Source of the DNA: Streptomyces antimycoticus
Lineage (GTDB): Bacteria; Actinomycetota; Actinomycetes; Streptomycetales; Streptomycetaceae
Length of the DNA stretch: 64,000 nt
Reading direction: 5' to 3'
Assembly (NCBI RefSeq): GCF_005405925.1
Contig: NZ_BJHV01000001.1
Location: 2,852,001 to 2,916,000, forward strand
Both the position numbers and the translations under genes were made by a program. Of the stretch, positions 1 to 64,000 are shown in pieces. Below the pieces are notes generated by a model. It saw nothing but the letters and a program-made list of their open reading frames with translations. It did no database searches and was not told the origin of the DNA. Numbering within the stretch: the stretch's first letter is position 1; each line of letters begins with the position of its first letter.

Positions 1-219
1 AGGGTGGATGAACATGCCGGAGCGGGCGGCCCATTTGCCTTGCTGGAGCCCAAGGGGCGCCAGATGATGGCCTACGTAGAGATCCAGGACATCAGCAGAT
101 TGCTGACGGATCACAAAGCGGTCCGCACGCTTGAACAGCGCTACGGGATCATCAGGGCCCAGGCTCTCACTCCACGGGAGTCGCTGGAATTCATCGAGAA
201 ACTGCGGGGAGAAACGTGA
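1..219 (+). CDS. C-terminal fragment of an XRE-family regulator (DUF5753)
   Basis: Only the last 72 codons are in the window; the reading frame is open at base 1, so the true start lies upstream. The fragment contains the motif 'LLEPKGRQMMAYVE' and ends in 'LTPRESLEFIEKLRGET', which resembles the end of the DUF5753 ligand-sensing region of Streptomyces helix-turn-helix regulators. The N-terminal HTH itself cannot be seen. The stop overlaps the GTG start of the next gene (a DUF397 protein), and this regulator/DUF397 pairing is widespread and often multicopy in Streptomyces. The partner supports the family call more strongly than the fragment alone. Confidence 0.8.
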   Translation, partial: RVDEHAGAGGPFALLEPKGRQMMAYVEIQDISRLLTDHKAVRTLEQRYGIIRAQALTPRESLEFIEKLRGET

Positions 220-419
220 ACAACAACGACATCGAACTGTCGTGGTTCAAGAGCAGCTACAGCAGCGGTGAGGGCGGCATGTGCGTCGAGGTGGCCGCCA
301 CCGCCGACACCGTCCACGTACGGGACTCCAAGAACCTCCACGGATCACGACTCGCCTTCTCCATACGCCAGTGGGACGCGTTCATCGACCGTCTCACGGC
401 TGAAGAGTTCGGCGCGTAA
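216..419 (+). CDS. DUF397 small protein
   Basis: A 67-residue protein starting at GTG 216 and overlapping the upstream stop by 4 bases (GTGA), so it is translationally coupled to the XRE-type regulator. It carries the DUF397 signature: 'WFKSSYSSGEGGMCVEVA' at residues 10-27, then 'VHVRDSKN', and a C-terminal segment with 'WDAFID'. Members of this family pair with XRE/DUF5753 regulators, as BldB-like and WhiJ-associated proteins do in Streptomyces development. The specific function of this copy is unknown; a small modulator of the neighbouring DNA-binding protein is the likeliest role. Confidence 0.9.
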   Translation: MNNNDIELSWFKSSYSSGEGGMCVEVAATADTVHVRDSKNLHGSRLAFSIRQWDAFIDRLTAEEFGA

Positions 420-429
420 CCAGCCCGTT

Positions 430-457
430 CGGCCGCCCTGGGCAACCGGGGCGGCCG
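430..457 (+). terminator. Hairpin after the XRE/DUF397 pair
   Basis: Bases 430-438 (cggccgccc) pair perfectly with 449-457 (gggcggccg) around a 10-base loop, 11 bases after the DUF397 stop. A short 'ttgtt' follows rather than a long T tract. Position and strength suggest a transcription terminator. Confidence 0.6.
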
Positions 458-639
458 TTGTTCGCCGGTCCGTGCGCGCTGCTGCCGGACCTGAGCGGCG
501 AGCGGCGCGGCCGGAGAGGCCGAGGGCGGCGACCCCAGGCCCGGTGGTCCAGCGGCAATTACCGCACCCCACCCCCCAGCCGCATGGTTCACTGCCGACG
601 GACAACACCATCGACAGAACCGACGAAGGGGAGTCGCCC

Positions 640-2175
640 GTGGCGCACGAGATCGATCCATCCTTCCTCGCGCTGCCCCTGAGGGCGCTCGCCGATGCGG
701 CTCTCGCTCGGGCTCGCGCGCTGGGGGCCGCGCATGCCGACTTCCGGTTGGAGCGGGTGCGCAGTGCCGCCTGGCGGTTGCGGGATGGCAGGCCGTCCGG
801 GGCCTCGGACACCACCGACCTGGGGTATGCGGTACGGGTGGTGCACGGTGGGGCGTGGGGGTTCGCCTCGGGGGTGGACCTGAGCATGGACGCCGCCGCC
901 CGCGTCGCCTCGCAGGCGGTGGCGATGGCGAAGCTGTCGGCCAAGGTGATCGAGGCGGCCGGGTCCGATGAGCGCGTGGAGCTCGCGCCGGAGCCGGTGC
1001 ATGCCGACAAGACCTGGGTTTCGTCGTACGAGGTCAACCCGTTCGAGGTGCCGGACGCCGACAAGACCGGGCTGCTCGCCGAGTGGAGCGAGCGGCTGCT
1101 GCGGGCCGAGGGGGTCGCGCACGCGGACGCGTCGCTCCTCACCGTCCACGAGAACAAGTTCTACGCGGACACGGCGGGCACCACGACCACCCAGCAGCGC
1201 ATCCGGCTCCATCCACAGCTGACCGCCGTCGCGGTGGACCCGGCGAGCGGGGAGTTCGACTCGATGCGCACGCTGGCCCCGCCGGTCGGGCGCGGTTGGG
1301 AGTATCTGACCGGCGGGCCCGGGGCGGGCGGCTGGGACTGGGACGCGGAGTTGGCGGAGATCCCGGAACTGCTGGCCGAGAAGATGCGTGCGCCATCCGT
1401 CGAGGCCGGGTCGTACGACCTGGTGGTGCACCCGTCCAATCTATGGCTGACCATCCACGAGTCGATCGGCCACGCCACCGAGCTGGACCGCGCGCTCGGT
1501 TACGAGGCGGCGTACGCGGGCACCTCCTTCGCCACCTTCGATCAGCTCGGGTCGCTGAAGTACGGCTCCCAGGTCATGAACGTGACCGGGGACCGGACGG
1601 CCGAGCATGGGCTGGCCACCATCGGCTACGACGACGAGGGCGTGGCAGCGCAGTCCTGGGATCTGGTGAAGGACGGCACGCTCGTCGGGTATCAGCTGGA
1701 CCGCAGGATCGCCCGGCTGACCGGCTTCGAGCGGTCGAACGGCTGCGCGTTCGCCGACTCGCCGGGCCATGTGCCGGTGCAGCGGATGGCGAACGTATCG
1801 CTCCAGCCCGCCCCCGGCGGCCCCTCGACGGAGGCGCTGATCGGGGACGTCGAGAACGGTCTGTATCTGGTCGGCGACCGCTCCTGGTCGATCGATATGC
1901 AGCGGTACAACTTCCAGTTCACGGCGCAAAGGGCGTTCCGCATCAGGAACGGCGCTCTGGCCGGGCAGGTACGCGACTTCGCCTACCAGGCCACCACCAC
2001 CGACTTCTGGGGTTCGATGGCGGCCGTCGGCGGCCCGCAGACGTATGTCCTGGGCGGCGCCTTCAACTGCGGCAAGGCCCAGCCCGGGCAGATCGCGGCC
2101 GTCTCGCACGGCTGCCCGTCGGCGCTGTTCCGCGGCGTCAACATCCTCAACACCACCCAGGAGGCCGGACGATGA
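640..2175 (+). CDS. tldD: TldD family metalloprotease subunit
   Basis: A 511-residue protein of the TldD/PmbA family. Start GTG 640 follows a purine-rich 'gaagggga' and gives the N-terminus MAHEIDPSF; the open frame extends far upstream but without family similarity. The zinc-binding HExxxH motif is at about residues 273-278 (HESIGH) followed by 'ATELDR', as in TldD of E. coli. The C-terminal region has the conserved 'GGAFNCGKAQPGQ' segment. TldD forms a heterodimeric protease with TldE that cleaves unfolded peptides and, in some bacteria, leader peptides of RiPPs. The stop overlaps the tldE start (ATGA), so the subunits are co-translated. No RiPP precursor is visible nearby, so a general housekeeping role is inferred. 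Confidence 0.93.
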   Translation: MAHEIDPSFLALPLRALADAALARARALGAAHADFRLERVRSAAWRLRDGRPSGASDTTDLGYAVRVVHGGAWGFASGVDLSMDAAARVASQAVAMAKLSAKVIEAAGSDERVELAPEPVHADKTWVSSYEVNPFEVPDADKTGLLAEWSERLLRAEGVAHADASLLTVHENKFYADTAGTTTTQQRIRLHPQLTAVAVDPASGEFDSMRTLAPPVGRGWEYLTGGPGAGGWDWDAELAEIPELLAEKMRAPSVEAGSYDLVVHPSNLWLTIHESIGHATELDRALGYEAAYAGTSFATFDQLGSLKYGSQVMNVTGDRTAEHGLATIGYDDEGVAAQSWDLVKDGTLVGYQLDRRIARLTGFERSNGCAFADSPGHVPVQRMANVSLQPAPGGPSTEALIGDVENGLYLVGDRSWSIDMQRYNFQFTAQRAFRIRNGALAGQVRDFAYQATTTDFWGSMAAVGGPQTYVLGGAFNCGKAQPGQIAAVSHGCPSALFRGVNILNTTQEAGR

Positions 2176-3578
2176 GCAGCAAGCCGTATGAAATCGTCGA
2201 GCGCGCCCTGGAGCTGTCCCGCGCGGACGGCTGTGTGGTGATCGCCAACGAGACCTCGACGGCCAATCTGCGCTGGGCGCGCAACGCCCTGACGACCAAC
2301 GGGGTCACCCGCGGCCGCACCCTGACCGTCGTGGCCACCGTGAACGGCGGACAGGGCACCGCCTCGGGTGTGGTGTCCCGGTCCGCGGTCACCGCCGACG
2401 AGCTGGAGCCGCTGGTCCGGGCCGCCGAGGCGGCCGCGCGGGAGGCGGAGCCGGCCGAGGACGCCCAGCCGCTGGTGGAGCGGGATGCGGGTACGGCCGT
2501 CTCCTCCGGGTTCACCGACTCCCCCGCCGTGACCTCCTCCGAGGTGTTCGCCGACTTCGCCCCCGCCCTCGGCGAGTCCTTCGCCCGGGCCCGCGCGGGT
2601 GGCCGGGAGCTGTACGGCTTCGCCCACCATGAGCTGGTCTCCAGCTATCTGGGCACTTCCACCGGGCTGCGGCTGCGCCATGACCAGCCGACCGGCACGC
2701 TCGAGGTCAACGCGAAGTCCGCTGGTACCGGCAAGGCCGCACCGCGTTCGGCCTGGGCCGGGCGGGCCACCCGCGACTTCACCGATGTGGACCCGGCCGC
2801 GATCGACGCGGAGCTCGCCCGGCGGCTCGGCTGGGCCGAGCGGAGGATCGAGCTGCCGGCCGGCCGCTATGAGACGCTGCTGCCCCCGAGCGCCGTGGCC
2901 GATCTGCTGATCGACCAGCTGTGGTCCTCCTCAGCCCGGGACGCGGCGGAGGGCCGTACGGTCTTCAGCAAGCCGGGCGGTGGCACCCGGGTCGGCGAGA
3001 AGCTGTCCGAGCTGCCCCTCACGCTGCGCAGCGACCCGGCCGAGCCGGGGCTCGAGGCGGCGCCGTTCGTGATCACGCACTCGTCCGGGGACGACGCCTC
3101 GGTCTTCGACAACGGTCTGCCGCTGTCCGCCACCGACTGGATCCGCGACGGCGTACTCCAGCAGCTGATCACCACCCGGCACACGGCCAGTCTCACCGGG
3201 CTGCCCCTCGCTCCCCCCGTCGACAACCTGATCGCGGACGCGGGCGGCACCCGCTCGCTGGCGGAGATGGTCGCCTCGACCGAACGGGGGCTGCTGCTGA
3301 CCTGCCTGTGGTACATCCGCGAGGTCGACCCGGCGACGCTGCTGCTCACCGGCCTGACCAGGGACGGCGTCTATCTCGTGGAGAACGGCGAGGTGGTCGG
3401 CGAGGTGAACAATTTCCGGTTCAATGAATCGCCGGTGGATCTGCTCGCCCGCGCCACCGAGGCGGGCCGCACCGAGCGGACGCTGGCGCGGGAGTGGAGC
3501 GACTACTTCAACCGCGCCGCGGTGCCCGCGCTGCGCATCCCGGACTTCAATATGAGCTCGGTCAGCAAGGGGGTGTGA
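2172..3578 (+). CDS. tldE: TldE/PmbA family non-catalytic protease partner
   Basis: A 468-residue protein starting at ATG 2172 inside the TldD stop (ATGA overlap). It has the TldE/PmbA layout but no HExxxH, as expected of the non-catalytic partner. The N-terminus carries 'RALELSRADGCVVIANET', and the C-terminus contains 'RDGVYLVENGEVVGEVNNFRF', a typical PmbA segment. It should form the barrel-like heterodimer with TldD. The 67-base gap to tyrS means tyrS may have its own signals. Confidence 0.92.
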   Translation: MSSKPYEIVERALELSRADGCVVIANETSTANLRWARNALTTNGVTRGRTLTVVATVNGGQGTASGVVSRSAVTADELEPLVRAAEAAAREAEPAEDAQPLVERDAGTAVSSGFTDSPAVTSSEVFADFAPALGESFARARAGGRELYGFAHHELVSSYLGTSTGLRLRHDQPTGTLEVNAKSAGTGKAAPRSAWAGRATRDFTDVDPAAIDAELARRLGWAERRIELPAGRYETLLPPSAVADLLIDQLWSSSARDAAEGRTVFSKPGGGTRVGEKLSELPLTLRSDPAEPGLEAAPFVITHSSGDDASVFDNGLPLSATDWIRDGVLQQLITTRHTASLTGLPLAPPVDNLIADAGGTRSLAEMVASTERGLLLTCLWYIREVDPATLLLTGLTRDGVYLVENGEVVGEVNNFRFNESPVDLLARATEAGRTERTLAREWSDYFNRAAVPALRIPDFNMSSVSKGV

Positions 3579-3645
3579 ACGAGCCGAATAGACTGGTCCA
3601 CGCCCGATCTGATCCGTATCCGTTTCGTCTATCCCCAGGAACGCC

Positions 3646-5064
3646 ATGACACGCCTCGGCGAATCCGTCGCCCGCGCCACCGAGCTCCTCTCCCAGGACC
3701 TCTCCTCCGACAAGACCGTCGAGCAGCTGCTCGAGGAGACGGGCTCGCGGCGCTCTATCGATCTGACGGACCTGTCGCCGACGGAGCAGGCCGAGCTGAT
3801 CGCGTCCCGTACGGTCGAGATCCTGCCCGGCGTGGCGGAGCTGGCCAAGCGGATCGAGGAGCGCCGCGGCGCGGGCCAGGGCCTGGCCATCAAGCTGGGC
3901 ATCGACCCGACGGCCGCCGATGTGCATCTCGGCCATGTGGTGCCGATGATCATCCTCAGCCGCTTCCAGCGCATGGGGCATGACGTCACCCTGCTGATCG
4001 GCGACTTCACGGCCAAGATCGGCGACCCGTCGGGCCGTACCGCGGAGCGCCCGCCGCTGACCGACGAGGACATCGCCCGGAACCTCGCGGGCTACCAGGA
4101 CCAGGTCCGGCCCTTCTTCGACTTCGAGAAGGTCAGCTTCCGGCAGAACAGCGAGTGGCTGGCGCCGTACACCTTCCCCGAGCTGCTGGGGCTGCTCTCC
4201 CAGGTGCCGGTCTCCCAGCTGCTGCAGCGCGAGGACTTCCGCAGCCGGCTGGCCGCCGGCTCGGGGCTCACCATGTCCGAGCTGCTCTACCCGATCGCGC
4301 AGGCCCTCGACTCGGTGGCGCTGGAGTGCGATGTGGAGCTGGGCGGCGCGGATCAGCTGCTCAATCTGCAGATGGGCCGCAAGCTGATGGAGCTGCGCGG
4401 GCAGCGGCCGCAGCTGGTGGTCACGATGCCGCTGATCGAGGGCACGGACGGCACCGGCGCCAAGATGTCCAAGTCCAAGGGCAACTACGTCGCGCTGTCC
4501 GCGACCGCCGACGATGTCTTCGGCAAGATCATGTCGATTCCGGACCGGCTGATGAAGCCGTACCTGGAGGCATGGACCGAGTGGACGGACGCGGAGATCG
4601 CCGCCACGACCGCCCGGGTGGAGGAGCGGTCGCTGCACCCGATGGATCTGAAGAAGGTCCTGGCCGGTGAGGTCGTGGCGGCGCTGTACGGCGTCGAGAA
4701 GGCGATGGCGGCCCGTGCGGGCTTCGTCGCCCAGTTCTCCAAGAAGAGCTTCACCGACGTCGAGACCCTGCCGGTGGTCGACGCCGGGGAGCACGGCGCC
4801 GAGTCCATCGCGACCGTGCTGAGCAAGGTGCTGGAGTTCCAGCCCAGCGCCTCGGCCGCCCGCCGGGTCGCCAAGCAGAACGGTCTGCGGTTGGTGATCG
4901 AGACCGAGGGCGGCCAGGAGTCGGTGGTGCTGCCCGAGGCCCAGGCGGTGCGCCCGCTGGCCGAGGTGGTCGCGGAGACCCTGGAGTCGGCCGGGGTGAC
5001 GGCGGGCTCCGGCACGGTCTACCTCAAGGCCGGGCGGAAGATCGCCCAGGTGAGCGGGGTATAA
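3646..5064 (+). CDS. tyrS: Tyrosine--tRNA ligase
   Basis: A 472-residue class I aminoacyl-tRNA synthetase charging tRNA-Tyr. The HIGH-type ATP motif is HLGH at residues 94-97 and the second signature is KMSKS at 273-277. The tyrosine-binding core lies between them ('GGADQLLNLQMGRKL'). The C-terminal 70 residues resemble an S4 RNA-binding domain ('SASAARRVAKQNGLRL...VYLKAGRKIAQV'). The ATG at 3646 follows 'ccaggaacgcc', a plausible ribosome site. No T-box leader is evident in the short upstream gap. A hairpin at 5077-5105 follows the stop. Confidence 0.97.
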   Translation: MTRLGESVARATELLSQDLSSDKTVEQLLEETGSRRSIDLTDLSPTEQAELIASRTVEILPGVAELAKRIEERRGAGQGLAIKLGIDPTAADVHLGHVVPMIILSRFQRMGHDVTLLIGDFTAKIGDPSGRTAERPPLTDEDIARNLAGYQDQVRPFFDFEKVSFRQNSEWLAPYTFPELLGLLSQVPVSQLLQREDFRSRLAAGSGLTMSELLYPIAQALDSVALECDVELGGADQLLNLQMGRKLMELRGQRPQLVVTMPLIEGTDGTGAKMSKSKGNYVALSATADDVFGKIMSIPDRLMKPYLEAWTEWTDAEIAATTARVEERSLHPMDLKKVLAGEVVAALYGVEKAMAARAGFVAQFSKKSFTDVETLPVVDAGEHGAESIATVLSKVLEFQPSASAARRVAKQNGLRLVIETEGGQESVVLPEAQAVRPLAEVVAETLESAGVTAGSGTVYLKAGRKIAQVSGV

Positions 5065-5076
5065 CTCGCGCGCCCC

Positions 5077-5105
5077 GGTGGGCGGAGTGTAGTAACCCGC
5101 CCACC
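5077..5105 (+). terminator. Hairpin after tyrS
   Basis: A 9-bp perfect stem (5077-5085 ggtgggcgg with 5097-5105 ccgcccacc) with an 11-base loop lies 12 bases after the tyrS stop. There is no T tract. The rest of 5106-5304 is GC-rich with short 'gcacccgggc'-like repeats and no convincing gene. Confidence 0.55.
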
Positions 5106-5304
5106 TCACCGCTGGACGCTGGACGAAAGCGGCGGCCGGTGCGCGTCCACCACGCGCACCGCGCCGCCGTCGCATCGGCACCCGGGCGGCCCGCCATCGG
5201 CGCCGTATCGGCACCCCGGAACCCGGGCACCCGGGCACCGCCGTCGCGTCGGCACTCCCGGGCGCGGCCCGCCGCGTTGCCGGAGGCCACCGCTCATGGT
5301 CCGC

Positions 5305-5595
5305 TCAGGTCCTCGTCACACCACGTCTGTGCCCGCCGCCGCGGATGGAGTGCCACAGCGGGGTGCCCAGGGCCACGATCGCCACCGCAAACCCCAGCTG
5401 CAGCAGATGCCGGATCCAGTCGAAGCCCCCGGTGGTCCTGACCCCGATCCAGCCGGCCACCGCGTTCCCCAGCATGCCGCCGAGGATGCCGTAAATGCAG
5501 GTCAGCCAGAGCGGAATGGCCTGTTTGCCGGGCAGAATCGCCCTGGCGATCACACCTAGGATCAAACCCACGACGATCGCCCATAGCCAGTTCAT
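5305..5595 (-). CDS. GlsB/YeaQ/YmgE family membrane protein
   Basis: A 96-residue hydrophobic protein with start ATG at 5595 (MNWLWAIVVG). It shows the GlsB/YeaQ pattern: an N-terminal membrane helix 'WAIVVGLILGVIARAILPG', a second glycine-rich helix 'CIYGILGGMLGNAVAGWIG', and a third, 'LLQLGFAVAIVALGTPLW'. The family is associated with general and envelope stress (transglycosylase-associated proteins), but its molecular function is not settled. It is convergent with tyrS and divergent from the DUF3099 gene. A longer in-frame extension upstream of 5595 lacks similarity to the family and was excluded. Confidence 0.88.
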   Translation of the reverse strand: MNWLWAIVVGLILGVIARAILPGKQAIPLWLTCIYGILGGMLGNAVAGWIGVRTTGGFDWIRHLLQLGFAVAIVALGTPLWHSIRGGGHRRGVTRT

Positions 5596-5818
5596 GTCGC
5601 CTCCCTGACACGCGGCGAAGGGATGCACGGGAGATGCACATCTCCTCCAGTGTTCGGCCACTTCGGATACGGCGCACGCCGGAGGGGCGGTACGCCTTCC
5701 GGCGCACCTCGGACGGCACCCGTCAGGGCGCCCCGGTCTCGAACCGACAGCAGACGCGGCGTAACGTTGAGTACGTCCCAGAGCGGGGGAAGCCTGCTCG
5801 GCGATCAGGTGGTGGAAC

Positions 5819-6211
5819 GTGATGCGGAAGCATGGCGATGCGGAGGTCTTCCGGATCACCGGAGCCCGGCAGGGGCTGGCCGATGACGTCCGCGGCCGAC
5901 AGCGCCGCTATGTGATCTCGATGTCGGTGCGGACCCTCGCGGTCGTGCTGGCGGCGGTGTTGTGGAACGTGGAGCGCCACGTGGCCATGGTCGCCCTGGT
6001 GCTGGGCGTGGTGCTGCCCTACGTCGCGGTGGTGATCGCCAACGCGGGCCGGGAGAACACCACTTCGCTGCCCACCACCTTCATCCCGACCCCGCCCCGC
6101 CCGATGCTGATCGCCGGGCGCGGTGAGGAGCCGACCGATTCCCGCCGGGCGGAATCCGTCCCGGAGGACGTCGGACATATCAGCGAGCCTGGACGGGGCG
6201 AGCGTGGCTGA
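5819..6211 (+). CDS. DUF3099 small membrane protein
   Basis: A 130-residue protein starting at tandem GTG/ATG codons (5819/5822). The first 35 residues contain 'VFRITGARQGLADDVRGRQRRYVISM', matching the start of DUF3099 proteins. Two membrane segments follow ('VRTLAVVLAAVLWNVE' and 'VAMVALVLGVVLPYVAVVIAN'), then a polar 50-residue tail. Function unknown; the family is confined to actinobacteria. The gene is monocistronic by spacing. Confidence 0.85.
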   Translation: MMRKHGDAEVFRITGARQGLADDVRGRQRRYVISMSVRTLAVVLAAVLWNVERHVAMVALVLGVVLPYVAVVIANAGRENTTSLPTTFIPTPPRPMLIAGRGEEPTDSRRAESVPEDVGHISEPGRGERG

Positions 6212-6404
6212 CCTGCCACGTTTCCGTAAGCTCAAGAAAACCTCAGATCAATAGTGCAGTACCGGTGCACCGGGCCCTATCCCTCGTGACATACTGCGTA
6301 CGCGCTCCGCATCCCCCGTCGGAGCGACGGACCGACGCCGGGCGGCTCCCCCCGTGGCTGCCCGGCGTCGCCATGTCCGCCGGGCCTTCCGTAGAGTCTG
6401 CGGT

Positions 6405-6641
6405 GTGAACACCCGCGAGACCACCGCCGAGACCGACACCGTGATCTGCTCCGCCAAGGGCTGCCGCGCGCCCGCCGTATGGGTGCTGGCCTGGAACAAT
6501 CCCAAGCTTCACACCCCGGAGCGGCGCAAGACCTGGCTGGCCTGCGAGGAACACCGCGAGTATCTGTCGGAGTTCCTCGGGATGCGGGGCTTCCTCAAGG
6601 ACGTGGTGACGCTGGCGGAGTGGTCGGCCACCGAAGACTGA
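6405..6641 (+). CDS. Conserved actinobacterial 78-aa protein of unknown function
   Basis: GTG 6405 gives MNTRETTAETDTVICSAKGC. The 78-residue product has one 'CSAKGC' pair near residue 15 and a second 'ACEEHREYLSEFL' Cys/His segment, suggesting a small metal-binding fold. Highly similar proteins occur at this locus in other streptomycetes to my knowledge. It is convergent with moaA; the 56 bases between them are a cccccga simple repeat. No function can be assigned. Confidence 0.8.
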   Translation: MNTRETTAETDTVICSAKGCRAPAVWVLAWNNPKLHTPERRKTWLACEEHREYLSEFLGMRGFLKDVVTLAEWSATED

Positions 6642-6697
6642 TCACGACCCCTCGCCCCCGCGACCCCCGACCCCCGACCCCCGACCCCCGCGAACCG

Positions 6698-7687
6698 TCA
6701 GCCGCCGATCGCCGACATCGGGCGGTCGGGCTGGAGGAACGACGGGTCGTCGAGCCCGGATCCGGCCTTCTTGCCCCACATCGCCAGCCGCCACAGCCGG
6801 GCGATCTCCTCGTCCGGAGCCCCGGAGCGCAGCGCTCCGCGCAGATCGGACTCCTCGCGCGCGAACAGACAGGTGCGCACCTGTCCGTCGGCGGTGAGCC
6901 GGGTGCGGTCGCAGGCGCGGCAGAAGGGGCGGGTGACCGAGGCGATGACGCCGACCCGGGCCGGGCCGCCGTCGACCAGCCAGCGCTCGGCGGGCGCGGA
7001 GCCGCGCTCGTCCTCGCCTTCGGCGGTGAGGGTGAAGCGGGTGCGCAGGCTCGTCAGGATGTCCCCGGCGGTGATCATGCCGTCGCGCTTCCAGCCGTGC
7101 TGGGCGTCGAGCGGCATCTGCTCGATGAAGCGGAGCTCATAGTCGTTTTCCAGGGCCCAGGCGAGCAGATCGGGCGCCTCGTCGTCGTTGAGCCCGGGCA
7201 TCAGCACGGTGTTGACCTTCACCGGGGTCAGCCCGGCGGTGCGCGCCGCGTCGAGGCCGCGCAGCACATCGTCATGGCGCTTGCGCCGGGTCAGGGCCTG
7301 GAAGACCTCCGGGCGCAGGGTGTCGAGCGAGACATTGACCCGGTCCAGGCCGGCGTCGCGCAGGGCCTGGGCGGTGCGCTCCAGCCCGATGCCGTTGGTG
7401 GTGAGCGACATCTGGGGGCGCGGGGTGAGGGCCGCGCAGCGCTCGACGATGCCCACCAGACCGGGGCGCAGCAGTGGCTCACCGCCCGTGAAGCGGACCT
7501 CGGTGACCCCGAGGTCGGTGACGGCGATCCCGATCAGCCGCACTATCTCGTCGTCGGTGAGCAGATCGGGTTTGGCGAGCCACTGCAGGCCCTCTTCCGG
7601 CATGCAATAGGTGCAGCGCAGATTGCAGCGGTCGGTCAAGGAGACCCGAAGGTCGGTGGCTACGCGACCATAGGTGTCGATCAGCAT
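6698..7687 (-). CDS. moaA: GTP 3',8-cyclase MoaA
   Basis: A 329-residue radical SAM enzyme that converts GTP to 3',8-cyclo-7,8-dihydro-GTP, the first step of molybdenum cofactor synthesis. The SAM-binding cluster motif CNLRCTYC places cysteines at residues 21, 25 and 28. The C-terminal second cluster is visible as 'FCRACDRTRL...VRTCLF', and the protein ends in the Gly-Gly dipeptide typical of MoaA. Start ATG 7687. No other Moco gene is adjacent, so its partner MoaC must be elsewhere. No Moco riboswitch was recognised in the 105-base gap upstream. Confidence 0.97.
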   Translation of the reverse strand: MLIDTYGRVATDLRVSLTDRCNLRCTYCMPEEGLQWLAKPDLLTDDEIVRLIGIAVTDLGVTEVRFTGGEPLLRPGLVGIVERCAALTPRPQMSLTTNGIGLERTAQALRDAGLDRVNVSLDTLRPEVFQALTRRKRHDDVLRGLDAARTAGLTPVKVNTVLMPGLNDDEAPDLLAWALENDYELRFIEQMPLDAQHGWKRDGMITAGDILTSLRTRFTLTAEGEDERGSAPAERWLVDGGPARVGVIASVTRPFCRACDRTRLTADGQVRTCLFAREESDLRGALRSGAPDEEIARLWRLAMWGKKAGSGLDDPSFLQPDRPMSAIGG

Positions 7688-7792
7688 GGTGGCGGCCCCT
7701 CCACGGTTGATGTCGCGTGCACTGTGGTCAATTGTCCCGCAGCGTACGCGACGGGTGTGACAGGGAGGGGCCGCGCGGGTGGTTGGGGCAGG

Positions 7793-9412
7793 TCAGTGGG
7801 CGCCGTGGCCGGTGAGCGAGCGGACCTCCAGCTCGGCGTACTTGTCCTTGTCCGGCTGCTCCTTGGAGACGAGGGTGCCCAGCCAGCCGAGCAGGAAGCC
7901 CAGCGGGATGGAGATCAGTCCGGGGTTCTCCAGCGGGAACCAGTGGAAGTCCACGTCCGGGAACATCGAGGTCTCCTTGCCCGAGACGACGGGCGAGAAG
8001 AGCACCAGGAAGACCGAGGAGATCAGTCCGCCGTAGATGGACCACAGCGCCCCCTGGGTGGTGAAGCGCTTCCAGAACAGGCTGTAGAGGATGGTCGGGA
8101 GGTTGGCGGAGGCGGCGACCGCGAAGGCGAGCGCCACGAGTCCGGCGACGTTGAGATCTCGTGCGAACACCCCGAGCACGACGGCGACGGTGCCGATGCC
8201 GACGGTGGCCCAGCGCGCCGCCGAGATCTCCTCCTTCTGGGTCGCCTTGCCCTTACGGATGACATTGGCGTACAGGTCGTGGGCGAAGGAGGACGAGGAG
8301 GCGAGGGTGAGCCCGGCGACCACGGCGAGGATCGTCGCGAACGCCACCGCGGAGATCACCGCGAGCAGGATGGCGCCGCCCGTGGAGTCCGCTCCGCCGC
8401 CGATCTCCTCGGCGAGCAGCGGGGCCGCGGTGTTGCCGGATTTGTTGGAGGCGATGATGGCGTCGTGGTCGAGCAGGGCGGCGGCGCCGAAGCCCAGCGC
8501 GATGGTCATCAGGTAGAAGACGCCGATGATGCCGATGGCCCAGTTGACCGACTTACGGGCGGCCTGGGCGGTGGGCACGGTGTAGAAGCGGATCAGGATG
8601 TGCGGCAGCCCCGCGGTGCCCAGGACCAGGGCGATGCCGAGGGAGATGAAGTCGAGCTTGGTGGTGGCGTTGAGCCCGTACTTCAGCCCCGGCTCCAGGA
8701 ACGACTCTCCGATTCCGCTGTTCTTGGCCGCCTCGCCCAGCAGGTCGGAGATGTTGAAGTTGAACTTCAGCAGCACCAGGAAGGTGATCAGCAGGGTGCC
8801 CGCGATCAGCAGCACGGCCTTGACCATCTGCACCCAGGTGGTGCCCTTCATGCCGCCGATGGTGACGTAGAGCATCATCACGACGCCCACGAGGACGACG
8901 ATGAGGATCTTCCCGGCCTCGCTGGTGATGCCCAGCAGCAGGGAGACCAGCACACCGGCGCCCGCCATCTGGGCCAGCAGATAGAAGATCGAGACGACGA
9001 TGGTGGAGACGCCCGCGGCGGTGCGCACCGGGCGCTGGCGCATCCGGTAGGCGAGGACGTCGCCCATTGTGTAGCGCCCGGAGTTGCGCAGCGGCTCGGC
9101 GACCAGCAGCAGGGCGACCAGCCAGGCGACGAGGAATCCGATCGAGTACAGGAAGCCGTCGTAGCCGGAGAGCGCGATGGCGCCGGCGATGCCGAGGAAG
9201 GACGCGGCGGACATGTAGTCGCCGGAGATGGCGAGGCCGTTCTGGAAGCCGGAGAACTGGCGGCCGCCGGCGTAGAAGTCGTTGGCGTCCTTGGTCTGCC
9301 GGCCCGCCCAGATGGTGATGCCGAGGGTCGCCAGGACGAAGACCGCGAAGAGCGTGATGATCAGTGGCCGGTTGTCCGAGGCGCTCTCGGCCGCGAGCAG
9401 ATGGGGGCTCAT
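7793..9412 (-). CDS. Sodium/solute symporter, acetate (ActP-like) family
   Basis: A 539-residue polytopic membrane protein of the SSS family, with about 13 hydrophobic segments. The start ATG at 9412 overlaps the stop of the upstream DUF485 gene (ATGA), so a longer upstream frame is rejected. Family signatures are 'GRQTKDANDFYAGGRQ' near the N-terminus, 'SGDYMSAASFLG', and 'GGMKGTTWVQMVKAVLL'. The DUF485 + ActP-like arrangement is the standard layout of acetate/pyruvate-type monocarboxylate uptake operons. The substrate is inferred from that context, not from residues. Confidence 0.93.
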   Translation of the reverse strand: MSPHLLAAESASDNRPLIITLFAVFVLATLGITIWAGRQTKDANDFYAGGRQFSGFQNGLAISGDYMSAASFLGIAGAIALSGYDGFLYSIGFLVAWLVALLLVAEPLRNSGRYTMGDVLAYRMRQRPVRTAAGVSTIVVSIFYLLAQMAGAGVLVSLLLGITSEAGKILIVVLVGVVMMLYVTIGGMKGTTWVQMVKAVLLIAGTLLITFLVLLKFNFNISDLLGEAAKNSGIGESFLEPGLKYGLNATTKLDFISLGIALVLGTAGLPHILIRFYTVPTAQAARKSVNWAIGIIGVFYLMTIALGFGAAALLDHDAIIASNKSGNTAAPLLAEEIGGGADSTGGAILLAVISAVAFATILAVVAGLTLASSSSFAHDLYANVIRKGKATQKEEISAARWATVGIGTVAVVLGVFARDLNVAGLVALAFAVAASANLPTILYSLFWKRFTTQGALWSIYGGLISSVFLVLFSPVVSGKETSMFPDVDFHWFPLENPGLISIPLGFLLGWLGTLVSKEQPDKDKYAELEVRSLTGHGAH

Positions 9413-9765
9413 GAACGCTCCTCCATACGGGACTTGATCGCCTCGGCACGGGGGTCGAGCTTGGCGGCGGCGTGCCGGGAGTACCACCAGGCGATGAGGA
9501 AGGTCGTCAGGAACTGGGCGAGCCCGAACACCAGGGCCACGTTGACATGGCCGACGACCTTGGTGCCCATGAAGTCGCCCGCGTAGTTGGACAGCAGCAC
9601 ATAGAGCAGGTACCAGCTGACGAAGGCGATGGTGAGCGGGAAGGCGAACGAGCGGTGGGCACCGCGCAGTTCGCCGAACTCCGCGCTCGCTTGCACCTCG
9701 GCGTAGGAAGAACGGTCTCGTTGCCGCTGATCGTCGGGGCGATCATTGGCCGGTGCGGTATCCAC
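9409..9765 (-). CDS. DUF485 membrane protein, symporter partner
   Basis: A 118-residue protein beginning at GTG 9765, chosen because 'aggaga' lies just upstream; the frame stays open to 9831. After a 30-residue polar N-terminus it has two membrane helices ('FPLTIAFVSWYLLYVLLSNY' and 'VNVALVFGLAQFLTTFLIAW') characteristic of DUF485 (YjcH-like). It is translationally coupled to the symporter gene downstream. YjcH-like proteins accompany ActP, probably as an accessory subunit; the mechanism is unknown. Confidence 0.9.
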   Translation of the reverse strand: MDTAPANDRPDDQRQRDRSSYAEVQASAEFGELRGAHRSFAFPLTIAFVSWYLLYVLLSNYAGDFMGTKVVGHVNVALVFGLAQFLTTFLIAWWYSRHAAAKLDPRAEAIKSRMEERS

Positions 9766-9813
9766 GGTCTCTCCTGGTGAGTGGGTCCGACGGGGATGAA
9801 TACGGCGGCGGAG

Positions 9814-9827
9814 GTGATCCAGATCAC
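9814..9827. promoter_or_regulatory. CRP-like operator upstream of the symporter operon
   Basis: Bases 9814-9827 read gtgatccagatcac, a perfect inverted repeat fitting the CRP/FNR-class core GTGA-N6-TCAC. It lies 49 bases upstream of the DUF485 start. Crp exists in Streptomyces, and acetate uptake is a known CRP target in other bacteria. The match is direct; binding is inference. Confidence 0.5.
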
Positions 9828-10401
9828 GCATGGTAGGGCGACGCCGACCCGCTACGACAGGGGCAGGTTGGTTGAGAGACGGATACGACTTCGAAGGAAG
9901 GATCGGCTCCGGGTACTGTGGCGGGTTTTCTTCCGGAATGCATTGATGCCCGAGCTTGATCAGCGATAGCTTCCTTCGTCATGTACCCGCCCAGACGCTG
10001 ACGGCGTTCGGGCGGCCCGTACGGATGAAGTGGAGACCCCATGGCTCATCTGAGATCGGCTCCTCCAAGACCCGGACGGCGGGCTGTTGACGGCCCGTCG
10101 GCTTCGCACCACCCCATCGCCACTCCCCGCCGCCTCTGCCCCGGTCTCGCGGCGTCCTGGGGCATCGAGACGGCGTGCGGGATCCGCGCCCCGAGGGCGC
10201 GCACATTCGCTTTGTGCGGATGACCCCGGCCGTACCGCGGCCGTTGACGCGGCCCACCGGGCCGCCGCCCGCGCCCGGGGGCTCCGCGTCCCCGAGTGGC
10301 GCGCTGAGCGCGCGTCCGCGCCCCCGGTCCGGAACGCTGTCCATCCAGCCCGGTCCGTCCGCACAGAGCCTCCTCACCCATTCGAGAGAACCGGAGTACC
10401 C
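9828..10401. other. Non-coding stretch before the subtilase gene
   Basis: No reading frame here has convincing codon bias or family similarity. The left part (9828-10000) is less GC-rich, with a 'gttttcttcc' patch, and may hold promoters for the symporter operon. The right part is very GC-rich. 'gagagaaccggag' at 10383-10395 is the likely ribosome site of the protease gene. Confidence 0.5.
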
Positions 10402-11933
10402 ATGACGCCGCGCCGCACCTCCCTGCCGCTGCGCACCGCCGCGATACCCGCCGCCATGGCGCTCACCACCGCGCTGGCCTTCCTGCCCACCACCGCCACC
10501 GCTCTCGGAAGGGACGGCCACGCCTCCGCGGCCACCGCGGCCGACGGTCCGTCCCTGAGCTATGTCGTCAACACCCGCCCGGGGCAGGACCCGTCCCGGA
10601 TCCGCGAGGCCATCGCTCAGGCCGGCGGCACGGTCGTCGTGTCGTACGACCGGATCGGCGTCATCGTCGTCCACTCCGCCAACGCGGACTTCGCCAAGAA
10701 CATCCGTAAGGTCCGCGGCGTCTCCTCCGCCGGTAACACCCGCACCGCCCCGCTGCCCGCCCAGTCCACCGACGACATCGACACGCCGAAGCTGCTGAGC
10801 GAGAAGGAGCGGCAGGCGGTGGCGGCGAAGGCCACGGCCGGGCAGGACCCGCTGGAGCCGCTGCAGTGGGATCTGCCGGCGATCAAGGCGGACAAGGCAC
10901 ATGAGAAGAGCCTGGGCAGCCGGAATGTCACCGTCGGGGTCATCGACACCGGTGTGGACGACACCCACCCCGACCTGGCGCCGAACTTCGACCGTAAGGC
11001 GTCCGTCAACTGTGTGACGGGCAAGCCGGACACCACCGACGGCGCCTGGCGGCCGACCGCGGAGGAGTCCCCGCACGGCACCCATGTCGCGGGGGAGATC
11101 GCCGCCGCGAAGAACGGCATCGGCGTCACCGGCGTGGCCCCGGGGGTCAAGGTCTCCGGTATCAAGGTGTCCACGACGGCCGGGTTCTTCTACACCGAGG
11201 CGGTCGTCTGCGGCTTCATCTGGGCCGCCGAGCACGGCGTGGACGTCACCAACAACAGCTATTACACCGACCCGTGGTACTTCAACTGCACCACCGACCC
11301 GGACCAGAAGGCCCTGGTCGAGGCGGTGCGCCGGGCCTCGTCGTACGCGGAGCGCAAGGGCGTGGTCAATGTGGCCGCGGCGGGCAACGAGAACTACGAC
11401 CTGACCTCGGACACCATCACCGACCCCTCCAGCCCCAACGACACCACCCCGGTGAGCGGGAGGTGGACCCGAGCGTCTGCCTGGACATCCCGACCCAGCT
11501 TCCGGGTGTCGTCACGGTCGCCTCGACCGGCGCCAAGACGCTCAAGTCCTCGTTCTCCAACTACGGCCTCGGGATCATCGACATCGCGGCCCCCGGCGGC
11601 GACAGCACCGTCTACCAGAAGCCGGAGCCCCCGGCGACCAGTGGCCTGATCTACAACACGCTGCCGGGCGGGCAGTACGGCTACATGGCGGGCACCTCGA
11701 TGGCCTCGCCGCATGTCGCCGGTGTCGCGGCGCTCGTGAAGAGCACCCATCCGCACGCCTCCCCCTGGATGGTGAAGGCGCTGCTGAAGGCCGAGGCCGA
11801 TGACCTCGCCTGCCCGACGCCGTACGACATCGACGGCGACGGCACGGTCGACGCGGTGTGCGAGGGCGGCAAGCGCTACAACGGCTTCTACGGCGCCGGG
11901 CTCGCGGACGCCCTGGACGCCGTCGAGAAGTGA
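10402..11933 (+). CDS. Secreted S8 (subtilisin-type) serine protease, frameshifted in this sequence
   Basis: Start ATG 10402. The N-terminus is a Sec-type signal (basic '[12 protein letters not shown]', hydrophobic '[16 protein letters not shown]'), then an inhibitor-like prodomain. Catalytic residues are Asp182 ('[13 protein letters not shown]'), His225 ('[10 protein letters not shown]') and Ser433 ('[13 protein letters not shown]'). The frame changes at about 11458: upstream codons lead into 'NDTTPVSG', and the true continuation '[16 protein letters not shown]' lies in another frame. Adding one base restores a 510-residue protease with all three catalytic residues. A sequencing deletion is likelier than a pseudogene, but the gene as given would lose Ser433. 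A hairpin follows the stop. Confidence 0.88.
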
Positions 11934-11949
11934 CCGGCTGACACAATGC

Positions 11950-11986
11950 ACGGGCCGCCGGGGCGGAACAGCCCTCGGCGGCCCGT
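11950..11986 (+). terminator. Hairpin after the subtilase gene
   Basis: An 11-bp perfect stem (11950-11960 acgggccgccg with 11976-11986 cggcggcccgt) and a 15-base loop begin 17 bases after the stop. There is no T tract, as is usual in Streptomyces. Confidence 0.65.
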
Positions 11987-12025
11987 ACGCGTTCCCCCAT
12001 GTAGCGGCGAGAGGACCCCATTCCC

Positions 12026-12547
12026 GTGCACCACGACGCCTCCTGGGGACCGCTGCCCCCGCGGCCGGCCTTCTGGCTGCTGATCCGGTTCGTGCTGACC
12101 GTGCTGCTGCTGCCGCTGTGGTGGGCGCTGATCGTGGTGATCTTCCTCGGCTTCATCGCCTTCGGGATCGTGGCCGAAATCCTTACGGTCATCCCCGGGT
12201 TCGAGAAGGGCTTCCTCGGCCTGATCGACAAGTTCGGGGACAGCGTGGCGGTGTGGCCCGCCTGGTGCGTGACGCTCCCGGAGCTTCGGCACGAGGGCGA
12301 CGCGGCCTTCTACCGGGCCCGGGTCGACAAGCGCATCGCCACCTGGACCAGCAAGGAACTGGCGGCCCAGAAGGCGAAGAAGGCCCCGCCGCCGGGCCCG
12401 CACGACGTCTCCGTGCGCGCGTACCGCGGGGTGGGCGCGGGCTATGTCCTGGAGGCGGCGCGGGCCCGGGGCTGGGAGCTGAGCCATGACCGCCCCTCGG
12501 ACCCGCTGCGGGTGGTCCGGCTGAGGCGGCTGCCCGTCACGGTCTGA
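12026..12547 (+). CDS. Putative membrane-anchored protein of unknown function
   Basis: GTG 12026 begins a 173-residue product. It has a long hydrophobic N-terminal region (residues 16-60, two membrane helices: 'LLIRFVLTVLLLPLWWAL' and 'IVVIFLGFIAFGIVAEIL'). A soluble domain follows, with 'ARVDKRIATWTSKELAAQKAKK' and a C-terminal segment around 'VSVRAYRGVGAGYVLEAARARGWEL'. That last part resembles a small domain for telling protein neighbours apart by surface charge rather than any enzyme I know. The 3' end overlaps the convergent lysoplasmalogenase gene by 11 bases. No function assigned. Confidence 0.75.
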   Translation: MHHDASWGPLPPRPAFWLLIRFVLTVLLLPLWWALIVVIFLGFIAFGIVAEILTVIPGFEKGFLGLIDKFGDSVAVWPAWCVTLPELRHEGDAAFYRARVDKRIATWTSKELAAQKAKKAPPPGPHDVSVRAYRGVGAGYVLEAARARGWELSHDRPSDPLRVVRLRRLPVTV

Positions 12548-13231
12548 CGAGCGCCGGTTCCGGCCCGGGGCGCGGGGCCGCCTCGCGTGTCGCTCCCGCC
12601 ATCAGCAGCCACTGGGCGGCGATATAGGTGGCCATGATCCAGAACTGGGGCACCGGCGGCCGTGGCCAGTCGGCGAGCCCGGCGGCGATCAGGGTGTCGG
12701 AGAGCATGAACAGCGCCCCGCCGAGCCCGGTCCGCGGGCCCGCCCGAGCGCGGCCAGCGCCATGACCGTCAGCAGCAGGCTGTAGCCCGCGACGGGAAGC
12801 CGCAGATCCGCTTCGAGGCCGGGCCACAGCAGCGCCACCGTGCCCAGCCACGCGGCCCCGTACCCGGCGGCCACCCAGGGCGCCGTACGAGGCCGCCCGG
12901 CGCGGGTGAGCAGGACGCCCCGCCCGATGCGGGTGAACACCGTCAGATAGCAGAGGTGCCCGGCCGCGAAGCACCCCATTCCGGCCAGGAAGGCGGTCTC
13001 GCCGCCGATCTGCAGCAGCACGTCGCCGCCACAGCCGCACACCAGCGCGGCGGGGAGCGGCCACGGCCCGCCGCGCACCAGGGCCCAGGCGGCGAGGACG
13101 GGCATCAGGGCGGGCTTGGTGAGGTGGACGACGGTGGTGGCGTCCGCGAGCAGCGCGCCCAGGTGAACGGCGGTCAGCAGCGCGAAGAGGGCGGGCAAGG
13201 CCCTCGTCGCGCGCCCGGCGGCGGCCGTCAC
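12537..13231 (-). CDS. Lysoplasmalogenase (YhhN/TMEM86 family), frameshifted in this sequence
   Basis: Start GTG 13231 overlaps the sterol desaturase stop (GTGA). The product is a membrane protein with about eight helices. The N-terminal two thirds read 'LPALFALLTAVHLGALLAD ... HLTKPALMPVLAAW ... CGCGGDVLLQIGG', the YhhN pattern. The C-terminal part 'LGGALFMLSDTLIAAG' is in another frame, with the switch at about 12740 in a GC-rich run. One added base gives 231 residues. The family hydrolyses the vinyl ether bond of lysoplasmalogens in eukaryotes and some bacteria; the bacterial substrate here is unproven. The pairing with a fatty-acid hydroxylase suggests lipid remodelling. Confidence 0.82.
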
Positions 13232-14232
13232 CGCGCGTTCTCGCCGACCGGCTCCCGCGGCCCGGCCTCCGTAGCCGGCCCGGCCTCCGGGACCGACCCC
13301 GCCTCCGGCGCCAGCCTGGCCTCCGGCGCCGGCCCGGGCTCCGTAGCCGATCCGGCCTCCGTAGCCGACCCGGCCTCCGGGACCGACCCCGCCTCCGGCG
13401 CCGGCCCGGGCTGCCAGCCCGGCCCCATGAAGACCCGGCCCGCCCGCTCGCGCCAGCCCCGCGCCGCCGCGATGTCGCGGGCGATGGCCGCGTACTCGTG
13501 CGTGGCCACCCGCAGCGGGTTGTAGGTGCCGATGTTCTTCGTCAGGCCGTAGACGGGCCGCTCGATCTCGGGGACGAAGGACCCGAAGAGCCGGTCCCAG
13601 ACGATGAGGATGCCCCCGAAGTTGCGGTCCAGATAGCCGCCTTGGGAGGCGTGGTGGACGCGGTGGTGCGAGGGGGTGTTGAAGACGAACTCGATGGGGC
13701 GCGGCAGGGTGCCGATCCGCTCGGTGTGGATCCAGAACTGGTAGACGAGGTTCACCGACGAGCAGAACGCCACCGCCGCGGGGTGCACCCCGAGCGCGAT
13801 CATCGGCACATAGAACGGCCACACGGTCCAGGTGGTCCAGGGCTGCCGCAGGGCGGTGGTGAGGTTGAACTTCTCGCTGGAGTGGTGCACCACATGGCAC
13901 GCCCACAGGATGCGGATGACATGGTGCCCGCGGTGCGACCAGTAGTAGAAGAAGTCCTGGGCGAGCAGCATCAGCGGCAGTGTCCACCACAGCACCGGGA
14001 CGCGTAGCGGGGTGAGTTCGTAGATGGCGGCGTAGATCGCCACAATCGGGATCTTCCACACCAGGTCGAAGACGAGGCTCCCGAGCCCCATGGTGACGCT
14101 GGTCGCGGCGTCCTTCGCCGCGTAGCCCTCGGCGTCGTCGTCGGGATGGAAGCGGTAGCTCACCATCTCCACGACGGTGAGCAGGACGAAGGCCGGTATC
14201 GACCACAGCACGGCATTGGGCAGGTGCGGCAT
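13228..14232 (-). CDS. Sterol desaturase/fatty acid hydroxylase superfamily protein with repeat tail
   Basis: A 334-residue integral membrane di-iron enzyme. Histidine clusters typical of the superfamily are present: 'SHRGHH', 'HVVHHSS' and 'HRVHH', among hydrophobic helices. 'DRLFGSFVPE' is a conserved closing segment. Residues after about 270 form a low-complexity tail of PEAGS/ATEAGS-like repeats that is not part of the enzyme core. It is coupled to the lysoplasmalogenase downstream (GTGA overlap). The reaction is probably oxygen-dependent hydroxylation or desaturation of a lipid; the substrate cannot be read from sequence. Confidence 0.9.
   Translation of the reverse strand: MPHLPNAVLWSIPAFVLLTVVEMVSYRFHPDDDAEGYAAKDAATSVTMGLGSLVFDLVWKIPIVAIYAAIYELTPLRVPVLWWTLPLMLLAQDFFYYWSHRGHHVIRILWACHVVHHSSEKFNLTTALRQPWTTWTVWPFYVPMIALGVHPAAVAFCSSVNLVYQFWIHTERIGTLPRPIEFVFNTPSHHRVHHASQGGYLDRNFGGILIVWDRLFGSFVPEIERPVYGLTKNIGTYNPLRVATHEYAAIARDIAAARGWRERAGRVFMGPGWQPGPAPEAGSVPEAGSATEAGSATEPGPAPEARLAPEAGSVPEAGPATEAGPREPVGENAR
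13238..13425. repeat. Short tandem repeats coding the PEAGS/ATEAGS tail
   Basis: The 3' end of the hydroxylase gene consists of units of the type 'gcctccg(g/t)a(g)cc(g)' repeated more than ten times with variation. It encodes alternating PEAGS, PEAGP and ATEAGS peptides. Such arrays expand and contract by slippage, so the tail length is likely to vary between strains. Confidence 0.7.
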
Positions 14233-14352
14233 GTCCGCAACATAGAACCGCTCGTAAGGCCGCGGCTAGGGGTAGTTACCAACAAGTATGGTAGATGAGA
14301 TGTCAACAACAGGGGTCGCCCAGGAGCGCATGGCCGATTAAGCTCCCCGCCT

Positions 14353-15254
14353 GTGCGTAGAGCCAGAGAACGGTTCCGGACCGGCGGCATAGCCCTCGCC
14401 TGCTTGCTGTCGGCGCTCACCGCGGGGTGTTCCTCCGGGTCGGGCGGCGATGACTCCCCCTCACCCCTGATGGCCGCGGTCGGGCATGTATCGGTCGCGG
14501 GCGCGACGGGAGCCCAGGTCTCCTATCTCGACGCCGATCGGGTGCGCTCGCTGGAGAAGGGCGACTCCCAGCGGTTCCGCACCATCGGCCGGCCGGGCAA
14601 CCCGCTGCTGAGCGGCTACCGCTTCAACGCCCATGCCTACGGCCTCGATCCGGCCATGATCGACACCGATGTGACCAATGGCTACGCCGGGCACTGGGAC
14701 GGCTCCTTCGACGCGGACCGCATCACCGCCAAGCTCAAGGCGGGCGGATTCGCCCGGAGCACCTGGCACGGCGAGACCATCTGGAAGAAGGAGGGCATAA
14801 CCCTCCGGGTCGGCCAGGACGAGCTCTCCTTCGGCTTCGCCGGCAAAGACCTGTCCTCGGTGCGCCCGGCCAAGGGCAAGTCCCTGGCGGACGACCCGGA
14901 TTACCAGGCCCTGGACCGCTGCCTGGGCGATGTCTACCGCGTCGATTTCGGGGGAAGAACGCCAAGAGCGCGGTGCGCCTGTCGGCCACCGGACAGCTCG
15001 CGAAGTCCGCGAAGGGGACATCCGGGGTCATCTGCGCCCTCACCGACGGCAAACGGACCGCCGAGCGCGCCGCCGACCGGCTGAAGTCCGTCATCGGGCA
15101 GCGAGCCCCGCGCTTCGACGGCGCCAAGGTGACCGTTCTCACCGGGGATTCGCCCGGGGTGAAGGTGACGGTGCCCGACCGCCCGGAGGACAAGCGCGCC
15201 GGCCGCCTCCTCACCAGCAACATCGATCTGCAGCTGGCCCTCTCCGACCTCTGA
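14353..15254 (+). CDS. Putative lipoprotein of unknown function, frameshifted in this sequence
   Basis: GTG 14353. The N-terminus 'RTGGIALACLLSALTAGCSSG' is a lipoprotein signal with lipobox LTAGC (Cys26), followed by a serine/glycine spacer. The body has no recognised domain. The frame breaks in the G run 14950-14954 ('ttcgggggaag'): upstream frame ends 'VYRVDFGG' and the continuation 'KNAKSAVRLSATGQLAKSA' is in another frame. One added G gives 300 residues. The 120-base divergent gap to the hydroxylase gene probably carries both promoters. Extracytoplasmic location is inferred from the lipobox. Confidence 0.78.
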
Positions 15255-15355
15255 CCCACCGCCCGGCCCCGACGCCCCGTCAACCCCGGGGCTCCGCCTG
15301 CCCCGACCGGCCCACCGGTCAGGGTTGTCGGCGGCGGCCCGTATCCTCATTGACC

Positions 15356-16342
15356 ATGCTCGAAGACCCGACGACAGCCGCGCCGCACCCCGCACCGCCG
15401 TCCTCCTGGCCGGCCACCTATCCGCAGGGTTACGCGGTCGTCGACGTGGAGACCACCGGCCTGGCCCGCGACGACCGGATCGTCTCCGCGGCGGTCTATC
15501 AGCTCGACGCCCAGGGCTCAGTGCAGGACCACTGGTACACACTGGTCAATCCGCAGCGCGACCCGGGCCCGGTGTGGATCCACGGCCTCACCGAGGAGGT
15601 GCTCGAGGGCGCCCCGCGCTTCCCCGAGATCGCCGGGGAGCTCGCCGAGCGCCTGGCCGACCGCGTCCTGGTCGCGCACAACGCCGCCTTCGACTGGTCG
15701 ATGCTCGCCCGGGAGTACGCCCGCTCCAAGAGCGCCGCGCCGGTGCGGCAGCGGCTGTGCACCATCGCCCTCTCCAAGGAGCTGGGCCTGCCGCTGCCCA
15801 ACCACAAGCTGGAGACCCTCGCCGCGCACTACGGAGTGGTCCAGCGGCGCGCCCACCACGCCCTGGACGACGCGCGGGTGCTCGCCGAGACCTTCCGGCC
15901 CAGCCTCCACCGGGCCGCCGAGACCGGGCTGCGCCTGCCGCTGCTGGCCTGCCAGCCGCTCACCGAGTGGTCCGACGGCCCGGCGATCGGCCGCCAGCGG
16001 TCGTACCGGCAGACCTGGCGCCCCAGCCGCAAGCGCCCCGCCTGCCCCTACCCCAACCCCGGGCGGTACGAGCCGGGCGGGCAGCTCGTCCAGGGCATGC
16101 GGGTGGCGTTCTCCGGGGACACCTCCGTCGACCGCGAGCTGCTGGAGGACCGGGCGATCGAGGCCGGGCTGCACGTGGCCACCAGCGTCTCCCGGCTCAC
16201 CAGCGTGCTGGTCACCAATGACCCCGACTCGCCCACGTCCAAGACCGCCAAGGCCCGCTCCTTCGGCACGCCCGTCATCGACGAGGCGGCCTTCATGCAA
16301 CTCCTTCAGGACGTCACCCCCGCGCCGCCGACAAACAGGTGA
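15356..16342 (+). CDS. DEDDh-family exonuclease with BRCT-like C-terminus
   Basis: A 328-residue protein. Start ATG 15356 gives MLEDPTTAAP. The exonuclease domain (about residues 22-185) has ExoI 'VVDVETTGLARDD', ExoII 'LVAHNAAFDWSML' and ExoIII 'HHALDDARVLAETF', giving the DEDDh residues as in DnaQ epsilon. The C-terminal 90 residues ('GMRVAFSGDTSVDRELLEDRAIEAG...SVLVTNDPDSPTSKTAKA') resemble a BRCT domain as in DNA ligases. It is not a polymerase-associated epsilon by context; a role in DNA repair or end processing is inferred. Confidence 0.92.
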   Translation: MLEDPTTAAPHPAPPSSWPATYPQGYAVVDVETTGLARDDRIVSAAVYQLDAQGSVQDHWYTLVNPQRDPGPVWIHGLTEEVLEGAPRFPEIAGELAERLADRVLVAHNAAFDWSMLAREYARSKSAAPVRQRLCTIALSKELGLPLPNHKLETLAAHYGVVQRRAHHALDDARVLAETFRPSLHRAAETGLRLPLLACQPLTEWSDGPAIGRQRSYRQTWRPSRKRPACPYPNPGRYEPGGQLVQGMRVAFSGDTSVDRELLEDRAIEAGLHVATSVSRLTSVLVTNDPDSPTSKTAKARSFGTPVIDEAAFMQLLQDVTPAPPTNR

Positions 16343-16405
16343 AGTCGGCGCGACGCGCCCGCCCGCCGCTCGCCCGCCACCGCGCGGGCCCGCAATCTGA
16401 GGCAC

Positions 16406-16639
16406 ATGGCACGTTGCGAGGTATGCGGAAACGATTACCGGATGACATTCGAGGTGCACGCGCAGGGCAATGTGCACGTCTTCGACTGTTTCCAGTGCGC
16501 CATCCACCGCATGGCGCCCATCTGCGAACACTGCCGCGCCCAGATCATCGGGCAGGGCGTGGAGGCGGACGGCCAGTTCTACTGCTGTGCGCACTGCGCG
16601 CGGGCGGAAGGGAAGGTGGGCATCGTCGACCATGTGTGA
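16406..16639 (+). CDS. Cys-rich small zinc-binding protein
   Basis: A 77-residue protein from ATG 16406 with nine cysteines arranged in pairs: 'CEVCGNDY', 'DCFQCAIHRM', 'CEHCRAQIIGQGVE' and 'YCCAHCAR'. The spacing suggests two zinc ribbons or knuckles. Similar small proteins, with a 'FDCFQCAIHRMAP-CEHC' type core, occur widely in bacteria without a fixed function. It lies 63 bases after the exonuclease and 78 bases before the SURF1 gene. A metal-storage or nucleic-acid-binding role is possible; neither is shown. Confidence 0.85.
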   Translation: MARCEVCGNDYRMTFEVHAQGNVHVFDCFQCAIHRMAPICEHCRAQIIGQGVEADGQFYCCAHCARAEGKVGIVDHV

Positions 16640-16717
16640 ACCCGGCCACCTGCGTGGATTGTGCCTGGGCCGCCCCCAGCGGCCGAGGGACAATCCACGC
16701 CGAGTAGGGTCAAGGAC

Positions 16718-17527
16718 GTGTACCGCTTCCTGTTGACCCGGCAGTGGGTGATCCTCACACTTGTCGCCCTGGCGCTGATCCCGACGATGATCAGGCTGGG
16801 CTTCTGGCAGCTGCACCGCCATGAGCACCGGGTCGCGCAGAATCAGCTGATCGGGGACAGCCTCGACGCCCCGGCCGTGGCCGTCGGCAAGCTCACCTCC
16901 CCCGGCCGTACGGTGGCCCGCGACGACACCTGGCGCACGGTGACCGCCACCGGCACCTATGACACCGCCCATGAGGTCGTCGTCCGCCAGCGCACCGGCT
17001 CCGACGAGCAGTCCATCGGCTACTTCGTCCTCACCCCGCTGCTGCTCCCGGACGACCGTGCGGTCCTGGTCAACCGGGGCTGGATCCCGGCCGGTACCGA
17101 CCTCACCGCGTTCCCCAAGGTTCCCGCCGCCCCCTCCGGCAAGGTCACCGTCACCGGCCGGCTCAAGGCCGACGAGACCACCGGCAACAGCGGCATCAAG
17201 GACAAGCAGGGGCTGCCGCCCCGCCAGGTCTCGCTGATCAACAGCGAGCAGCAGGCGAAGGCGCTGTCCCGGCCCGTCCTCGGCGGCTACATCGAGCTCA
17301 CCTCCTCCTCCCCCAAGGGCGACAAGCAGCCCCAGCCGGTCCCCGAGCCCAACCACAGCGACATCGGCCCGCATATGGCGTACGCCGTCCAGTGGTGGCT
17401 GTTCTCCGCCGGTGTGCCCATCGGCTGGGTGGTTCTGGCCCGCCGCGAGCGCCGGGACCGCGCCGCCGAGGCCGCGAAGGCGTTGGACACCCCGGAGAAG
17501 ATCCCCGCCGCGGCCACGGCGGACTGA
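16718..17527 (+). CDS. SURF1 family cytochrome oxidase biogenesis protein
   Basis: A 269-residue protein from GTG 16718. An N-terminal membrane helix ('WVILTLVALALIPTMIRLGFWQL') carries the SURF1 signature 'GFWQLHRHEHR'. An extracytoplasmic domain follows with 'PLLLPDDRAVLVNRGWIP', and a second helix near residue 225 precedes a short cytoplasmic tail. The conserved 'HMAYAVQWWLF' lies at the start of the second helix. SURF1 assists insertion of heme a into the aa3 cytochrome oxidase. The oxidase genes are not in this window. Confidence 0.93.
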   Translation: MYRFLLTRQWVILTLVALALIPTMIRLGFWQLHRHEHRVAQNQLIGDSLDAPAVAVGKLTSPGRTVARDDTWRTVTATGTYDTAHEVVVRQRTGSDEQSIGYFVLTPLLLPDDRAVLVNRGWIPAGTDLTAFPKVPAAPSGKVTVTGRLKADETTGNSGIKDKQGLPPRQVSLINSEQQAKALSRPVLGGYIELTSSSPKGDKQPQPVPEPNHSDIGPHMAYAVQWWLFSAGVPIGWVVLARRERRDRAAEAAKALDTPEKIPAAATAD

Positions 17528-17574
17528 GCGCCGTCCGGGCCTAGGATCCGGCTTCCGGGGGAAGGCGCCCGGAC

Positions 17575-19355
17575 ATGGCCCAGCACATCGACGACTACGC
17601 CCTCATCGGTGACCACCAGACGGCGGCCCTGATCAGCCGCCATGGCTCGATCGACTGGCTGTGCCTGCCCCGCTTCGACTCACCGGCCTGTTTCGCCGCG
17701 CTCCTCGGCGGCCCTGACAACGGCCACTGGCGGCTCGCCCCAAGGGCGCGGGCGCCTGCACCCGCCGCGGCTACCTCGACGACTCCCTCGTCCTGGAGTC
17801 GGTCTGGGAGACGGAGACCGGCACCGTCAAGGTCATCGACTTCATGCCGCAGCGCGATCGCGCTCCCGACGTCGTCCGCATCGTCGAGGGCGTCTCCGGC
17901 AGCGTCGAGATGCTCGGCGTCCTCCGGCTGCGCTTCGACTACGGCCGGATCGTCCCCTGGATGCGCCGCACCGACGGCCACCGGATCGCGGTCGCCGGGC
18001 CGGACTCCGTATGGCTGCGCTCGAAGCCCGAGGTCCACACCTACGGCATGGACTTCAGCACCCGCTCCGAGTTCACCGTCTCGGCCGGGGACCGGGTGGC
18101 CTTCGTGCTCACCTGGCACCCCTCCCATGAGCCCCGCCCCCGGCTCGTCGACCCGTACGACTCCCTCCGCTCCAGCCTCGCGGACTGGCGCGACTGGGCC
18201 GCCCGCTGCCGCTACGAGGGCCCCCACCGGGACGCCGTCATCCGCTCCCTGATCACCCTCAAGGCGCTCACCTACGCCCCGAGCGGCGGCATCGTCGCGG
18301 CCCCCACGACCTCACTGCCCGAGCAGCTCGGCGGGGTCCGCAACTGGGACTACCGCTACTGCTGGCTGCGCGACTCCACCCTCACCCTGAACTCCCTGCT
18401 CCGCGCCGGCTACCACGAGGAGGCCGCCGCCTGGCGCGACTGGCTGCTGCGCGCGATCGCCGGCGACCCGGCCGAGCTGCAGATCATGTACGGCCTCAGG
18501 GGCGAGCGCCGGCTCCATGAGCACGAGCTGCCCTGGCTGGAGGGGTACGAGCGCTCCACCCCCGTCCGGGTCGGCAACGGCGCGGTCGACCAGCGCCAGC
18601 TCGACGTCTACGGCGAGGTGCTCGACACCCTCCACCTCGCCCGCTCCGCCGGGCTGCCCGCCGAACCGCACGCCTGGAAGATCCAGACCGCGCTCATGGA
18701 TTTCCTGGAGTCCGCCTGGCGCGACCCGGACGAGGGGCTGTGGGAGGTCCGCGGACCCCGCCGCCACTTCGTCCACTCCAAGGTCATGGCCTGGGTGGCC
18801 GCCGACCGCGCCGTCCGCGCCATGGAGGCCGCCCCCGAGCTGAGCGGCGACGTGAACCGCTGGCGGGACATGCGCGACGCCGTCCACCGCGAGGTCTGCG
18901 AAAAGGGCTACGACCCCGAGCGGTCCACCTTCACCCAGTCCTACGGCTCCTCCGAGCTGGACGCCGCGACCCTGCTCATCCCCCGCGTCGGCTTCCTCCC
19001 CGCCACCGACCCCCGCGTCATCGGCACCATCGACGCCGTGCGCCGCGAACTCAGCGAGGACGGCCTGATCCGCCGCTACACCGCCGTCGACCGCGTGGAC
19101 GGCCTCCCCGGCTCCGAGGGCGCCTTCCTCGCCTGCTCCTTCTGGCTCGCCGACGCCCTCCACCTGGCCGGCCGCCACAAGGACGCCCGCGCGCTCTTCG
19201 AACGCCTCCTCGCGCTCCGCAACGACGTCGGACTGCTCGCCGAGGAGTACGATCCGGCGACCGGCCGGCAGCTGGGCAACTTCCCCCAGGCGTTCAGCCA
19301 TATCGGCCTTGTGGGGACCGCCCTCACCCTCGCGGAGCGGCCCAGGGCAGACTGA
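17575..19355 (+). CDS. Glycoside hydrolase family 15 protein, frameshifted in this sequence
   Basis: ATG 17575 begins '[20 protein letters not shown]', typical of the actinobacterial GH15/trehalase-like family. The frame changes in the C run 17738-17741 ('gccccaag'); one extra C rejoins 'HWRLAP' to '[20 protein letters not shown]'. The repaired protein has 593 residues, normal for the family. The (alpha/alpha)6 barrel signatures '[20 protein letters not shown]', '[12 protein letters not shown]' and '[15 protein letters not shown]' are present; the general acid/base glutamates are expected in those segments. Members include glucoamylases and mycobacterial trehalases, so the substrate is an alpha-glucoside, possibly trehalose. 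Confidence 0.88.
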
Positions 19356-19359
19356 CTCC

Positions 19360-20115
19360 ATGGATCTTGGACTCAAAGACCGGGTGTACATCGTCACCGG
19401 AGCCACCCGCGGGCTGGGCCTCGCCGCCGCCCGTGAGCTGATCACCGACGGTGCGAAGGCCGTCATCACCGGCCGCGACGCCGATACGGCGGCCGCCGTC
19501 GCCGCCGACCTCGGCCCGAACGCCGTCGGCGTCGCCGCCGACAACGCCGACCCCGAGACCGCGGCCCGGCTCGTCGCCACCGCCCGCGAGCGCTTCGGCG
19601 GCTTCGACGGCGTCCTCATCAGCGTCGGCGGCCCGCCGGCCGGGCTGACGGCCGACATCACCGACGCCCAGTGGCAGGCCGCCTTCGACTCCGTCTTCCT
19701 CGGCGCCGTCCGCTTCGCCCGTACGGCCGCCGAGCAGCTCCCCTCCGGCGGCGTGATCGGCTTCGTCCTCTCCGGTTCCGTCCGCGAGCCGATCCCCGGC
19801 CTCACCGTCTCCAACGGCCTGCGGCCCGGCCTCGCCGGTTTCGCCAAGTCCCTCTCCCTCGAGGTCGGCCCCCGCGGCATCCGCGTCGTGGGCCTCCTCC
19901 CGGCCCGCATCGACACCGACCGCGTCCGCGAACTCGACGCCCTCTCCGGCGACGCGGAGGCCTCGCGGGAGCGGAACGCGGCGGCGATTCCGCTGCGGCG
20001 GTATGGGACGCCCGAGGAATTCGGCAAGGCCGCCGCGTTTCTGCTGTCGCCGGCGGCGTCGTACCTCACGGGGCTGATGCTGCCGGTGGATGGTGGGGCT
20101 CTGCACAACTTCTGA
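19360..20115 (+). CDS. Short-chain dehydrogenase/reductase with an altered active site
   Basis: A 251-residue SDR fold. Start ATG 19360, four bases after the GH15 stop. The cofactor loop is 'GATRGLGLAAA' at about residues 14-24 and the 'NAG' position reads 'SVGGPP'. The catalytic Ser region 'GFVLSGSVREPIPG' is present, but the canonical YxxxK is replaced: the aligned segment reads 'SNGLRPGLAGFAKSL', giving Ser and Arg at the Tyr and Lys sites. The C-terminus 'SYLTGLMLPVDGGALHNF' is normal. It may be a non-classical reductase or bind a nucleotide without redox activity. Confidence 0.85.
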   Translation: MDLGLKDRVYIVTGATRGLGLAAARELITDGAKAVITGRDADTAAAVAADLGPNAVGVAADNADPETAARLVATARERFGGFDGVLISVGGPPAGLTADITDAQWQAAFDSVFLGAVRFARTAAEQLPSGGVIGFVLSGSVREPIPGLTVSNGLRPGLAGFAKSLSLEVGPRGIRVVGLLPARIDTDRVRELDALSGDAEASRERNAAAIPLRRYGTPEEFGKAAAFLLSPAASYLTGLMLPVDGGALHNF

Positions 20116-20297
20116 GGGGCTTGGGCGGGCCCTCCGGCAACCCGCGCAACACCGATGTGCGGCTCCCCCGCGCGGGGTGGGGCTCCGGCCCCTCGACCCC
20201 GCCGGGGCTCCGCCCAGACCTGGGCCCGGCCGCACGCCGAGTGCGGACCGTGGACGCCTCCGGCGGACGGCCCCACCCCATCCCTTCCTGAAGCAAT

Positions 20298-20369
20298 GGG
20301 GCTCCGCCCCGGACCCCCACCGGGGCTCCGCCCCGGACCCCCACCGGGGCTCCGCCCCGGACCCCGCTC
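20298..20369. repeat. Three copies of a 24-bp hairpin-forming repeat
   Basis: Copies start at 20298, 20322 and 20346, with unit ggggctccgccccggaccc followed by ccacc. Each contains ggggc-tcc-gcccc, able to fold as a small hairpin. The array sits between two convergent genes, where bidirectional termination would be expected. The wider 20116-20398 interval carries degenerate versions and no gene. Confidence 0.7.
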
Positions 20370-20398
20370 CTCAACGCCGGAGGGGCTGAAATGCAGAC

Positions 20399-20953
20399 CT
20401 ACCGCGCCCGCTCCGCCCCGTGCCGGGCCACCCGCAGGCGCACCTCCGCCGGGAGTTGTTCCAGGCCCGCCGAGCTCCGTGCGCGCTCCAGGGCCTCCGC
20501 CCGCAGCGCGTCCAGTGTCAGCGTCGGTTCCGCGCGCGGCTCCAGTACCAGACCCATCCGCGCCTCCGGCGTGGTCCGTCGGCCTCGTAGCAGGACGTGG
20601 GCCCGCTCCACGCCGTCCAGGGACTCCGCGTCCGCCAGGAGCGCCGCCTCCAGGGCCCGCCCCCTCAGCAGGGCGCCCTCGCCGTCGCCCGTCTCCACCA
20701 GCACCTCCTGCAGCCGGCGCCGCCGCAGCTGGGCCAGGAACCAGCACAGCGCGAGCACGAACAGCACCGCCAGCGCCGCGATGACGGCCGGCCACCACCA
20801 CCCGGCATCCCGCCACCGCGTCCGATCCGCCCGGCTCAGCAGCACGTCACCCCGCCCGTCGAACGGCGGCCACCCGGCCAGGACCACCGCGCCCACCCCC
20901 GCCAGCACCAGACCGACGACGCCCAGCAGCACCCGGTTGACGACACTCAGCAT
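20399..20953 (-). CDS. amaP: Alkaline shock response membrane anchor protein AmaP
   Basis: A 184-residue protein from ATG 20953. The N-terminal helix 'VVNRVLLGVVGLVLAGVGAV' and a second near residue 55 ('AVIAALAVLFVLALCWFL') flank a short loop; a basic cytoplasmic domain follows. This is the AmaP layout. In firmicutes AmaP anchors Asp23 to the membrane. The gene is the last of an Asp23-family cluster on this strand, 7 bases after the DUF6286 gene, which supports the call. In streptomycetes the role is inferred by analogy. Confidence 0.83.
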   Translation of the reverse strand: MLSVVNRVLLGVVGLVLAGVGAVVLAGWPPFDGRGDVLLSRADRTRWRDAGWWWPAVIAALAVLFVLALCWFLAQLRRRRLQEVLVETGDGEGALLRGRALEAALLADAESLDGVERAHVLLRGRRTTPEARMGLVLEPRAEPTLTLDALRAEALERARSSAGLEQLPAEVRLRVARHGAERAR

Positions 20954-20960
20954 GGCGCGC

Positions 20961-21673
20961 TCACCCCTTCGACTTCGCCGACCGCCGGACACGGACGGAC
21001 AGGGCGGGCCGCCGGGCCAGGCCCAGTTGCCGGATGCCCTCGTGGAGGGCGGCGTCCAGATCCGCCCGTACCTCGTCGAGATCACGGAAGTGGGCCAGCG
21101 CACGGGCCCTGACCCGCCGACGGCCGACCTCCACGCGGGCGGACCGCACACCGGGCACCTCCATCGCCCGGTCCCGCAGCACCAGACCCGCCGAGGTCCG
21201 GTCGATCCCCGCCCGTACGGCGACCCCGGCGCCCGCCCCGGCCCCGGCGCCCGCCTCCACGCCCTTCCCCGACCCCGCCTCAGCCCCGGCTCCGCCTCCG
21301 GCGGACGCATCGGGAGCAGCCCACGCAGCCCCGGCGCCAACGCAAGGACCACCATCCACACCCCCAGCGCGGCCAACAGCGCCGCCCCGCCCATGACCCA
21401 CGCGTCGTCCAGCGGCCGCGAGGCGAGTTCGTCGGCGAGCCATTCCCGCCACCGCATGGCGGGCCTGCCCGAGCGCACGGCCGCCACGTCGTACAGCAGC
21501 AGCCCGCTGATGGCGGCGATGACCAGGGCGACGATCCCGGCCGGTACCCGCCGCACGGACCAGAATCGCCTGATGCGCCCGGGCGGCGGATCGCCGTCCC
21601 CGGCACCCGTCCGAGCCCTCCCGCCGTACGCCGACGCCGAGGTGGACTGACGCATCTTCTGGTCCGCGTTCAT
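20961..21673 (-). CDS. DUF6286 membrane protein with Asp23-like C-terminus, frameshifted in this sequence
   Basis: ATG 21673 overlaps the upstream Asp23 stop (ATGA). The first frame gives 'IRRFWSVRRVPAGIVALVIAAISGLLLYDV' and a second helix 'GGAALLAALGVWMVVLALA'. After about 21301 the protein continues in another frame with a glycine/alanine linker, then 'RAMEVPGVRSARVEVGRRRVRARALAHF', resembling the Asp23 beta-strand core. One added base yields 237 residues. The deletion sits in a GC-rich low-complexity linker. Probably another membrane anchor or scaffold for the envelope-stress proteins encoded beside it. Confidence 0.75.
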
Positions 21674-22125
21674 CGCACCCTGTCCCTCCCCCGACGCACC
21701 CTCCGCTCCGGGTGCTCCCACTGCGGCACATGCAGCCGTTCGACGGTCACCACGACCTCGGGCACCTCCATGCCCGTCAACTCGCCTACCCGTTCGATCA
21801 CATAACGACGCACCGCACCGCAGTGCGCGCCGATGTCGGAGGGATAGCCCAGCTCGACGGCGACCCGGACGCGCGCGACGTCCCCGCGCACCACGGCGAC
21901 CGCGTGTGGCCGCGCGGCGGCGAGACCGGTAAGGCCGACATTCGCAGCATCCGCAATATCCGCGTCCGCGGTATCCACGACGCCCGCCACGTCCGCCCCG
22001 TCCGCTACATCCGCCGCAGCGGCACCCGCATCCACCCGCAGCGCCTCCCGCGCCGCCTGCGAGGCGATCTTCGCGACGACCCGGTCCGCGATCCGCGTCG
22101 CACCCCGCTCACCCGGCTCGACCAC
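21670..22125 (-). CDS. Asp23/Gls24 family envelope stress response protein
   Basis: A 151-residue protein. 'RGATRIADRVVAKIASQAAREAL' opens the Asp23/Gls24 domain. After an alanine/aspartate-rich insertion (about residues 33-65) it resumes with 'VRVAVELGYPSDIGAHCGAV' and ends with 'GELTGMEVPEVVVTVERL', the family's closing strand. It is coupled to the DUF6286 gene. Proteins of this family form membrane-associated assemblies in firmicutes; in actinobacteria the role is inferred. The internal 'ADVADGADVAGVVDTADADIADAA'-type insertion is an unusual low-complexity feature. Confidence 0.88.
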   Translation of the reverse strand: MVEPGERGATRIADRVVAKIASQAAREALRVDAGAAAADVADGADVAGVVDTADADIADAANVGLTGLAAARPHAVAVVRGDVARVRVAVELGYPSDIGAHCGAVRRYVIERVGELTGMEVPEVVVTVERLHVPQWEHPERRVRRGRDRVR

Positions 22126-22224
22126 GGCGCGTCCTTACTGTCGTCATGGCCTCAGCTGCCGCCACGACCCCTGTCGTCGCCATGGCCCCTGCCGTCGTCA
22201 TCACACGTGTCGTCGTCACAGTGT

Positions 22225-22419
22225 TCACCGTGGCCGTCCGTCATCACGGCCACGGGAACGGAAGAAGTCGCCCGGTTCCAGATCACCGTCCAGGAACCGG
22301 CCGACGATAAACCCGACGGCGCCCAACGCCGCCACTAGCAGAAAGGCCCCGAAACCACCGAAGTAACCGGCGAACGCCAGCGCCATCCCCGCGATCATCC
22401 CGACCACGGCCATGCTCAT
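22225..22419 (-). CDS. Small two-helix membrane protein in the Asp23 cluster
   Basis: ATG 22419, preceded by 'ggggag', gives a 64-residue protein beginning MSMAVVGMIAGMALAF. Two glycine-rich helices are followed by 'FLDGDLEPGDFFRSRGRDD'. Homologues at this position are common in streptomycete Asp23 clusters, as far as I recall. Function unknown; it probably spans the membrane and interacts with the flanking Asp23-family proteins. Confidence 0.75.
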   Translation of the reverse strand: MSMAVVGMIAGMALAFAGYFGGFGAFLLVAALGAVGFIVGRFLDGDLEPGDFFRSRGRDDGRPR

Positions 22420-22460
22420 CGTGTGCTCCCCTGCTGGAGCCAACCGGAACCACTGCCGGC

Positions 22461-22964
22461 CTACTGGAGCCGCGGCTCCGGCGATTCCTCTTCCTCGTCC
22501 GGCAACTTCACATCGCTGACCGCGATATTGACCTCGACCACTTCGAGGCCGGTCATCCGCTCGACCGCCGCGATCACGTTCTCTCGCACGGCCCGTGCGA
22601 CATCGGCGATGGAGACGCCGTAGTCCACCACGATCTCCAGGTCGAGGGCCGTCTGTACCTCTCCCACCTCCGCCTTCACCCCACGGGCCACCGACCGGGT
22701 GCCGGGCACCCGGTCGCGTACGACTCCGAAGGTGCGCGCGAGGCCGCCGCCCATCGCATGGACGCCGACCACATCGCGGGCCGCCATACCCGCGATCTTC
22801 TCGACGACGCCATCGGCGATGGTGGTGCGCCCCCGCGAGCCGGGGTCGCCTCCGCCGCGCCGGGGCCGGTCGGTGGCGGCCGGGGCGCCCAGCGTCCTGG
22901 GGGTACCTGCGGCGGGCTCTGTGGCGGGGTTCTCGGGTCGGTTCCGTGGTGCGGTCTCGGACAT
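22461..22964 (-). CDS. Asp23/Gls24 family envelope stress response protein
   Basis: A 167-residue protein from ATG 22964, with 'gaaggga' upstream. A 45-residue Pro/Arg/Gly-rich leader precedes the domain: 'GRTTIADGVVEKIAGMAARDVVG' and 'LDLEIVVDYGVSIADVARAV' end in 'RMTGLEVVEVNIAVSDVKLP', the complete Asp23 signature. It is the first gene of the leftward cluster and the most canonical Asp23 in the window. The gap to the divergent gene at 23155 is 190 bases and likely contains the promoter. Confidence 0.92.
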   Translation of the reverse strand: MSETAPRNRPENPATEPAAGTPRTLGAPAATDRPRRGGGDPGSRGRTTIADGVVEKIAGMAARDVVGVHAMGGGLARTFGVVRDRVPGTRSVARGVKAEVGEVQTALDLEIVVDYGVSIADVARAVRENVIAAVERMTGLEVVEVNIAVSDVKLPDEEEESPEPRLQ

Positions 22965-23154
22965 CACCGATCGTCCCTTCCGAGGCGAAGAGCGGTCGAA
23001 GAGGTTTCCGCTCGCTCTACTGCCAACCTTAAAGGGGCCTTCCCCGAACCGCCTCGGAGATGCGGCACTCGCGCGACCGATACGGCAGGCTGTGAGCACA
23101 CGGCAGGCCGAGACCAGTAGGGCTCGGTCCCGTCCGGCGCCAAGGGGTGACACG

Positions 23155-23888
23155 GTGGTCACAGACCGGCTCGCGCAGACCGTAAGGGAGCAGCTTCTGC
23201 TCGGACGGCTGCTGCCCCTGGGTGGGCGGGAGGACGGCTCCTGGATCACCGAACACGCGGCGGGCGAGGTGCTCCGGCGGGCCGCCGACCAAGTCTCCGC
23301 CGCACACCTGGGAGCGCTTCGGATCGCGCCCGCCGACCCCGACACCGCCGCGACGCCCGCGGTACCGCCCCCGCCGAGCGCGCTGCCGCCGGGAACGCTG
23401 CGCATCGCGGCGGAGTGCGGGGCGACGCTGGAGGAACCGCTTCCGGTGACGGCGGACCGGCTGCGCGACGTACTCCTCGACGCGGCGACGGACCGGCTGG
23501 GCCTCCTGGTGGAGGCGGTCGACGTACGGGTGACGGACGTGCTGGACGAACTCCCGCCACCGCCCCCAGCGACCCCGCGCCCCCACCAACCCCAACCACC
23601 ACCACGGCCGACGTCGGGGAACGCCCCGACCCGGACCCCGCCGCGACTGCCGCCCGCACCGCCACCTCCGTCCCCGGCGTCGCCCGGCTCGCGCCGGTGC
23701 TGGGATCGCCCCGGCCCGTGCGGATCGAGGGTGCGCACATCCGGATCGAACTGGCCGTGGCGGCGGATCACCGCGCCGTGGATGTGGCGCGGGCGGTGCG
23801 AACGGCGGTGGCACACGCCGTCTCGATCCCGGCGCCCGGAGACCAGCCGCCCACCGTGGCCGTCCTGGTCACCGCCGTGGACCCCTGA
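23155..23888 (+). CDS. Asp23-cluster associated protein, frameshifted in this sequence
   Basis: Start GTG 23155 follows 'aagggg'. The first half reads 'VTDRLAQTVREQLLLGRLLPLGG' and 'RLGLLVEAVDVRVTDVLDEL', a divergent Asp23-like strand pattern. A proline-rich linker follows, and a second Asp23-like half, 'GAHIRIELAVAADHRAVDVA', continues in another frame. The switch is at about 23560 in a run of C; one extra base gives 244 residues with two Asp23-like halves. It is divergent from the main cluster. Function unknown beyond its association with envelope-stress genes. Confidence 0.72.
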
Positions 23889-23942
23889 CCAGCCCTGGTC
23901 GGCCCGGGCCGGCAACCGCCACCGCCGGCCGGCCCGGGCCGA

Positions 23943-24433
23943 TCAGCCCTCGGGGCTGTACTTCCGCAGCCCCTCGACCGTGCGCTCCAGCTCCGCGACC
24001 CGGTCGGCCAGCTGCTCGCTCCGCGCCTCGAGCCGGCAGTTCTTGCGGTGCATCTCCAGGAACACATTGACCTTCGTCCGCAGCAGCCAGGGATCGAAGG
24101 GTTTGGTGAGGAAGTCGGCGGCGCCGATCGCATAGCCCCGGTAGGCGTAGTCGGAGTCGGCGTCGGTCCCGGTCAGCAGGATGATCGGAACGTCCTTGGT
24201 CTGGTCGAGCCGTTTGATGTTGGCGGCGGTCTCGAAGCCGTCCATGCCCGGCATCAGCACATCGAGCAGAACGACGGCGAAGTCCTGCCGCAGCATCGCC
24301 TTCAGGGCCTCCTCGCCGGAGCGAGCGCGGACGAGCTCCTGATCGAGCGGGCCGAGGACGGCCTCCAGCGCGATCAGGTTCTCTTCCATGTCGTCGACGA
24401 TGAGGATTCCGGCCTTCTCGCATGCGCTCGTCA

Positions 24434-24434
<1 letters not shown>
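23943..24434 (-). CDS. Response regulator (receiver domain plus coiled coil)
   Basis: A 163-residue protein from ATG 24434; an in-frame GTG at 24437 is an alternative start. The receiver domain shows 'GILIVDDMEENLIALEAV', phospho-acceptor Asp in 'VVLLDVLMPGMDGF', and 'TKPFDP' with the conserved Lys. Residues after about 125 form a predicted coiled coil ('RLEARSEQLADRVAELERTV'). There is no DNA-binding output domain. It overlaps the stop of the hybrid kinase gene, so both are made together; this suggests phosphotransfer or signalling by protein contact rather than direct transcription control. Confidence 0.93.
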
Positions 24435-28871
<4,437 letters not shown>

Positions 28872-28964
28872 GGGGTCGTCCCTTAAAGATCATTCAATTC
28901 CCCCTGTCTGTCATAATATGGCACCTAGATGGCCTAAACCGCCCATATCGCCCTGGAGCCGCAC

Positions 28965-30836
28965 GTGGGAGCTCTGTTTCCCCTCGCGCGTGAGTCCGTC
29001 TCACGGACAACGCTGCCCGGAAGCGTGCGCGCACCCGGCGCAGCGCGCACCTTCGTCCGTACGGCACTGACGGGACGGAGCGCCGCGGAGGCGTTCGCGC
29101 CGGTCGCTTTCGACGAGCGGTCGATCGACGACGCGGTGCTGCTGGTGAGCGAGCTGGTCACCAATGCGGTCCTGCACGCGGGCACCCGGGTCGAAGTGGT
29201 CTGCCGGCTCCAGCCCGGTGACGCCACCGCCGACGAGGGCGACACCATGGGGCAGCCCGACGAGCCGTCCCTCCCGGCCGATGCGCCCAGGCGGCCGGGG
29301 ATCGTCGTGGAGGTGGCGGACCTCCACCCCGCCAGCACCGTGTACGGAGGGCCCGAGACCCAGCGCCGGGGCCGCGGCCGCGGGCTCCAGCTGATCGGGG
29401 CGCTCGCCGAATCCTGGGGCGTGACCTATCAGCGCACCCGTAAGGCGGTCTGGTTCCGGCTGGACGCCGAGCGGGCGGTGCCCGAGTCCGACGCCGTCCC
29501 CACCAGCGCGCTCGGGCGTGAGCTGCGGTTCGCCGAGACCCTCGCCCCCGTGACGCCGCGCGAGCAGCGCGATCCGACCGCCGATTGGGTCGACCGCGGC
29601 GGGCCGTCCTTCCTCGCCGAGGCCAGCGAACTGCTCACCGGCCAGCTCGACGAGAACATGGTCGCCGCCCTCGCCGGGCAGCTTCTGGTGCCCCGGCTGG
29701 CCGACTGGTGCGCGGTCTGGCTGACCACCCCGAGCGGCGGGCTCCAACTCGCCCGCGTCTGGCACAGCGATGAGCGCCGTATCGGCGCGCTCCGCCTGTC
29801 GCTGGAGCGACATCCGCCGCCCACCGGGCTCGGCTCGGCGGGCACCTCCTGGCCCTGGCCCGGGATCGCGGACAGCCAGGGCGGATCGGCGGTGTGCTTC
29901 CCGCTGATCGCGCACGGCCGCAGCCATGGCGCCCTGCTCATCGGCCGGGCGGGCGTGCCGCGGATGGCAGAGGGCGTGGTGCGGCTCTCGGAGGACGTGG
30001 CGCGGCGGGTGGCCCAGGCGGTGGCCATGGCCCGGCAGTACACCCGGCAGGCGACGATCAGCCGGGCGCTGCAGCGTCGGCAGCTGCCCATGTCGCTCGC
30101 CCACATCCCGGGCGTGGACTCGGCGATCGTCTACGAGCCGCACGGCGAGGGACAGACCGTCGGCGGCGACTTCTACGACCTGTTCCCCATGGGCGACCGC
30201 CGCTGGTGCTTCCTGCTGGGCGACGTCCAGGGCAGCGATCCGGAGGCGATGTCGGTCACGGGGCTGGCCCGCCATCTGGTCCGGCTGCTGGCCCGCGAGG
30301 GCCATGGCGTCGAGTCGGTGCTCAACCGGCTCAACCAGGCGCTGGTGGAGGAGGACGCGGAGGCGGCGGAGATCGACGGCGAGCAGTCCCGGCCGCGCTT
30401 CCTGAGCCTGCTCTACGGGGAGCTGGAGCCCGACCCGGAAGGGGGCAGCGCCCGCTGCACCCTGGCGAGCGCCGGCCATCCGCTGCCGCTGCGGCTGACC
30501 ACCGACGGTGCGGTGGCGCCCGCCGCCAGCCCCCAGATGCTGCTCGGCATCGACGAGAACCCGGACTTCCACGCCGACACGCTGGACCTGGCGCCCGGCG
30601 AGACGCTGCTGTGCGTCACCGACGGGGTCACCGAGCGGCGCAACGGCGTCCGTCAGCTCGATGACGACGACGGCCTCTCGGACATCCTGCGGGACTGCGT
30701 CGGACTCGGTGCCAAGGCGGTCGCGGAGCGGGTGCGGCGCGCCACGTATGACTTCAGCCCCGAGCCGATCGACGACGACCTCGCGGTGCTGGTGCTGGAG
30801 GCGGTACCGACGGTGGAGCCGCCGCGGGTGCCGTGA
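28965..30836 (+). CDS. ATP-binding/GAF/SpoIIE-type PP2C phosphatase
   Basis: A 623-residue protein from GTG 28965, divergent from the hybrid kinase with 93 bases between. Residues 20-160 resemble an RsbW/HATPase_c anti-sigma kinase ('ELVTNAVLHAGTRVEV', 'GRGRGLQLIGALAESWGV'). Residues about 200-370 are GAF-like. The C-terminal 240 residues are a SpoIIE/RsbU phosphatase with 'GGDFYDLFPMGDRRWCFLLGDVQG' in two parts and 'DDDLAVLVLEAV'. The combination suggests a partner-switching regulator for an alternative sigma factor. No anti-anti-sigma gene is adjacent. Confidence 0.93.
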   Translation: MGALFPLARESVSRTTLPGSVRAPGAARTFVRTALTGRSAAEAFAPVAFDERSIDDAVLLVSELVTNAVLHAGTRVEVVCRLQPGDATADEGDTMGQPDEPSLPADAPRRPGIVVEVADLHPASTVYGGPETQRRGRGRGLQLIGALAESWGVTYQRTRKAVWFRLDAERAVPESDAVPTSALGRELRFAETLAPVTPREQRDPTADWVDRGGPSFLAEASELLTGQLDENMVAALAGQLLVPRLADWCAVWLTTPSGGLQLARVWHSDERRIGALRLSLERHPPPTGLGSAGTSWPWPGIADSQGGSAVCFPLIAHGRSHGALLIGRAGVPRMAEGVVRLSEDVARRVAQAVAMARQYTRQATISRALQRRQLPMSLAHIPGVDSAIVYEPHGEGQTVGGDFYDLFPMGDRRWCFLLGDVQGSDPEAMSVTGLARHLVRLLAREGHGVESVLNRLNQALVEEDAEAAEIDGEQSRPRFLSLLYGELEPDPEGGSARCTLASAGHPLPLRLTTDGAVAPAASPQMLLGIDENPDFHADTLDLAPGETLLCVTDGVTERRNGVRQLDDDDGLSDILRDCVGLGAKAVAERVRRATYDFSPEPIDDDLAVLVLEAVPTVEPPRVP

Positions 30837-30926
30837 CGGCGCGTACGCCATGGCGGCGCGGGCGGCCCCACCGGGAAGCTGCGCCGGCGGTCCACACCAG
30901 CGCAACGTTGGTCGTAACGGCGCCGT

Positions 30927-31706
30927 CTAGTCCGTCAGCCCCGCCAGGTCGCGCAGCCGGCGGGCCTGGGCGGCGCGCTCGGCGACGCGCTGGTCCTCGT
31001 AGGTGCGGTCCACGGCCCCCCGCAGCAGCGCCTTGGTCTCGATCACGGCGTCGCGGGGCGCGGCGAGAAGGGCCGCCGCCAGGTCCTGGACCGCGCCGTC
31101 GAGCTCGGCGGCGGGCACCACGAGATTGGCGAGCCCGGTCCGCACGGCCTCGTCGGCATGGACGAAGCGCCCGGTCGCGCAGATCTCCAGCGCCCGGGCG
31201 TATCCCACGAGCCCGACCAGCGGATGGGTGCCGGTGAGGTCCGGCACCAGCCCGAGGCTGGTCTCGCGCATGGCGAACTGTGCGTTCTCCGCGCAGACCC
31301 GCAGATCACAGGCGAGCGCGAGCTGGAAACCGGCCCCGATGGCATGCCCCTGGACGGCGGCGATCGACACGATGTCGTTCCGCCGCCACCAGGTGAACGC
31401 CTCCTGGTACTCGGCAATGGCGGCGTCCAGTTCGCTGTCGGAGCCGCGCCCCAGCTCGAGGAACGACGGCTCGCCGTCGAACCCCTCGGGCGTGAACGCC
31501 TGACGGTCCAGGCCCGCCGAGAAGGACTTGCCCTCGGCGCGCAGCACCACGATGCGCACGGTGCCCGGCACCAGCTTCCCCGCCTCGGCCAGCGCCCGCC
31601 ACAAGGCGGGCGACTGGGCGTTGCGCTTCGCCGGGTTGGTCAGGGTCACCGTGGCGACCGTGTCATCGACGGTGAGCTGAACGCCGTCCTTGTCGAGCAG
31701 GGTCAC
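30927..31706 (-). CDS. Enoyl-CoA hydratase/isomerase family protein
   Basis: A 259-residue crotonase-fold protein from ATG 31706. The oxyanion-hole segments are 'GKSFSAGLDRQAF' and 'GHAIGAGFQLALACDLRV'. A Glu in 'AMRETSLGLVPDLTG' occupies the usual catalytic-glutamate region. It acts on an acyl-CoA thioester; whether it is a hydratase, isomerase or other crotonase is not decided by sequence. The 'GLDRQAF' segment departs from the usual 'AGADI', suggesting a specialised member. It is the only fatty-acid-like gene here. Confidence 0.9.
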   Translation of the reverse strand: MTLLDKDGVQLTVDDTVATVTLTNPAKRNAQSPALWRALAEAGKLVPGTVRIVVLRAEGKSFSAGLDRQAFTPEGFDGEPSFLELGRGSDSELDAAIAEYQEAFTWWRRNDIVSIAAVQGHAIGAGFQLALACDLRVCAENAQFAMRETSLGLVPDLTGTHPLVGLVGYARALEICATGRFVHADEAVRTGLANLVVPAAELDGAVQDLAAALLAAPRDAVIETKALLRGAVDRTYEDQRVAERAAQARRLRDLAGLTD

Positions 31707-31752
31707 AGGGGCCTCCGGTCGAGTGCGGTCAGTACAAGTGACTGCACAGTAA

Positions 31753-31784
31753 CCACCCGGCCGAACCGACGATCAGCCGGGTGG
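31753..31784 (-). terminator. Hairpin between gbn and the crotonase gene
   Basis: A 9-bp perfect stem (31753-31761 ccacccggc with 31776-31784 gccgggtgg) lies downstream of the gbn stop on the minus strand, before the start region of the crotonase gene. It probably terminates gbn transcripts. Confidence 0.6.
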
Positions 31785-31831
31785 CACCCCTGTCCATACC
31801 TGCTGATGATGACGGAGCACAGCGCGTGCGA

Positions 31832-32053
31832 TCAGGCCGTGGCGGCCTTCTTGCCTCGCGTCGCGCCGCCGCGTCCCCGTAGGGAAACTCCGGATTCACT
31901 GAGCATCCGGTGAACGAATCCATAGGAACGGCCGGTCTCCTCGGCCAGCGCCCGGATGCTCGCCCCGGAGTCGTACTTCTTCTTCAGGTCTGCCGCGAGC
32001 TTTTCGCGCGCGGCGCCGGTCACCCGGCTGCCCTTCTTCAGAGTCTCGGCCAC
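31832..32053 (-). CDS. gbn: Gbn-like small HTH nucleoid-associated protein
   Basis: GTG 32053, preceded by 'gaggag', gives a 73-residue protein starting MAETLKKGSRVTGAAR. The centre is a helix-turn-helix: 'AADLKKKYDSGASIRALAEE' and 'TGRSYGFVHRMLSESG'. The C-terminus is basic ('RGRGGATRGKKAATA'). It closely matches, from memory, the S. coelicolor nucleoid-associated protein Gbn (SCO1839), which binds GATC-containing DNA and influences sporulation timing. The position in the local gene order agrees. A longer upstream frame to 32203 is open but lacks a better ribosome site. Confidence 0.88.
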   Translation of the reverse strand: MAETLKKGSRVTGAAREKLAADLKKKYDSGASIRALAEETGRSYGFVHRMLSESGVSLRGRGGATRGKKAATA

Positions 32054-32455
32054 CCGTGCCTCCTCATGGGAAGTGCGCTCTGGACTCTCATGATCACCCC
32101 TACAGAGCTTCCTGGCCACCCATTCGGCAAGGTCTGTGGATGAAGGATTGCGGGAGATCGCGGCGCGACGGCCTTCGGAATCAAGGATTCCGGCGCTGTT
32201 CAACCTGACACTCTTTCGTGTTCATCGACGAAGAGGCAGGTCAGGGCATACGTGAGCAACGTCGCAGAGGTCCGGACCGGCGCACGGCAGGTCGCGTGCG
32301 CCGGTGCCCCGCGACGCGCCGCGATACCAGCCGCTCTCACTCAGATGATGGATCACGCCTAGGCCGAATGATCTATGAGAAGAGCCTCGGAGCGGACGAA
32401 CCGGACTCTTGGGGCGGCGGGCGGAGCACCGCCCCGGCGCCGCCATCGGCCCTCG
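32054..32455. other. Intergenic region upstream of gbn
   Basis: No gene was recognised. The region contains four GATC tetramers (32092, 32156, 32351, 32370), the last two 19 bases apart. This is somewhat denser than expected for DNA of this composition. If Gbn regulates itself, these would be candidate sites. The ABC-F gene ends at 32456, so a terminator for it may also lie here, but no clear hairpin was found. Confidence 0.5.
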
Positions 32456-34054
32456 TCAGGCGAGCGCGACGAGGTCGGCGTAGGCCTCGCCCCACAGATC
32501 CTCGACACCGTCCGGAAGCAGAATGATCCGCTCCGGCTGCAGTGCGTCGACGGCGCCCTCGTCGTGGGTCACCAGCACCACCGCACCGGCGAAGGTGCGC
32601 AGCGCGCCGAGGATCTCCTCGCGGCTGGCCGGGTCCAGGTTGTTGGTGGGCTCGTCCAGGAGCAGCACATTGGCCGAGGAGACCACCAGGGTGGCCAGCG
32701 CGAGCCGGGTCTTCTCACCGCCGGAGAGCACTCCGGCCGGCTTGTCCACGTCGTCGCCGGAGAACAGGAACGAGCCGAGCGTCTTACGGATGTCGACCAG
32801 GTCGAGATCCGGGGCGGCGGAGCGCATGTTCTCCAGGACGGTGCGGTCCGGGTCGAGCGTCTCGTGCTCCTGCGCGTAGTAGCCCAGCTTCAGCCCGTGG
32901 CCGGGGGTGACCTGGCCGGTGTCGGGCTTCTCGACCCCGGCCAGCAGCCGCAGCAGGGTCGTCTTACCGGCGCCGTTCAGCCCCAGGATGACGACCCGGG
33001 ACCCCTTGTCGACGGCCAGGTTCACATCGGTGAAGATCTCCAGCGAGCCGTACGACTTCGACAGCCCCTCCGCGGTCAGCGGAGTCTTGCCGCACGGGGC
33101 CGGGTCGGGGAAGCGGAGCTTGGCGACCTTGTCGCTCTGCCGGACCTCGTCCAGTCCGGCCAGCAGCCGCTCGGCGCGGCGGGCCATGTTCTGCGCGGCC
33201 ACGGTCTTGGTCGCCTTGGCGCGCATCTTGTCGGCCTGCGAGTTGAGCGCCGCGGCCTTCTTCTCCGCATTGGCGCGCTCGCGCTTGCGGCGCTTCTCGT
33301 CCGCCTCGCGCTGGGCCTGGTAGAGCTTCCAGCCCATGTTGTAGATGTCGATCACCGAACGGTTGGCGTCCAGGTAGAAGACCTTGTTGACGACCGTCTC
33401 GACGAGGTCGACATCGTGGGAGATCACGATGAAGCCGCCGCTGTAGGTCTTGAGGTAGTCCCGCAGCCAGGTGATCGAGTCGGCGTCGAGGTGGTTGGTG
33501 GGCTCGTCCAGCAGCATGATGTCGGAGTCCGAGAAGAGGATCCGGGCCAGCTCGACCCGGCGCCGCTGACCGCCGGAGAGCGTGTGGAGCGGCTGGCCGA
33601 GCACCCGGTCGGGCAGGCCGAGGCTGGCGGCGAAGGTCGCGGCCTCCGCCTCGGCGGCGTATCCGCCCTTGGTGAGGAACTCGGTCTCCAGGCGCTCGTA
33701 CTTCTTCATCGCGCGCTCGCGGGTGGCGCCCTTGCCGTTGGCCATCCGGTCCTCGTTCTCGCGCATCTTGCGGAGCACGGAGTCCAGGTCGCGGGCCGAG
33801 AGGATGCGGTCGCGGGCGAGGACGTCGAGATCGCCGGTGCGCGGGTCCTGTGGGAGGTAGCCGACCTGACCGGAGCGGGTGATGGTGCCGGCGGTCGGGA
33901 TGCCCTCACCGGCCAGGCACTTGGTGAGCGTGGTCTTGCCCGCGCCGTTACGGCCGACCAGGCCGATGCGGTCGCCCTTGGCGATGCGGAAGGAAGCGGA
34001 CTCGATGAGGACGCGAGCGCCGGCACGCAGCTCGACGCCGGAGGCGGTGATCAC
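32456..34054 (-). CDS. ABC-F family ATPase
   Basis: A 532-residue protein with two ABC nucleotide-binding domains and no membrane segments. Walker A motifs are 'GRNGAGKTTL' (about residues 34-43) and 'GLNGAGKTTL' (about 347-356). ABC signatures are 'LSGGQRRRVELARI' and 'LSGGEKTRLALATL', and Walker B segments are 'LLDEPTNHLD' and 'LLDEPTNNLD'. Between the domains is the basic, helical linker 'KRRKRERANAEKKAAALNSQ' typical of ABC-F factors that act on the ribosome. GTG or ATG at 34054 is the start. The role is ribosome-associated (EttA-like regulation or target protection); which one is undecided. It is conserved rather than cluster-borne here, favouring housekeeping. Confidence 0.95.
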   Translation of the reverse strand: MITASGVELRAGARVLIESASFRIAKGDRIGLVGRNGAGKTTLTKCLAGEGIPTAGTITRSGQVGYLPQDPRTGDLDVLARDRILSARDLDSVLRKMRENEDRMANGKGATRERAMKKYERLETEFLTKGGYAAEAEAATFAASLGLPDRVLGQPLHTLSGGQRRRVELARILFSDSDIMLLDEPTNHLDADSITWLRDYLKTYSGGFIVISHDVDLVETVVNKVFYLDANRSVIDIYNMGWKLYQAQREADEKRRKRERANAEKKAAALNSQADKMRAKATKTVAAQNMARRAERLLAGLDEVRQSDKVAKLRFPDPAPCGKTPLTAEGLSKSYGSLEIFTDVNLAVDKGSRVVILGLNGAGKTTLLRLLAGVEKPDTGQVTPGHGLKLGYYAQEHETLDPDRTVLENMRSAAPDLDLVDIRKTLGSFLFSGDDVDKPAGVLSGGEKTRLALATLVVSSANVLLLDEPTNNLDPASREEILGALRTFAGAVVLVTHDEGAVDALQPERIILLPDGVEDLWGEAYADLVALA

Positions 34055-34113
34055 GGGAATTACTCCTGGGCAGGGTGGACGGCGGACGGGACGGACGAGA
34101 GCGGCCGACGCCG

Positions 34114-34137
34114 TCTAATGCACGAGGAGAATTGCCA
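34114..34137 (-). CDS. Possible leaderless short upstream ORF (MAILLVH)
   Basis: On the minus strand, 59 bases upstream of the ABC-F start, an 8-codon frame reads Met-Ala-Ile-Leu-Leu-Val-His-stop. There is no Shine-Dalgarno, but 'taaact' a few bases upstream could be a -10 element, so the transcript might start at the ATG. Short leader peptides control some ABC-F genes by ribosome stalling. The feature is small and could be chance. Confidence 0.25.
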
Positions 34138-34286
34138 TGCGGCTAGTTTAGCGGTGCGGGCAAGTCGTTTTCCCCCGGCCTTACGGCCCTCGCCGCGACC
34201 TTACGGCCTTCCCCATGGTCTCCCGCGGCGGCCGCTCTCCTCTCCCCCGCGGCCGCTCCCCCTCGGGCCCGGCCCGTGTGCACCTG

Positions 34287-35774
34287 TCAAGCCCCGCCCG
34301 TGTGCACCTGGAAGGCCGCCCGGCGCACCGCCTTGGCCAGGGCCGGATCGGGGTGGGCGGCGGCCAGCGCCACCAGGACCTGCACGGTGCGGGGGTGCCC
34401 CACGGCCCGTACCTCCTCCAGCAGCGCGGGCACGGTGCCCTGCACGGCGGACTCCAGGTGGCGGACGAGCAGCGGGCTCTCCCCGTGGTCGGAGATGGCC
34501 GCGGCGGTGTCCACCCACAGCCAGGTGGCCTCCTCGCGGGTGAGCGCGTCCAGGGCCTCGTCCGGGTCGGCGCCCTCGTGCTCGGCGAGCCACAGAAGCG
34601 CGTACGGCCGCAGGCACGATTCGTCGACGACGGCCCGTACGGCGGGCTCGGCGGGCGCCCCGACGACGCGCAGCGCCTCGAAGGCGAGCCCGCGCAGCAG
34701 CGCGTCGTCGCCGCGCGCCGCCCCGATCAGCTCGGTGACGGCGCTGCCGACGGGGCGGGCGGCCAGCCAGGCCCGGTACTCGGCGCGGGCCGGGCCCGGG
34801 GTCAGGCCCGCACAGCCGCGCAGCATGTCGGGGGCGGGCTGCTCGATGTTCCCGGCCGGGCTCTGGGCGGCGACGCAGATCTGCTCCAGCTTGACCCACA
34901 CCGCCCAGTTGCCGAGCGCGGACAGCTCGGCCTCCCGGCGGTCGCCCTTGGCCTCGTCCGCCGCGCTCCCGGCGTTCTCCGGCCCGTCCGGCCCCTCTTG
35001 GGGCTCCTCCCGCACCGTGAGCGCCCCGACGGACGAGAGTGCGTCCAGGACCCAGTCGAGCAGCCCCTCCAGCGTCGCGGTGTCCTCGGCGTCGTCGGGG
35101 CTCCCCGCGCTCCCGGCGCCCTGCGCGGTCTCCTGGGGTTCCGTGGCGTCCTGGAGCTCCGCGGCGTCCTGGGGGACCTCGCACCGCTCGGTGCGCAGCT
35201 CGGCGACCCGCTGCCGGAGCATGTCCAGCAGGGCGGAGATCTGCATGGGGCCGGCCGAGAGCTGCAGCAGCGAGAGCAGCTGCGGTACGGCCTCGACGAC
35301 CTCCGCGACCGCCGTCGGCTCGGCCGCCGCCGGGGCGGGGCAGGCCAGGGACCATGCGTCGAGGAGCGCGACCCAGCCCCGCAGCACGGCGCTGTCGTCC
35401 CGGTCCCACGCCTGCAGCCGCCAGCCGGGGCGGGTGGTGCCCGCGTGGTGCTCGATGAGGCCGATGAGGCGGGCGCGGTCCCAGTCGCTCCGCACCTCCG
35501 GTTCGCTCAGCCCGAGCGCGGCGGCGGCGCGGGCGGCGGCCTCGTCGGACAGCGCGCCGGGGGCGCCGTGCTCGGCCGCGGCCCAGTGGGCGATCGCCAC
35601 GGCCCCGGTGAGCCCCGCCCTGGCCCGCCGGGCCAGCTCCGCCGGGGGCGGAGTGCCCTCCGGCGGGCGGGGCGCCGGTCTTGAGCCGCGGTTCACCGCG
35701 GGCCGGCGGGCGGTGGCCATCGGCCGGTTGCGGACGAGTCGGAGCCGGGAGTCGCGCGGAGTACGGGACGTCAC
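34287..35774 (-). CDS. Conserved Streptomyces protein of unknown function with helical repeats
   Basis: The likely start is GTG 35774 (VTSRTPRDSRLRL), though other starts are possible; the result is about 495 residues. An N-terminal region (residues 55-130) includes 'RARLIGLIEHHAG', which may be a winged-helix-like fold. A long Glu/Asp/Gly-rich linker lies around residues 205-280. The C-terminal half ('PVGSAVTELIGAARGDDALL...LARPHPDPALAKAVRRA'-like) has HEAT-like helical pairs ('LAFEALRVVG', 'VLVALAAAHPDPALAKAV'). I do not recognise the family. It has its own locus between the ABC-F gene and the hydrolase. Confidence 0.7.
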   Translation of the reverse strand: MTSRTPRDSRLRLVRNRPMATARRPAVNRGSRPAPRPPEGTPPPAELARRARAGLTGAVAIAHWAAAEHGAPGALSDEAAARAAAALGLSEPEVRSDWDRARLIGLIEHHAGTTRPGWRLQAWDRDDSAVLRGWVALLDAWSLACPAPAAAEPTAVAEVVEAVPQLLSLLQLSAGPMQISALLDMLRQRVAELRTERCEVPQDAAELQDATEPQETAQGAGSAGSPDDAEDTATLEGLLDWVLDALSSVGALTVREEPQEGPDGPENAGSAADEAKGDRREAELSALGNWAVWVKLEQICVAAQSPAGNIEQPAPDMLRGCAGLTPGPARAEYRAWLAARPVGSAVTELIGAARGDDALLRGLAFEALRVVGAPAEPAVRAVVDESCLRPYALLWLAEHEGADPDEALDALTREEATWLWVDTAAAISDHGESPLLVRHLESAVQGTVPALLEEVRAVGHPRTVQVLVALAAAHPDPALAKAVRRAAFQVHTGGA

Positions 35775-35930
35775 GGAAGCAGTCTCGCCGTTGACGGCCC
35801 GAAAGCCCAATCGGCACCCGTCCGGCGGTCGCCGCGAACGGTTCGCGCCATCTTACGGACGCTTGCGCCACCGCCCCGCGGACGCTTCCCGCGCCGTCTC
35901 GCACGCGCTTCCGCGATCCCCTTACGGGCG

Positions 35931-37058
35931 CTACAGGAGCGGTACCAAAAAGCGCCGCAGAGCCTCCTCGTACGCCTTGGGGTCCGCGTTCCACATGGCC
36001 GCATGGGGGGCCCGCCGCACCGTGTGAAGGGTGACCAGGTCGCGTCTGCGGTCGGCGAATTCGCGCGAGACGTGCCAGGGCGCGAGGGTGTCGTCGGGGC
36101 CGTGGGCGACGAGCGTGGGCACCGACAACCGCTCGGGATCGGCCACCTCCGGAAGCACGCTGTCGTGGAGCCCGGTGCGCCCCTCGGCGGCCCGGACGGC
36201 GAGGGGGAGCAGCGGCGCGGGGATGCCGCGGGCGGCGGCGAGGGCGCGCAGGGTGGCCTGCCAGTCGAGCACCGGTGAGTCCAGGACGAGGCCGAGGACG
36301 CGGTGGCGCAGCGCGGAGTTCGCGGCGGTGTGGAGGGCCATCGAGGCGCCGATGGACCAGCCGTGGAGGACGATCCCGGTCGCCCCGTACGCCATCGCGT
36401 AGCGGAGGGCCGCGTCCAGGTCGCGCCATTCGGTGTCGCCCAGGTGGGATATGCCGTCCTTGGGCCGGGGGGCGCCGGGGTCCCCGCGGTAGGCGAGGTC
36501 GAGCACGGGCACCCGCAGCTGCCGCAGGAAGGGCATGACGACCATAGGGTGCTCACGGGTGGTGCCGAGGCCATGGGTGGTGATCACCCATGTGGAGCGT
36601 TCGCCGGGGACGAACCAGGCGGGCAGCGGGCCGAGTTCGCCGGGCACGTCGACCTCTGCGTGCTCGATGCCGAGCGCGTCCCGCGGATTGCCGATGTACA
36701 CCTGGGGGGTCAGCCGTACCCGGGTGCCGGGAGTGAGGTCGCCGTGAGTGACCCGCTCCAGGCGGCGCACCACGCAGTCGGCGGGGTGCGGGACGTCCTC
36801 GATGACGGGGCCGACGACGGCGTGGCAGGAGCGGCCGGTGAGGCCGTAGACGCCGGGGCGCAGCGAGGCGAGCGAGCGGGTCAGGGTGATCTGGCCGGCC
36901 GCGGTCGCGTGCACGGTGAGCGGGGGCTCGTTCGGCAGCGGACGGTCGGGGGCCGGTTTCAGCGCAGCGTCGGTGGCGTACCGTCCGGCCGCCACCGCGG
37001 CCACGCCGGCACCGAGCAAGGTGGTGGCGGCCGCGGCCGCCGTTGTCCGCAGGCGCAT
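35931..37058 (-). CDS. Membrane-anchored alpha/beta hydrolase
   Basis: A 375-residue protein from ATG 37058. The N-terminal hydrophobic segment ('AAAAATTLLGAGVAAVAAG') suggests a signal anchor. The alpha/beta hydrolase core starts after about residue 150: 'WVITTHGLGTTREHP' supplies the oxyanion loop, 'VLHGWSIGASMAL' the nucleophile elbow with Ser in GWSIG, 'HGPDDTLAPWH' the Asp, and a C-terminal His follows ('RRAPHAAMW'). The N-terminal domain is unfamiliar. The substrate is unknown; an exported esterase or peptidase is plausible. Confidence 0.88.
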   Translation of the reverse strand: MRLRTTAAAAATTLLGAGVAAVAAGRYATDAALKPAPDRPLPNEPPLTVHATAAGQITLTRSLASLRPGVYGLTGRSCHAVVGPVIEDVPHPADCVVRRLERVTHGDLTPGTRVRLTPQVYIGNPRDALGIEHAEVDVPGELGPLPAWFVPGERSTWVITTHGLGTTREHPMVVMPFLRQLRVPVLDLAYRGDPGAPRPKDGISHLGDTEWRDLDAALRYAMAYGATGIVLHGWSIGASMALHTAANSALRHRVLGLVLDSPVLDWQATLRALAAARGIPAPLLPLAVRAAEGRTGLHDSVLPEVADPERLSVPTLVAHGPDDTLAPWHVSREFADRRRDLVTLHTVRRAPHAAMWNADPKAYEEALRRFLVPLL

Positions 37059-37172
37059 CTCTCCCAGTGTGGGCGGGGAGGCGGCCCCCGGCCAGCGGGC
37101 GTGCCCGGCCGGGTGACCGTCCGGCCGGGCCCGGGCGTGTGCGGCGCGGGTTCGGGCGCGGGCCCGGCGGGC

Positions 37173-37859
37173 TCAGCCCCGCTGGCCGTAGCCGCTGAGC
37201 TTGTCCGCTGCGCGCCGCAGCTCGTCCGGCGGGATCAGGGCGGGGGTGCGGCCGGGGACGGAGACCGCGGTGAGCCAGACCCGGCACATCCATTCGAGCT
37301 GGGCGGTGCGGTCAAACGCCTGGTCCAGGGTGGCGCCGTGCACGACGGTGCCGTGGTTGCGCAGCAGACAGCCGCTGCGGTCGCGCAGCGCCTCGATCAT
37401 GGCGTCGGCCAGTTCGTCCGTTCCGTAGAGCGCGTAGGCCGCGACGCGGACCGGTCCGCCGAGGGCGGCGGTCATGTAGTGGATCGCGGGGAGCTCGTCG
37501 ACGAGCGTGGAGACGGCCGTGGCGTGGACGGCGTGGGTATGGACCACGGCCTCGGCGTCGGTCTCCCGGTAGACGGCCAGGTGCATGGGCAGCTCGCTGG
37601 TGGGCTTGAGCGTGCCGAGGACCTGTTGTCCGTCGAGGTCGACGGCGACGGCGTCCCGGGGGCCGAGCCGGTCGTAGGGGACGCCGCTCGGGGTCACCAG
37701 GACGGTGTCGCCCACCCGGGCCGAGACATTGCCCGAGGTGCCGACGACCAGGCCGTCGGCGGTGGTTCTGCGGGCCGTTCTCACCACCTGCGTCCATGCC
37801 TGGCGCAGGGGGTGGGTCAGCCGCGGCTGCGGCTGCCGCGTGGATCGCGACTGGGTCAC
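37173..37859 (-). CDS. Class II aldolase/adducin family protein
   Basis: A 228-residue protein with the class II aldolase fold. The substrate/metal site appears as 'GTSGNVSARVGDTVLVTPSGVPYDRL', with zinc ligands 'HTHAVH' near residue 105 and a later His in 'LLRNHGTVVHGAT'. Family members include L-fuculose-1-phosphate and L-ribulose-5-phosphate aldolases. The phospho-sugar substrate is not determined by sequence. Start GTG/ATG at 37859. A neighbouring hydrolase lies downstream with no overlap, so they may be separate units. Confidence 0.9.
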   Translation of the reverse strand: MTQSRSTRQPQPRLTHPLRQAWTQVVRTARRTTADGLVVGTSGNVSARVGDTVLVTPSGVPYDRLGPRDAVAVDLDGQQVLGTLKPTSELPMHLAVYRETDAEAVVHTHAVHATAVSTLVDELPAIHYMTAALGGPVRVAAYALYGTDELADAMIEALRDRSGCLLRNHGTVVHGATLDQAFDRTAQLEWMCRVWLTAVSVPGRTPALIPPDELRRAADKLSGYGQRG

Positions 37860-38208
37860 CTGCCCTCACCTCCGGGGCCCGATCCTTCCAGGCGTCCGGC
37901 GGCCGGGCGATGGCGGGACCGGAACGGGCGCGGCCACGTCTACGACCGGGCCTCGTGGGCAGCCGCCCCCGCGCGGGTGAACGAGGGTGAACGGCGGGGG
38001 GGCGCGGGGCCCGTCCCGGGGCCTCCTCCGGCAGTCCTCGACCGAGGCTCAACCCCCGTACGACATAGGAAAGTAGGCTTGAATTCATCAGGCTGTGGCA
38101 CTCCCGCAACCACGTCACCCTGATGCCCTGCTCAGTTCACCTTCCGTTCACCCTGTTTCCTTACGTTCACCGTGCCACTAACGACCTTCGAACTGATTGA
38201 CCGGGTGT
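37860..38208. other. Divergent regulatory region between aldolase and phosphate transporter genes
   Basis: No gene was recognised. The right half contains the PHO-box repeats listed separately. The stretch around 38070-38095 is relatively AT-rich ('aggaaagtaggcttgaattcatc'), and may contain promoter elements for the transporter gene. Confidence 0.5.
38135..38175 (+). promoter_or_regulatory. PHO box (PhoP operator) upstream of the phosphate transporter
   Basis: Two adjacent 11-base direct repeats, GTTCACCTTCC (38135-38145) and GTTCACCCTGT (38146-38156), match the Streptomyces PHO-box unit; a third GTTCACCGTGC lies at 38165-38175 with an 8-base gap. A weaker 'cgtcaccctga' is at 38113. It is 34-74 bases upstream of ATG 38209. 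In S. coelicolor, PhoP control of the corresponding pitH2 gene is known, which agrees. Binding here is inferred. Confidence 0.75.
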
Positions 38209-39489
<1,281 letters not shown>

Positions 39490-39502
39490 GGAGCCACGGA
39501 AC

Positions 39503-39751
39503 ATGAGCATCGACTGGGCGGCACTCGGCCAGGTCTTCGGCGTCAGCCTCGTGGTGACGGTCGGCATGGTGGGCGTCTTCACCCTGGGCATCCTCGGTAC
39601 GTCCCGTAAGGCGGCGCCGGAGCAGGGCGGCGCGGCCGCCGTGTCCGGTGGCGCGGTCGGCGCCTCGGCGCTCGCGCGCACCGGCGCGTACACCTGCTTC
39701 GCGCTGTGCGCCGCGGCCGTGGCGTACGGCATCTATCTGATCGTCGCCTGA
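39503..39751 (+). CDS. Small membrane protein of the phosphate transporter operon
   Basis: An 82-residue protein from ATG 39503, 13 bases after the transporter stop. Two membrane helices ('VFGVSLVVTVGMVGVFTLGIL' and 'TGAYTCFALCAAAVAYGIYL') flank a polar loop. Homologues accompany PiT transporters in other streptomycetes to my knowledge. Function unknown; it may be a subunit or modulator of phosphate uptake. A strong hairpin follows. Confidence 0.82.
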   Translation: MSIDWAALGQVFGVSLVVTVGMVGVFTLGILGTSRKAAPEQGGAAAVSGGAVGASALARTGAYTCFALCAAAVAYGIYLIVA

Positions 39752-39812
39752 GGCTCGCGTCCTCATCGACCCACCGGCCGCCGGATGGTGGCGCTGACCA
39801 GCGCCGACCGTC

Positions 39813-39839
39813 CGGCGGCCGCCTCGTGTGCGGCCGCCG
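39813..39839 (+). terminator. Hairpin after the phosphate transporter operon
   Basis: A perfect 10-bp stem (39813-39822 cggcggccgc with 39830-39839 gcggccgccg) and a 7-base loop lie 62 bases after the small protein gene and upstream of the cobalamin riboswitch. It separates the two units. Confidence 0.65.
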
Positions 39840-39884
39840 TCTGTGGGGCTCGGCACACTCGGGCGACATGGGTCATATGCGAGT

Positions 39885-40110
39885 TGACGGCCATTCGCGG
39901 CCCATGGTGGACTTCCCGAGCCAAACGGCGGCAGGAGAGGAAGCCGGTGAGAATCCGGCGCGGTCCCGCCACTGTCACCGGGGAGCACTCTCCCATCGCC
40001 TGTATGGGGTCACGGCTCGACCGTACGGTTCGCTTCGTACGCGGGGCTGGAAGACCGGGAGGGGCGCGGATCCGGGAGCCAGGAGACTTTCACCGCCGGT
40101 CAGTCGAACC
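39885..40110 (+). promoter_or_regulatory. Cobalamin (adenosylcobalamin) riboswitch
   Basis: The B12-box core reads gaagccggtgagaatccggc (39940-39959) and continues cggtcccgccactg to about 39974, the most conserved part of cobalamin riboswitches. The downstream conserved 'gggagccaggagac' is at 40074-40087. Paired segments between these two provide the expected helices. The aptamer lies directly upstream of a cobalamin biosynthesis operon, in the right orientation. In Streptomyces such elements reduce expression when B12 is plentiful. The exact 5' limit is approximate. Confidence 0.9.
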
Positions 40111-40142
40111 AGGGCGCGGACCCTGAGTGAGGACATACCGCC

Positions 40143-40259
40143 ATGCCCGGCACCGCCACGCCGTCAGCCTCCTCTGTCCCCACTGGCTCTTCCGGCCCCT
40201 TCGGCCCCCCTGGCCCCTTTGGTTATGTGTCGTCGCGCCGAGGCGTGACGGCGGCCTGA
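40143..40259 (+). CDS. Short Pro/Gly-rich ORF between riboswitch and cbiB
   Basis: ATG 40143 begins a 38-codon frame (MPGTATPSASSVPTGSSG..., ending RRGVTAA) that stops 3 bases before ATG 40263 of cbiB and lies in the same frame. It has no family similarity. The composition is coding-like but low-complexity. It may be a leader peptide used by the riboswitch to control translation of cbiB, or chance. The ribosome site 'gagtgaggacat' precedes it. Confidence 0.4.
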   Translation: MPGTATPSASSVPTGSSGPFGPPGPFGYVSSRRGVTAA

Positions 40260-40262
40260 CGG

Positions 40263-41246
40263 ATGCGTGCCGATCACGCCTCGTTCGCGTGCGGTGCGGC
40301 CCTCGGCTTCCTCGGTGATCTCGCCACGGGCGATCCGCGCCGCGGCCATCCGGTCGCCGCGTTCGGGCGCGCCGCCGCGGCCGCCGAGCGCCGGCTGTGG
40401 CGTGACCACCGCGGTTACGGGGCCCTGCACACCGTGTTGTGCGCGGGCGGCGCGGCCGCCGGTGCCGCGCTGCTGACCCGTGTCGTACGGGCCCTCGGCG
40501 GGCGCGGCGGCGCGGAGGCCGCGCTGACCGCCGCCGCCACCTGGGCCGTGCTGGGCGGGACGACGCTGGGCCGTGAGGCACGGGCCGTCGGCGGGGCCCT
40601 TGCCGCGGGTGACCTCGACGTCGCCCGGGAGCGGCTGCCGCATCTGTGCGGCCGCGATCCGCAGGCGCTGGACGGGCCGCAGATCGCCCGCGCGGTCGTC
40701 GAATCGGTCGCCGAGAACACCTCCGACGCCGTCGTGGGCGCGCTGGTGTGGGGCGCCGTGGGCGGCGTGCCGGGGCTCATCGGCTTCCGCGCCATCAACA
40801 CCCTGGACGCCATGGTGGGCCACAAGTCGCCGCGCTACCGGCGGTTCGGCTGGGCGGCGGCCCGTCTGGACGATGTGGCCGGCTGGCCCGGTGCGCGCCT
40901 TACGGCGGCCCTGGCGACACTCGCGGGCCCCGATCCGCGCGGTGCGCGGCGCGCCTGGCGGCACGACGGCCGGCGCCATCCGAGCCCGAACGCGGGCCCC
41001 GTGGAAGCGTCGTTCGCGGGCGCGCTCGGGATACGGCTGGGCGGCACCCTCACGTACGGCGGCCGGGTCGAGCACCGGCCGGTGCTCAACTCCGGCGGGC
41101 GGCCGGTGGAGTCGGCCGACATCGAGCGGGCGATACGGCTGTCGCGGCGCGTCGGCGTCCTGGCGCTCGGGGTGTCCGTGGCGGCCCGGCCGGTCCTGAG
41201 GGCGTTGACGGGGCGGCCCCGGGCCTTGGGAAGGGGCGGTGGATGA
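40263..41246 (+). CDS. cbiB: Adenosylcobinamide-phosphate synthase CbiB/CobD
   Basis: A 327-residue membrane protein that attaches the aminopropanol (phosphate) arm to adenosylcobyric acid. The N-terminal 'GAALGFLGDLATGDPRRGHPVAAFGR' is the CbiB signature. Also present are 'ARAVVESVAENTSDAVVGALVWGAVGGVPG' with helix-breaking glycines, split here into its two blocks, and 'YRRFGWAAARLDDVAGWPGARL'. The final 80 residues hold 'HPSPNAGPVEASFAGALGIRLGG'. ATG 40263; the stop overlaps cobQ (ATGA). It is the first gene of the riboswitch-led cobalamin operon. Confidence 0.95.
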   Translation: MRADHASFACGAALGFLGDLATGDPRRGHPVAAFGRAAAAAERRLWRDHRGYGALHTVLCAGGAAAGAALLTRVVRALGGRGGAEAALTAAATWAVLGGTTLGREARAVGGALAAGDLDVARERLPHLCGRDPQALDGPQIARAVVESVAENTSDAVVGALVWGAVGGVPGLIGFRAINTLDAMVGHKSPRYRRFGWAAARLDDVAGWPGARLTAALATLAGPDPRGARRAWRHDGRRHPSPNAGPVEASFAGALGIRLGGTLTYGGRVEHRPVLNSGGRPVESADIERAIRLSRRVGVLALGVSVAARPVLRALTGRPRALGRGGG

Positions 41247-42870
41247 GCGGGATACGCGGTAAGGGCGGCACGGACGGTTCCGGGGCGCGGGGCGGGGCCT
41301 GCTCGTCGCGGGCACCACCTCCGACGCGGGCAAGAGCGTCGTGACGGCCGGGATCTGCCGGTGGCTCGCCCGTAAGGGCGTCAGCGTGGCCCCCTTCAAG
41401 GCGCAGAACATGTCGCTCAACTCCTTCGTCACCCGGGAGGGGGCGGAGATCGGGCGGGCGCAGGCCATGCAGGCCGCCGCCGCGCGCGTCGAGCCGAGCG
41501 CGCTGATGAACCCGGTCCTGCTGAAGCCGGGCAGCGACCGCAGCAGCCAAGTGGTGCTGCTGGGCAAGCCGGTGGGTGAGCTGAGCGCGCGCGGGTACTT
41601 CGGGCGATCGGGTCCCGCGGCGAACCCGCCGTCGGACGCGGACTCCCCCGGGCGGACGCGGTCATTGGGGCGGGAGGCGCTGCTGGGGACCGTCACGGAG
41701 TGCCTGGAGGAGCTGCGGCGCACCCATGACGCGGTGATCTGCGAGGGCGCGGGCAGTCCGGCCGAGATCAATCTGCGCCGCACCGACATCGTCAACATGG
41801 GGCTGGCGCGCGCCGCCGGGCTTCCGGTCGTGGTGGTCGGGGACATCGACCGCGGTGGCGTCTTCGCGTCCTTCTTCGGCACCACCGCGCTGCTGTCGGC
41901 GGCGGACCAACGGCATGTGGCCGCCTATCTGGTGAACAAGTTCCGCGGCGATGTGAGCCTTCTGGAGCCCGGTCTGGACATGCTGCGCGACCTCACCGGG
42001 CGCCCGACCGTCGGTGTGCTCCCGTTCGCCCACGGGCTGGGGATCGACGAGGAGGACGGGCTGCGGGTGTCGCTGCGCGGCACGGTGCGGGAGAGCGTCG
42101 TCGCGCCCCCTTACGGCGCGGACGTCCTGCGGATCGCGGTGGCCGCCGTGCCGCTGATGTCCAACTTCACGGACGTGGACGCGCTGGCGGCCGAACCGGG
42201 CGTGGTCGTGCGGTTCGTGGACCGGCCTGAGGAGCTGGCCGACGCGGATCTGGTGGTGCTGCCGGGCACCCGGGGCACCGTAAGGGCGCTGGAGTGGCTG
42301 CGCGAGCGCGGGCTCGCCGACGCGATCGCCCGGCGGGCCGCCGAGGGCCGCCCGGTGCTGGGCGTCTGCGGCGGCTTCCAGGTGCTCGGGGAGCGCATCG
42401 AGGACAAGATCGAGTCGAAGGCCGGGACGGTCGCCGGGCTCGGGCTGCTGCCGGTGCGGGTACGGTTCGCGGCGGAGAAGACCCTGGCCCGGCCGGTGGG
42501 CGAGGCGCTCGGTGAGCGGGTTGAGGGATACGAGATCCACCACGGGGTCGCCGAGCTGCTCGACGGGGCCGAGGAGCCCTTCCTGGACGGCTGCCGGGTG
42601 GGCTCGGTGTGGGGCACCCACTGGCACGGCTCGCTGGAGAGCGACGGCTTCCGGCGGGCGTTTCTGCGCCGGGTGGCCGCCGCGGCGGGCCGGGCGTTCG
42701 TACCGGCGCCGGACACCCGCTTCGGCGAGCTGCGCGAGGAGCAACTGGACCGCCTCGGCGACCTGATCGAGGAGCACGCCGACACCGACGCACTGCTGCG
42801 GCTCATCGAGAAGGGCGTCCCGGAGGGGCTGCCGTTCGTCCCTCCGGGGGCGCCAGGGGGGACGTCGTGA
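41243..42870 (+). CDS. cobQ: Cobyric acid synthase CobQ, frameshifted in this sequence
   Basis: ATG 41243 overlaps the cbiB stop, but its frame runs into '[11 protein letters not shown]'; the P-loop '[18 protein letters not shown]' is in another frame that has a stop at 41260 and no start codon between. Adding one G in the run 41294-41298 joins the two and gives 542 residues, the normal size. The glutamine amidotransferase half has Cys376 ('[11 protein letters not shown]') and the histidine segment '[10 protein letters not shown]'. CobQ amidates cobyrinic acid a,c-diamide to cobyric acid using glutamine and ATP. The stop overlaps a 22-codon frame that leads into the chelatase gene. Confidence 0.93.
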
Positions 42871-42934
42871 TGAACCCCGACACCCACACCGACACCGGAC
42901 CGCGCCGCCCACGCACACCAGGAGGTACCGCCGC

Positions 42935-45085
42935 GTGACCACCACCTACCCCTTCAGCGCGATCGTCGGCATGGACGGTCTGCGGCTCGCCCTGCTCCTC
43001 AACGCCGTCTCACCCGCCGTGGGCGGCGTCCTGGTGCGCGGGGAGAAGGGCACGGCCAAGAGCACCGCCGTAAGAGCGATCGCGGCGCTGCTGCCGCCGG
43101 TCGACGTGGTGGCCGGGTGCCGGTTTTCCTGCGATCCGGCCGCACCCGACCCGTCCTGCCCGGACGGGCCCCATGAGCCGGACACCGGCGAGGCGCGCCC
43201 CGCGCGGATGGTCGAACTGCCCGTGGGCGCCTCCGAGGACCGCCTGGTCGGCGCCCTCGACATCGAGCGGGCGCTGTCGGACGGGGTGAAGGCGTTCGAG
43301 CCCGGACTGCTCGCGGACGCCCACCGCGGGGTGCTCTACGTCGACGAGGTCAACCTGCTCCACGACCATCTGATCGACCTGCTGCTCGACGCGGCCGCCA
43401 TGGGCGCCTCCTACGTGGAGCGCGAGGGGGTCTCCGTACGGCATGCGGCGCGCTTCCTCCTTGTCGGCACCATGAACCCGGAAGAGGGCGAGCTGCGGCC
43501 GCAGTTGCTGGACCGCTTCGGTCTCACAGTGGAGGTCGCGGCGTCCCGGGACACCGATGAGCGGGTCGAGGTGGTGCGGCGGCGGCTGGCGTACGACGAG
43601 GACCCCGAGGGGTTCGCGGCGCGCTGGGCGGCGGACGAGGACGCCCTGCGGGAGCGCATCGCGGCGGCGCGCGCCCTGCTGCCACGGGTGGGGCTGGGCG
43701 ACCGTGCGCTGCGACAGATCGCGGCGGTGTGCGCCGGGTTCGAGGTGGACGGGATGCGCGCGGACATCGTGACCGCCCGTACGGCGACCGCGCTGGCCGC
43801 CTGGGCCGGGCGCACCGACGTGCGGACCGAGGACGTCCGGGGGGCGGCGCTGCTGTCGCTCCCCCACCGCCGGCGGCGGGCCCCGTTCGACGCGCCGGGG
43901 CTCGACGAGGACAAACTCGACGAGATCCTGCGGCAGTTCGAGGAGGACGAGCCGGAGCCGGATCCGGACCAGGGCCCGGAGGGCCCCGACAGCTCCGACG
44001 ACGGGCCGGACGGCCCGGGCGGCCCCGAGAACCCCGGCGGCGGGCCCCAGGAGGACGCGGGCGACGGAGCGGGGGAGCAGGCGCCGCCCACCGCACCCGA
44101 GCCGTCCGTCCCCGACCAGCGCACGGGTGAGCACGAGACGGCCGACCGCGAGACCGACTCTCCCCAGGCCGATGGCGACGGCGGGGCGGGAGAAGCGGAC
44201 GGTGGTAGTGGTGGAGCCGGCGGTGACCGGGCGGCCGTGGGCGCCGCCGAACCGTTCCGGACCCGGCGGCTCGACGTCCCCGGTCTGGGCGAGGGCGCGG
44301 CCGGACGTCGGTCGCGCGCCCGCAGCGAGCACGGCCGCGCCACCGGGGCGCGCCGCCCGCGAGGGACGCTCTCCGCGCTGCATCTGACGGCGACCGTCCG
44401 GGCCGCCGCCCCGCACCAGCGGTCGCGCGGGCGGCGCGGTCCCGGGCTCCTGGTGCGCCGGGACGATCTGCGCGAGGCGGTGCGCGAGGGCCGGGAGGGC
44501 AATCTCGTGCTGTTCGTGGTGGACGCGTCGGGCTCGATGGCCGCGCGGACGCGGATGAGCGCGATCAAGGGCGCGGTGCTGTCGCTGCTGCTGGACGCCT
44601 ACCAGCGGCGGGACAAGGTCGGGTTGATCACCTTCCGGGGCGCGGACGCCGAGCTGGCGCTGCCGCCCACCTCGTCGGTGGATGCGGCGGCCGTGCGGCT
44701 GGAGCGGCTGCCGACGGGCGGCCGTACACCGCTGGCGGCCGGGCTGTTGAAGGCGCGGGAGGTGCTGCGGGTGGAGCGGCTGCGGGATCCCTCACGCCGT
44801 CCGCTGCTGGTCGTGGTGACCGACGGACGGGCCACGGAGGCGCGGCGGTCCGGCGGGCCCACGCCGGTCGAGCGGGCCGGGCGCGCGGCGCGGATGCTCG
44901 CGGGCGACGGGGTCGCCTCGGTGGTGGTGGACTGCGAGTCCGGGCTGGTGCGGCTGGGGCTGGCGGGCGCGCTCGCCCGCGAACTGCGGGCCACGCCGGT
45001 GACACTCGACGAGCTGCGCGCGGACAGCGTGACCGCGCTGGTGCGCGATGTACGAACCGTATCGAACCCTCGGAGGGCCGCCTGA
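42935..45085 (+). CDS. Magnesium/cobalt chelatase-type ATPase with fused VWA domain (ChlI-ChlD-like)
   Basis: A 716-residue protein from GTG 42935, with 'aggagg' upstream. The N-terminal AAA+ domain (to about 310) has Walker A '[10 protein letters not shown]', Walker B '[10 protein letters not shown]' and '[20 protein letters not shown]'. An acidic/proline-rich linker (about 325-480, rich in 'PDGPGGPEN'-type repeats) follows. The C-terminal von Willebrand A domain has the MIDAS motif DASGS at about residue 530. It would drive metal insertion as the ATPase of a CobN-type cobaltochelatase, but no CobN gene is present in this window. A 22-codon frame (42870-42938) overlaps its start. Confidence 0.9.
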
Positions 45086-45681
45086 TGCCGCAAGGACAAC
45101 CGACCGTCGTCCCGGACGACGGGCTGACCACCCGCCAGCGCCGCAACCGCCCGCTCGTGTTCGTCCACACAGGTCAGGGCAAGGGCAAGTCGACCGCGGC
45201 GTTCGGGCTGGCGCTGCGGGCATGGAACCAAAACTGGCCGGTCGGTGTATTCCAATTTGTAAAGTCCGCGAAATGGCGGGTCGGTGAGGAGCGTGCGCTG
45301 CGCGTCCTCGGCGACTCGGGCGAAGGGGGGACCGTCGCATGGCACAAGATGGGCGAGGGCTGGTCGTGGGTCCAGCGCGACATGGCTTCCAGCGAGGAGG
45401 CCGCACGCGAGGGCTGGGAGCAGGTCAAGCGCGATCTCGCGGCGGAGACATACCGGCTCTATGTGCTGGACGAATTCGCGTATCCGATGCACTGGGGCTG
45501 GGTGGACCCCGACGAGGTGGTGTCGGTGCTGCGGGACCGGCCCGGGACGCAGCACGTCGTCATCACGGGGCGTAACGCACCGGCGCAGTTGGTGGACTTC
45601 GCCGACCTGGTCACCGACATGTCCAAGGTCAAACATCCGATGGACACCGGTCAGAAGGGCCAGCGAGGCATCGAGTGGTGA
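45085..45681 (+). CDS. cobO: Corrinoid adenosyltransferase CobO
   Basis: A 198-residue protein, ATG 45085 overlapping the chelatase stop. The ATP-binding P-loop 'GQGKGKSTAA' is at residues 30-39, then 'FQFVKSAKWRVGEERAL' and 'YVLDEFAYPMHWGW', all typical of the CobA/CobO type. It transfers the adenosyl group from ATP to cob(I)yrinic acid a,c-diamide. Coupled to cobB downstream (GTGA overlap). Confidence 0.97.
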   Translation: MPQGQPTVVPDDGLTTRQRRNRPLVFVHTGQGKGKSTAAFGLALRAWNQNWPVGVFQFVKSAKWRVGEERALRVLGDSGEGGTVAWHKMGEGWSWVQRDMASSEEAAREGWEQVKRDLAAETYRLYVLDEFAYPMHWGWVDPDEVVSVLRDRPGTQHVVITGRNAPAQLVDFADLVTDMSKVKHPMDTGQKGQRGIEW

Positions 45682-47111
45682 GTGTCCCGCGTCTCGTGAT
45701 CGCGGCGCCCGCCTCGGGCAGCGGGAAGACGACGGTCACCGCGGGGCTCATGGCCGCCTTCGCGGAGCGCGGTCTGGACGTGTCCCCGCACAAGGTCGGC
45801 CCGGACTACATCGACCCTGGCTATCACGCGCTCGCGATCTCCTCGGCCGCCTCCTCGGCCGGGCGGTCCCGGGCCGGGGGCGCCCGCCCGGGCCGGAATC
45901 TGGATGCCTATCTGTGCGGTCCGCAGCGGATCGCCCCGCTGTTCCTGCATGGGGCGGCGGGCTGCGATCTGGCCCTGGTCGAAGGGGTGATGGGGCTGTT
46001 CGACGGGGCGGCCGGGCAGGGCGAGCTGGCCTCGACGGCGCATGTGGCCAAGCTGCTGCGGGCGCCGGTGGTGCTGGTGGTGGACGCGTCGTCGCAGTCG
46101 CGGTCGGTGGCCGCGCTGGTGCATGGCTTCGCCTCCTGGGACCCCGAGGTGCGGGTCGCGGGGGTGATCCTCAACAAGGTCGGTTCGGACCGTCACGAGG
46201 CGATGCTGCGCGAGGCGCTGGAGGGGTGCGGAGTGCCGGTGTTCGGCGCGCTGCGCCGGACGCGGGAGGTGCGGGCACCGAGCCGCCATCTGGGTCTGGT
46301 GCCGGTGGCCGAGCGCCGGGCCGAGGCGGTCGATTCGGCGGCCGCGCTGGCAGCGCGGGTGCGGGAGGGCTGCGATCTCGAGGGGCTGCTGGCGCTGGCG
46401 CGCAGCGCACCGCCCCTGTCCGAGGCGGCCTGGGATCCGGAGGAGGAGATGCGCCGGGCGGTGGAGGCCGTCCCCGGTGCCGCGGGCCGGGACCGCGCGG
46501 CGCGGCCGGTGGTCGCCGTGGCGGGCGGGGCCGCGTTCACCTTCTCGTACGCGGAGCACACCGAGCTGCTCACGGCGGCCGGGGCGCGGGTCGTCCCCTT
46601 CGATCCGCTGCGGGACGAGCGCCTCCCGGAAGGCACCGGCGGTCTGGTGATCGGCGGCGGGTTCCCGGAGGTGTACGCCCCCGAGCTGTCCGCGAACGAG
46701 CCGCTGCGGGCAGCCGTCGCCGAGCTCGCCGCGTCCGGCGCGCCCATCGCCGCCGAATGTGCCGGACTGCTGTATCTGGCGGGCTCGCTGGACGGGGAGC
46801 CGATGTGCGGGGTGCTGGCCGCCGAGGCACGGATGTCGGAACGTCTGACGCTGGGCTACCGTGAGGCCGTGGCCATCTCCGACACCGCACTCGCCGCTGC
46901 GGGGACGCGGGTGCGCGGCCATGAGTTCCACCGCACGACCATCGTGCCCGGAGCGGGGGCGGAGCCCGCCTGGGGGCTCGTCCACCCGGAGCGTCGTACC
47001 GAAGGGTTCGCACAGGGAAATGTGCATGCCTCCTATCTGCATGTGCACTGGGCCTCGGCCCCAGGCGCGGCGGCCCGGTTCGCCGACAGATGTGTGTCCC
47101 CTGCCCGTTGA
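45678..47111 (+). CDS. cobB: Cobyrinic acid a,c-diamide synthase CobB/CbiA
   Basis: A 477-residue glutamine amidotransferase from GTG 45678. The N-terminal P-loop 'APASGSGKTTVTAGL' begins at residue 10 and 'PHKVGPDYIDPGYH' follows. The C-terminal amidotransferase carries 'AECAGLLYLAGSL' with Cys361 and 'NVHASYLHVHW' with the catalytic-type His. An arginine/serine-rich insert lies near residues 57-73. The enzyme amidates the a and c side chains of hydrogenobyrinic or cobyrinic acid. A short intergenic gap precedes cobE. Confidence 0.96.
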   Translation: MSVPRLVIAAPASGSGKTTVTAGLMAAFAERGLDVSPHKVGPDYIDPGYHALAISSAASSAGRSRAGGARPGRNLDAYLCGPQRIAPLFLHGAAGCDLALVEGVMGLFDGAAGQGELASTAHVAKLLRAPVVLVVDASSQSRSVAALVHGFASWDPEVRVAGVILNKVGSDRHEAMLREALEGCGVPVFGALRRTREVRAPSRHLGLVPVAERRAEAVDSAAALAARVREGCDLEGLLALARSAPPLSEAAWDPEEEMRRAVEAVPGAAGRDRAARPVVAVAGGAAFTFSYAEHTELLTAAGARVVPFDPLRDERLPEGTGGLVIGGGFPEVYAPELSANEPLRAAVAELAASGAPIAAECAGLLYLAGSLDGEPMCGVLAAEARMSERLTLGYREAVAISDTALAAAGTRVRGHEFHRTTIVPGAGAEPAWGLVHPERRTEGFAQGNVHASYLHVHWASAPGAAARFADRCVSPAR

Positions 47112-47130
47112 GCCGAGGCGGTGAGCTGAC

Positions 47131-47631
47131 GTGGAGGTCATCGGCCGGGGCACGGCGTGTCCCCTGCCCGAGACACCGCTTGTCGTCGGGGTCGGGGCCA
47201 GCCGGGGGGTGTCCGACGGCGAGGTGATCGGGCTGGTCGAGACGGTCCTGGCGGAGGCGGGCCTTTCGCCGAGCGGCGTGGCCGAGTTGGCGACCGTGGA
47301 GGCCAAGGCCGGGGAGACCGGACTGCTGATGGCGGCCGAGCGGCTGGGGGTGCCGCTGTGCGGATACCCGGCGGCGGCGCTGGCCGCGGTGGAGGTGCCG
47401 AACCCGTCCGCGGTGCCGCTCGCGGCCGTGGGCACGGCCGGGGTCGCCGAGGCGGCCGCGCTGCTGGCCGCCGGACCTGGCGGCGAACTGCTGGTCGCCA
47501 AGCGGAAGTCCGCGCCGCACGGCCGCCCCGGAATGGCCACCTGCGCCGTCGCTCGCCGCCCGGCTGCGGCCAAATCCGGGCAGGCCGGGCAGCGAAGACC
47601 TGCCGTCGACCGTCCCGACGCAGGTCAGTAA
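47131..47631 (+). CDS. cobE: CobE/CbiG C-terminal domain protein
   Basis: A 166-residue protein from GTG 47131. The CobE/CbiG C-terminal fold is shown by 'LVVGVGASRGVSDGEVIGLV', 'LATVEAKAGETGLLMAAERLG', 'VPNPSAVPLAAVGTAGVAEAAALLAAG' in parts, and 'LLVAKRKSAPHGRPGMATCAVARR'. CobE helps cobalamin biosynthesis at a poorly defined step; in CbiG the domain accompanies acetaldehyde release. The last 25 residues are basic and not conserved. It stands between cobB and cbiX with small gaps. Confidence 0.88.
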   Translation: MEVIGRGTACPLPETPLVVGVGASRGVSDGEVIGLVETVLAEAGLSPSGVAELATVEAKAGETGLLMAAERLGVPLCGYPAAALAAVEVPNPSAVPLAAVGTAGVAEAAALLAAGPGGELLVAKRKSAPHGRPGMATCAVARRPAAAKSGQAGQRRPAVDRPDAGQ

Positions 47632-47703
47632 CGTCTCGGGGCGGAACAGCCCGCCGCCCCCTGCTGACCGTGACACCCGCACCACCTGCACCAAGGAGAC
47701 CTC

Positions 47704-48540
47704 GTGACGACCCCGCCCGCCCTGCTCCTCGCAGGCATCGGCACGCGAGACGAAGGGCATGCCACCGCCTTTCACGCATTCGTAAGGGAGTTGGCCGCAC
47801 GCCACCCGGACCTGCCCGTGGCGGGTGGCCTCACCGGACCGGGCAGCCACCCGCTGTCCGATGCGGTCACCCGGCTCGTCGGCGAGGGGGTGAGCCGCTT
47901 CGCGGTCGTCCCGCTGACGCTGATCCCGGCGGCTCCCCCGAGAGACGGCATCGCCGCCGCGCTGGCCCAGGAGGCGGAGCGGCATGCCGACGCCTCGTTC
48001 GCCTCCGCCCGGCCGCTCGGCCCGCACCGCACGCTGCTCAGCGTGCTGGAGCGGCGGCTCGACGAGGCGCTGGGCAACCGGCCCCGGCTGCCCTCGGACC
48101 GCGCGGAGACCACCGTGCTGCTGGTGGGCGACGGCTCGCCGCTCCCCGAGGCCAACGCCGAGGTGCACCGCGCCGCCCGGCTGCTGTGGGAGGGCCGTGG
48201 CTTCGCGGGCGTCGAGGTGGCCTTCTCCTCGCTCGCCGCACCGGATGTGGCCTCGGGCCTGGACCGCTGCGCCAAGCTGGGGGCCAGCCGGGTCGTGGTG
48301 CTGCCGTACTTCCTGTTCGCCGGTGACACCCTGGAGCGCGTGCGGCAGCAGGCGGAGGGCTGGGGGCTCGCCTACCCCGAGGTCGAGGTGGTCTCCGCCG
48401 ATGTCATCGGCCCGGCAAAGGAGTTGGCCGACCTCGTCATGGAGCGCTATGAGGAGGTGGCCGACACCGCCGGGCGCGCCGGATTCGGCGATGAGGCCCA
48501 TGCGTTCGCGCATCCCGATACCCACGCCGATGTCCACTGA
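47704..48540 (+). CDS. cbiX: Sirohydrochlorin cobaltochelatase-like protein (CbiX)
   Basis: A 278-residue protein from GTG 47704 preceded by 'aaggaga'. The fold is a tandem CbiX: 'LLLAGIGTRDEGHATAFHAF' supplies the first His, 'RFAVVPLTLIPAAPPRDGI' and 'VVVLPYFLFAGDTLERV' are the paired core segments, and 'LLVGDGSPLPEANAEV' begins the second half. Family enzymes insert Co(II) or Fe(II) into sirohydrochlorin. It carries a His-containing end ('HAFAHPDTHADVH'). The stop overlaps cobC. Confidence 0.9.
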   Translation: MTTPPALLLAGIGTRDEGHATAFHAFVRELAARHPDLPVAGGLTGPGSHPLSDAVTRLVGEGVSRFAVVPLTLIPAAPPRDGIAAALAQEAERHADASFASARPLGPHRTLLSVLERRLDEALGNRPRLPSDRAETTVLLVGDGSPLPEANAEVHRAARLLWEGRGFAGVEVAFSSLAAPDVASGLDRCAKLGASRVVVLPYFLFAGDTLERVRQQAEGWGLAYPEVEVVSADVIGPAKELADLVMERYEEVADTAGRAGFGDEAHAFAHPDTHADVH

Positions 48541-49645
48541 TCCATCGGCGGGCCTGCCCACGAGCGGGTCCGCCGCCCCGGCCGCCGATGGCGTCTCCAC
48601 CGGGTTCGATCTGCGGCATCACGGGGACGCGGAGGTGCGGGGAGCCGATGCCGACCTGACGGACCTCGCGGTCAATGTCCGGGCCGGTACGCCGCCGGAC
48701 TGGCTCAAGGCCCGAATCGCCGACTCCCTCGACGGGCTGGCCGCCTATCCGGACGGGCGGACGGCGCGGGAGGCGGTCGCCGCGCGCCATGGGCTTCCGG
48801 TCGGCCGGGTGCTGCTGACGGCGGGTGCCGCGGAGGCGTTCGTCCTGCTCGCCCGTGCCATCCCGGCTCAGCGGCCGGTGGTGGTGCATCCGCAGTTCAC
48901 CGAACCGGAGGCGGCGCTGCGGGACGCGGGGCACACCGTGGAGCGAGTGATCCTCGATGAGCGGAACGGCTTCCGGCTGGCTCCGGACGCGGTGCCGGAG
49001 GACGCCGATCTGGTGGTGATCGGCAACCCCACCAACCCCACATCCGTACTGCACCCGGCCGATGCCCTGGCCGGTCTCGCCCGGCCGGGACGGACGCTGG
49101 TGGTGGACGAGGCGTTCATGGACGCCGTCCCGGGCGAGCGCGAGTCGCTGGCGGACCGCACCGATGTGCCCGGGCTCGTGGTGCTGCGCAGCCTCACCAA
49201 GACCTGGGGTCTGGCGGGGCTGCGGATCGGCTATGTGCTGGCGGAGCCGGACACCGTCACGGCGCTGGAGCGGGTCCAGCCGCTGTGGCCGGTGTCCAGC
49301 CCGGCCCTGACGGCGGCCGAGGCGTGCTGCGCCCCGCCCGCCCTCGCCGAGGCCGCTCGGGCCGCCGACCGTACGGCCGCCGACCGGGCCCATCTGGCCG
49401 ACCGGCTGGCCCAGTTGGCGGAGGTGCGGGTATGCGGCCCGGCGGCAGGACCCTTTCTGCTGATCCGGCTGCCGGGCGCGATGGCGATCCGCACCCGGCT
49501 GCGCGAGCTGGGCTTCGCCGTCCGCCGCGGTGACACGTTCCCGGGCCTCGGCCCGGACTGGCTCCGGCTCGCCGTCCGCGACCGCGCCACGACGGACCGC
49601 TTCGTCATCGCCCTGGCGAAGGCCATCGCCGAATCGGACGCCTGA
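48530..49645 (+). CDS. cobC: Threonine-phosphate decarboxylase-like PLP enzyme (CobC/CobD type)
   Basis: A 371-residue class I/II aminotransferase-fold protein. ATG 48530 (MSTDPSAGLP) overlaps cbiX; further in-frame starts lie slightly upstream. PLP-binding Lys224 lies in 'SLTKTWGLAGLRIGY', with 'GNPTNPTSVL' and 'TLVVDEAFMDAVPG' as cofactor contacts. In this pathway such enzymes provide the aminopropanol arm (L-threonine-O-3-phosphate decarboxylation), matching CbiB. It is the last gene of the operon. Confidence 0.9.
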   Translation: MSTDPSAGLPTSGSAAPAADGVSTGFDLRHHGDAEVRGADADLTDLAVNVRAGTPPDWLKARIADSLDGLAAYPDGRTAREAVAARHGLPVGRVLLTAGAAEAFVLLARAIPAQRPVVVHPQFTEPEAALRDAGHTVERVILDERNGFRLAPDAVPEDADLVVIGNPTNPTSVLHPADALAGLARPGRTLVVDEAFMDAVPGERESLADRTDVPGLVVLRSLTKTWGLAGLRIGYVLAEPDTVTALERVQPLWPVSSPALTAAEACCAPPALAEAARAADRTAADRAHLADRLAQLAEVRVCGPAAGPFLLIRLPGAMAIRTRLRELGFAVRRGDTFPGLGPDWLRLAVRDRATTDRFVIALAKAIAESDA

Positions 49646-49812
49646 CCGCGCTGCCACACCGCGCACCACACTGCCTGATCGCGCCGCCAGACCGCGCACC
49701 GCGTGGAGCGGTGCGCGGTCACGCACGGCTTGCCCGAGCCGCGGGCGCGGGCCCAGCGCTCGCGCCCGATGCCGAGCCCCGGCCCAACGCCCGAGCCCCG
49801 GCCCGGCATCGG
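49646..49812. other. GC-rich non-coding stretch after cobC
   Basis: No gene was recognised. It contains two 'ccgcgcaccg'-like motifs and leads into the tandem repeats. It probably terminates the cobalamin operon, though no unambiguous hairpin was seen. Confidence 0.4.
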
Positions 49813-50176
49813 AGCCCCAGCCCCTATGCCGTACCCCGGCCCGGCACCCGCGGCCGAGCCCGACGGCACGCCCCGGCCCAGCACCCGCGACCCGGCCCTA
49901 TGCCGCACCCCGGGCACCCGCCCCAGATCCGGCACCCGAACCGTTGGGCACGGCACGGGCACCGGACCCAACAGGCCGGGCCAGGTCAAGCGTCAGCCCC
50001 AGCCCCTATGCCGTACCCCGGCCCGGCACCCACGGCCGAGCCCGACGGCACGCCCCGGCCCAGCACCCGCGGCCCGGCCCTATGCCGCACCCTGGGCACC
50101 CGCCCCAGATCCGGCACCCGAACCGTTGGGCACGGCACAGGCACCGGACCCAACAGGCCGGGCCAGGTCAGGCGTC
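49813..50176. repeat. Two near-identical 182-bp tandem copies
   Basis: Copies 49813-49994 and 49995-50176 both begin agccccagcccctatgccgt and end near 'ggccaggtca(a/g)gcgtc'. They differ at about five positions. Each contains internal shorter repeats ('ccggcccagcacccgc'). No conserved reading frame is evident. The array sits between convergent genes cobC and the LAETG protein gene. Confidence 0.95.
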
Positions 50177-50190
50177 AGGCCCAGCCGTCA

Positions 50191-50232
50191 GGCATCAGGC
50201 ATCAGGCATCAGGCATCAGGCATCAGGCATCA
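50191..50232. repeat. Six perfect copies of the heptamer GGCATCA
   Basis: GGCATCA is repeated six times without interruption at 50191-50232, then degenerates into gccgtca and ggcgtca up to 50246. This is a simple sequence repeat of the kind that changes copy number by slippage. It ends a few bases before the stop of the LAETG protein gene (minus strand). Confidence 0.95.
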
Positions 50233-50243
50233 GCCGTCAGGCG

Positions 50244-51170
50244 TCAGCCGGCGTCGCCGTTGGCGCCGGCACGCCGGCGGCGGGCCAGGACGACGGCCCC
50301 GCCGCCCACGGCGAGCAGCAGGGCTCCGCCGCCCACCAGATACGGCGTGGCCGAGCTGCCACCGGTCTCGGCCAGGTGCTCCGGCTTCGGCTCGGGCGTG
50401 GTCTGCGGGCCCACGCTCGGGCTGGGCTGGACCGCCGCGGCGACGGGCGCCTCGCAGGTCGCCCGGGCGAGGGTGACCTGACCCTCGACCTCGGAGACGT
50501 TCAGCTTGAGCGGGTTCACGGAGACCTTCAGGTTGAGGGCCGTGGCCGCCGCCGTGCGCGAGGTGGTGGCCGTCCGCGACAGATCGAGCCGGACCTGGCC
50601 GAGCGTCGGCACATCGACCGTGGTGGTGCCGCTCGTGCTCAAGGTGACCTTCCTGCCGAGCACGCTGACGCTGCCGAGCAGGTTGGACTGGGCGGTCGGC
50701 CGCTTCCCGGCGGCACACACCGCCTTCGAGGTCACCTGCTCGACCGAGATCAGCGGCACCCCGGCCAGACCCGGTACGTGGACCTTGGCGTTGACGAGGT
50801 TGGAGTACCCCTCGGCGCGCTGCTTGTCCGCGGCGGCCCGGGCGGTGGCCACATCGGCCCGCAGCACACTGAACGGCCGGCCCCCGTCCACGCCGTCCAG
50901 GGTCGCGGTGAGTGCCGTCTTGCTGGCCGTCGCGGGTGCGTGCACCTCGTTCAGCACCACCGAGAGCGGAGCCGTGACGGTCTTGTTGAGCAGGGAGACA
51001 TCGAGATCGGTGCGGAGCACGACCGCACCCGCCTTACCGGTGGTCGCACCGGTGTCGGCCTGCGCGGTCGCCGCGGGCAGCAGACCCAGGACGGAGACCG
51101 CGGCAGCGGCAGTGGCGGCCGCCAGACGGCGGGTGGGCATGCCGAAGTAGGTGTTGCTGGAACAGGACAC
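50244..51170 (-). CDS. LAETG-anchored surface protein (SCO1860-type)
   Basis: A 308-residue secreted protein. The likely start is GTG 51170; ATG at 51140 (MPTRRLAAATAA) is an alternative that fits a twin-basic signal better. The signal 'LAAATAAAAVSVLGLLPAATAQA' is followed by a beta-rich body. The C-terminus has the sortase motif LAETGG at residues 266-271, then a hydrophobic helix 'YLVGGGALLLAVGGGAVVLA' and a basic tail 'RRRRAG'. It should be covalently attached to the cell wall by a class E sortase. Pro/Thr/Glu-rich spacer precedes the motif. The gene order matches SCO1860 of S. coelicolor. Function beyond the wall anchor unknown. Confidence 0.9.
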   Translation of the reverse strand: MSCSSNTYFGMPTRRLAAATAAAAVSVLGLLPAATAQADTGATTGKAGAVVLRTDLDVSLLNKTVTAPLSVVLNEVHAPATASKTALTATLDGVDGGRPFSVLRADVATARAAADKQRAEGYSNLVNAKVHVPGLAGVPLISVEQVTSKAVCAAGKRPTAQSNLLGSVSVLGRKVTLSTSGTTTVDVPTLGQVRLDLSRTATTSRTAAATALNLKVSVNPLKLNVSEVEGQVTLARATCEAPVAAAVQPSPSVGPQTTPEPKPEHLAETGGSSATPYLVGGGALLLAVGGGAVVLARRRRAGANGDAG

Positions 51171-51470
51171 GTGAGTTGACCCCCACAGGAGACATGGAGC
51201 CGCCGGCGCCTGCCGCGGGGGACTCCACGGGCGCCGACGGCCTCGACCACGCCATATTTGCGCACTGAGGGTAAACAGGCAGACACATGATGTCCGTTCA
51301 TCCCAAAGGGTGTGGTTCGCCGCCGCGTTCGAGCCGCGTTCCCTTCAGGAGCCCCCTAAGGACCCCCTGCCCCACCCGTTCCCGCGTCCAATAAGCCTGC
51401 GCCCGCGCCCAGTCAGCCTGCGCCCCGTGCCTGTCAGCCCCGTGCCTGTCAGCCCCGTCCCCGCGCCCCG
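51171..51470. other. Intergenic region between LAETG gene and amidohydrolase gene
   Basis: The left 100 bases are moderately AT-rich ('catatttgcgcactgagggtaaacagg') and probably hold the promoter of the LAETG gene. Near 51427-51460 the phrase 'gtgcctgtcagcccc' occurs twice in tandem, downstream of the amidohydrolase gene. No gene was recognised. Confidence 0.5.
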
Positions 51471-52580
51471 TCAGCCGACCACGCGGCCTCGCAGCACCAC
51501 CCGCCGCGGCGTCGTCAGCACCCGCACATCGGCGCGCGGATCCGCGTCGTAGACGACGAGATCGGCGGAGGCCCCCTCGGTGAGCCCCGGCCGTCCGAGC
51601 CAGGACTGCGCCCCCCAGGTCGCCGCCGAGAGTGCGTCCCGCGCCGGGATGCCCGCCTTCACCAGCTCGGCGACCTCCTGTCCGACCAGCCCATGGGCCA
51701 GTCCGCCGCCCGCGTCGGTGCCGGTGTAGATCGGGATGCCCGCGTCGTAGGCCGCCCGCACCGTCTCGTACCGGCGCGCGTGCAGCCGCCGCATATGGTC
51801 GGCCCAGCGCGGGAACCTCACCTCGCCGCCCAGCGCCAGCCGGGGGAAGGTGGCGATGTTGACCAGGGTCGGGACGATCGCCACGCCCCGCTCGGCGAAC
51901 AGCGGGATGGTCTCCTCGGTGAGCCCGGTGGCGTGCTCGATGCAGTCGATCCCCGCCTCGACCAGCGGCGCGAGGCTCTCCTCGGCGAAACAGTGGGCCG
52001 TGACCCGCGCGCCCAGCCGGTGCGCCTCGGCGATGGCCGCCTCGACCGCGCCGCGCGGCCAGCAGGCCCCCAGATCGCCGGTCTCCCGGTCGATCCAGTC
52101 GCCGACCAGCTTCACCCAGCCATCGCCCCGCCGCGCCTCCGCGGCCACGTAGGCGACCAGGTCCTCCGGCTCGATCTCATGCGCGTAGTTGCGGATGTAC
52201 CGCTTGGTGCGGGCGATATGGCGGCCGGCCCGGATGATGCGGGGCAGATCCTCGCGGTCGTCGATCCAGCGGGTGTCGGCCGGCGATCCGGCGTCCCGCA
52301 GCAGCAGCGCCCCGGCGTCGCGGTCGGTCAGCGCCTGTTTCTCGCTCGTCGAATCGTCCACCGCCCCATGGGCGTCGAGTCCGACATGGCAGTGGGCGTC
52401 GACGAGGCCGGGCAGCACCCAGCCCTCGACCAGCCGGATGTCCCTGGCCCCGGCCGGCCGCTCGAACGTGATCCTGCCGTCGACCACCCACAGCTCGTCC
52501 CGGACGTCGCCGGCAGCGTCGCCGGTGTCCGGTCCGACCAGGACCCGGCCCTTGATGTGGAGCACCGCGCTATCCCTCAT
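51471..52580 (-). CDS. Amidohydrolase family protein
   Basis: About 369 residues from ATG 52580 (an in-frame GTG at 52589 is an alternative). The metal-binding 'GLVDAHCHVGLDAHG' supplies the HxH pair, 'VTAHCFAEE' and 'IEHATGL' further His ligands, and 'YTGTDAGGGLAHG' the Asp. It is a prolidase/imidazolonepropionase-like member of the TIM-barrel hydrolases. The substrate is unknown. It is convergent with the LAETG gene and shares a short upstream region with the sigma-factor gene. Confidence 0.9.
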   Translation of the reverse strand: MRDSAVLHIKGRVLVGPDTGDAAGDVRDELWVVDGRITFERPAGARDIRLVEGWVLPGLVDAHCHVGLDAHGAVDDSTSEKQALTDRDAGALLLRDAGSPADTRWIDDREDLPRIIRAGRHIARTKRYIRNYAHEIEPEDLVAYVAAEARRGDGWVKLVGDWIDRETGDLGACWPRGAVEAAIAEAHRLGARVTAHCFAEESLAPLVEAGIDCIEHATGLTEETIPLFAERGVAIVPTLVNIATFPRLALGGEVRFPRWADHMRRLHARRYETVRAAYDAGIPIYTGTDAGGGLAHGLVGQEVAELVKAGIPARDALSAATWGAQSWLGRPGLTEGASADLVVYDADPRADVRVLTTPRRVVLRGRVVG

Positions 52581-52716
52581 GCATCGCACTGTACGAGACC
52601 GGGGCAGGGCGTTGACCGGCCAATTCCCAGGAGCTGGAACGGCGCCACTCGAACAACATGCGCAGCGCTGCTACGCTCACGCAACCCACCGGAGGAGCGG
52701 CAGTGAGGAGGTCCTC

Positions 52717-53487
52717 GTGAACGCTCCCGCCGATGACGCGGCCGCCGCGGGCACCGCGCGAGCGCCCGGCACACCGGAGGACCCCGACGGCTTATCGGCC
52801 GGTGTGCACGCCGACGCCGAGGTGCACACCGGCCCACAGCCCAACCCGCACACCGCCGACCCACAGGCCGAATTCCGGGACTTCTTCGAGCGGCACCACG
52901 CCGAACTGGCCCGCCTCGCCCATCTGTTGCTCGGCAGCTCCGACGGGGCGGACGACCTGGCGGCCGACGCGCTGGTGGCGGTCTGGCACCAGTGGGACCG
53001 GGTGCGGGTCGCCGACCATCCGGCCGCGTACGCCCGGGGCGTGGTCGCCAACCTGGCCCGCTCCCGGATCCGCAGTCTGGTGCGTGAGCGGCGGCGGGTG
53101 GCGCTCTTCTCCTCGCAGCGCTCCGACCACGTGGACGACCCGGATGTGTCCGCCGTGGTGGATGTGCAGGCCGCGCTGGTCCGGCTGCCGTTCCGCAAGC
53201 GCGCATGCGTCGTGCTGCGGCACGCCTTCGACCTCTCCGAGCGGGAGACGGCCCGTACGCTGGGCATTTCGGTGGGCACGGTCAAGAGTCAGACCTCCCG
53301 CGGAATCGCCGAGCTGGAGCGGCTGCTCGGCCCTCCGGACGGCGAGGGCGAGCTGCCCGGGGCGACGGAGGCCGAGCAGACGGTACGCACGCTCCGCTCT
53401 GGGAACACAGGCCACACGGGCCACACTGGGCCCGCTCGCCACTCGGGTCACATGGGCCACGCCGGGCATGCAGGAGGGGGCAGTTGA
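52717..53487 (+). CDS. SigE-family ECF sigma factor with TTA codon and His/Gly-rich tail
   Basis: A 256-residue protein from GTG 52717. The N-terminal 48 residues are low-complexity. The sigma region 2 part reads 'FRDFFERHHAELARLAHLLL', then 'DDLAADALVAVWHQWDRV', and region 4 reads 'CVVLRHAFDLSERETARTLGI' followed by 'SVGTVKSQTSRGIAEL', the SigE-family layout. Codon 26 is a TTA (52792-52794), rare in Streptomyces and read by the bldA tRNA. The C-terminal 25 residues have a 'TGHTGHTG' and 'GHMGHAGHAG' pattern. Coupled with the next gene by TGATG overlap, suggesting a sigma/regulator pair. Confidence 0.9.
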   Translation: MNAPADDAAAAGTARAPGTPEDPDGLSAGVHADAEVHTGPQPNPHTADPQAEFRDFFERHHAELARLAHLLLGSSDGADDLAADALVAVWHQWDRVRVADHPAAYARGVVANLARSRIRSLVRERRRVALFSSQRSDHVDDPDVSAVVDVQAALVRLPFRKRACVVLRHAFDLSERETARTLGISVGTVKSQTSRGIAELERLLGPPDGEGELPGATEAEQTVRTLRSGNTGHTGHTGPARHSGHMGHAGHAGGGS

Positions 53488-54302
53488 TGATCGAGCATCG
53501 CGAGCGCCCCGAAGGCCGCGATGTCGTCGCCGAGCTGCGTACGGCCGCCGCCTCCCATGAGCCGGACCGGACCCGGATGCTGGCCCGGGTCACGGCGGGC
53601 ATGACGGCCGACGGCCGGAGCCGGGGCGCGCGGACGAGCCCGCGCCGGACCTGGGCGCCGCGGCTGGTGGGCCCGGTCGCCGGGCTGGCCGCGGCGGTCG
53701 CGGCGACGGGGATCGCGGTGGTGGCCACGGACGGTGCCGAGCGGCCGCAGACGGTGCGCACCTCGAGCGAGCCTGCCGCGCCTCCGGCGGGCGCGGGCGT
53801 GGACAGGCGGCCCGGGGAGAAGCCGGGCGCCGGATCGCAGAGCGATGCTGAGCGGCACACGCCGAGCGCCTATCCCACCGCGGCCGGTCCAAACCATCTC
53901 GCCGAGCCGACCGTTCGATCCAAGGGCGTCATCAACGCGCATTCCAATCCATACTGGGCGCAGAGTGACATCACGCTCACCATTGGTAGGTCACTGACCT
54001 CGCTGACGGTGGAGCTGCGAGTCGCGGACACCGGGGATGTGCTGTCCACCGGGTCCTGGAGCTCGCTGCCGACCGGCGATGTGACCACCGCCACCCGCGT
54101 CGAGGACGGTGTGCTGGTCTACCGCTGGACGCTCCGGAAGGGCGCGACCGTGCCCGCGGGCCGGTATGTCTTCGCGGGGCAGTACAACCACGCCGAGGGG
54201 GACCGGGACACCGGCCGGGATGCGTACTCGGCCTCGGGCAACGGCGCCTCCGGGGCCTTCGCGGTGCGGGGCGACTTCCCTCGGTTCACCGTGGGGGATT
54301 GA
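53487..54302 (+). CDS. Membrane protein coupled to the sigma factor, possible anti-sigma
   Basis: A 271-residue protein from ATG 53487 (overlaps the sigma stop by one base). The N-terminal 60 residues are cytoplasmic and basic ('VVAELRTAAASHEPDRTRML'), followed by a single membrane helix ('LVGPVAGLAAAVAATGIAVVA') and a large extracytoplasmic domain with repeats of 'VTV'-type strands ('LTSLTVELRVADTGDVLSTG', 'RVEDGVLVYRWTLRKGATVP'). That layout fits a transmembrane anti-sigma factor, although no zinc-binding HxxxCxxC motif is seen. Its role as the sigma partner is inferred from coupling. Confidence 0.75.
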   Translation: MIEHRERPEGRDVVAELRTAAASHEPDRTRMLARVTAGMTADGRSRGARTSPRRTWAPRLVGPVAGLAAAVAATGIAVVATDGAERPQTVRTSSEPAAPPAGAGVDRRPGEKPGAGSQSDAERHTPSAYPTAAGPNHLAEPTVRSKGVINAHSNPYWAQSDITLTIGRSLTSLTVELRVADTGDVLSTGSWSSLPTGDVTTATRVEDGVLVYRWTLRKGATVPAGRYVFAGQYNHAEGDRDTGRDAYSASGNGASGAFAVRGDFPRFTVGD

Positions 54303-54621
54303 ATTCATGGCAGCGTGGCCAGAAATTCTTCGCGTTTTTCCGCTACTACTTCCACATTCGTCTGCCCGCCATTGCGATTCCTAAACAAAAAATTTTTCGC
54401 GGGTTCCTGATCCCGTAATTCAAGACGGTCATCGGCCGGTTACATATATGTGACGGACCCCACACGCGATCCGCTTTGCCCGAGTAACTCCCTTACAAAT
54501 TACCGCCTTTCGGCCAACGGCCGCGCGCACGCGCGCTCGCGCGTGATAACACATGGACCCCCCTCCACGTAACCCCCCACCGCGATGCATTTTCTGATTC
54601 TGCTGGGTAAATTGAATTTGC
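54303..54621. promoter_or_regulatory. ectA upstream region, AT-rich patches
   Basis: The region between the preceding gene and ectA contains AT-rich patches unusual for this chromosome ('aaacaaaaaatttttcgcggg', 54385-54405). It lacks a strong Shine-Dalgarno before ATG 54622; a 'taaatt' at 54608-54613 may be a -10, giving a very short leader. It includes the operator-like sequence listed separately. No gene was recognised. Confidence 0.55.
54439..54454. promoter_or_regulatory. Operator-like inverted repeat upstream of ectA, GlnR-type spacing
   Basis: gttacatatatgtgac (54439-54454) is a near-palindrome (14 of 16 positions). It also fits gTnAc-N6-G..Ac, resembling the GlnR half-sites. GlnR is reported as a repressor of ect genes in S. 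coelicolor. It is about 170 bases upstream of ectA. Binding is inference. Confidence 0.4.
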
Positions 54622-55173
54622 ATGACCGCCGCACAAGCAGACCTAGTCCGTAGCGAATTGGATTTGCCGGAGGGCCTCACCCTCGACACACCGCGCGTCG
54701 AGGATGGAGCCGCGATCTGGCGAATCGCCCGCGACTCCAAAACCCTGGACCTCAACTCCTCCTACAGCTACCTTCTGTGGTGCCGCGACTTCGCCGCCAC
54801 ATCCGTAGTGGCGCGCGACGCCGACGGCGGACCGGTCGGCTTCATCACCGGCTACATCCGTCCCGAGCGCCCAGAGACCCTCGTCGTCTGGCAGGTCGCC
54901 GTCGACCACGCCTGGCGTGGCCGCAAGCTGGCCGCCACCCTGCTGGACGGGCTGGTCGCCCGGGTCGCCACGGCGGGCGTCCGCGGCATCGAGACGACGA
55001 TCACCCCTGACAACACCGCCTCGAACCGGCTGTTCACCTCATTCGCCGAGCGGCATGAAGCACCGCTCGAGCGTGAGGTGCTCTTCCACGGCGGTCTCTT
55101 CCCCGATGGTGGGCACGAGCCCGAGGTGCTCTACCGCATCGGCCCGCTCGGGCCGCGCTCGGACCGGACCTGA
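54622..55173 (+). CDS. ectA: Diaminobutyrate acetyltransferase EctA
   Basis: A 183-residue GNAT-fold acetyltransferase forming N-gamma-acetyl-L-2,4-diaminobutyrate. The acetyl-CoA loop is in 'VAVDHAWRGRKLAATLLDGL', and the EctA signature 'LDLNSSYSYLLWCRDFAATS' lies near residue 45. 'ETTITPDNTASNRLFTSFAE' is also typical. First gene of the ect operon; the gap to ectB is 74 bases with a clear 'aggaga' for ectB. Confidence 0.97.
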   Translation: MTAAQADLVRSELDLPEGLTLDTPRVEDGAAIWRIARDSKTLDLNSSYSYLLWCRDFAATSVVARDADGGPVGFITGYIRPERPETLVVWQVAVDHAWRGRKLAATLLDGLVARVATAGVRGIETTITPDNTASNRLFTSFAERHEAPLEREVLFHGGLFPDGGHEPEVLYRIGPLGPRSDRT

Positions 55174-55247
55174 TCTCCCCTGATCACACCCCGATCACCC
55201 CGATCCTCCCCCTCACCCCCCTCACACCCCTCTCCCAGGAGAACGCT

Positions 55248-56510
55248 GTGACCATCACCCCGCCCGCCCTGAGCGTCTTCGAGGCCCTGGAGTCGGAGGT
55301 GCGCAGCTACTGCCGTGGCTGGCCCGCCGTCTTCGACCGTGCGCAGGGCAGCCACATGTTCGACGAGGACGGCCACACCTACCTCGACTTCTTCGCCGGA
55401 GCCGGGTCGCTCAACTACGGCCACAACAACCCGGTACTGAAACGGGCGCTGATCGACTACATCGAGCGTGACGGCGTCACCCACGGCCTGGACATGTCCA
55501 CCACGGCCAAGCGCGCGTTCCTCGAGTCGTTCCAGAACAACATCCTGCGCCCGCGCGATCTGCCCTACAAGGTCATGTTCCCGGGCCCGACCGGCACCAA
55601 CGCCGTCGAGGCCGCGCTGAAGCTGGCCCGTAAGGTCAAGGGCCGCGAGTCCATCGTCTCCTTCACCAATGCCTTCCACGGCATGTCGCTGGGCTCGCTG
55701 GCCGTGACCGGCAACGCCTTCAAGCGCGCCGGCGCGGGCATCCCGCTGGTCCACGGCACCCCGATGCCGTTCGACAACTACTTCGACGGCACGATCCCGG
55801 ACTTCCTGTGGTTCGAGCGGCTGCTGGAGGACCAGGGTTCCGGCCTCAACCAGCCCGCCGCCGTGATCGTCGAGACCGTGCAGGGCGAGGGCGGTATCAA
55901 CGTGGCCCGGCCCGAGTGGCTGCGCGCCCTGGCCGAGCTGTGCGAGCGCCAGGACATGCTGCTGATCGTCGACGACATCCAGATGGGCTGCGGCCGCACC
56001 GGCGCCTTCTTCTCCTTCGAGGAGTCGGGCATCACCCCGGACATCGTGACCGTGTCGAAGTCCATCAGCGGCTACGGCATGCCGATGTCGCTCGCGCTCT
56101 TCAAGCCCGAGCTGGACGTCTGGGAGCCCGGCGAGCACAACGGCACCTTCCGCGGCAACAACCCCGCCTTCGTCACCGCCGCCGCGACCCTGGACACCTA
56201 CTGGGCCGACAGCCAGATGGAGAAGCAGACCCTGGCCCGCGGCGAGCAGGTCGAGCAGGCCCTGCGCGCCATCTGCGAGGAGCAGTCCGGCACCCACTTC
56301 CGCGGCCGCGGCCTGGTGTGGGGTCTGGAGTTCGAGGACAAGCCGCGCGCCTCGGCGGTCTGCCGCCGCGCCTTCGAGCTGGGGCTGCTGGTGGAGACGT
56401 CCGGCCCCGAGAGCGAGGTCGTCAAGCTGCTGCCCGCGCTGACCATCTCCCCCGATGACCTGGACGAGGGGCTGCGGACCCTCGCCCGCGCGGTCCGCGA
56501 GACCGCATGA
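55248..56510 (+). CDS. ectB: Diaminobutyrate--2-oxoglutarate transaminase EctB
   Basis: A 420-residue class III aminotransferase, start GTG 55248 after 'aggaga'. The PLP Lys271 is in '[13 protein letters not shown]'. '[17 protein letters not shown]' and '[15 protein letters not shown]' are EctB-type segments. It converts aspartate-semialdehyde and glutamate to L-2,4-diaminobutyrate and 2-oxoglutarate, the first step of ectoine synthesis. 40 bases separate it from ectC. Confidence 0.97.
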
Positions 56511-56550
56511 CCCTCCCGTACCGCAGAGAAGAGAAAGGCAAGAACTCACC

Positions 56551-56955
56551 GTGATCGTCCGATCCTTCAAGGACATCGAGGACACCGAGAGGCATGTGAA
56601 GGCCAAGACCGGCACCTGGGAGAGCAAGCGCATTGTGCTCGCCCGTGAAGGCGTCGGCTTCTCGCTGCACGAGACCATCCTCTACGCGGGCACCGAGACC
56701 TCGATGTGGTACGCCAACCACATCGAGGCGGTGCTGTGCGTCGAGGGTGAGGCCGAGCTCACCAACGACGAGACCGGTGAGAAGCACTGGATCACGCCCG
56801 GCACCATGTACCTGCTGAACGGGCATGAGAAGCACACGATACGCCCCAAAACGGACTTCCGGTGCGTCTGTGTATTCAACCCGCCGATCACGGGACGGGA
56901 GGACCATGATGAGAACGGCGTATACCCGCTGATCACCGAGACCGAGGAGGCATGA
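56551..56955 (+). CDS. ectC: Ectoine synthase EctC
   Basis: A 134-residue cupin from GTG 56551. '[21 protein letters not shown]' opens the protein, and '[20 protein letters not shown]' with '[18 protein letters not shown]' provides the cupin metal ligands. It cyclises N-gamma-acetyl-diaminobutyrate to ectoine. Four bases separate it from ectD. Confidence 0.98.
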
Positions 56956-56959
56956 TCCG

Positions 56960-57847
56960 ATGACCGCGGTCACTGACCTGTACCCGACCCGTGGGGCCAT
57001 GGAGGTCGCTACGCCGCGCGTGGACCCCGTGGTGTGGTCCGACCCCGGCGCCCCCGGGCCGCTGCAACCGTCCGAGCTGAGCGATTTCGATCGCGACGGC
57101 TTCCTGGCAATTGACGAGCTGATCACTCCGGACGAGGTCGCGGTCTACCGCGCCGAGCTGGACCGGCTGGTCGCCGACCCGGACGTGCGCGCCGACGAAC
57201 GCTCGATCATCGAGCCGAAGTCGCAGGACGTACGGTCGGTGTTCGAGGTGCACCGGATCAGCGAGGTCTTCGCGAACCTGGTGCGCGACCCGCGTGTGGT
57301 GGGCCGCGCTCGTCAGATCCTCGGCTCGGACGTCTACGTCCACCAGAGCCGGATCAACGTCAAACCGGGTTTCGGCGCCTCGGGCTTCTACTGGCACTCG
57401 GACTTCGAGACCTGGCACGCCGAGGACGGACTGCCGAACATGCGGACCGTGTCGGTCTCGATCGCGCTGACCGAGAACTACGACACCAACGGCGGCCTCA
57501 TGATCATGCCGGGGTCGCACCGTACGTTCCTCGGCTGCTCGGGCGAGACACCGAAGGACAACTACAAGAAGTCGCTGCAGATGCAGGACGCGGGCACCCC
57601 GTCCGACGAGGCGCTCACCGGTTTCGCCGACAAGCACGGCATCAAGCTGTTCACCGGCAAGGCCGGTTCGGCGACGTGGTTCGACTGCAACTGCATGCAC
57701 GGCTCGGGCGACAACATCACGCCCTACTCGCGCAGCAACGTCTTCATCGTGTTCAACAGCGTGGAGAACACCGCGGTGGAGCCGTTCGCGGCACCGGTCC
57801 CCCGGCCGGAGTTCATCGGGGCCAGGGACTTCACGCCCGTACGGTGA
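56960..57847 (+). CDS. ectD: Ectoine hydroxylase EctD
   Basis: A 295-residue non-heme iron, 2-oxoglutarate-dependent dioxygenase converting ectoine to 5-hydroxyectoine. The iron ligands are His146 and Asp148 in 'YWHSDFETWH' and His247 in 'CMHGSGDN'; the order matches characterised EctD. The EctD signature 'FYWHSDFETWHAEDG' is complete. A strong terminator begins 33 bases after the stop, ending the operon. Confidence 0.98.
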   Translation: MTAVTDLYPTRGAMEVATPRVDPVVWSDPGAPGPLQPSELSDFDRDGFLAIDELITPDEVAVYRAELDRLVADPDVRADERSIIEPKSQDVRSVFEVHRISEVFANLVRDPRVVGRARQILGSDVYVHQSRINVKPGFGASGFYWHSDFETWHAEDGLPNMRTVSVSIALTENYDTNGGLMIMPGSHRTFLGCSGETPKDNYKKSLQMQDAGTPSDEALTGFADKHGIKLFTGKAGSATWFDCNCMHGSGDNITPYSRSNVFIVFNSVENTAVEPFAAPVPRPEFIGARDFTPVR

Positions 57848-57879
57848 TCGCCGCCGTGCGCTGAGCTGACGTCCGTGAT

Positions 57880-57920
57880 CTGAGGGAAGCCGGGGTGCCC
57901 CGGCTTCCCTCAGATTTTTT
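57880..57920 (+). terminator. Strong intrinsic terminator after ectD
   Basis: A perfect 16-bp stem (57880-57895 with 57898-57913, two-base loop) is followed by a T tract at 57915-57920. The stem is unusually long and the T run complete, so termination should be efficient. Confidence 0.95.
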
Positions 57921-57927
57921 ATGGCCG

Positions 57928-57994
57928 CGTGCTGGCCCCGGTCCGGCCGCGTGCTGGCCCCGGTCCGGCCCCGTGCTGGCCCCCGGTCCGGCCC
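57928..57994. repeat. Three tandem copies of a 22-bp unit
   Basis: Copies begin at 57928, 57950 and 57972, with unit cgtgctggccccggtccggc plus two bases. The third has an extra c. It lies between the ectD terminator and the end of the aminotransferase gene; no function is evident. Confidence 0.9.
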
Positions 57995-57999
57995 CGGTC

Positions 58000-59052
58000 T
58001 CAGCGGGACAGCTCCTCCAGCAGCCGGTCCACATCGGCCGCCGTGTTGTACAGGTGGAAGGAGGCGCGGAGGTTGCCGGCCCGCGCCGAGACATGCACAT
58101 CCGCCTCCGCCAGCCGGGACGCGGCGTCCCCCAGCCCCGGTACGGAGACGATGGCCGAGCCGGGGGCGGCGACGGGCTGGTGGCCGAGCCCGATGACCCC
58201 GGCCCGGAAGCGGTCGGCGAGCGCGCGGTCGTGGGCGGCGATGGCCTCGGTGCCCAGCTCCTCGATCAGCGCGAGGGAGTGCCGGGCCGCCACGTAGGAG
58301 TACACGCTCGGGCTCTCGTCGAAGCGGCGGGCGGAGTGGGCGAGTTCCGCCACCGGTCCGTAGCAGCTGTCCCAGGGCTTCTCGCCCGCGACCCAGCCCG
58401 CGAAGACGGGGGTGAGCTCGCCCAGGTCCTCGGGGACGGTCAGGAAGGCGGCCCCGCGTGGGCACATCAGCCACTTGTACGCCACGCAGACGGTGTAGTC
58501 GGCCTCGTCGGCGTTCACCGGGAACCAGCCGGCCGCCTGGCTGGTGTCCACCAGGGTGCGGGCCCCGTGGGTCCGGGCCGCCTCCGCGATGGCGTCGAGA
58601 TCGGCGATCCGCCCGTCCGCGGACTGGACCGCGCTCACGGCCACCAGCGCCGTACCGGGCCGTACCGCCTCCGCGATCTCCTCCAGCGGCACGATGCGCA
58701 GCTTGAGGTCGCCGCGGACGGCGAAGGGGTTGACCAGGGAGCTGAAGTCGCCGTCGGCGAAGATGACTTCGGCTCCGGACGGCAGCGAGGTGGCGATCAT
58801 CCCCGCGTAGACGGCGACCGAGCTGCCGGCCGCGACCCGCCGCGCCGGTACGCCGACGAGCCGGGCATAGGCGGCCCGGCTCTCCTCAACCGCCTCGAAG
58901 GCCGCGTCGACGATGGGCCGTCCGGCGGCCGAGCCGTCGAGGACCGCCTTCACGGCGGCCACGGAGCGTGCGGGGATCAGACCGCTGGACGCGGTGGTGA
59001 GATACGTCGTGTGTGGCGCGAATTCGGCGCCTGCCAGGCTCTCCATGTCCAT
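58000..59052 (-). CDS. Class V aminotransferase-fold PLP enzyme
   Basis: A 350-residue protein from ATG 59052. The PLP site is Lys193 in 'CVAYKWLMCPRGAAF', with 'TLVDTSQAAGWFPVN' before it as the Asp/Gln cofactor contacts and 'YLTTASSGLIP' at the N-terminus. This is the cysteine desulfurase/kynureninase-like class V fold. There is no active Cys loop, so a sulfur role is unlikely. It is convergent with ectD; a link to ectoine metabolism is not shown by the sequence. Confidence 0.88.
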   Translation of the reverse strand: MDMESLAGAEFAPHTTYLTTASSGLIPARSVAAVKAVLDGSAAGRPIVDAAFEAVEESRAAYARLVGVPARRVAAGSSVAVYAGMIATSLPSGAEVIFADGDFSSLVNPFAVRGDLKLRIVPLEEIAEAVRPGTALVAVSAVQSADGRIADLDAIAEAARTHGARTLVDTSQAAGWFPVNADEADYTVCVAYKWLMCPRGAAFLTVPEDLGELTPVFAGWVAGEKPWDSCYGPVAELAHSARRFDESPSVYSYVAARHSLALIEELGTEAIAAHDRALADRFRAGVIGLGHQPVAAPGSAIVSVPGLGDAASRLAEADVHVSARAGNLRASFHLYNTAADVDRLLEELSR

Positions 59053-59295
59053 CCACTATGGAACCGGCTCACCCCGGCGTCCATCGCGTTTCCCTGTCGG
59101 GTGCCTTCAAGGGAACCTTATGGATCCCCGCTGACCTGCGGCGATCCCCATGCCTGGCGCGGCGCCCGGGTGAAAGCGCCGGCGGATCGGCCGAAAAAGA
59201 CCCCGGGGGCCGCAGGCGGCCGCGGGCATGCCGACACGGCCGCCGGAACCGCGGGTCAGGTCCGCGGGTCCGGCGGCCGCGCCGTCGGTCCAGGG
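59053..59295. other. Intergenic region upstream of the aminotransferase gene
   Basis: It contains the likely aminotransferase promoter ('gggaaccttatggatcc' around 59113-59128). No gene was recognised. The right part leads into the 35-bp repeats. Confidence 0.45.
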
Positions 59296-59396
59296 CTTCA
59301 GCGGTGCTGCTCCCGGAGGGCCTTCCGGGGCTTCAGCGGTGCTGCTCCCGGAGGGTCTTCCGGGGGTTCAGCCGCGCTGCTCCCGGACGCCGTTGA
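59296..59396. repeat. 35-bp tandem repeats at the 3' end of the aldehyde dehydrogenase gene
   Basis: Two copies (59296 and 59331) and a third degenerate copy (from 59366) share cttcagcggtgctgctcccg and 'gagggccttccggg'. The third copy includes the dehydrogenase stop and last codons, so the outer copies look like duplications of the gene's end beyond the stop codon. Confidence 0.9.
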
Positions 59397-60903
59397 TCCG
59401 CCGGGGCAGCTCCAGCGGGTTCTCGTCCCGCAGCTCCGGCGGCAGCAGGGCGGCCGGGGTGTCCTGGTAGGCGACCGGCCGCAGCCAGCGCTCGATGGCG
59501 GTGCCGCCGACCGAGGTGGAGGTGGAGGTGGTGGCCGGGTAGGGGCCGCCGTGGTGCTGGGCCGGGGCGACGGCGACACCGGTCGGCCAGCCGTTGACCA
59601 GGACCCGGCCGGCCAGCGGGGTGAGCTCGGCGATCAGCGCGCCGGCCCGGCCCTCGGTGCCCTCGCCCTCGGCGGCGGAGATCTGGACGGTGGCGGTGAG
59701 GTTGCCCGGGAGCCGGCCGAGCACCGCGCTGATCTCCTCGTCGCTCTCGTAGCGCGCCACGACGGTCACCGGGCCGAAGCACTCCTCCAGCAGCACATCG
59801 TGCGGGCCGTCCTCGGCGAGCCGCCGCGCCGGGACGGTGAGGAAGCCCGCGCTGACCGTGTGCTCACCGCCGGAGCCGGGGGTGACCGGGGCCTCCACAT
59901 CCGCCAGTTCGGCGCGCTCCTTGACCCCGGCGACGAAGTTGTCCCGCATCCGGTGGTCGAGCAGGACGCCCGCGTCGGTGTTGCTGACCGCGTCGGTGAG
60001 GGACTTCACCAGGCCGTCGCCCGCCGGTCCTGCCGGGGCCAGCACAAAGCCGGGCTTGGTGCAGAACTGGCCCACGCCCAGCGTCATGGAGCCCGCGAGC
60101 CCCGCGCCGATCTGGTCGCCGCGCTCGGCGGCCGCGGCCTCGGTGACCACGACCGGGTTGAGGCTGCCCAGCTCGCCGTGGAAGGGGATCGGCACCGGCC
60201 GGGAGGCCGCCGCGTCGTGCAGGGCGCGGCCGCCGCGGACCGATCCGGTGAAGCCGGCGGCGGCGATCAGCGGATGCTTGACCAGCTCGATACCCGCGTC
60301 GAAACCGTGCACCACCGCGATCACCTCGGCGGGCACCCCGACCCGCTCGGCGGCGCGGCGCAGCGCGGAGGCGGCCACCTCGGAGGTGGCGGGGTGGTCG
60401 GGGTGGGCCTTGACGACGACCGGGCAGCCCGCGGCGAGGGCGCTGGCGGTGTCGCCGCCGGGCACGGAGAAGGCGAGCGGGAAGTTGCTGGCGGCGTAGA
60501 CGGCGACGACGCCGAGCGGCAGCTTGTAGCGGCGCAGATCGGGCCAGGGCGGGGTCTGGGTGGCGTCGGCGTGGTCGATGCGGACGTCGAGGAAGGCACC
60601 CTCGTCCACGATGGTCGCGAAGGCCCGCAGCTGGTAGGTGGTGCGCGCGAGTTCGCCGGTGAGCCGGGCGGGGCCGAGCGCGGTCTCCGCGTCGGCGGCC
60701 TCGACCAGCTGGTCACGGGCCTCGTCGAGGAGATCGGCGGCGGTGCGCAGCAGGGCGGCGCGCACCGTACGGTCGGCCAGGGAGCCGCGGGCGGCGTGGG
60801 CCGCGCGCACCACGCGGTCGACCTCCTCCGCCGTGGCTTCGACCGCTACCTGCTCCCGCTGCTTTCCGGTTCGGGGGTCGACGCTCCACACTGGTGCTGA
60901 CAC
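59368..60903 (-). CDS. Aldehyde dehydrogenase, 2,5-dioxovalerate/ketoglutarate semialdehyde type
   Basis: A 511-residue NAD(P)-dependent enzyme from GTG 60903 with 'aggagg' upstream; an open frame to 60951 was excluded. Catalytic Cys281 is in 'GVGQFCTKPGF', Glu244 in 'FHGELGSLNP', and 'YAASNFPLAFSVPGGD' is the conserved phosphate-binding region. The pattern resembles alpha-ketoglutarate semialdehyde dehydrogenases used in sugar-acid or hydroxyproline catabolism. The divergent IclR gene (135 bases away) probably regulates it. Confidence 0.92.
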   Translation of the reverse strand: MSAPVWSVDPRTGKQREQVAVEATAEEVDRVVRAAHAARGSLADRTVRAALLRTAADLLDEARDQLVEAADAETALGPARLTGELARTTYQLRAFATIVDEGAFLDVRIDHADATQTPPWPDLRRYKLPLGVVAVYAASNFPLAFSVPGGDTASALAAGCPVVVKAHPDHPATSEVAASALRRAAERVGVPAEVIAVVHGFDAGIELVKHPLIAAAGFTGSVRGGRALHDAAASRPVPIPFHGELGSLNPVVVTEAAAAERGDQIGAGLAGSMTLGVGQFCTKPGFVLAPAGPAGDGLVKSLTDAVSNTDAGVLLDHRMRDNFVAGVKERAELADVEAPVTPGSGGEHTVSAGFLTVPARRLAEDGPHDVLLEECFGPVTVVARYESDEEISAVLGRLPGNLTATVQISAAEGEGTEGRAGALIAELTPLAGRVLVNGWPTGVAVAPAQHHGGPYPATTSTSTSVGGTAIERWLRPVAYQDTPAALLPPELRDENPLELPRRINGVREQRG

Positions 60904-61038
60904 CGCGGATTCCTCCTGCTGTGGTGTTACCGCTGCTTGCGTCCCACACATCGACGGTGTTCGATATGCTGAACGCTGTCCCGGGTGATGAATTTCCCCT
61001 CGGGACTCTATGGCTGGTCGAACAGAGGGGTCAAGGCG

Positions 61039-61809
61039 ATGTCAGCTGCCGAGACGGGCGGGGCCCAGGTCAAATCGGCTGTCCGCACGGTCGAACTGCT
61101 GGAGTTCTTCGCCGGGCGGCCCGGAATGCACAGCCTCGCCGCGGTCCAGGAGGCCGTGGGCTATCCCAAGTCGAGCCTCTACATGCTGCTGCGCACCCTG
61201 GTGGAGCTCGGCTGGGTGGAGACGGACGCCACCGGCACCCGCTACGGCATCGGGGTGCGCGCCCTGCTCGTCGGCACCTCCTACATCGACGGCGACGAGG
61301 TCGTGGCCGCCGCCCGCCCCACCCTGGACCGGCTCTCGGACGACACCACCGAGACCATCCACCTCGCCCGACTCGACGGCACCAACGTCGTCTATCTCGC
61401 CACCCGGCAGTCGCAGCACTATCTGCGCCCCTTCACCCGCGTCGGCCGCCGGCTGCCCGCCCACTCCACCTCACTGGGGAAGGCGCTACTGGCCACGTAC
61501 TCCGACGAGCAGGTGCGCAAGCTGCTGCCGGAGACGCTGGGCCAGCTCACCGAGCACACCATCACCGACCGCGAGAAGCTGATCGAGGAGCTGCACCTGA
61601 TCCGGGAGCAGGGGTACGCGGTGGACCGCGAGGAGAACACCCTGGGCCTGCGCTGCTTCGGCATCGCCATCCCGTACCGCACCCCCTCGCGCGACGCCAT
61701 CAGCTGCTCGGTGCCGGTCGCCCGGCTCACCCCCACCCATGAGCAGATGATCAAGGACGCCCTGTTCGACGCCCGGGACCGGCTCACCCTCGCGACGCGA
61801 CGTCTTTGA
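61039..61809 (+). CDS. IclR family transcriptional regulator
   Basis: A 256-residue regulator from ATG 61039; an upstream GTG/ATG at 60985 is also open. The N-terminal winged helix contains 'VKSAVRTVELLEFFAG' and 'YPKSSLYMLLRTLVELGW'. The C-terminal IclR effector domain has 'RVGRRLPAHSTSLGKALLA' and 'NTLGLRCFGIAIPYRT'. Because it is divergent from the aldehyde dehydrogenase, it likely controls that gene in response to a catabolic metabolite. Confidence 0.94.
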   Translation: MSAAETGGAQVKSAVRTVELLEFFAGRPGMHSLAAVQEAVGYPKSSLYMLLRTLVELGWVETDATGTRYGIGVRALLVGTSYIDGDEVVAAARPTLDRLSDDTTETIHLARLDGTNVVYLATRQSQHYLRPFTRVGRRLPAHSTSLGKALLATYSDEQVRKLLPETLGQLTEHTITDREKLIEELHLIREQGYAVDREENTLGLRCFGIAIPYRTPSRDAISCSVPVARLTPTHEQMIKDALFDARDRLTLATRRL

Positions 61810-61901
61810 CCCACGGGAGGACGGCCCCTCCGCCGCGCGGCGGAGGCGGATCGTCGGGCAGGGTGAGGCGCGGCGCCCGCCGCGCCGCGAGGCTGGTCCC
61901 C

Positions 61902-62288
61902 GTGACCCACACCCTTTCCGGCTCCCGGACGCGTCCCGCGCCCGCCCGCTCCCCCGGTGACGCCGCCGGGCGGATCCTGCGGGCCGTCGCGATCCTCGCC
62001 TGTCTGCCGTACATCGGCCTCATGGTCGCCTTCCGCGCCGGGCGTCCGGTGCGCTTCGCCCTGCCGCTGAGTCTGGCCTGTGTCGGCTCCGCGGCGCTCG
62101 CCTGCTGGGGCGGCTGGCTCCTCCTGACCGGGCTGACCGCCCAGAACGCCGCCAAGGAGCCGACCGCGCTGATGAATCTGACCTACGCTGTGCAGATGAC
62201 CGTCGGATTGCTCGTCCTCACGGCCGGCGGGCGCTTCTTCCGCGAGCGCGGCTTTGCCGGGGGCGCGGCAGCGTACCGAGCTTCGTGA
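61902..62288 (+). CDS. Small membrane protein of unknown function
   Basis: A 128-residue protein from GTG 61902. A Pro/Arg-rich N-terminus leads to about three hydrophobic segments ('AILACLPYIGLMVAF', 'LSLACVGSAALACWGGWLLL' and 'QMTVGLLVLTAG'). The stop overlaps the kinase start by 4 bases (GTGA), so it is coupled to the two-component genes and may be part of the sensor or its target. Confidence 0.75.
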   Translation: MTHTLSGSRTRPAPARSPGDAAGRILRAVAILACLPYIGLMVAFRAGRPVRFALPLSLACVGSAALACWGGWLLLTGLTAQNAAKEPTALMNLTYAVQMTVGLLVLTAGGRFFRERGFAGGAAAYRAS

Positions 62289-63546
62289 CCGGGGCGTGGT
62301 GGCGGCGGGCGGTCCGTGCGGTGGCCGGCCGCCGGGCCCAGCTGCGCTGGGTCCATCTGGTGCTCGGCGGCGCCCTGTTGATGCCGTATTACCTGCTGAC
62401 CGGCGTCGTCTTCTCGATGCTCCTCCAGGACGCCGTGCCCTTCACCTCCCTGCCGTGGCAGCTGGGCACCTTCGCCACGGCCCTGCCGCTGGCCGTGCCG
62501 ACCGCGCTGCTCCCGCTGGTACGGCCCCTGGAGGCCACCGCCGCCCGCTCGCTGTGCGGGCTTCCGGAGTCCGCGGAGCTCGCGGCCGGGCCCGCCGGGT
62601 CGTGGGACGCGCGCGCCCGCACCTTGCTCTGGTACGGGCTGCATCTGGCCATCGGCGGGCTGGTCAGCGGGCTCACCCTGTCCCTGCTGCCCGCCTCGGC
62701 ACTGCTGGTCGCCCTGCCGTTCACCGACGGTTCGTACGCCGACGAGGGCTGGCCGCACGCCTTCGCCTCGGCCCCCACGCGCTGGCGCCCTTGGCCGGGG
62801 TGCTGCTGCTGGGCGTGATCATGGGGATCGCCGCGGCCGCCGGGGCGCTGCTGGCCCGCTGTGCGCCCGAGCTGCTCGGCCCGGCCCCCGCCGAGCGGCT
62901 CGCCGCCGCCGAGCAGCGGGCCACCCGGCTGGCCGCCCGCAACCGGCTCGCCCGCGAGCTGCACGACTCGGTCGGCCATGCGCTGAGCGCGGTGACCCTC
63001 CAGGCGAGCGCGGCCCGTAAGGTCCTCGACACCGATCCGGACTTCGCCCGGGAGGCGCTGGCGGCCATCGAGGAGACCACCCGGGACGCGGTCGGCGAAC
63101 TCGACAGCGTGCTCGGCCTGTTACGCGAAGGGGAGGACCGTCCGGCCACCGCCCCCTCCCCCACCCTGATGGATCTGGACGGGCTGCTGGCCCGCACCCG
63201 GGCCGCGGGCGTCGCCGTCGAGCTGACGGCCCCGGGCTCGCTGGACCGGCTGCCGCCCGTCGTCTCCCGCGAGGCGTACCGCATCGTCCAGGAGGGGCTC
63301 AGCAACGCGCTGCGCCACGCGGGCCGGGTGCCGGTGCGGCTCCGGATCGCCGAGGACCCGAAGAAGGTGGAGATCACGATGGAGAACCCGGTGAACGGAG
63401 CCGCCCGGGCACGGCCCACCGGCGGCGGCCGCGGGCTGCGCGGCATCGCCGAGCGGGCCACCCTGCTGCGCGGCACCTGTGCGTGGGACACCGTGGACGG
63501 CGTCTGGCGGCTGACGGTCCGGCTCCCGCTGGAGGCGTCCCGATGA
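62285..63546 (+). CDS. Sensor histidine kinase (NarL partner type), frameshifted; contains a TTA codon
   Basis: GTG 62285. Hydrophobic N-terminus with about four helices ('WVHLVLGGALLMPYYLLTGV', 'ALPLAVPTALLPLV', 'LAIGGLVSGLTLSLLPASAL'). A single-base deletion in the C run 62772-62776 moves the rest to another frame; adding C gives 420 residues. HisKA_3 is 'NRLARELHDSVGHALSAVTLQASA' (two blocks around the phospho-His), and the HATPase part has 'EGLSNALRHAG' and 'GRGLRGIAERATLL'. A TTA codon is at 63121-63123, so translation may depend on bldA. Coupled to the response regulator (ATGA). Confidence 0.88.
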
Positions 63547-64000
63547 GCACCCCGCCGTCCCCGGTGAACGCCCCGCCGTCCCCGCTGCGCATCGTGCTCG
63601 TCGACGACGAGCGGATGGTGCGCACCGCGCTGCGCGCGATCCTCTCCAGCGAACCGGACCTTCAGGTCGTCGGCGAGGCCGGAAGCGGCGCCGAGGCCGT
63701 GCCGGTGGTCCGTGAACTGCGCCCGGACGTCGTGCTGATGGACGTCCGGATGCCCGATGTCGACGGCATCCGCGCCACCGAGCGGATCCTGAGCACCATG
63801 GCGGACCCGCCGCGGGTCATCGTGGTGACGACGTTCGAGAACGACAGCTATGTGTACGACGCGCTGCGCGCCGGGGCCAGCGGCTTTCTGCTCAAGCGGG
63901 CCCGTGCGGAGGATCTGGTGCAGGCGGTGCGGCTGGTGGCGCGCAGCGATTCGCTGCTGTTCCCGGCCGCGGTGCGGGCGCTGGCCGCCGAGCACGCCAC
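63543..64000 (+). CDS. Response regulator, N-terminal part (cut by window end)
   Basis: ATG 63543 overlaps the kinase stop. Visible are about 152 residues: the receiver domain 'LRIVLVDDERMVRTALRAIL', Asp in 'VVLMDVRMPDVDGIRATERI', and 'GASGFLLKRARAEDLVQAVR'. The output domain lies beyond 64000; a LuxR/NarL-type HTH is expected from the kinase type but is not seen. Confidence 0.92.
   Translation, partial: MSTPPSPVNAPPSPLRIVLVDDERMVRTALRAILSSEPDLQVVGEAGSGAEAVPVVRELRPDVVLMDVRMPDVDGIRATERILSTMADPPRVIVVTTFENDSYVYDALRAGASGFLLKRARAEDLVQAVRLVARSDSLLFPAAVRALAAEHA

Follow-up and report, generated by a model that had tools for sequence, protein, structure and literature searches.

Ten single-base frame breaks in a Streptomyces antimycoticus assembly are very probably residual homopolymer errors

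In this study we analysed a 64-kb stretch of the Streptomyces antimycoticus assembly, here called the window, in which single-base gaps interrupt genes whose two halves are both retained. All ten breaks, spread over nine genes, were confirmed in the given sequence. The first lies in a subtilase (Peptidase_S8) gene on the forward strand, where a C run (11447..11450) is one base shorter than in four of four near relatives; the family scan, done for this gene on the window pieces, found Pfam PF00082 in both of them. A short C run at 12743..12745 in a reverse-strand YhhN (lysoplasmalogenase family) gene is likewise one base short against all four relatives, and PF07947 matches the unbroken YhhN protein of the sister genome. 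The third and sixth breaks fall in forward-strand genes with putative labels that have no family support: a ‘lipoprotein’ gene (G run 14948..14952, length difference 1 modulo 3 in three of three covered relatives) without a match in Pfam or NCBIfam, and an ‘Asp23-like’ gene (gap aligning at 23615..23620, 1 modulo 3 in 4/4) for which the Pfam scan gave no match. The forward-strand GH15 gene, matched by PF00723 and PF19291, is one base shorter than in 4/4 relatives at its C run 17738..17741. In the reverse-strand DUF6286 gene PF19803 is divided between two frames, and the gap lies at a C run (21290..21296) in a Pro-rich segment that is variable; three of four relatives differ in length by 1 modulo 3, and the fourth (G063) by 15 at 21293.

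Two breaks share one hybrid kinase gene on the reverse strand (HAMP repeats, GAF, HisKA, HATPase_c and receiver domains in Pfam), one at a G run (26433..26437) and the other near the N-terminal end at a C run (28688..28691), both with a difference of 1 modulo 3 in 4/4 relatives. The ninth is found near the start of the forward-strand cobQ gene, where the G run 41294..41297 is one base shorter than in 4/4 relatives. The relatives' cobQ frame has an ATG, for which the equivalent position here is 41243, the sister's CobQ protein is matched by NF001989 and TIGR00313, and the break sits upstream of the stretch GTTSDAGK, which we take to be the P-loop of the product. The tenth, at a C run (62774..62778) on the forward strand that is one base shorter than in all three covered relatives, interrupts a HisKA_3 sensor kinase gene with a PF07730 match. 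A G or C run of four or five touches the gap at nine of the ten sites, and at 12743 it is a run of three.

The original prediction had claimed ten one-base deletions in nine genes and had named a comparison with homologous genes of related species as a check; this comparison bears the claim out, the relatives carrying an extra base at the sites. In base-level alignments to up to four near-relative Streptomyces, which are 94-98% identical to the window at GH15, one base is absent per site, besides some in-frame gaps. Counted over ~200 bases, 37 of the 38 covered comparisons differ in length by 1 modulo 3, the exception being the +15 of G063, while two of the 40 comparisons (G368 at 14952 and 62774) had no cover. 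Three of the predicted positions needed correcting: the gap in the S8 gene goes to its C run and that in the DUF6286 gene to ~21293, and the gap in the Asp23-like gene aligns at ~23618 and not at 23560. A codon-periodicity HMM, which is free of homology, called deletions at 11454, 12733, 14951, 17741, 21282, 23553, 26424, 41277 and 62777, close to nine of the ten sites, and missed 28691. Its two extra calls in the window (45052 and 48540) we read as gene overlaps because there is no private indel there. When open frames from eight more distant relatives were aligned to the window, 15 of 32 alignment rows had a frame switch at the site (S8, lysoplasmalogenase, GH15, DUF6286 and Asp23-like genes); four more overlap cobQ, where, however, a shadow frame lies upstream, and the other 13 lie elsewhere. 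At five of the ten sites a private substitution is present at most nine bases from the gap, by our arithmetic about three times the background, which counts against the error reading. Natural changes that lengthened the run may be a likelier explanation for these than hairpin-linked errors or template switching.

It might be thought that the cell makes use of the breaks and that programmed ribosomal frameshifting or polymerase slippage restores the full-length proteins, given that slippage is possible in runs, the location of most sites, and that both gene halves are kept. However, the sites are read in frame in the near relatives: no frame-shift call was made in 36 of the 38 covered comparisons, the relative itself being called as shifted in the remaining two (G063 at 21293 and G368 at 41294). 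Hence there is no conserved recoding site. Moreover, the nine genes here and others elsewhere have only the G/C run in common, and we assign this explanation a negligible probability.

Across 400 kb of the assembly the HMM called 35 deletions and 12 insertions (42 and 14 in 480 kb). Among the control genomes it called 26 and 15 in 220 kb of G009, with 26 of these 41 within one 20-kb stretch (L071), 14 and 6 in 220 kb of G012, 6 and 1 in 200 kb of G007, 2 and 2 in 80 kb of G006, and 3 and 0 in a combined 80 kb of G002, G004, G005 and G011. The near relatives gave, per 80 kb each, 1 and 1 (sister G392), 2 and 1 (outgroup G173), 3 and 1 (G063) and 2 and 2 (G368). These counts flag gene overlaps too, and the assembly is not cleanly separated from every control. 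The HMM alone is insufficient, and our conclusion therefore rests on a three-way comparison of indels of one or two bases private to the assembly, the sister or the outgroup.

In this comparison the assembly has 26 private one-base coding deletions and 2 insertions in 263.6 kb (binomial p = 3e-6), against 3 and 3 in 219.7 kb of the sister and 2 and 6 in 215.1 kb of the outgroup. ‘Coding’ is defined here by the HMM; the site L061 3892 maps to sister sequence labelled non-coding, and the deletion L060 5581, which lies just ahead of a family match, may fall outside the gene on its upstream side. Seven of the ten window sites enter the count as coding (all but 21293, 23618 and 28691). Of the 18 chromosome stretches, L047 and L049 lack a G173 partner and are omitted, as are the two stretches from small contigs (L062, L063), L192-L195 and a further set of stretches. 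Twenty intact proteins of the relatives, scanned for protein families, cover 24 of the 26 deletions. Nineteen deletions touch a G/C run of at least four and two are one base away from one. The five that are distant from any such run, and the three that fall in a single RHS-repeat gene, which is likely to vary naturally, are points against assembly error. By extrapolation the genome would carry ~950 coding deletions (95% interval 620-1,400), which, assuming about one gene per kb, we estimate as a -1 frame break in roughly one gene in ten.

The errors could also be confined to one region, poorly covered or wrongly assembled, in a genome that is clean elsewhere: of the ten sites, eight lie within 17 kb, and ten breaks in an assumed 54.6 coding kb are mildly above the outside rate (Poisson p = 0.028, in a window picked for its breaks). 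The like-for-like three-way count, however, gives 7 deletions in 51.7 kb of the window and 19 in 211.9 kb outside (p = 0.33), at least one deletion is found in 10 of the 16 compared stretches beyond the window, and the HMM calls go on in the chromosome core. We consider a defect of this part of the genome quite unlikely. A local cluster of errors was rejected on the basis of the outside stretches.

The rate of shortening depends on run length. Among G/C runs whose four neighbouring bases on either side are conserved, those one base shorter in the assembly number 3/5960, 1/1414, 7/317, 7/28 and 0/1 for ancestral lengths of 3, 4, 5, 6 and 7, and a single conserved-flank run is one base longer. 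In the sister none of 6377 G/C runs is shorter by one or two bases, and for one run of five the difference falls outside the tabulated range. G/C runs of six occur 212 times per Mb in the assembly and 275-412 times in five comparison sets.

Slippage too depends on run length, and the breaks might be real mutations, recent pseudogenes formed by slippage in G/C runs, for example in a strain long maintained in the laboratory or in a mutator; some of the 26 deletions may be genuine, notably the five away from runs. Gene by gene, genuine frame-shift pseudogenes have the same appearance as false ones. As a group, however, they are expected to include insertions, to have decayed further and to spare essential genes present in one copy, and on all three the evidence here points in the opposite direction. 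Insertions are nearly absent (26 to 2). In GH15, the only gene that was set against an identical unbroken protein, no further damage is seen: a 593-aa protein (P0005), on contigs other than that of the window, is 100% identical over the 538-aa piece; the protein collection searched also includes a truncated 503-aa GH15 protein (P0028), on a contig just as long as the present one. Private substitutions are not in excess over the window (541 in the assembly and 645 in G392 over 58,264 sites), and a mutator strain was rejected on this ground. The sheer extrapolated number of such deletions also speaks against real mutations.

As to essential genes, the original prediction had pointed to CobQ. Cobalamin synthesis is not strictly essential and this argument is weaker than claimed; SecY provides a strong one instead. 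From the 56 events that the HMM called in 480 kb we hand-picked 19 breaks and scanned 20 pieces from them, nine of which matched an NCBIfam family with E-values of 1e-40 or lower; the whole genome was searched for SecY and GuaA, and SecY was aligned to relatives. The sole SecY matches in the genome are two halves in two frames, split at a shortened G run that has one base more in five of five relatives; in our reading this run may have been lengthened by a natural change at the third position of a glycine codon, at which relatives carry G, C or T. GuaA is found in two abutting frames, and nothing else in the whole genome exceeds the cut-off of its family. SecY is indispensable and a cell should not survive its loss. 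The split of its only match therefore disfavours real mutation, which we regard as very improbable. It is also conceivable that the short runs are real and that hundreds of frame breaks, including that in secY, are rescued by widespread polymerase or ribosome slippage, an idea to which we attach practically no credence.

We therefore put at about 97% the probability that the ten breaks are errors of the assembly and not of the organism, the genes being intact in the living cell. The original prediction had preferred consensus error over pseudogenes, and the bias to shortening, the rate by run length, the genome-wide spread, the clean sister and outgroup, the normal substitutions and the split SecY support it. 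The most probable origin is residual homopolymer error in an incompletely polished assembly, an ordinary artefact that involves no new biology. The single contig of 10.9 Mb suggests that the underlying data were probably long reads; accurate polishing would then have been insufficient, and reads of the same strain should show full-length runs. During consensus building, some G or C runs, mostly five or six long, would be called one base short, and in a GC-rich, gene-dense Streptomyces chromosome these would become -1 frame breaks in genes that are otherwise kept because the real cell presumably carries them whole. Such under-calling predicts shortenings almost alone, a rate rising with length and a spread over the whole genome.

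Errors in homopolymer length are described in PMC8812927 as the most frequent error left in bacterial assemblies made from long reads only. The breaks described here are alike in the one-base shortening of runs, the genome-wide occurrence and the normal substitutions, but here, at 71% GC, the runs affected are mostly of G/C and 5-6 long. A study on the tool Kastor (PMC12007338) reports deletions to be most frequent after runs of four to five, and describes false pseudogenes made by indels that are recognised against related genomes, as here; there, at 59% GC, A/T runs were the commonest, whereas our cases concern G/C runs. In the literature on the strain, S. antimycoticus is not named among the matches listed. 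The genome is listed as 99.98% complete, a point against the error reading, and yet by extrapolation it would contain some 950 false coding deletions. Pseudogene counts, pathway calls and claims of missing genes drawn from this assembly would, by our estimate, be in error for about every tenth gene. As such the result is useful as a warning and as a measured error rate, and the rate by run length might serve as a simple test for other GC-rich assemblies.

The original prediction held that ten one-base deletions in nine genes of this window are consensus errors of the assembly, a Streptomyces genome of 11.17 Mb in three contigs, the window spanning positions 2,852,001-2,916,000 of the 10.9 Mb contig. 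We found all ten deletions to be present: at every site the window is one base short against its near relatives. When four of these were aligned (94-98% DNA identity at the GH15 gene), one base was missing at each of the ten sites, in-frame gaps aside, and over about 200 bases around each site the length difference was 1 modulo 3 in 37 of the 38 covered comparisons (two were uncovered), the exception being the relative G063 at the DUF6286 site. Across nine sites the relatives' frames were open in 34/34 covered comparisons. Our HMM, a codon-periodicity frame model that uses no homology, called a shift in the relative's own sequence in two comparisons (G063 at 21293; G368 at 41294). The predicted breaks stand, except that alignment puts the Asp23-like gap near 23618, not where it had been placed; this gene name and that of the lipoprotein are putative labels taken from the prediction. 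At cobQ, our open-frame test reported a stop in all four near relatives because its interval starts in the frame of another gene. The cobQ frame proper is open for 226 codons ahead of the site in the sister genome G392, and the ATG of the relatives' frame corresponds to window position 41243. Full-length CobQ proteins from relatives reach 99% identity with the piece in the window.

When open frames from eight relatives at greater distance were aligned to the window, frame jumps were seen in 15 of 32 alignment rows (S8 protease, lysoplasmalogenase, GH15, DUF6286 and the putative Asp23-like gene), that in lysoplasmalogenase being supported by one of the eight only. Another four rows touched cobQ, each with a shadow frame; the remaining 13 lay elsewhere. 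The HMM placed deletion calls near nine of the ten sites and none at the break at 28691; its two extra calls in the window, at 45052 and 48540, fit gene overlaps. At five of the ten sites a private substitution lies within 9 bases (window 11456, 12734, 14946, 28698 and 41298), about three times background; possibly these are natural changes that made the run longer.

Similar deletions recur in other sampled parts of the chromosome, so the breaks are not a property of the window. We compared the window and 16 chromosome stretches of 20 kb with G392 and the outgroup G173 and counted, for each genome, its private indels of one or two bases. In coding sequence, 263.6 kb of this assembly hold 26 private one-base deletions and 2 insertions; the counts are 3 and 3 for G392 (219.7 kb) and 2 and 6 for G173 (215.1 kb). 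Outside the window, 10 of the 16 stretches hold at least one private coding deletion, and on this count the rate in the window is no different from that outside it (7 in 51.7 kb inside versus 19 in 211.9 kb outside, p = 0.33). Three of the private one-base deletions, at L050:17950, 18494 and 19229, share a single gene for a molybdopterin-binding oxidoreductase of the aldehyde or xanthine dehydrogenase type. Non-coding deletions and insertions, at 36/12 here and 34/24 and 25/36 in the other two, bring the genomes closer to each other, as expected because indels are tolerated there. The HMM alone agrees in direction, though its separation is not as clean. In this genome it made 35 deletion and 12 insertion calls over 400 kb, and over another 480 kb it made 42 and 14; the control genomes gave 14 and 6 over 220 kb (G012), 26 and 15 over 220 kb, mostly from one odd stretch (G009), and 6 and 1 over 200 kb (G007). 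That stretch (L071, G009:C1:200001-220000), near a chromosome end, has 26 frame-shift calls in 20 kb and could be decayed sequence, of odd composition, or hold errors of G009's own.

The mechanism of the breaks is shown by their dependence on run length. Among G/C runs equal in length in G392 and G173 and with identical flanks, those one base shorter here numbered 3/5960 for runs of three, 1/1414 for four, 7/317 for five, 7/28 for six and 0/1 for seven; one run was longer. The same test on G392 found 0/6377 shorter by one or two, one run of five differing by a non-tabulated amount. This assembly has 212 runs of six per Mb, fewer than the 275-412 of five comparison sets. Most of the private coding deletions (19 of 26) touch a G/C run of at least four; 2 lie one base off and 5 further away. 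Private substitutions show no excess (541 versus 645 in G392, over 58,264 sites).

Among the genes in which the HMM called breaks in core stretches are some with pieces matching GMP synthase GuaA, NADH-quinone oxidoreductase subunit M and SecY. At L234:6421 (G000:C1 ~4,766,420) guaA is divided between two adjoining frames, and a whole-genome family search found no other GuaA above the family cut-off. That the deletions are real mutations of the strain is hardly possible, since the genome's two SecY matches are the two parts of a single gene, each in a different frame, and without SecY a bacterium would not be expected to survive. The split coincides with a G run that has one extra base in 5/5 relatives; a second, just upstream of secY, is one base short too (shortened runs at L245:6007-6012 and L245:6672-6677; G000:C1 ~6,046,010 and 6,046,675). 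GH15 also argues against real mutations: an intact 593-aa protein on other contigs (longest 9,534,215 bases) is 100% identical over the 538-aa piece, whereas a 503-aa protein is on record from a contig with exactly the length of this one.

Errors in homopolymer length are described as the most frequent fault left in bacterial assemblies made from long reads only (PMC8812927). A 2025 study of gene-fragmenting errors reports that deletions follow runs, mostly of four to five bases, and that in one example the share of annotated pseudogenes fell from 23.3 to 5.6% after correction (PMC12007338). The breaks here are very probably a further case of this known phenomenon, in a GC-rich genome. The private coding deletion rate is 0.099 per kb (26 in 263.6 coding kb; 95% interval 0.064-0.145), which extrapolates to about 950 (620-1,400) for the whole genome if the sampled stretches are typical, a figure that also counts the small number of natural changes within the 26. 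The assembly is listed at 99.98% completeness although several hundred frame breaks are estimated for it; errors of this kind do not show in the completeness score.
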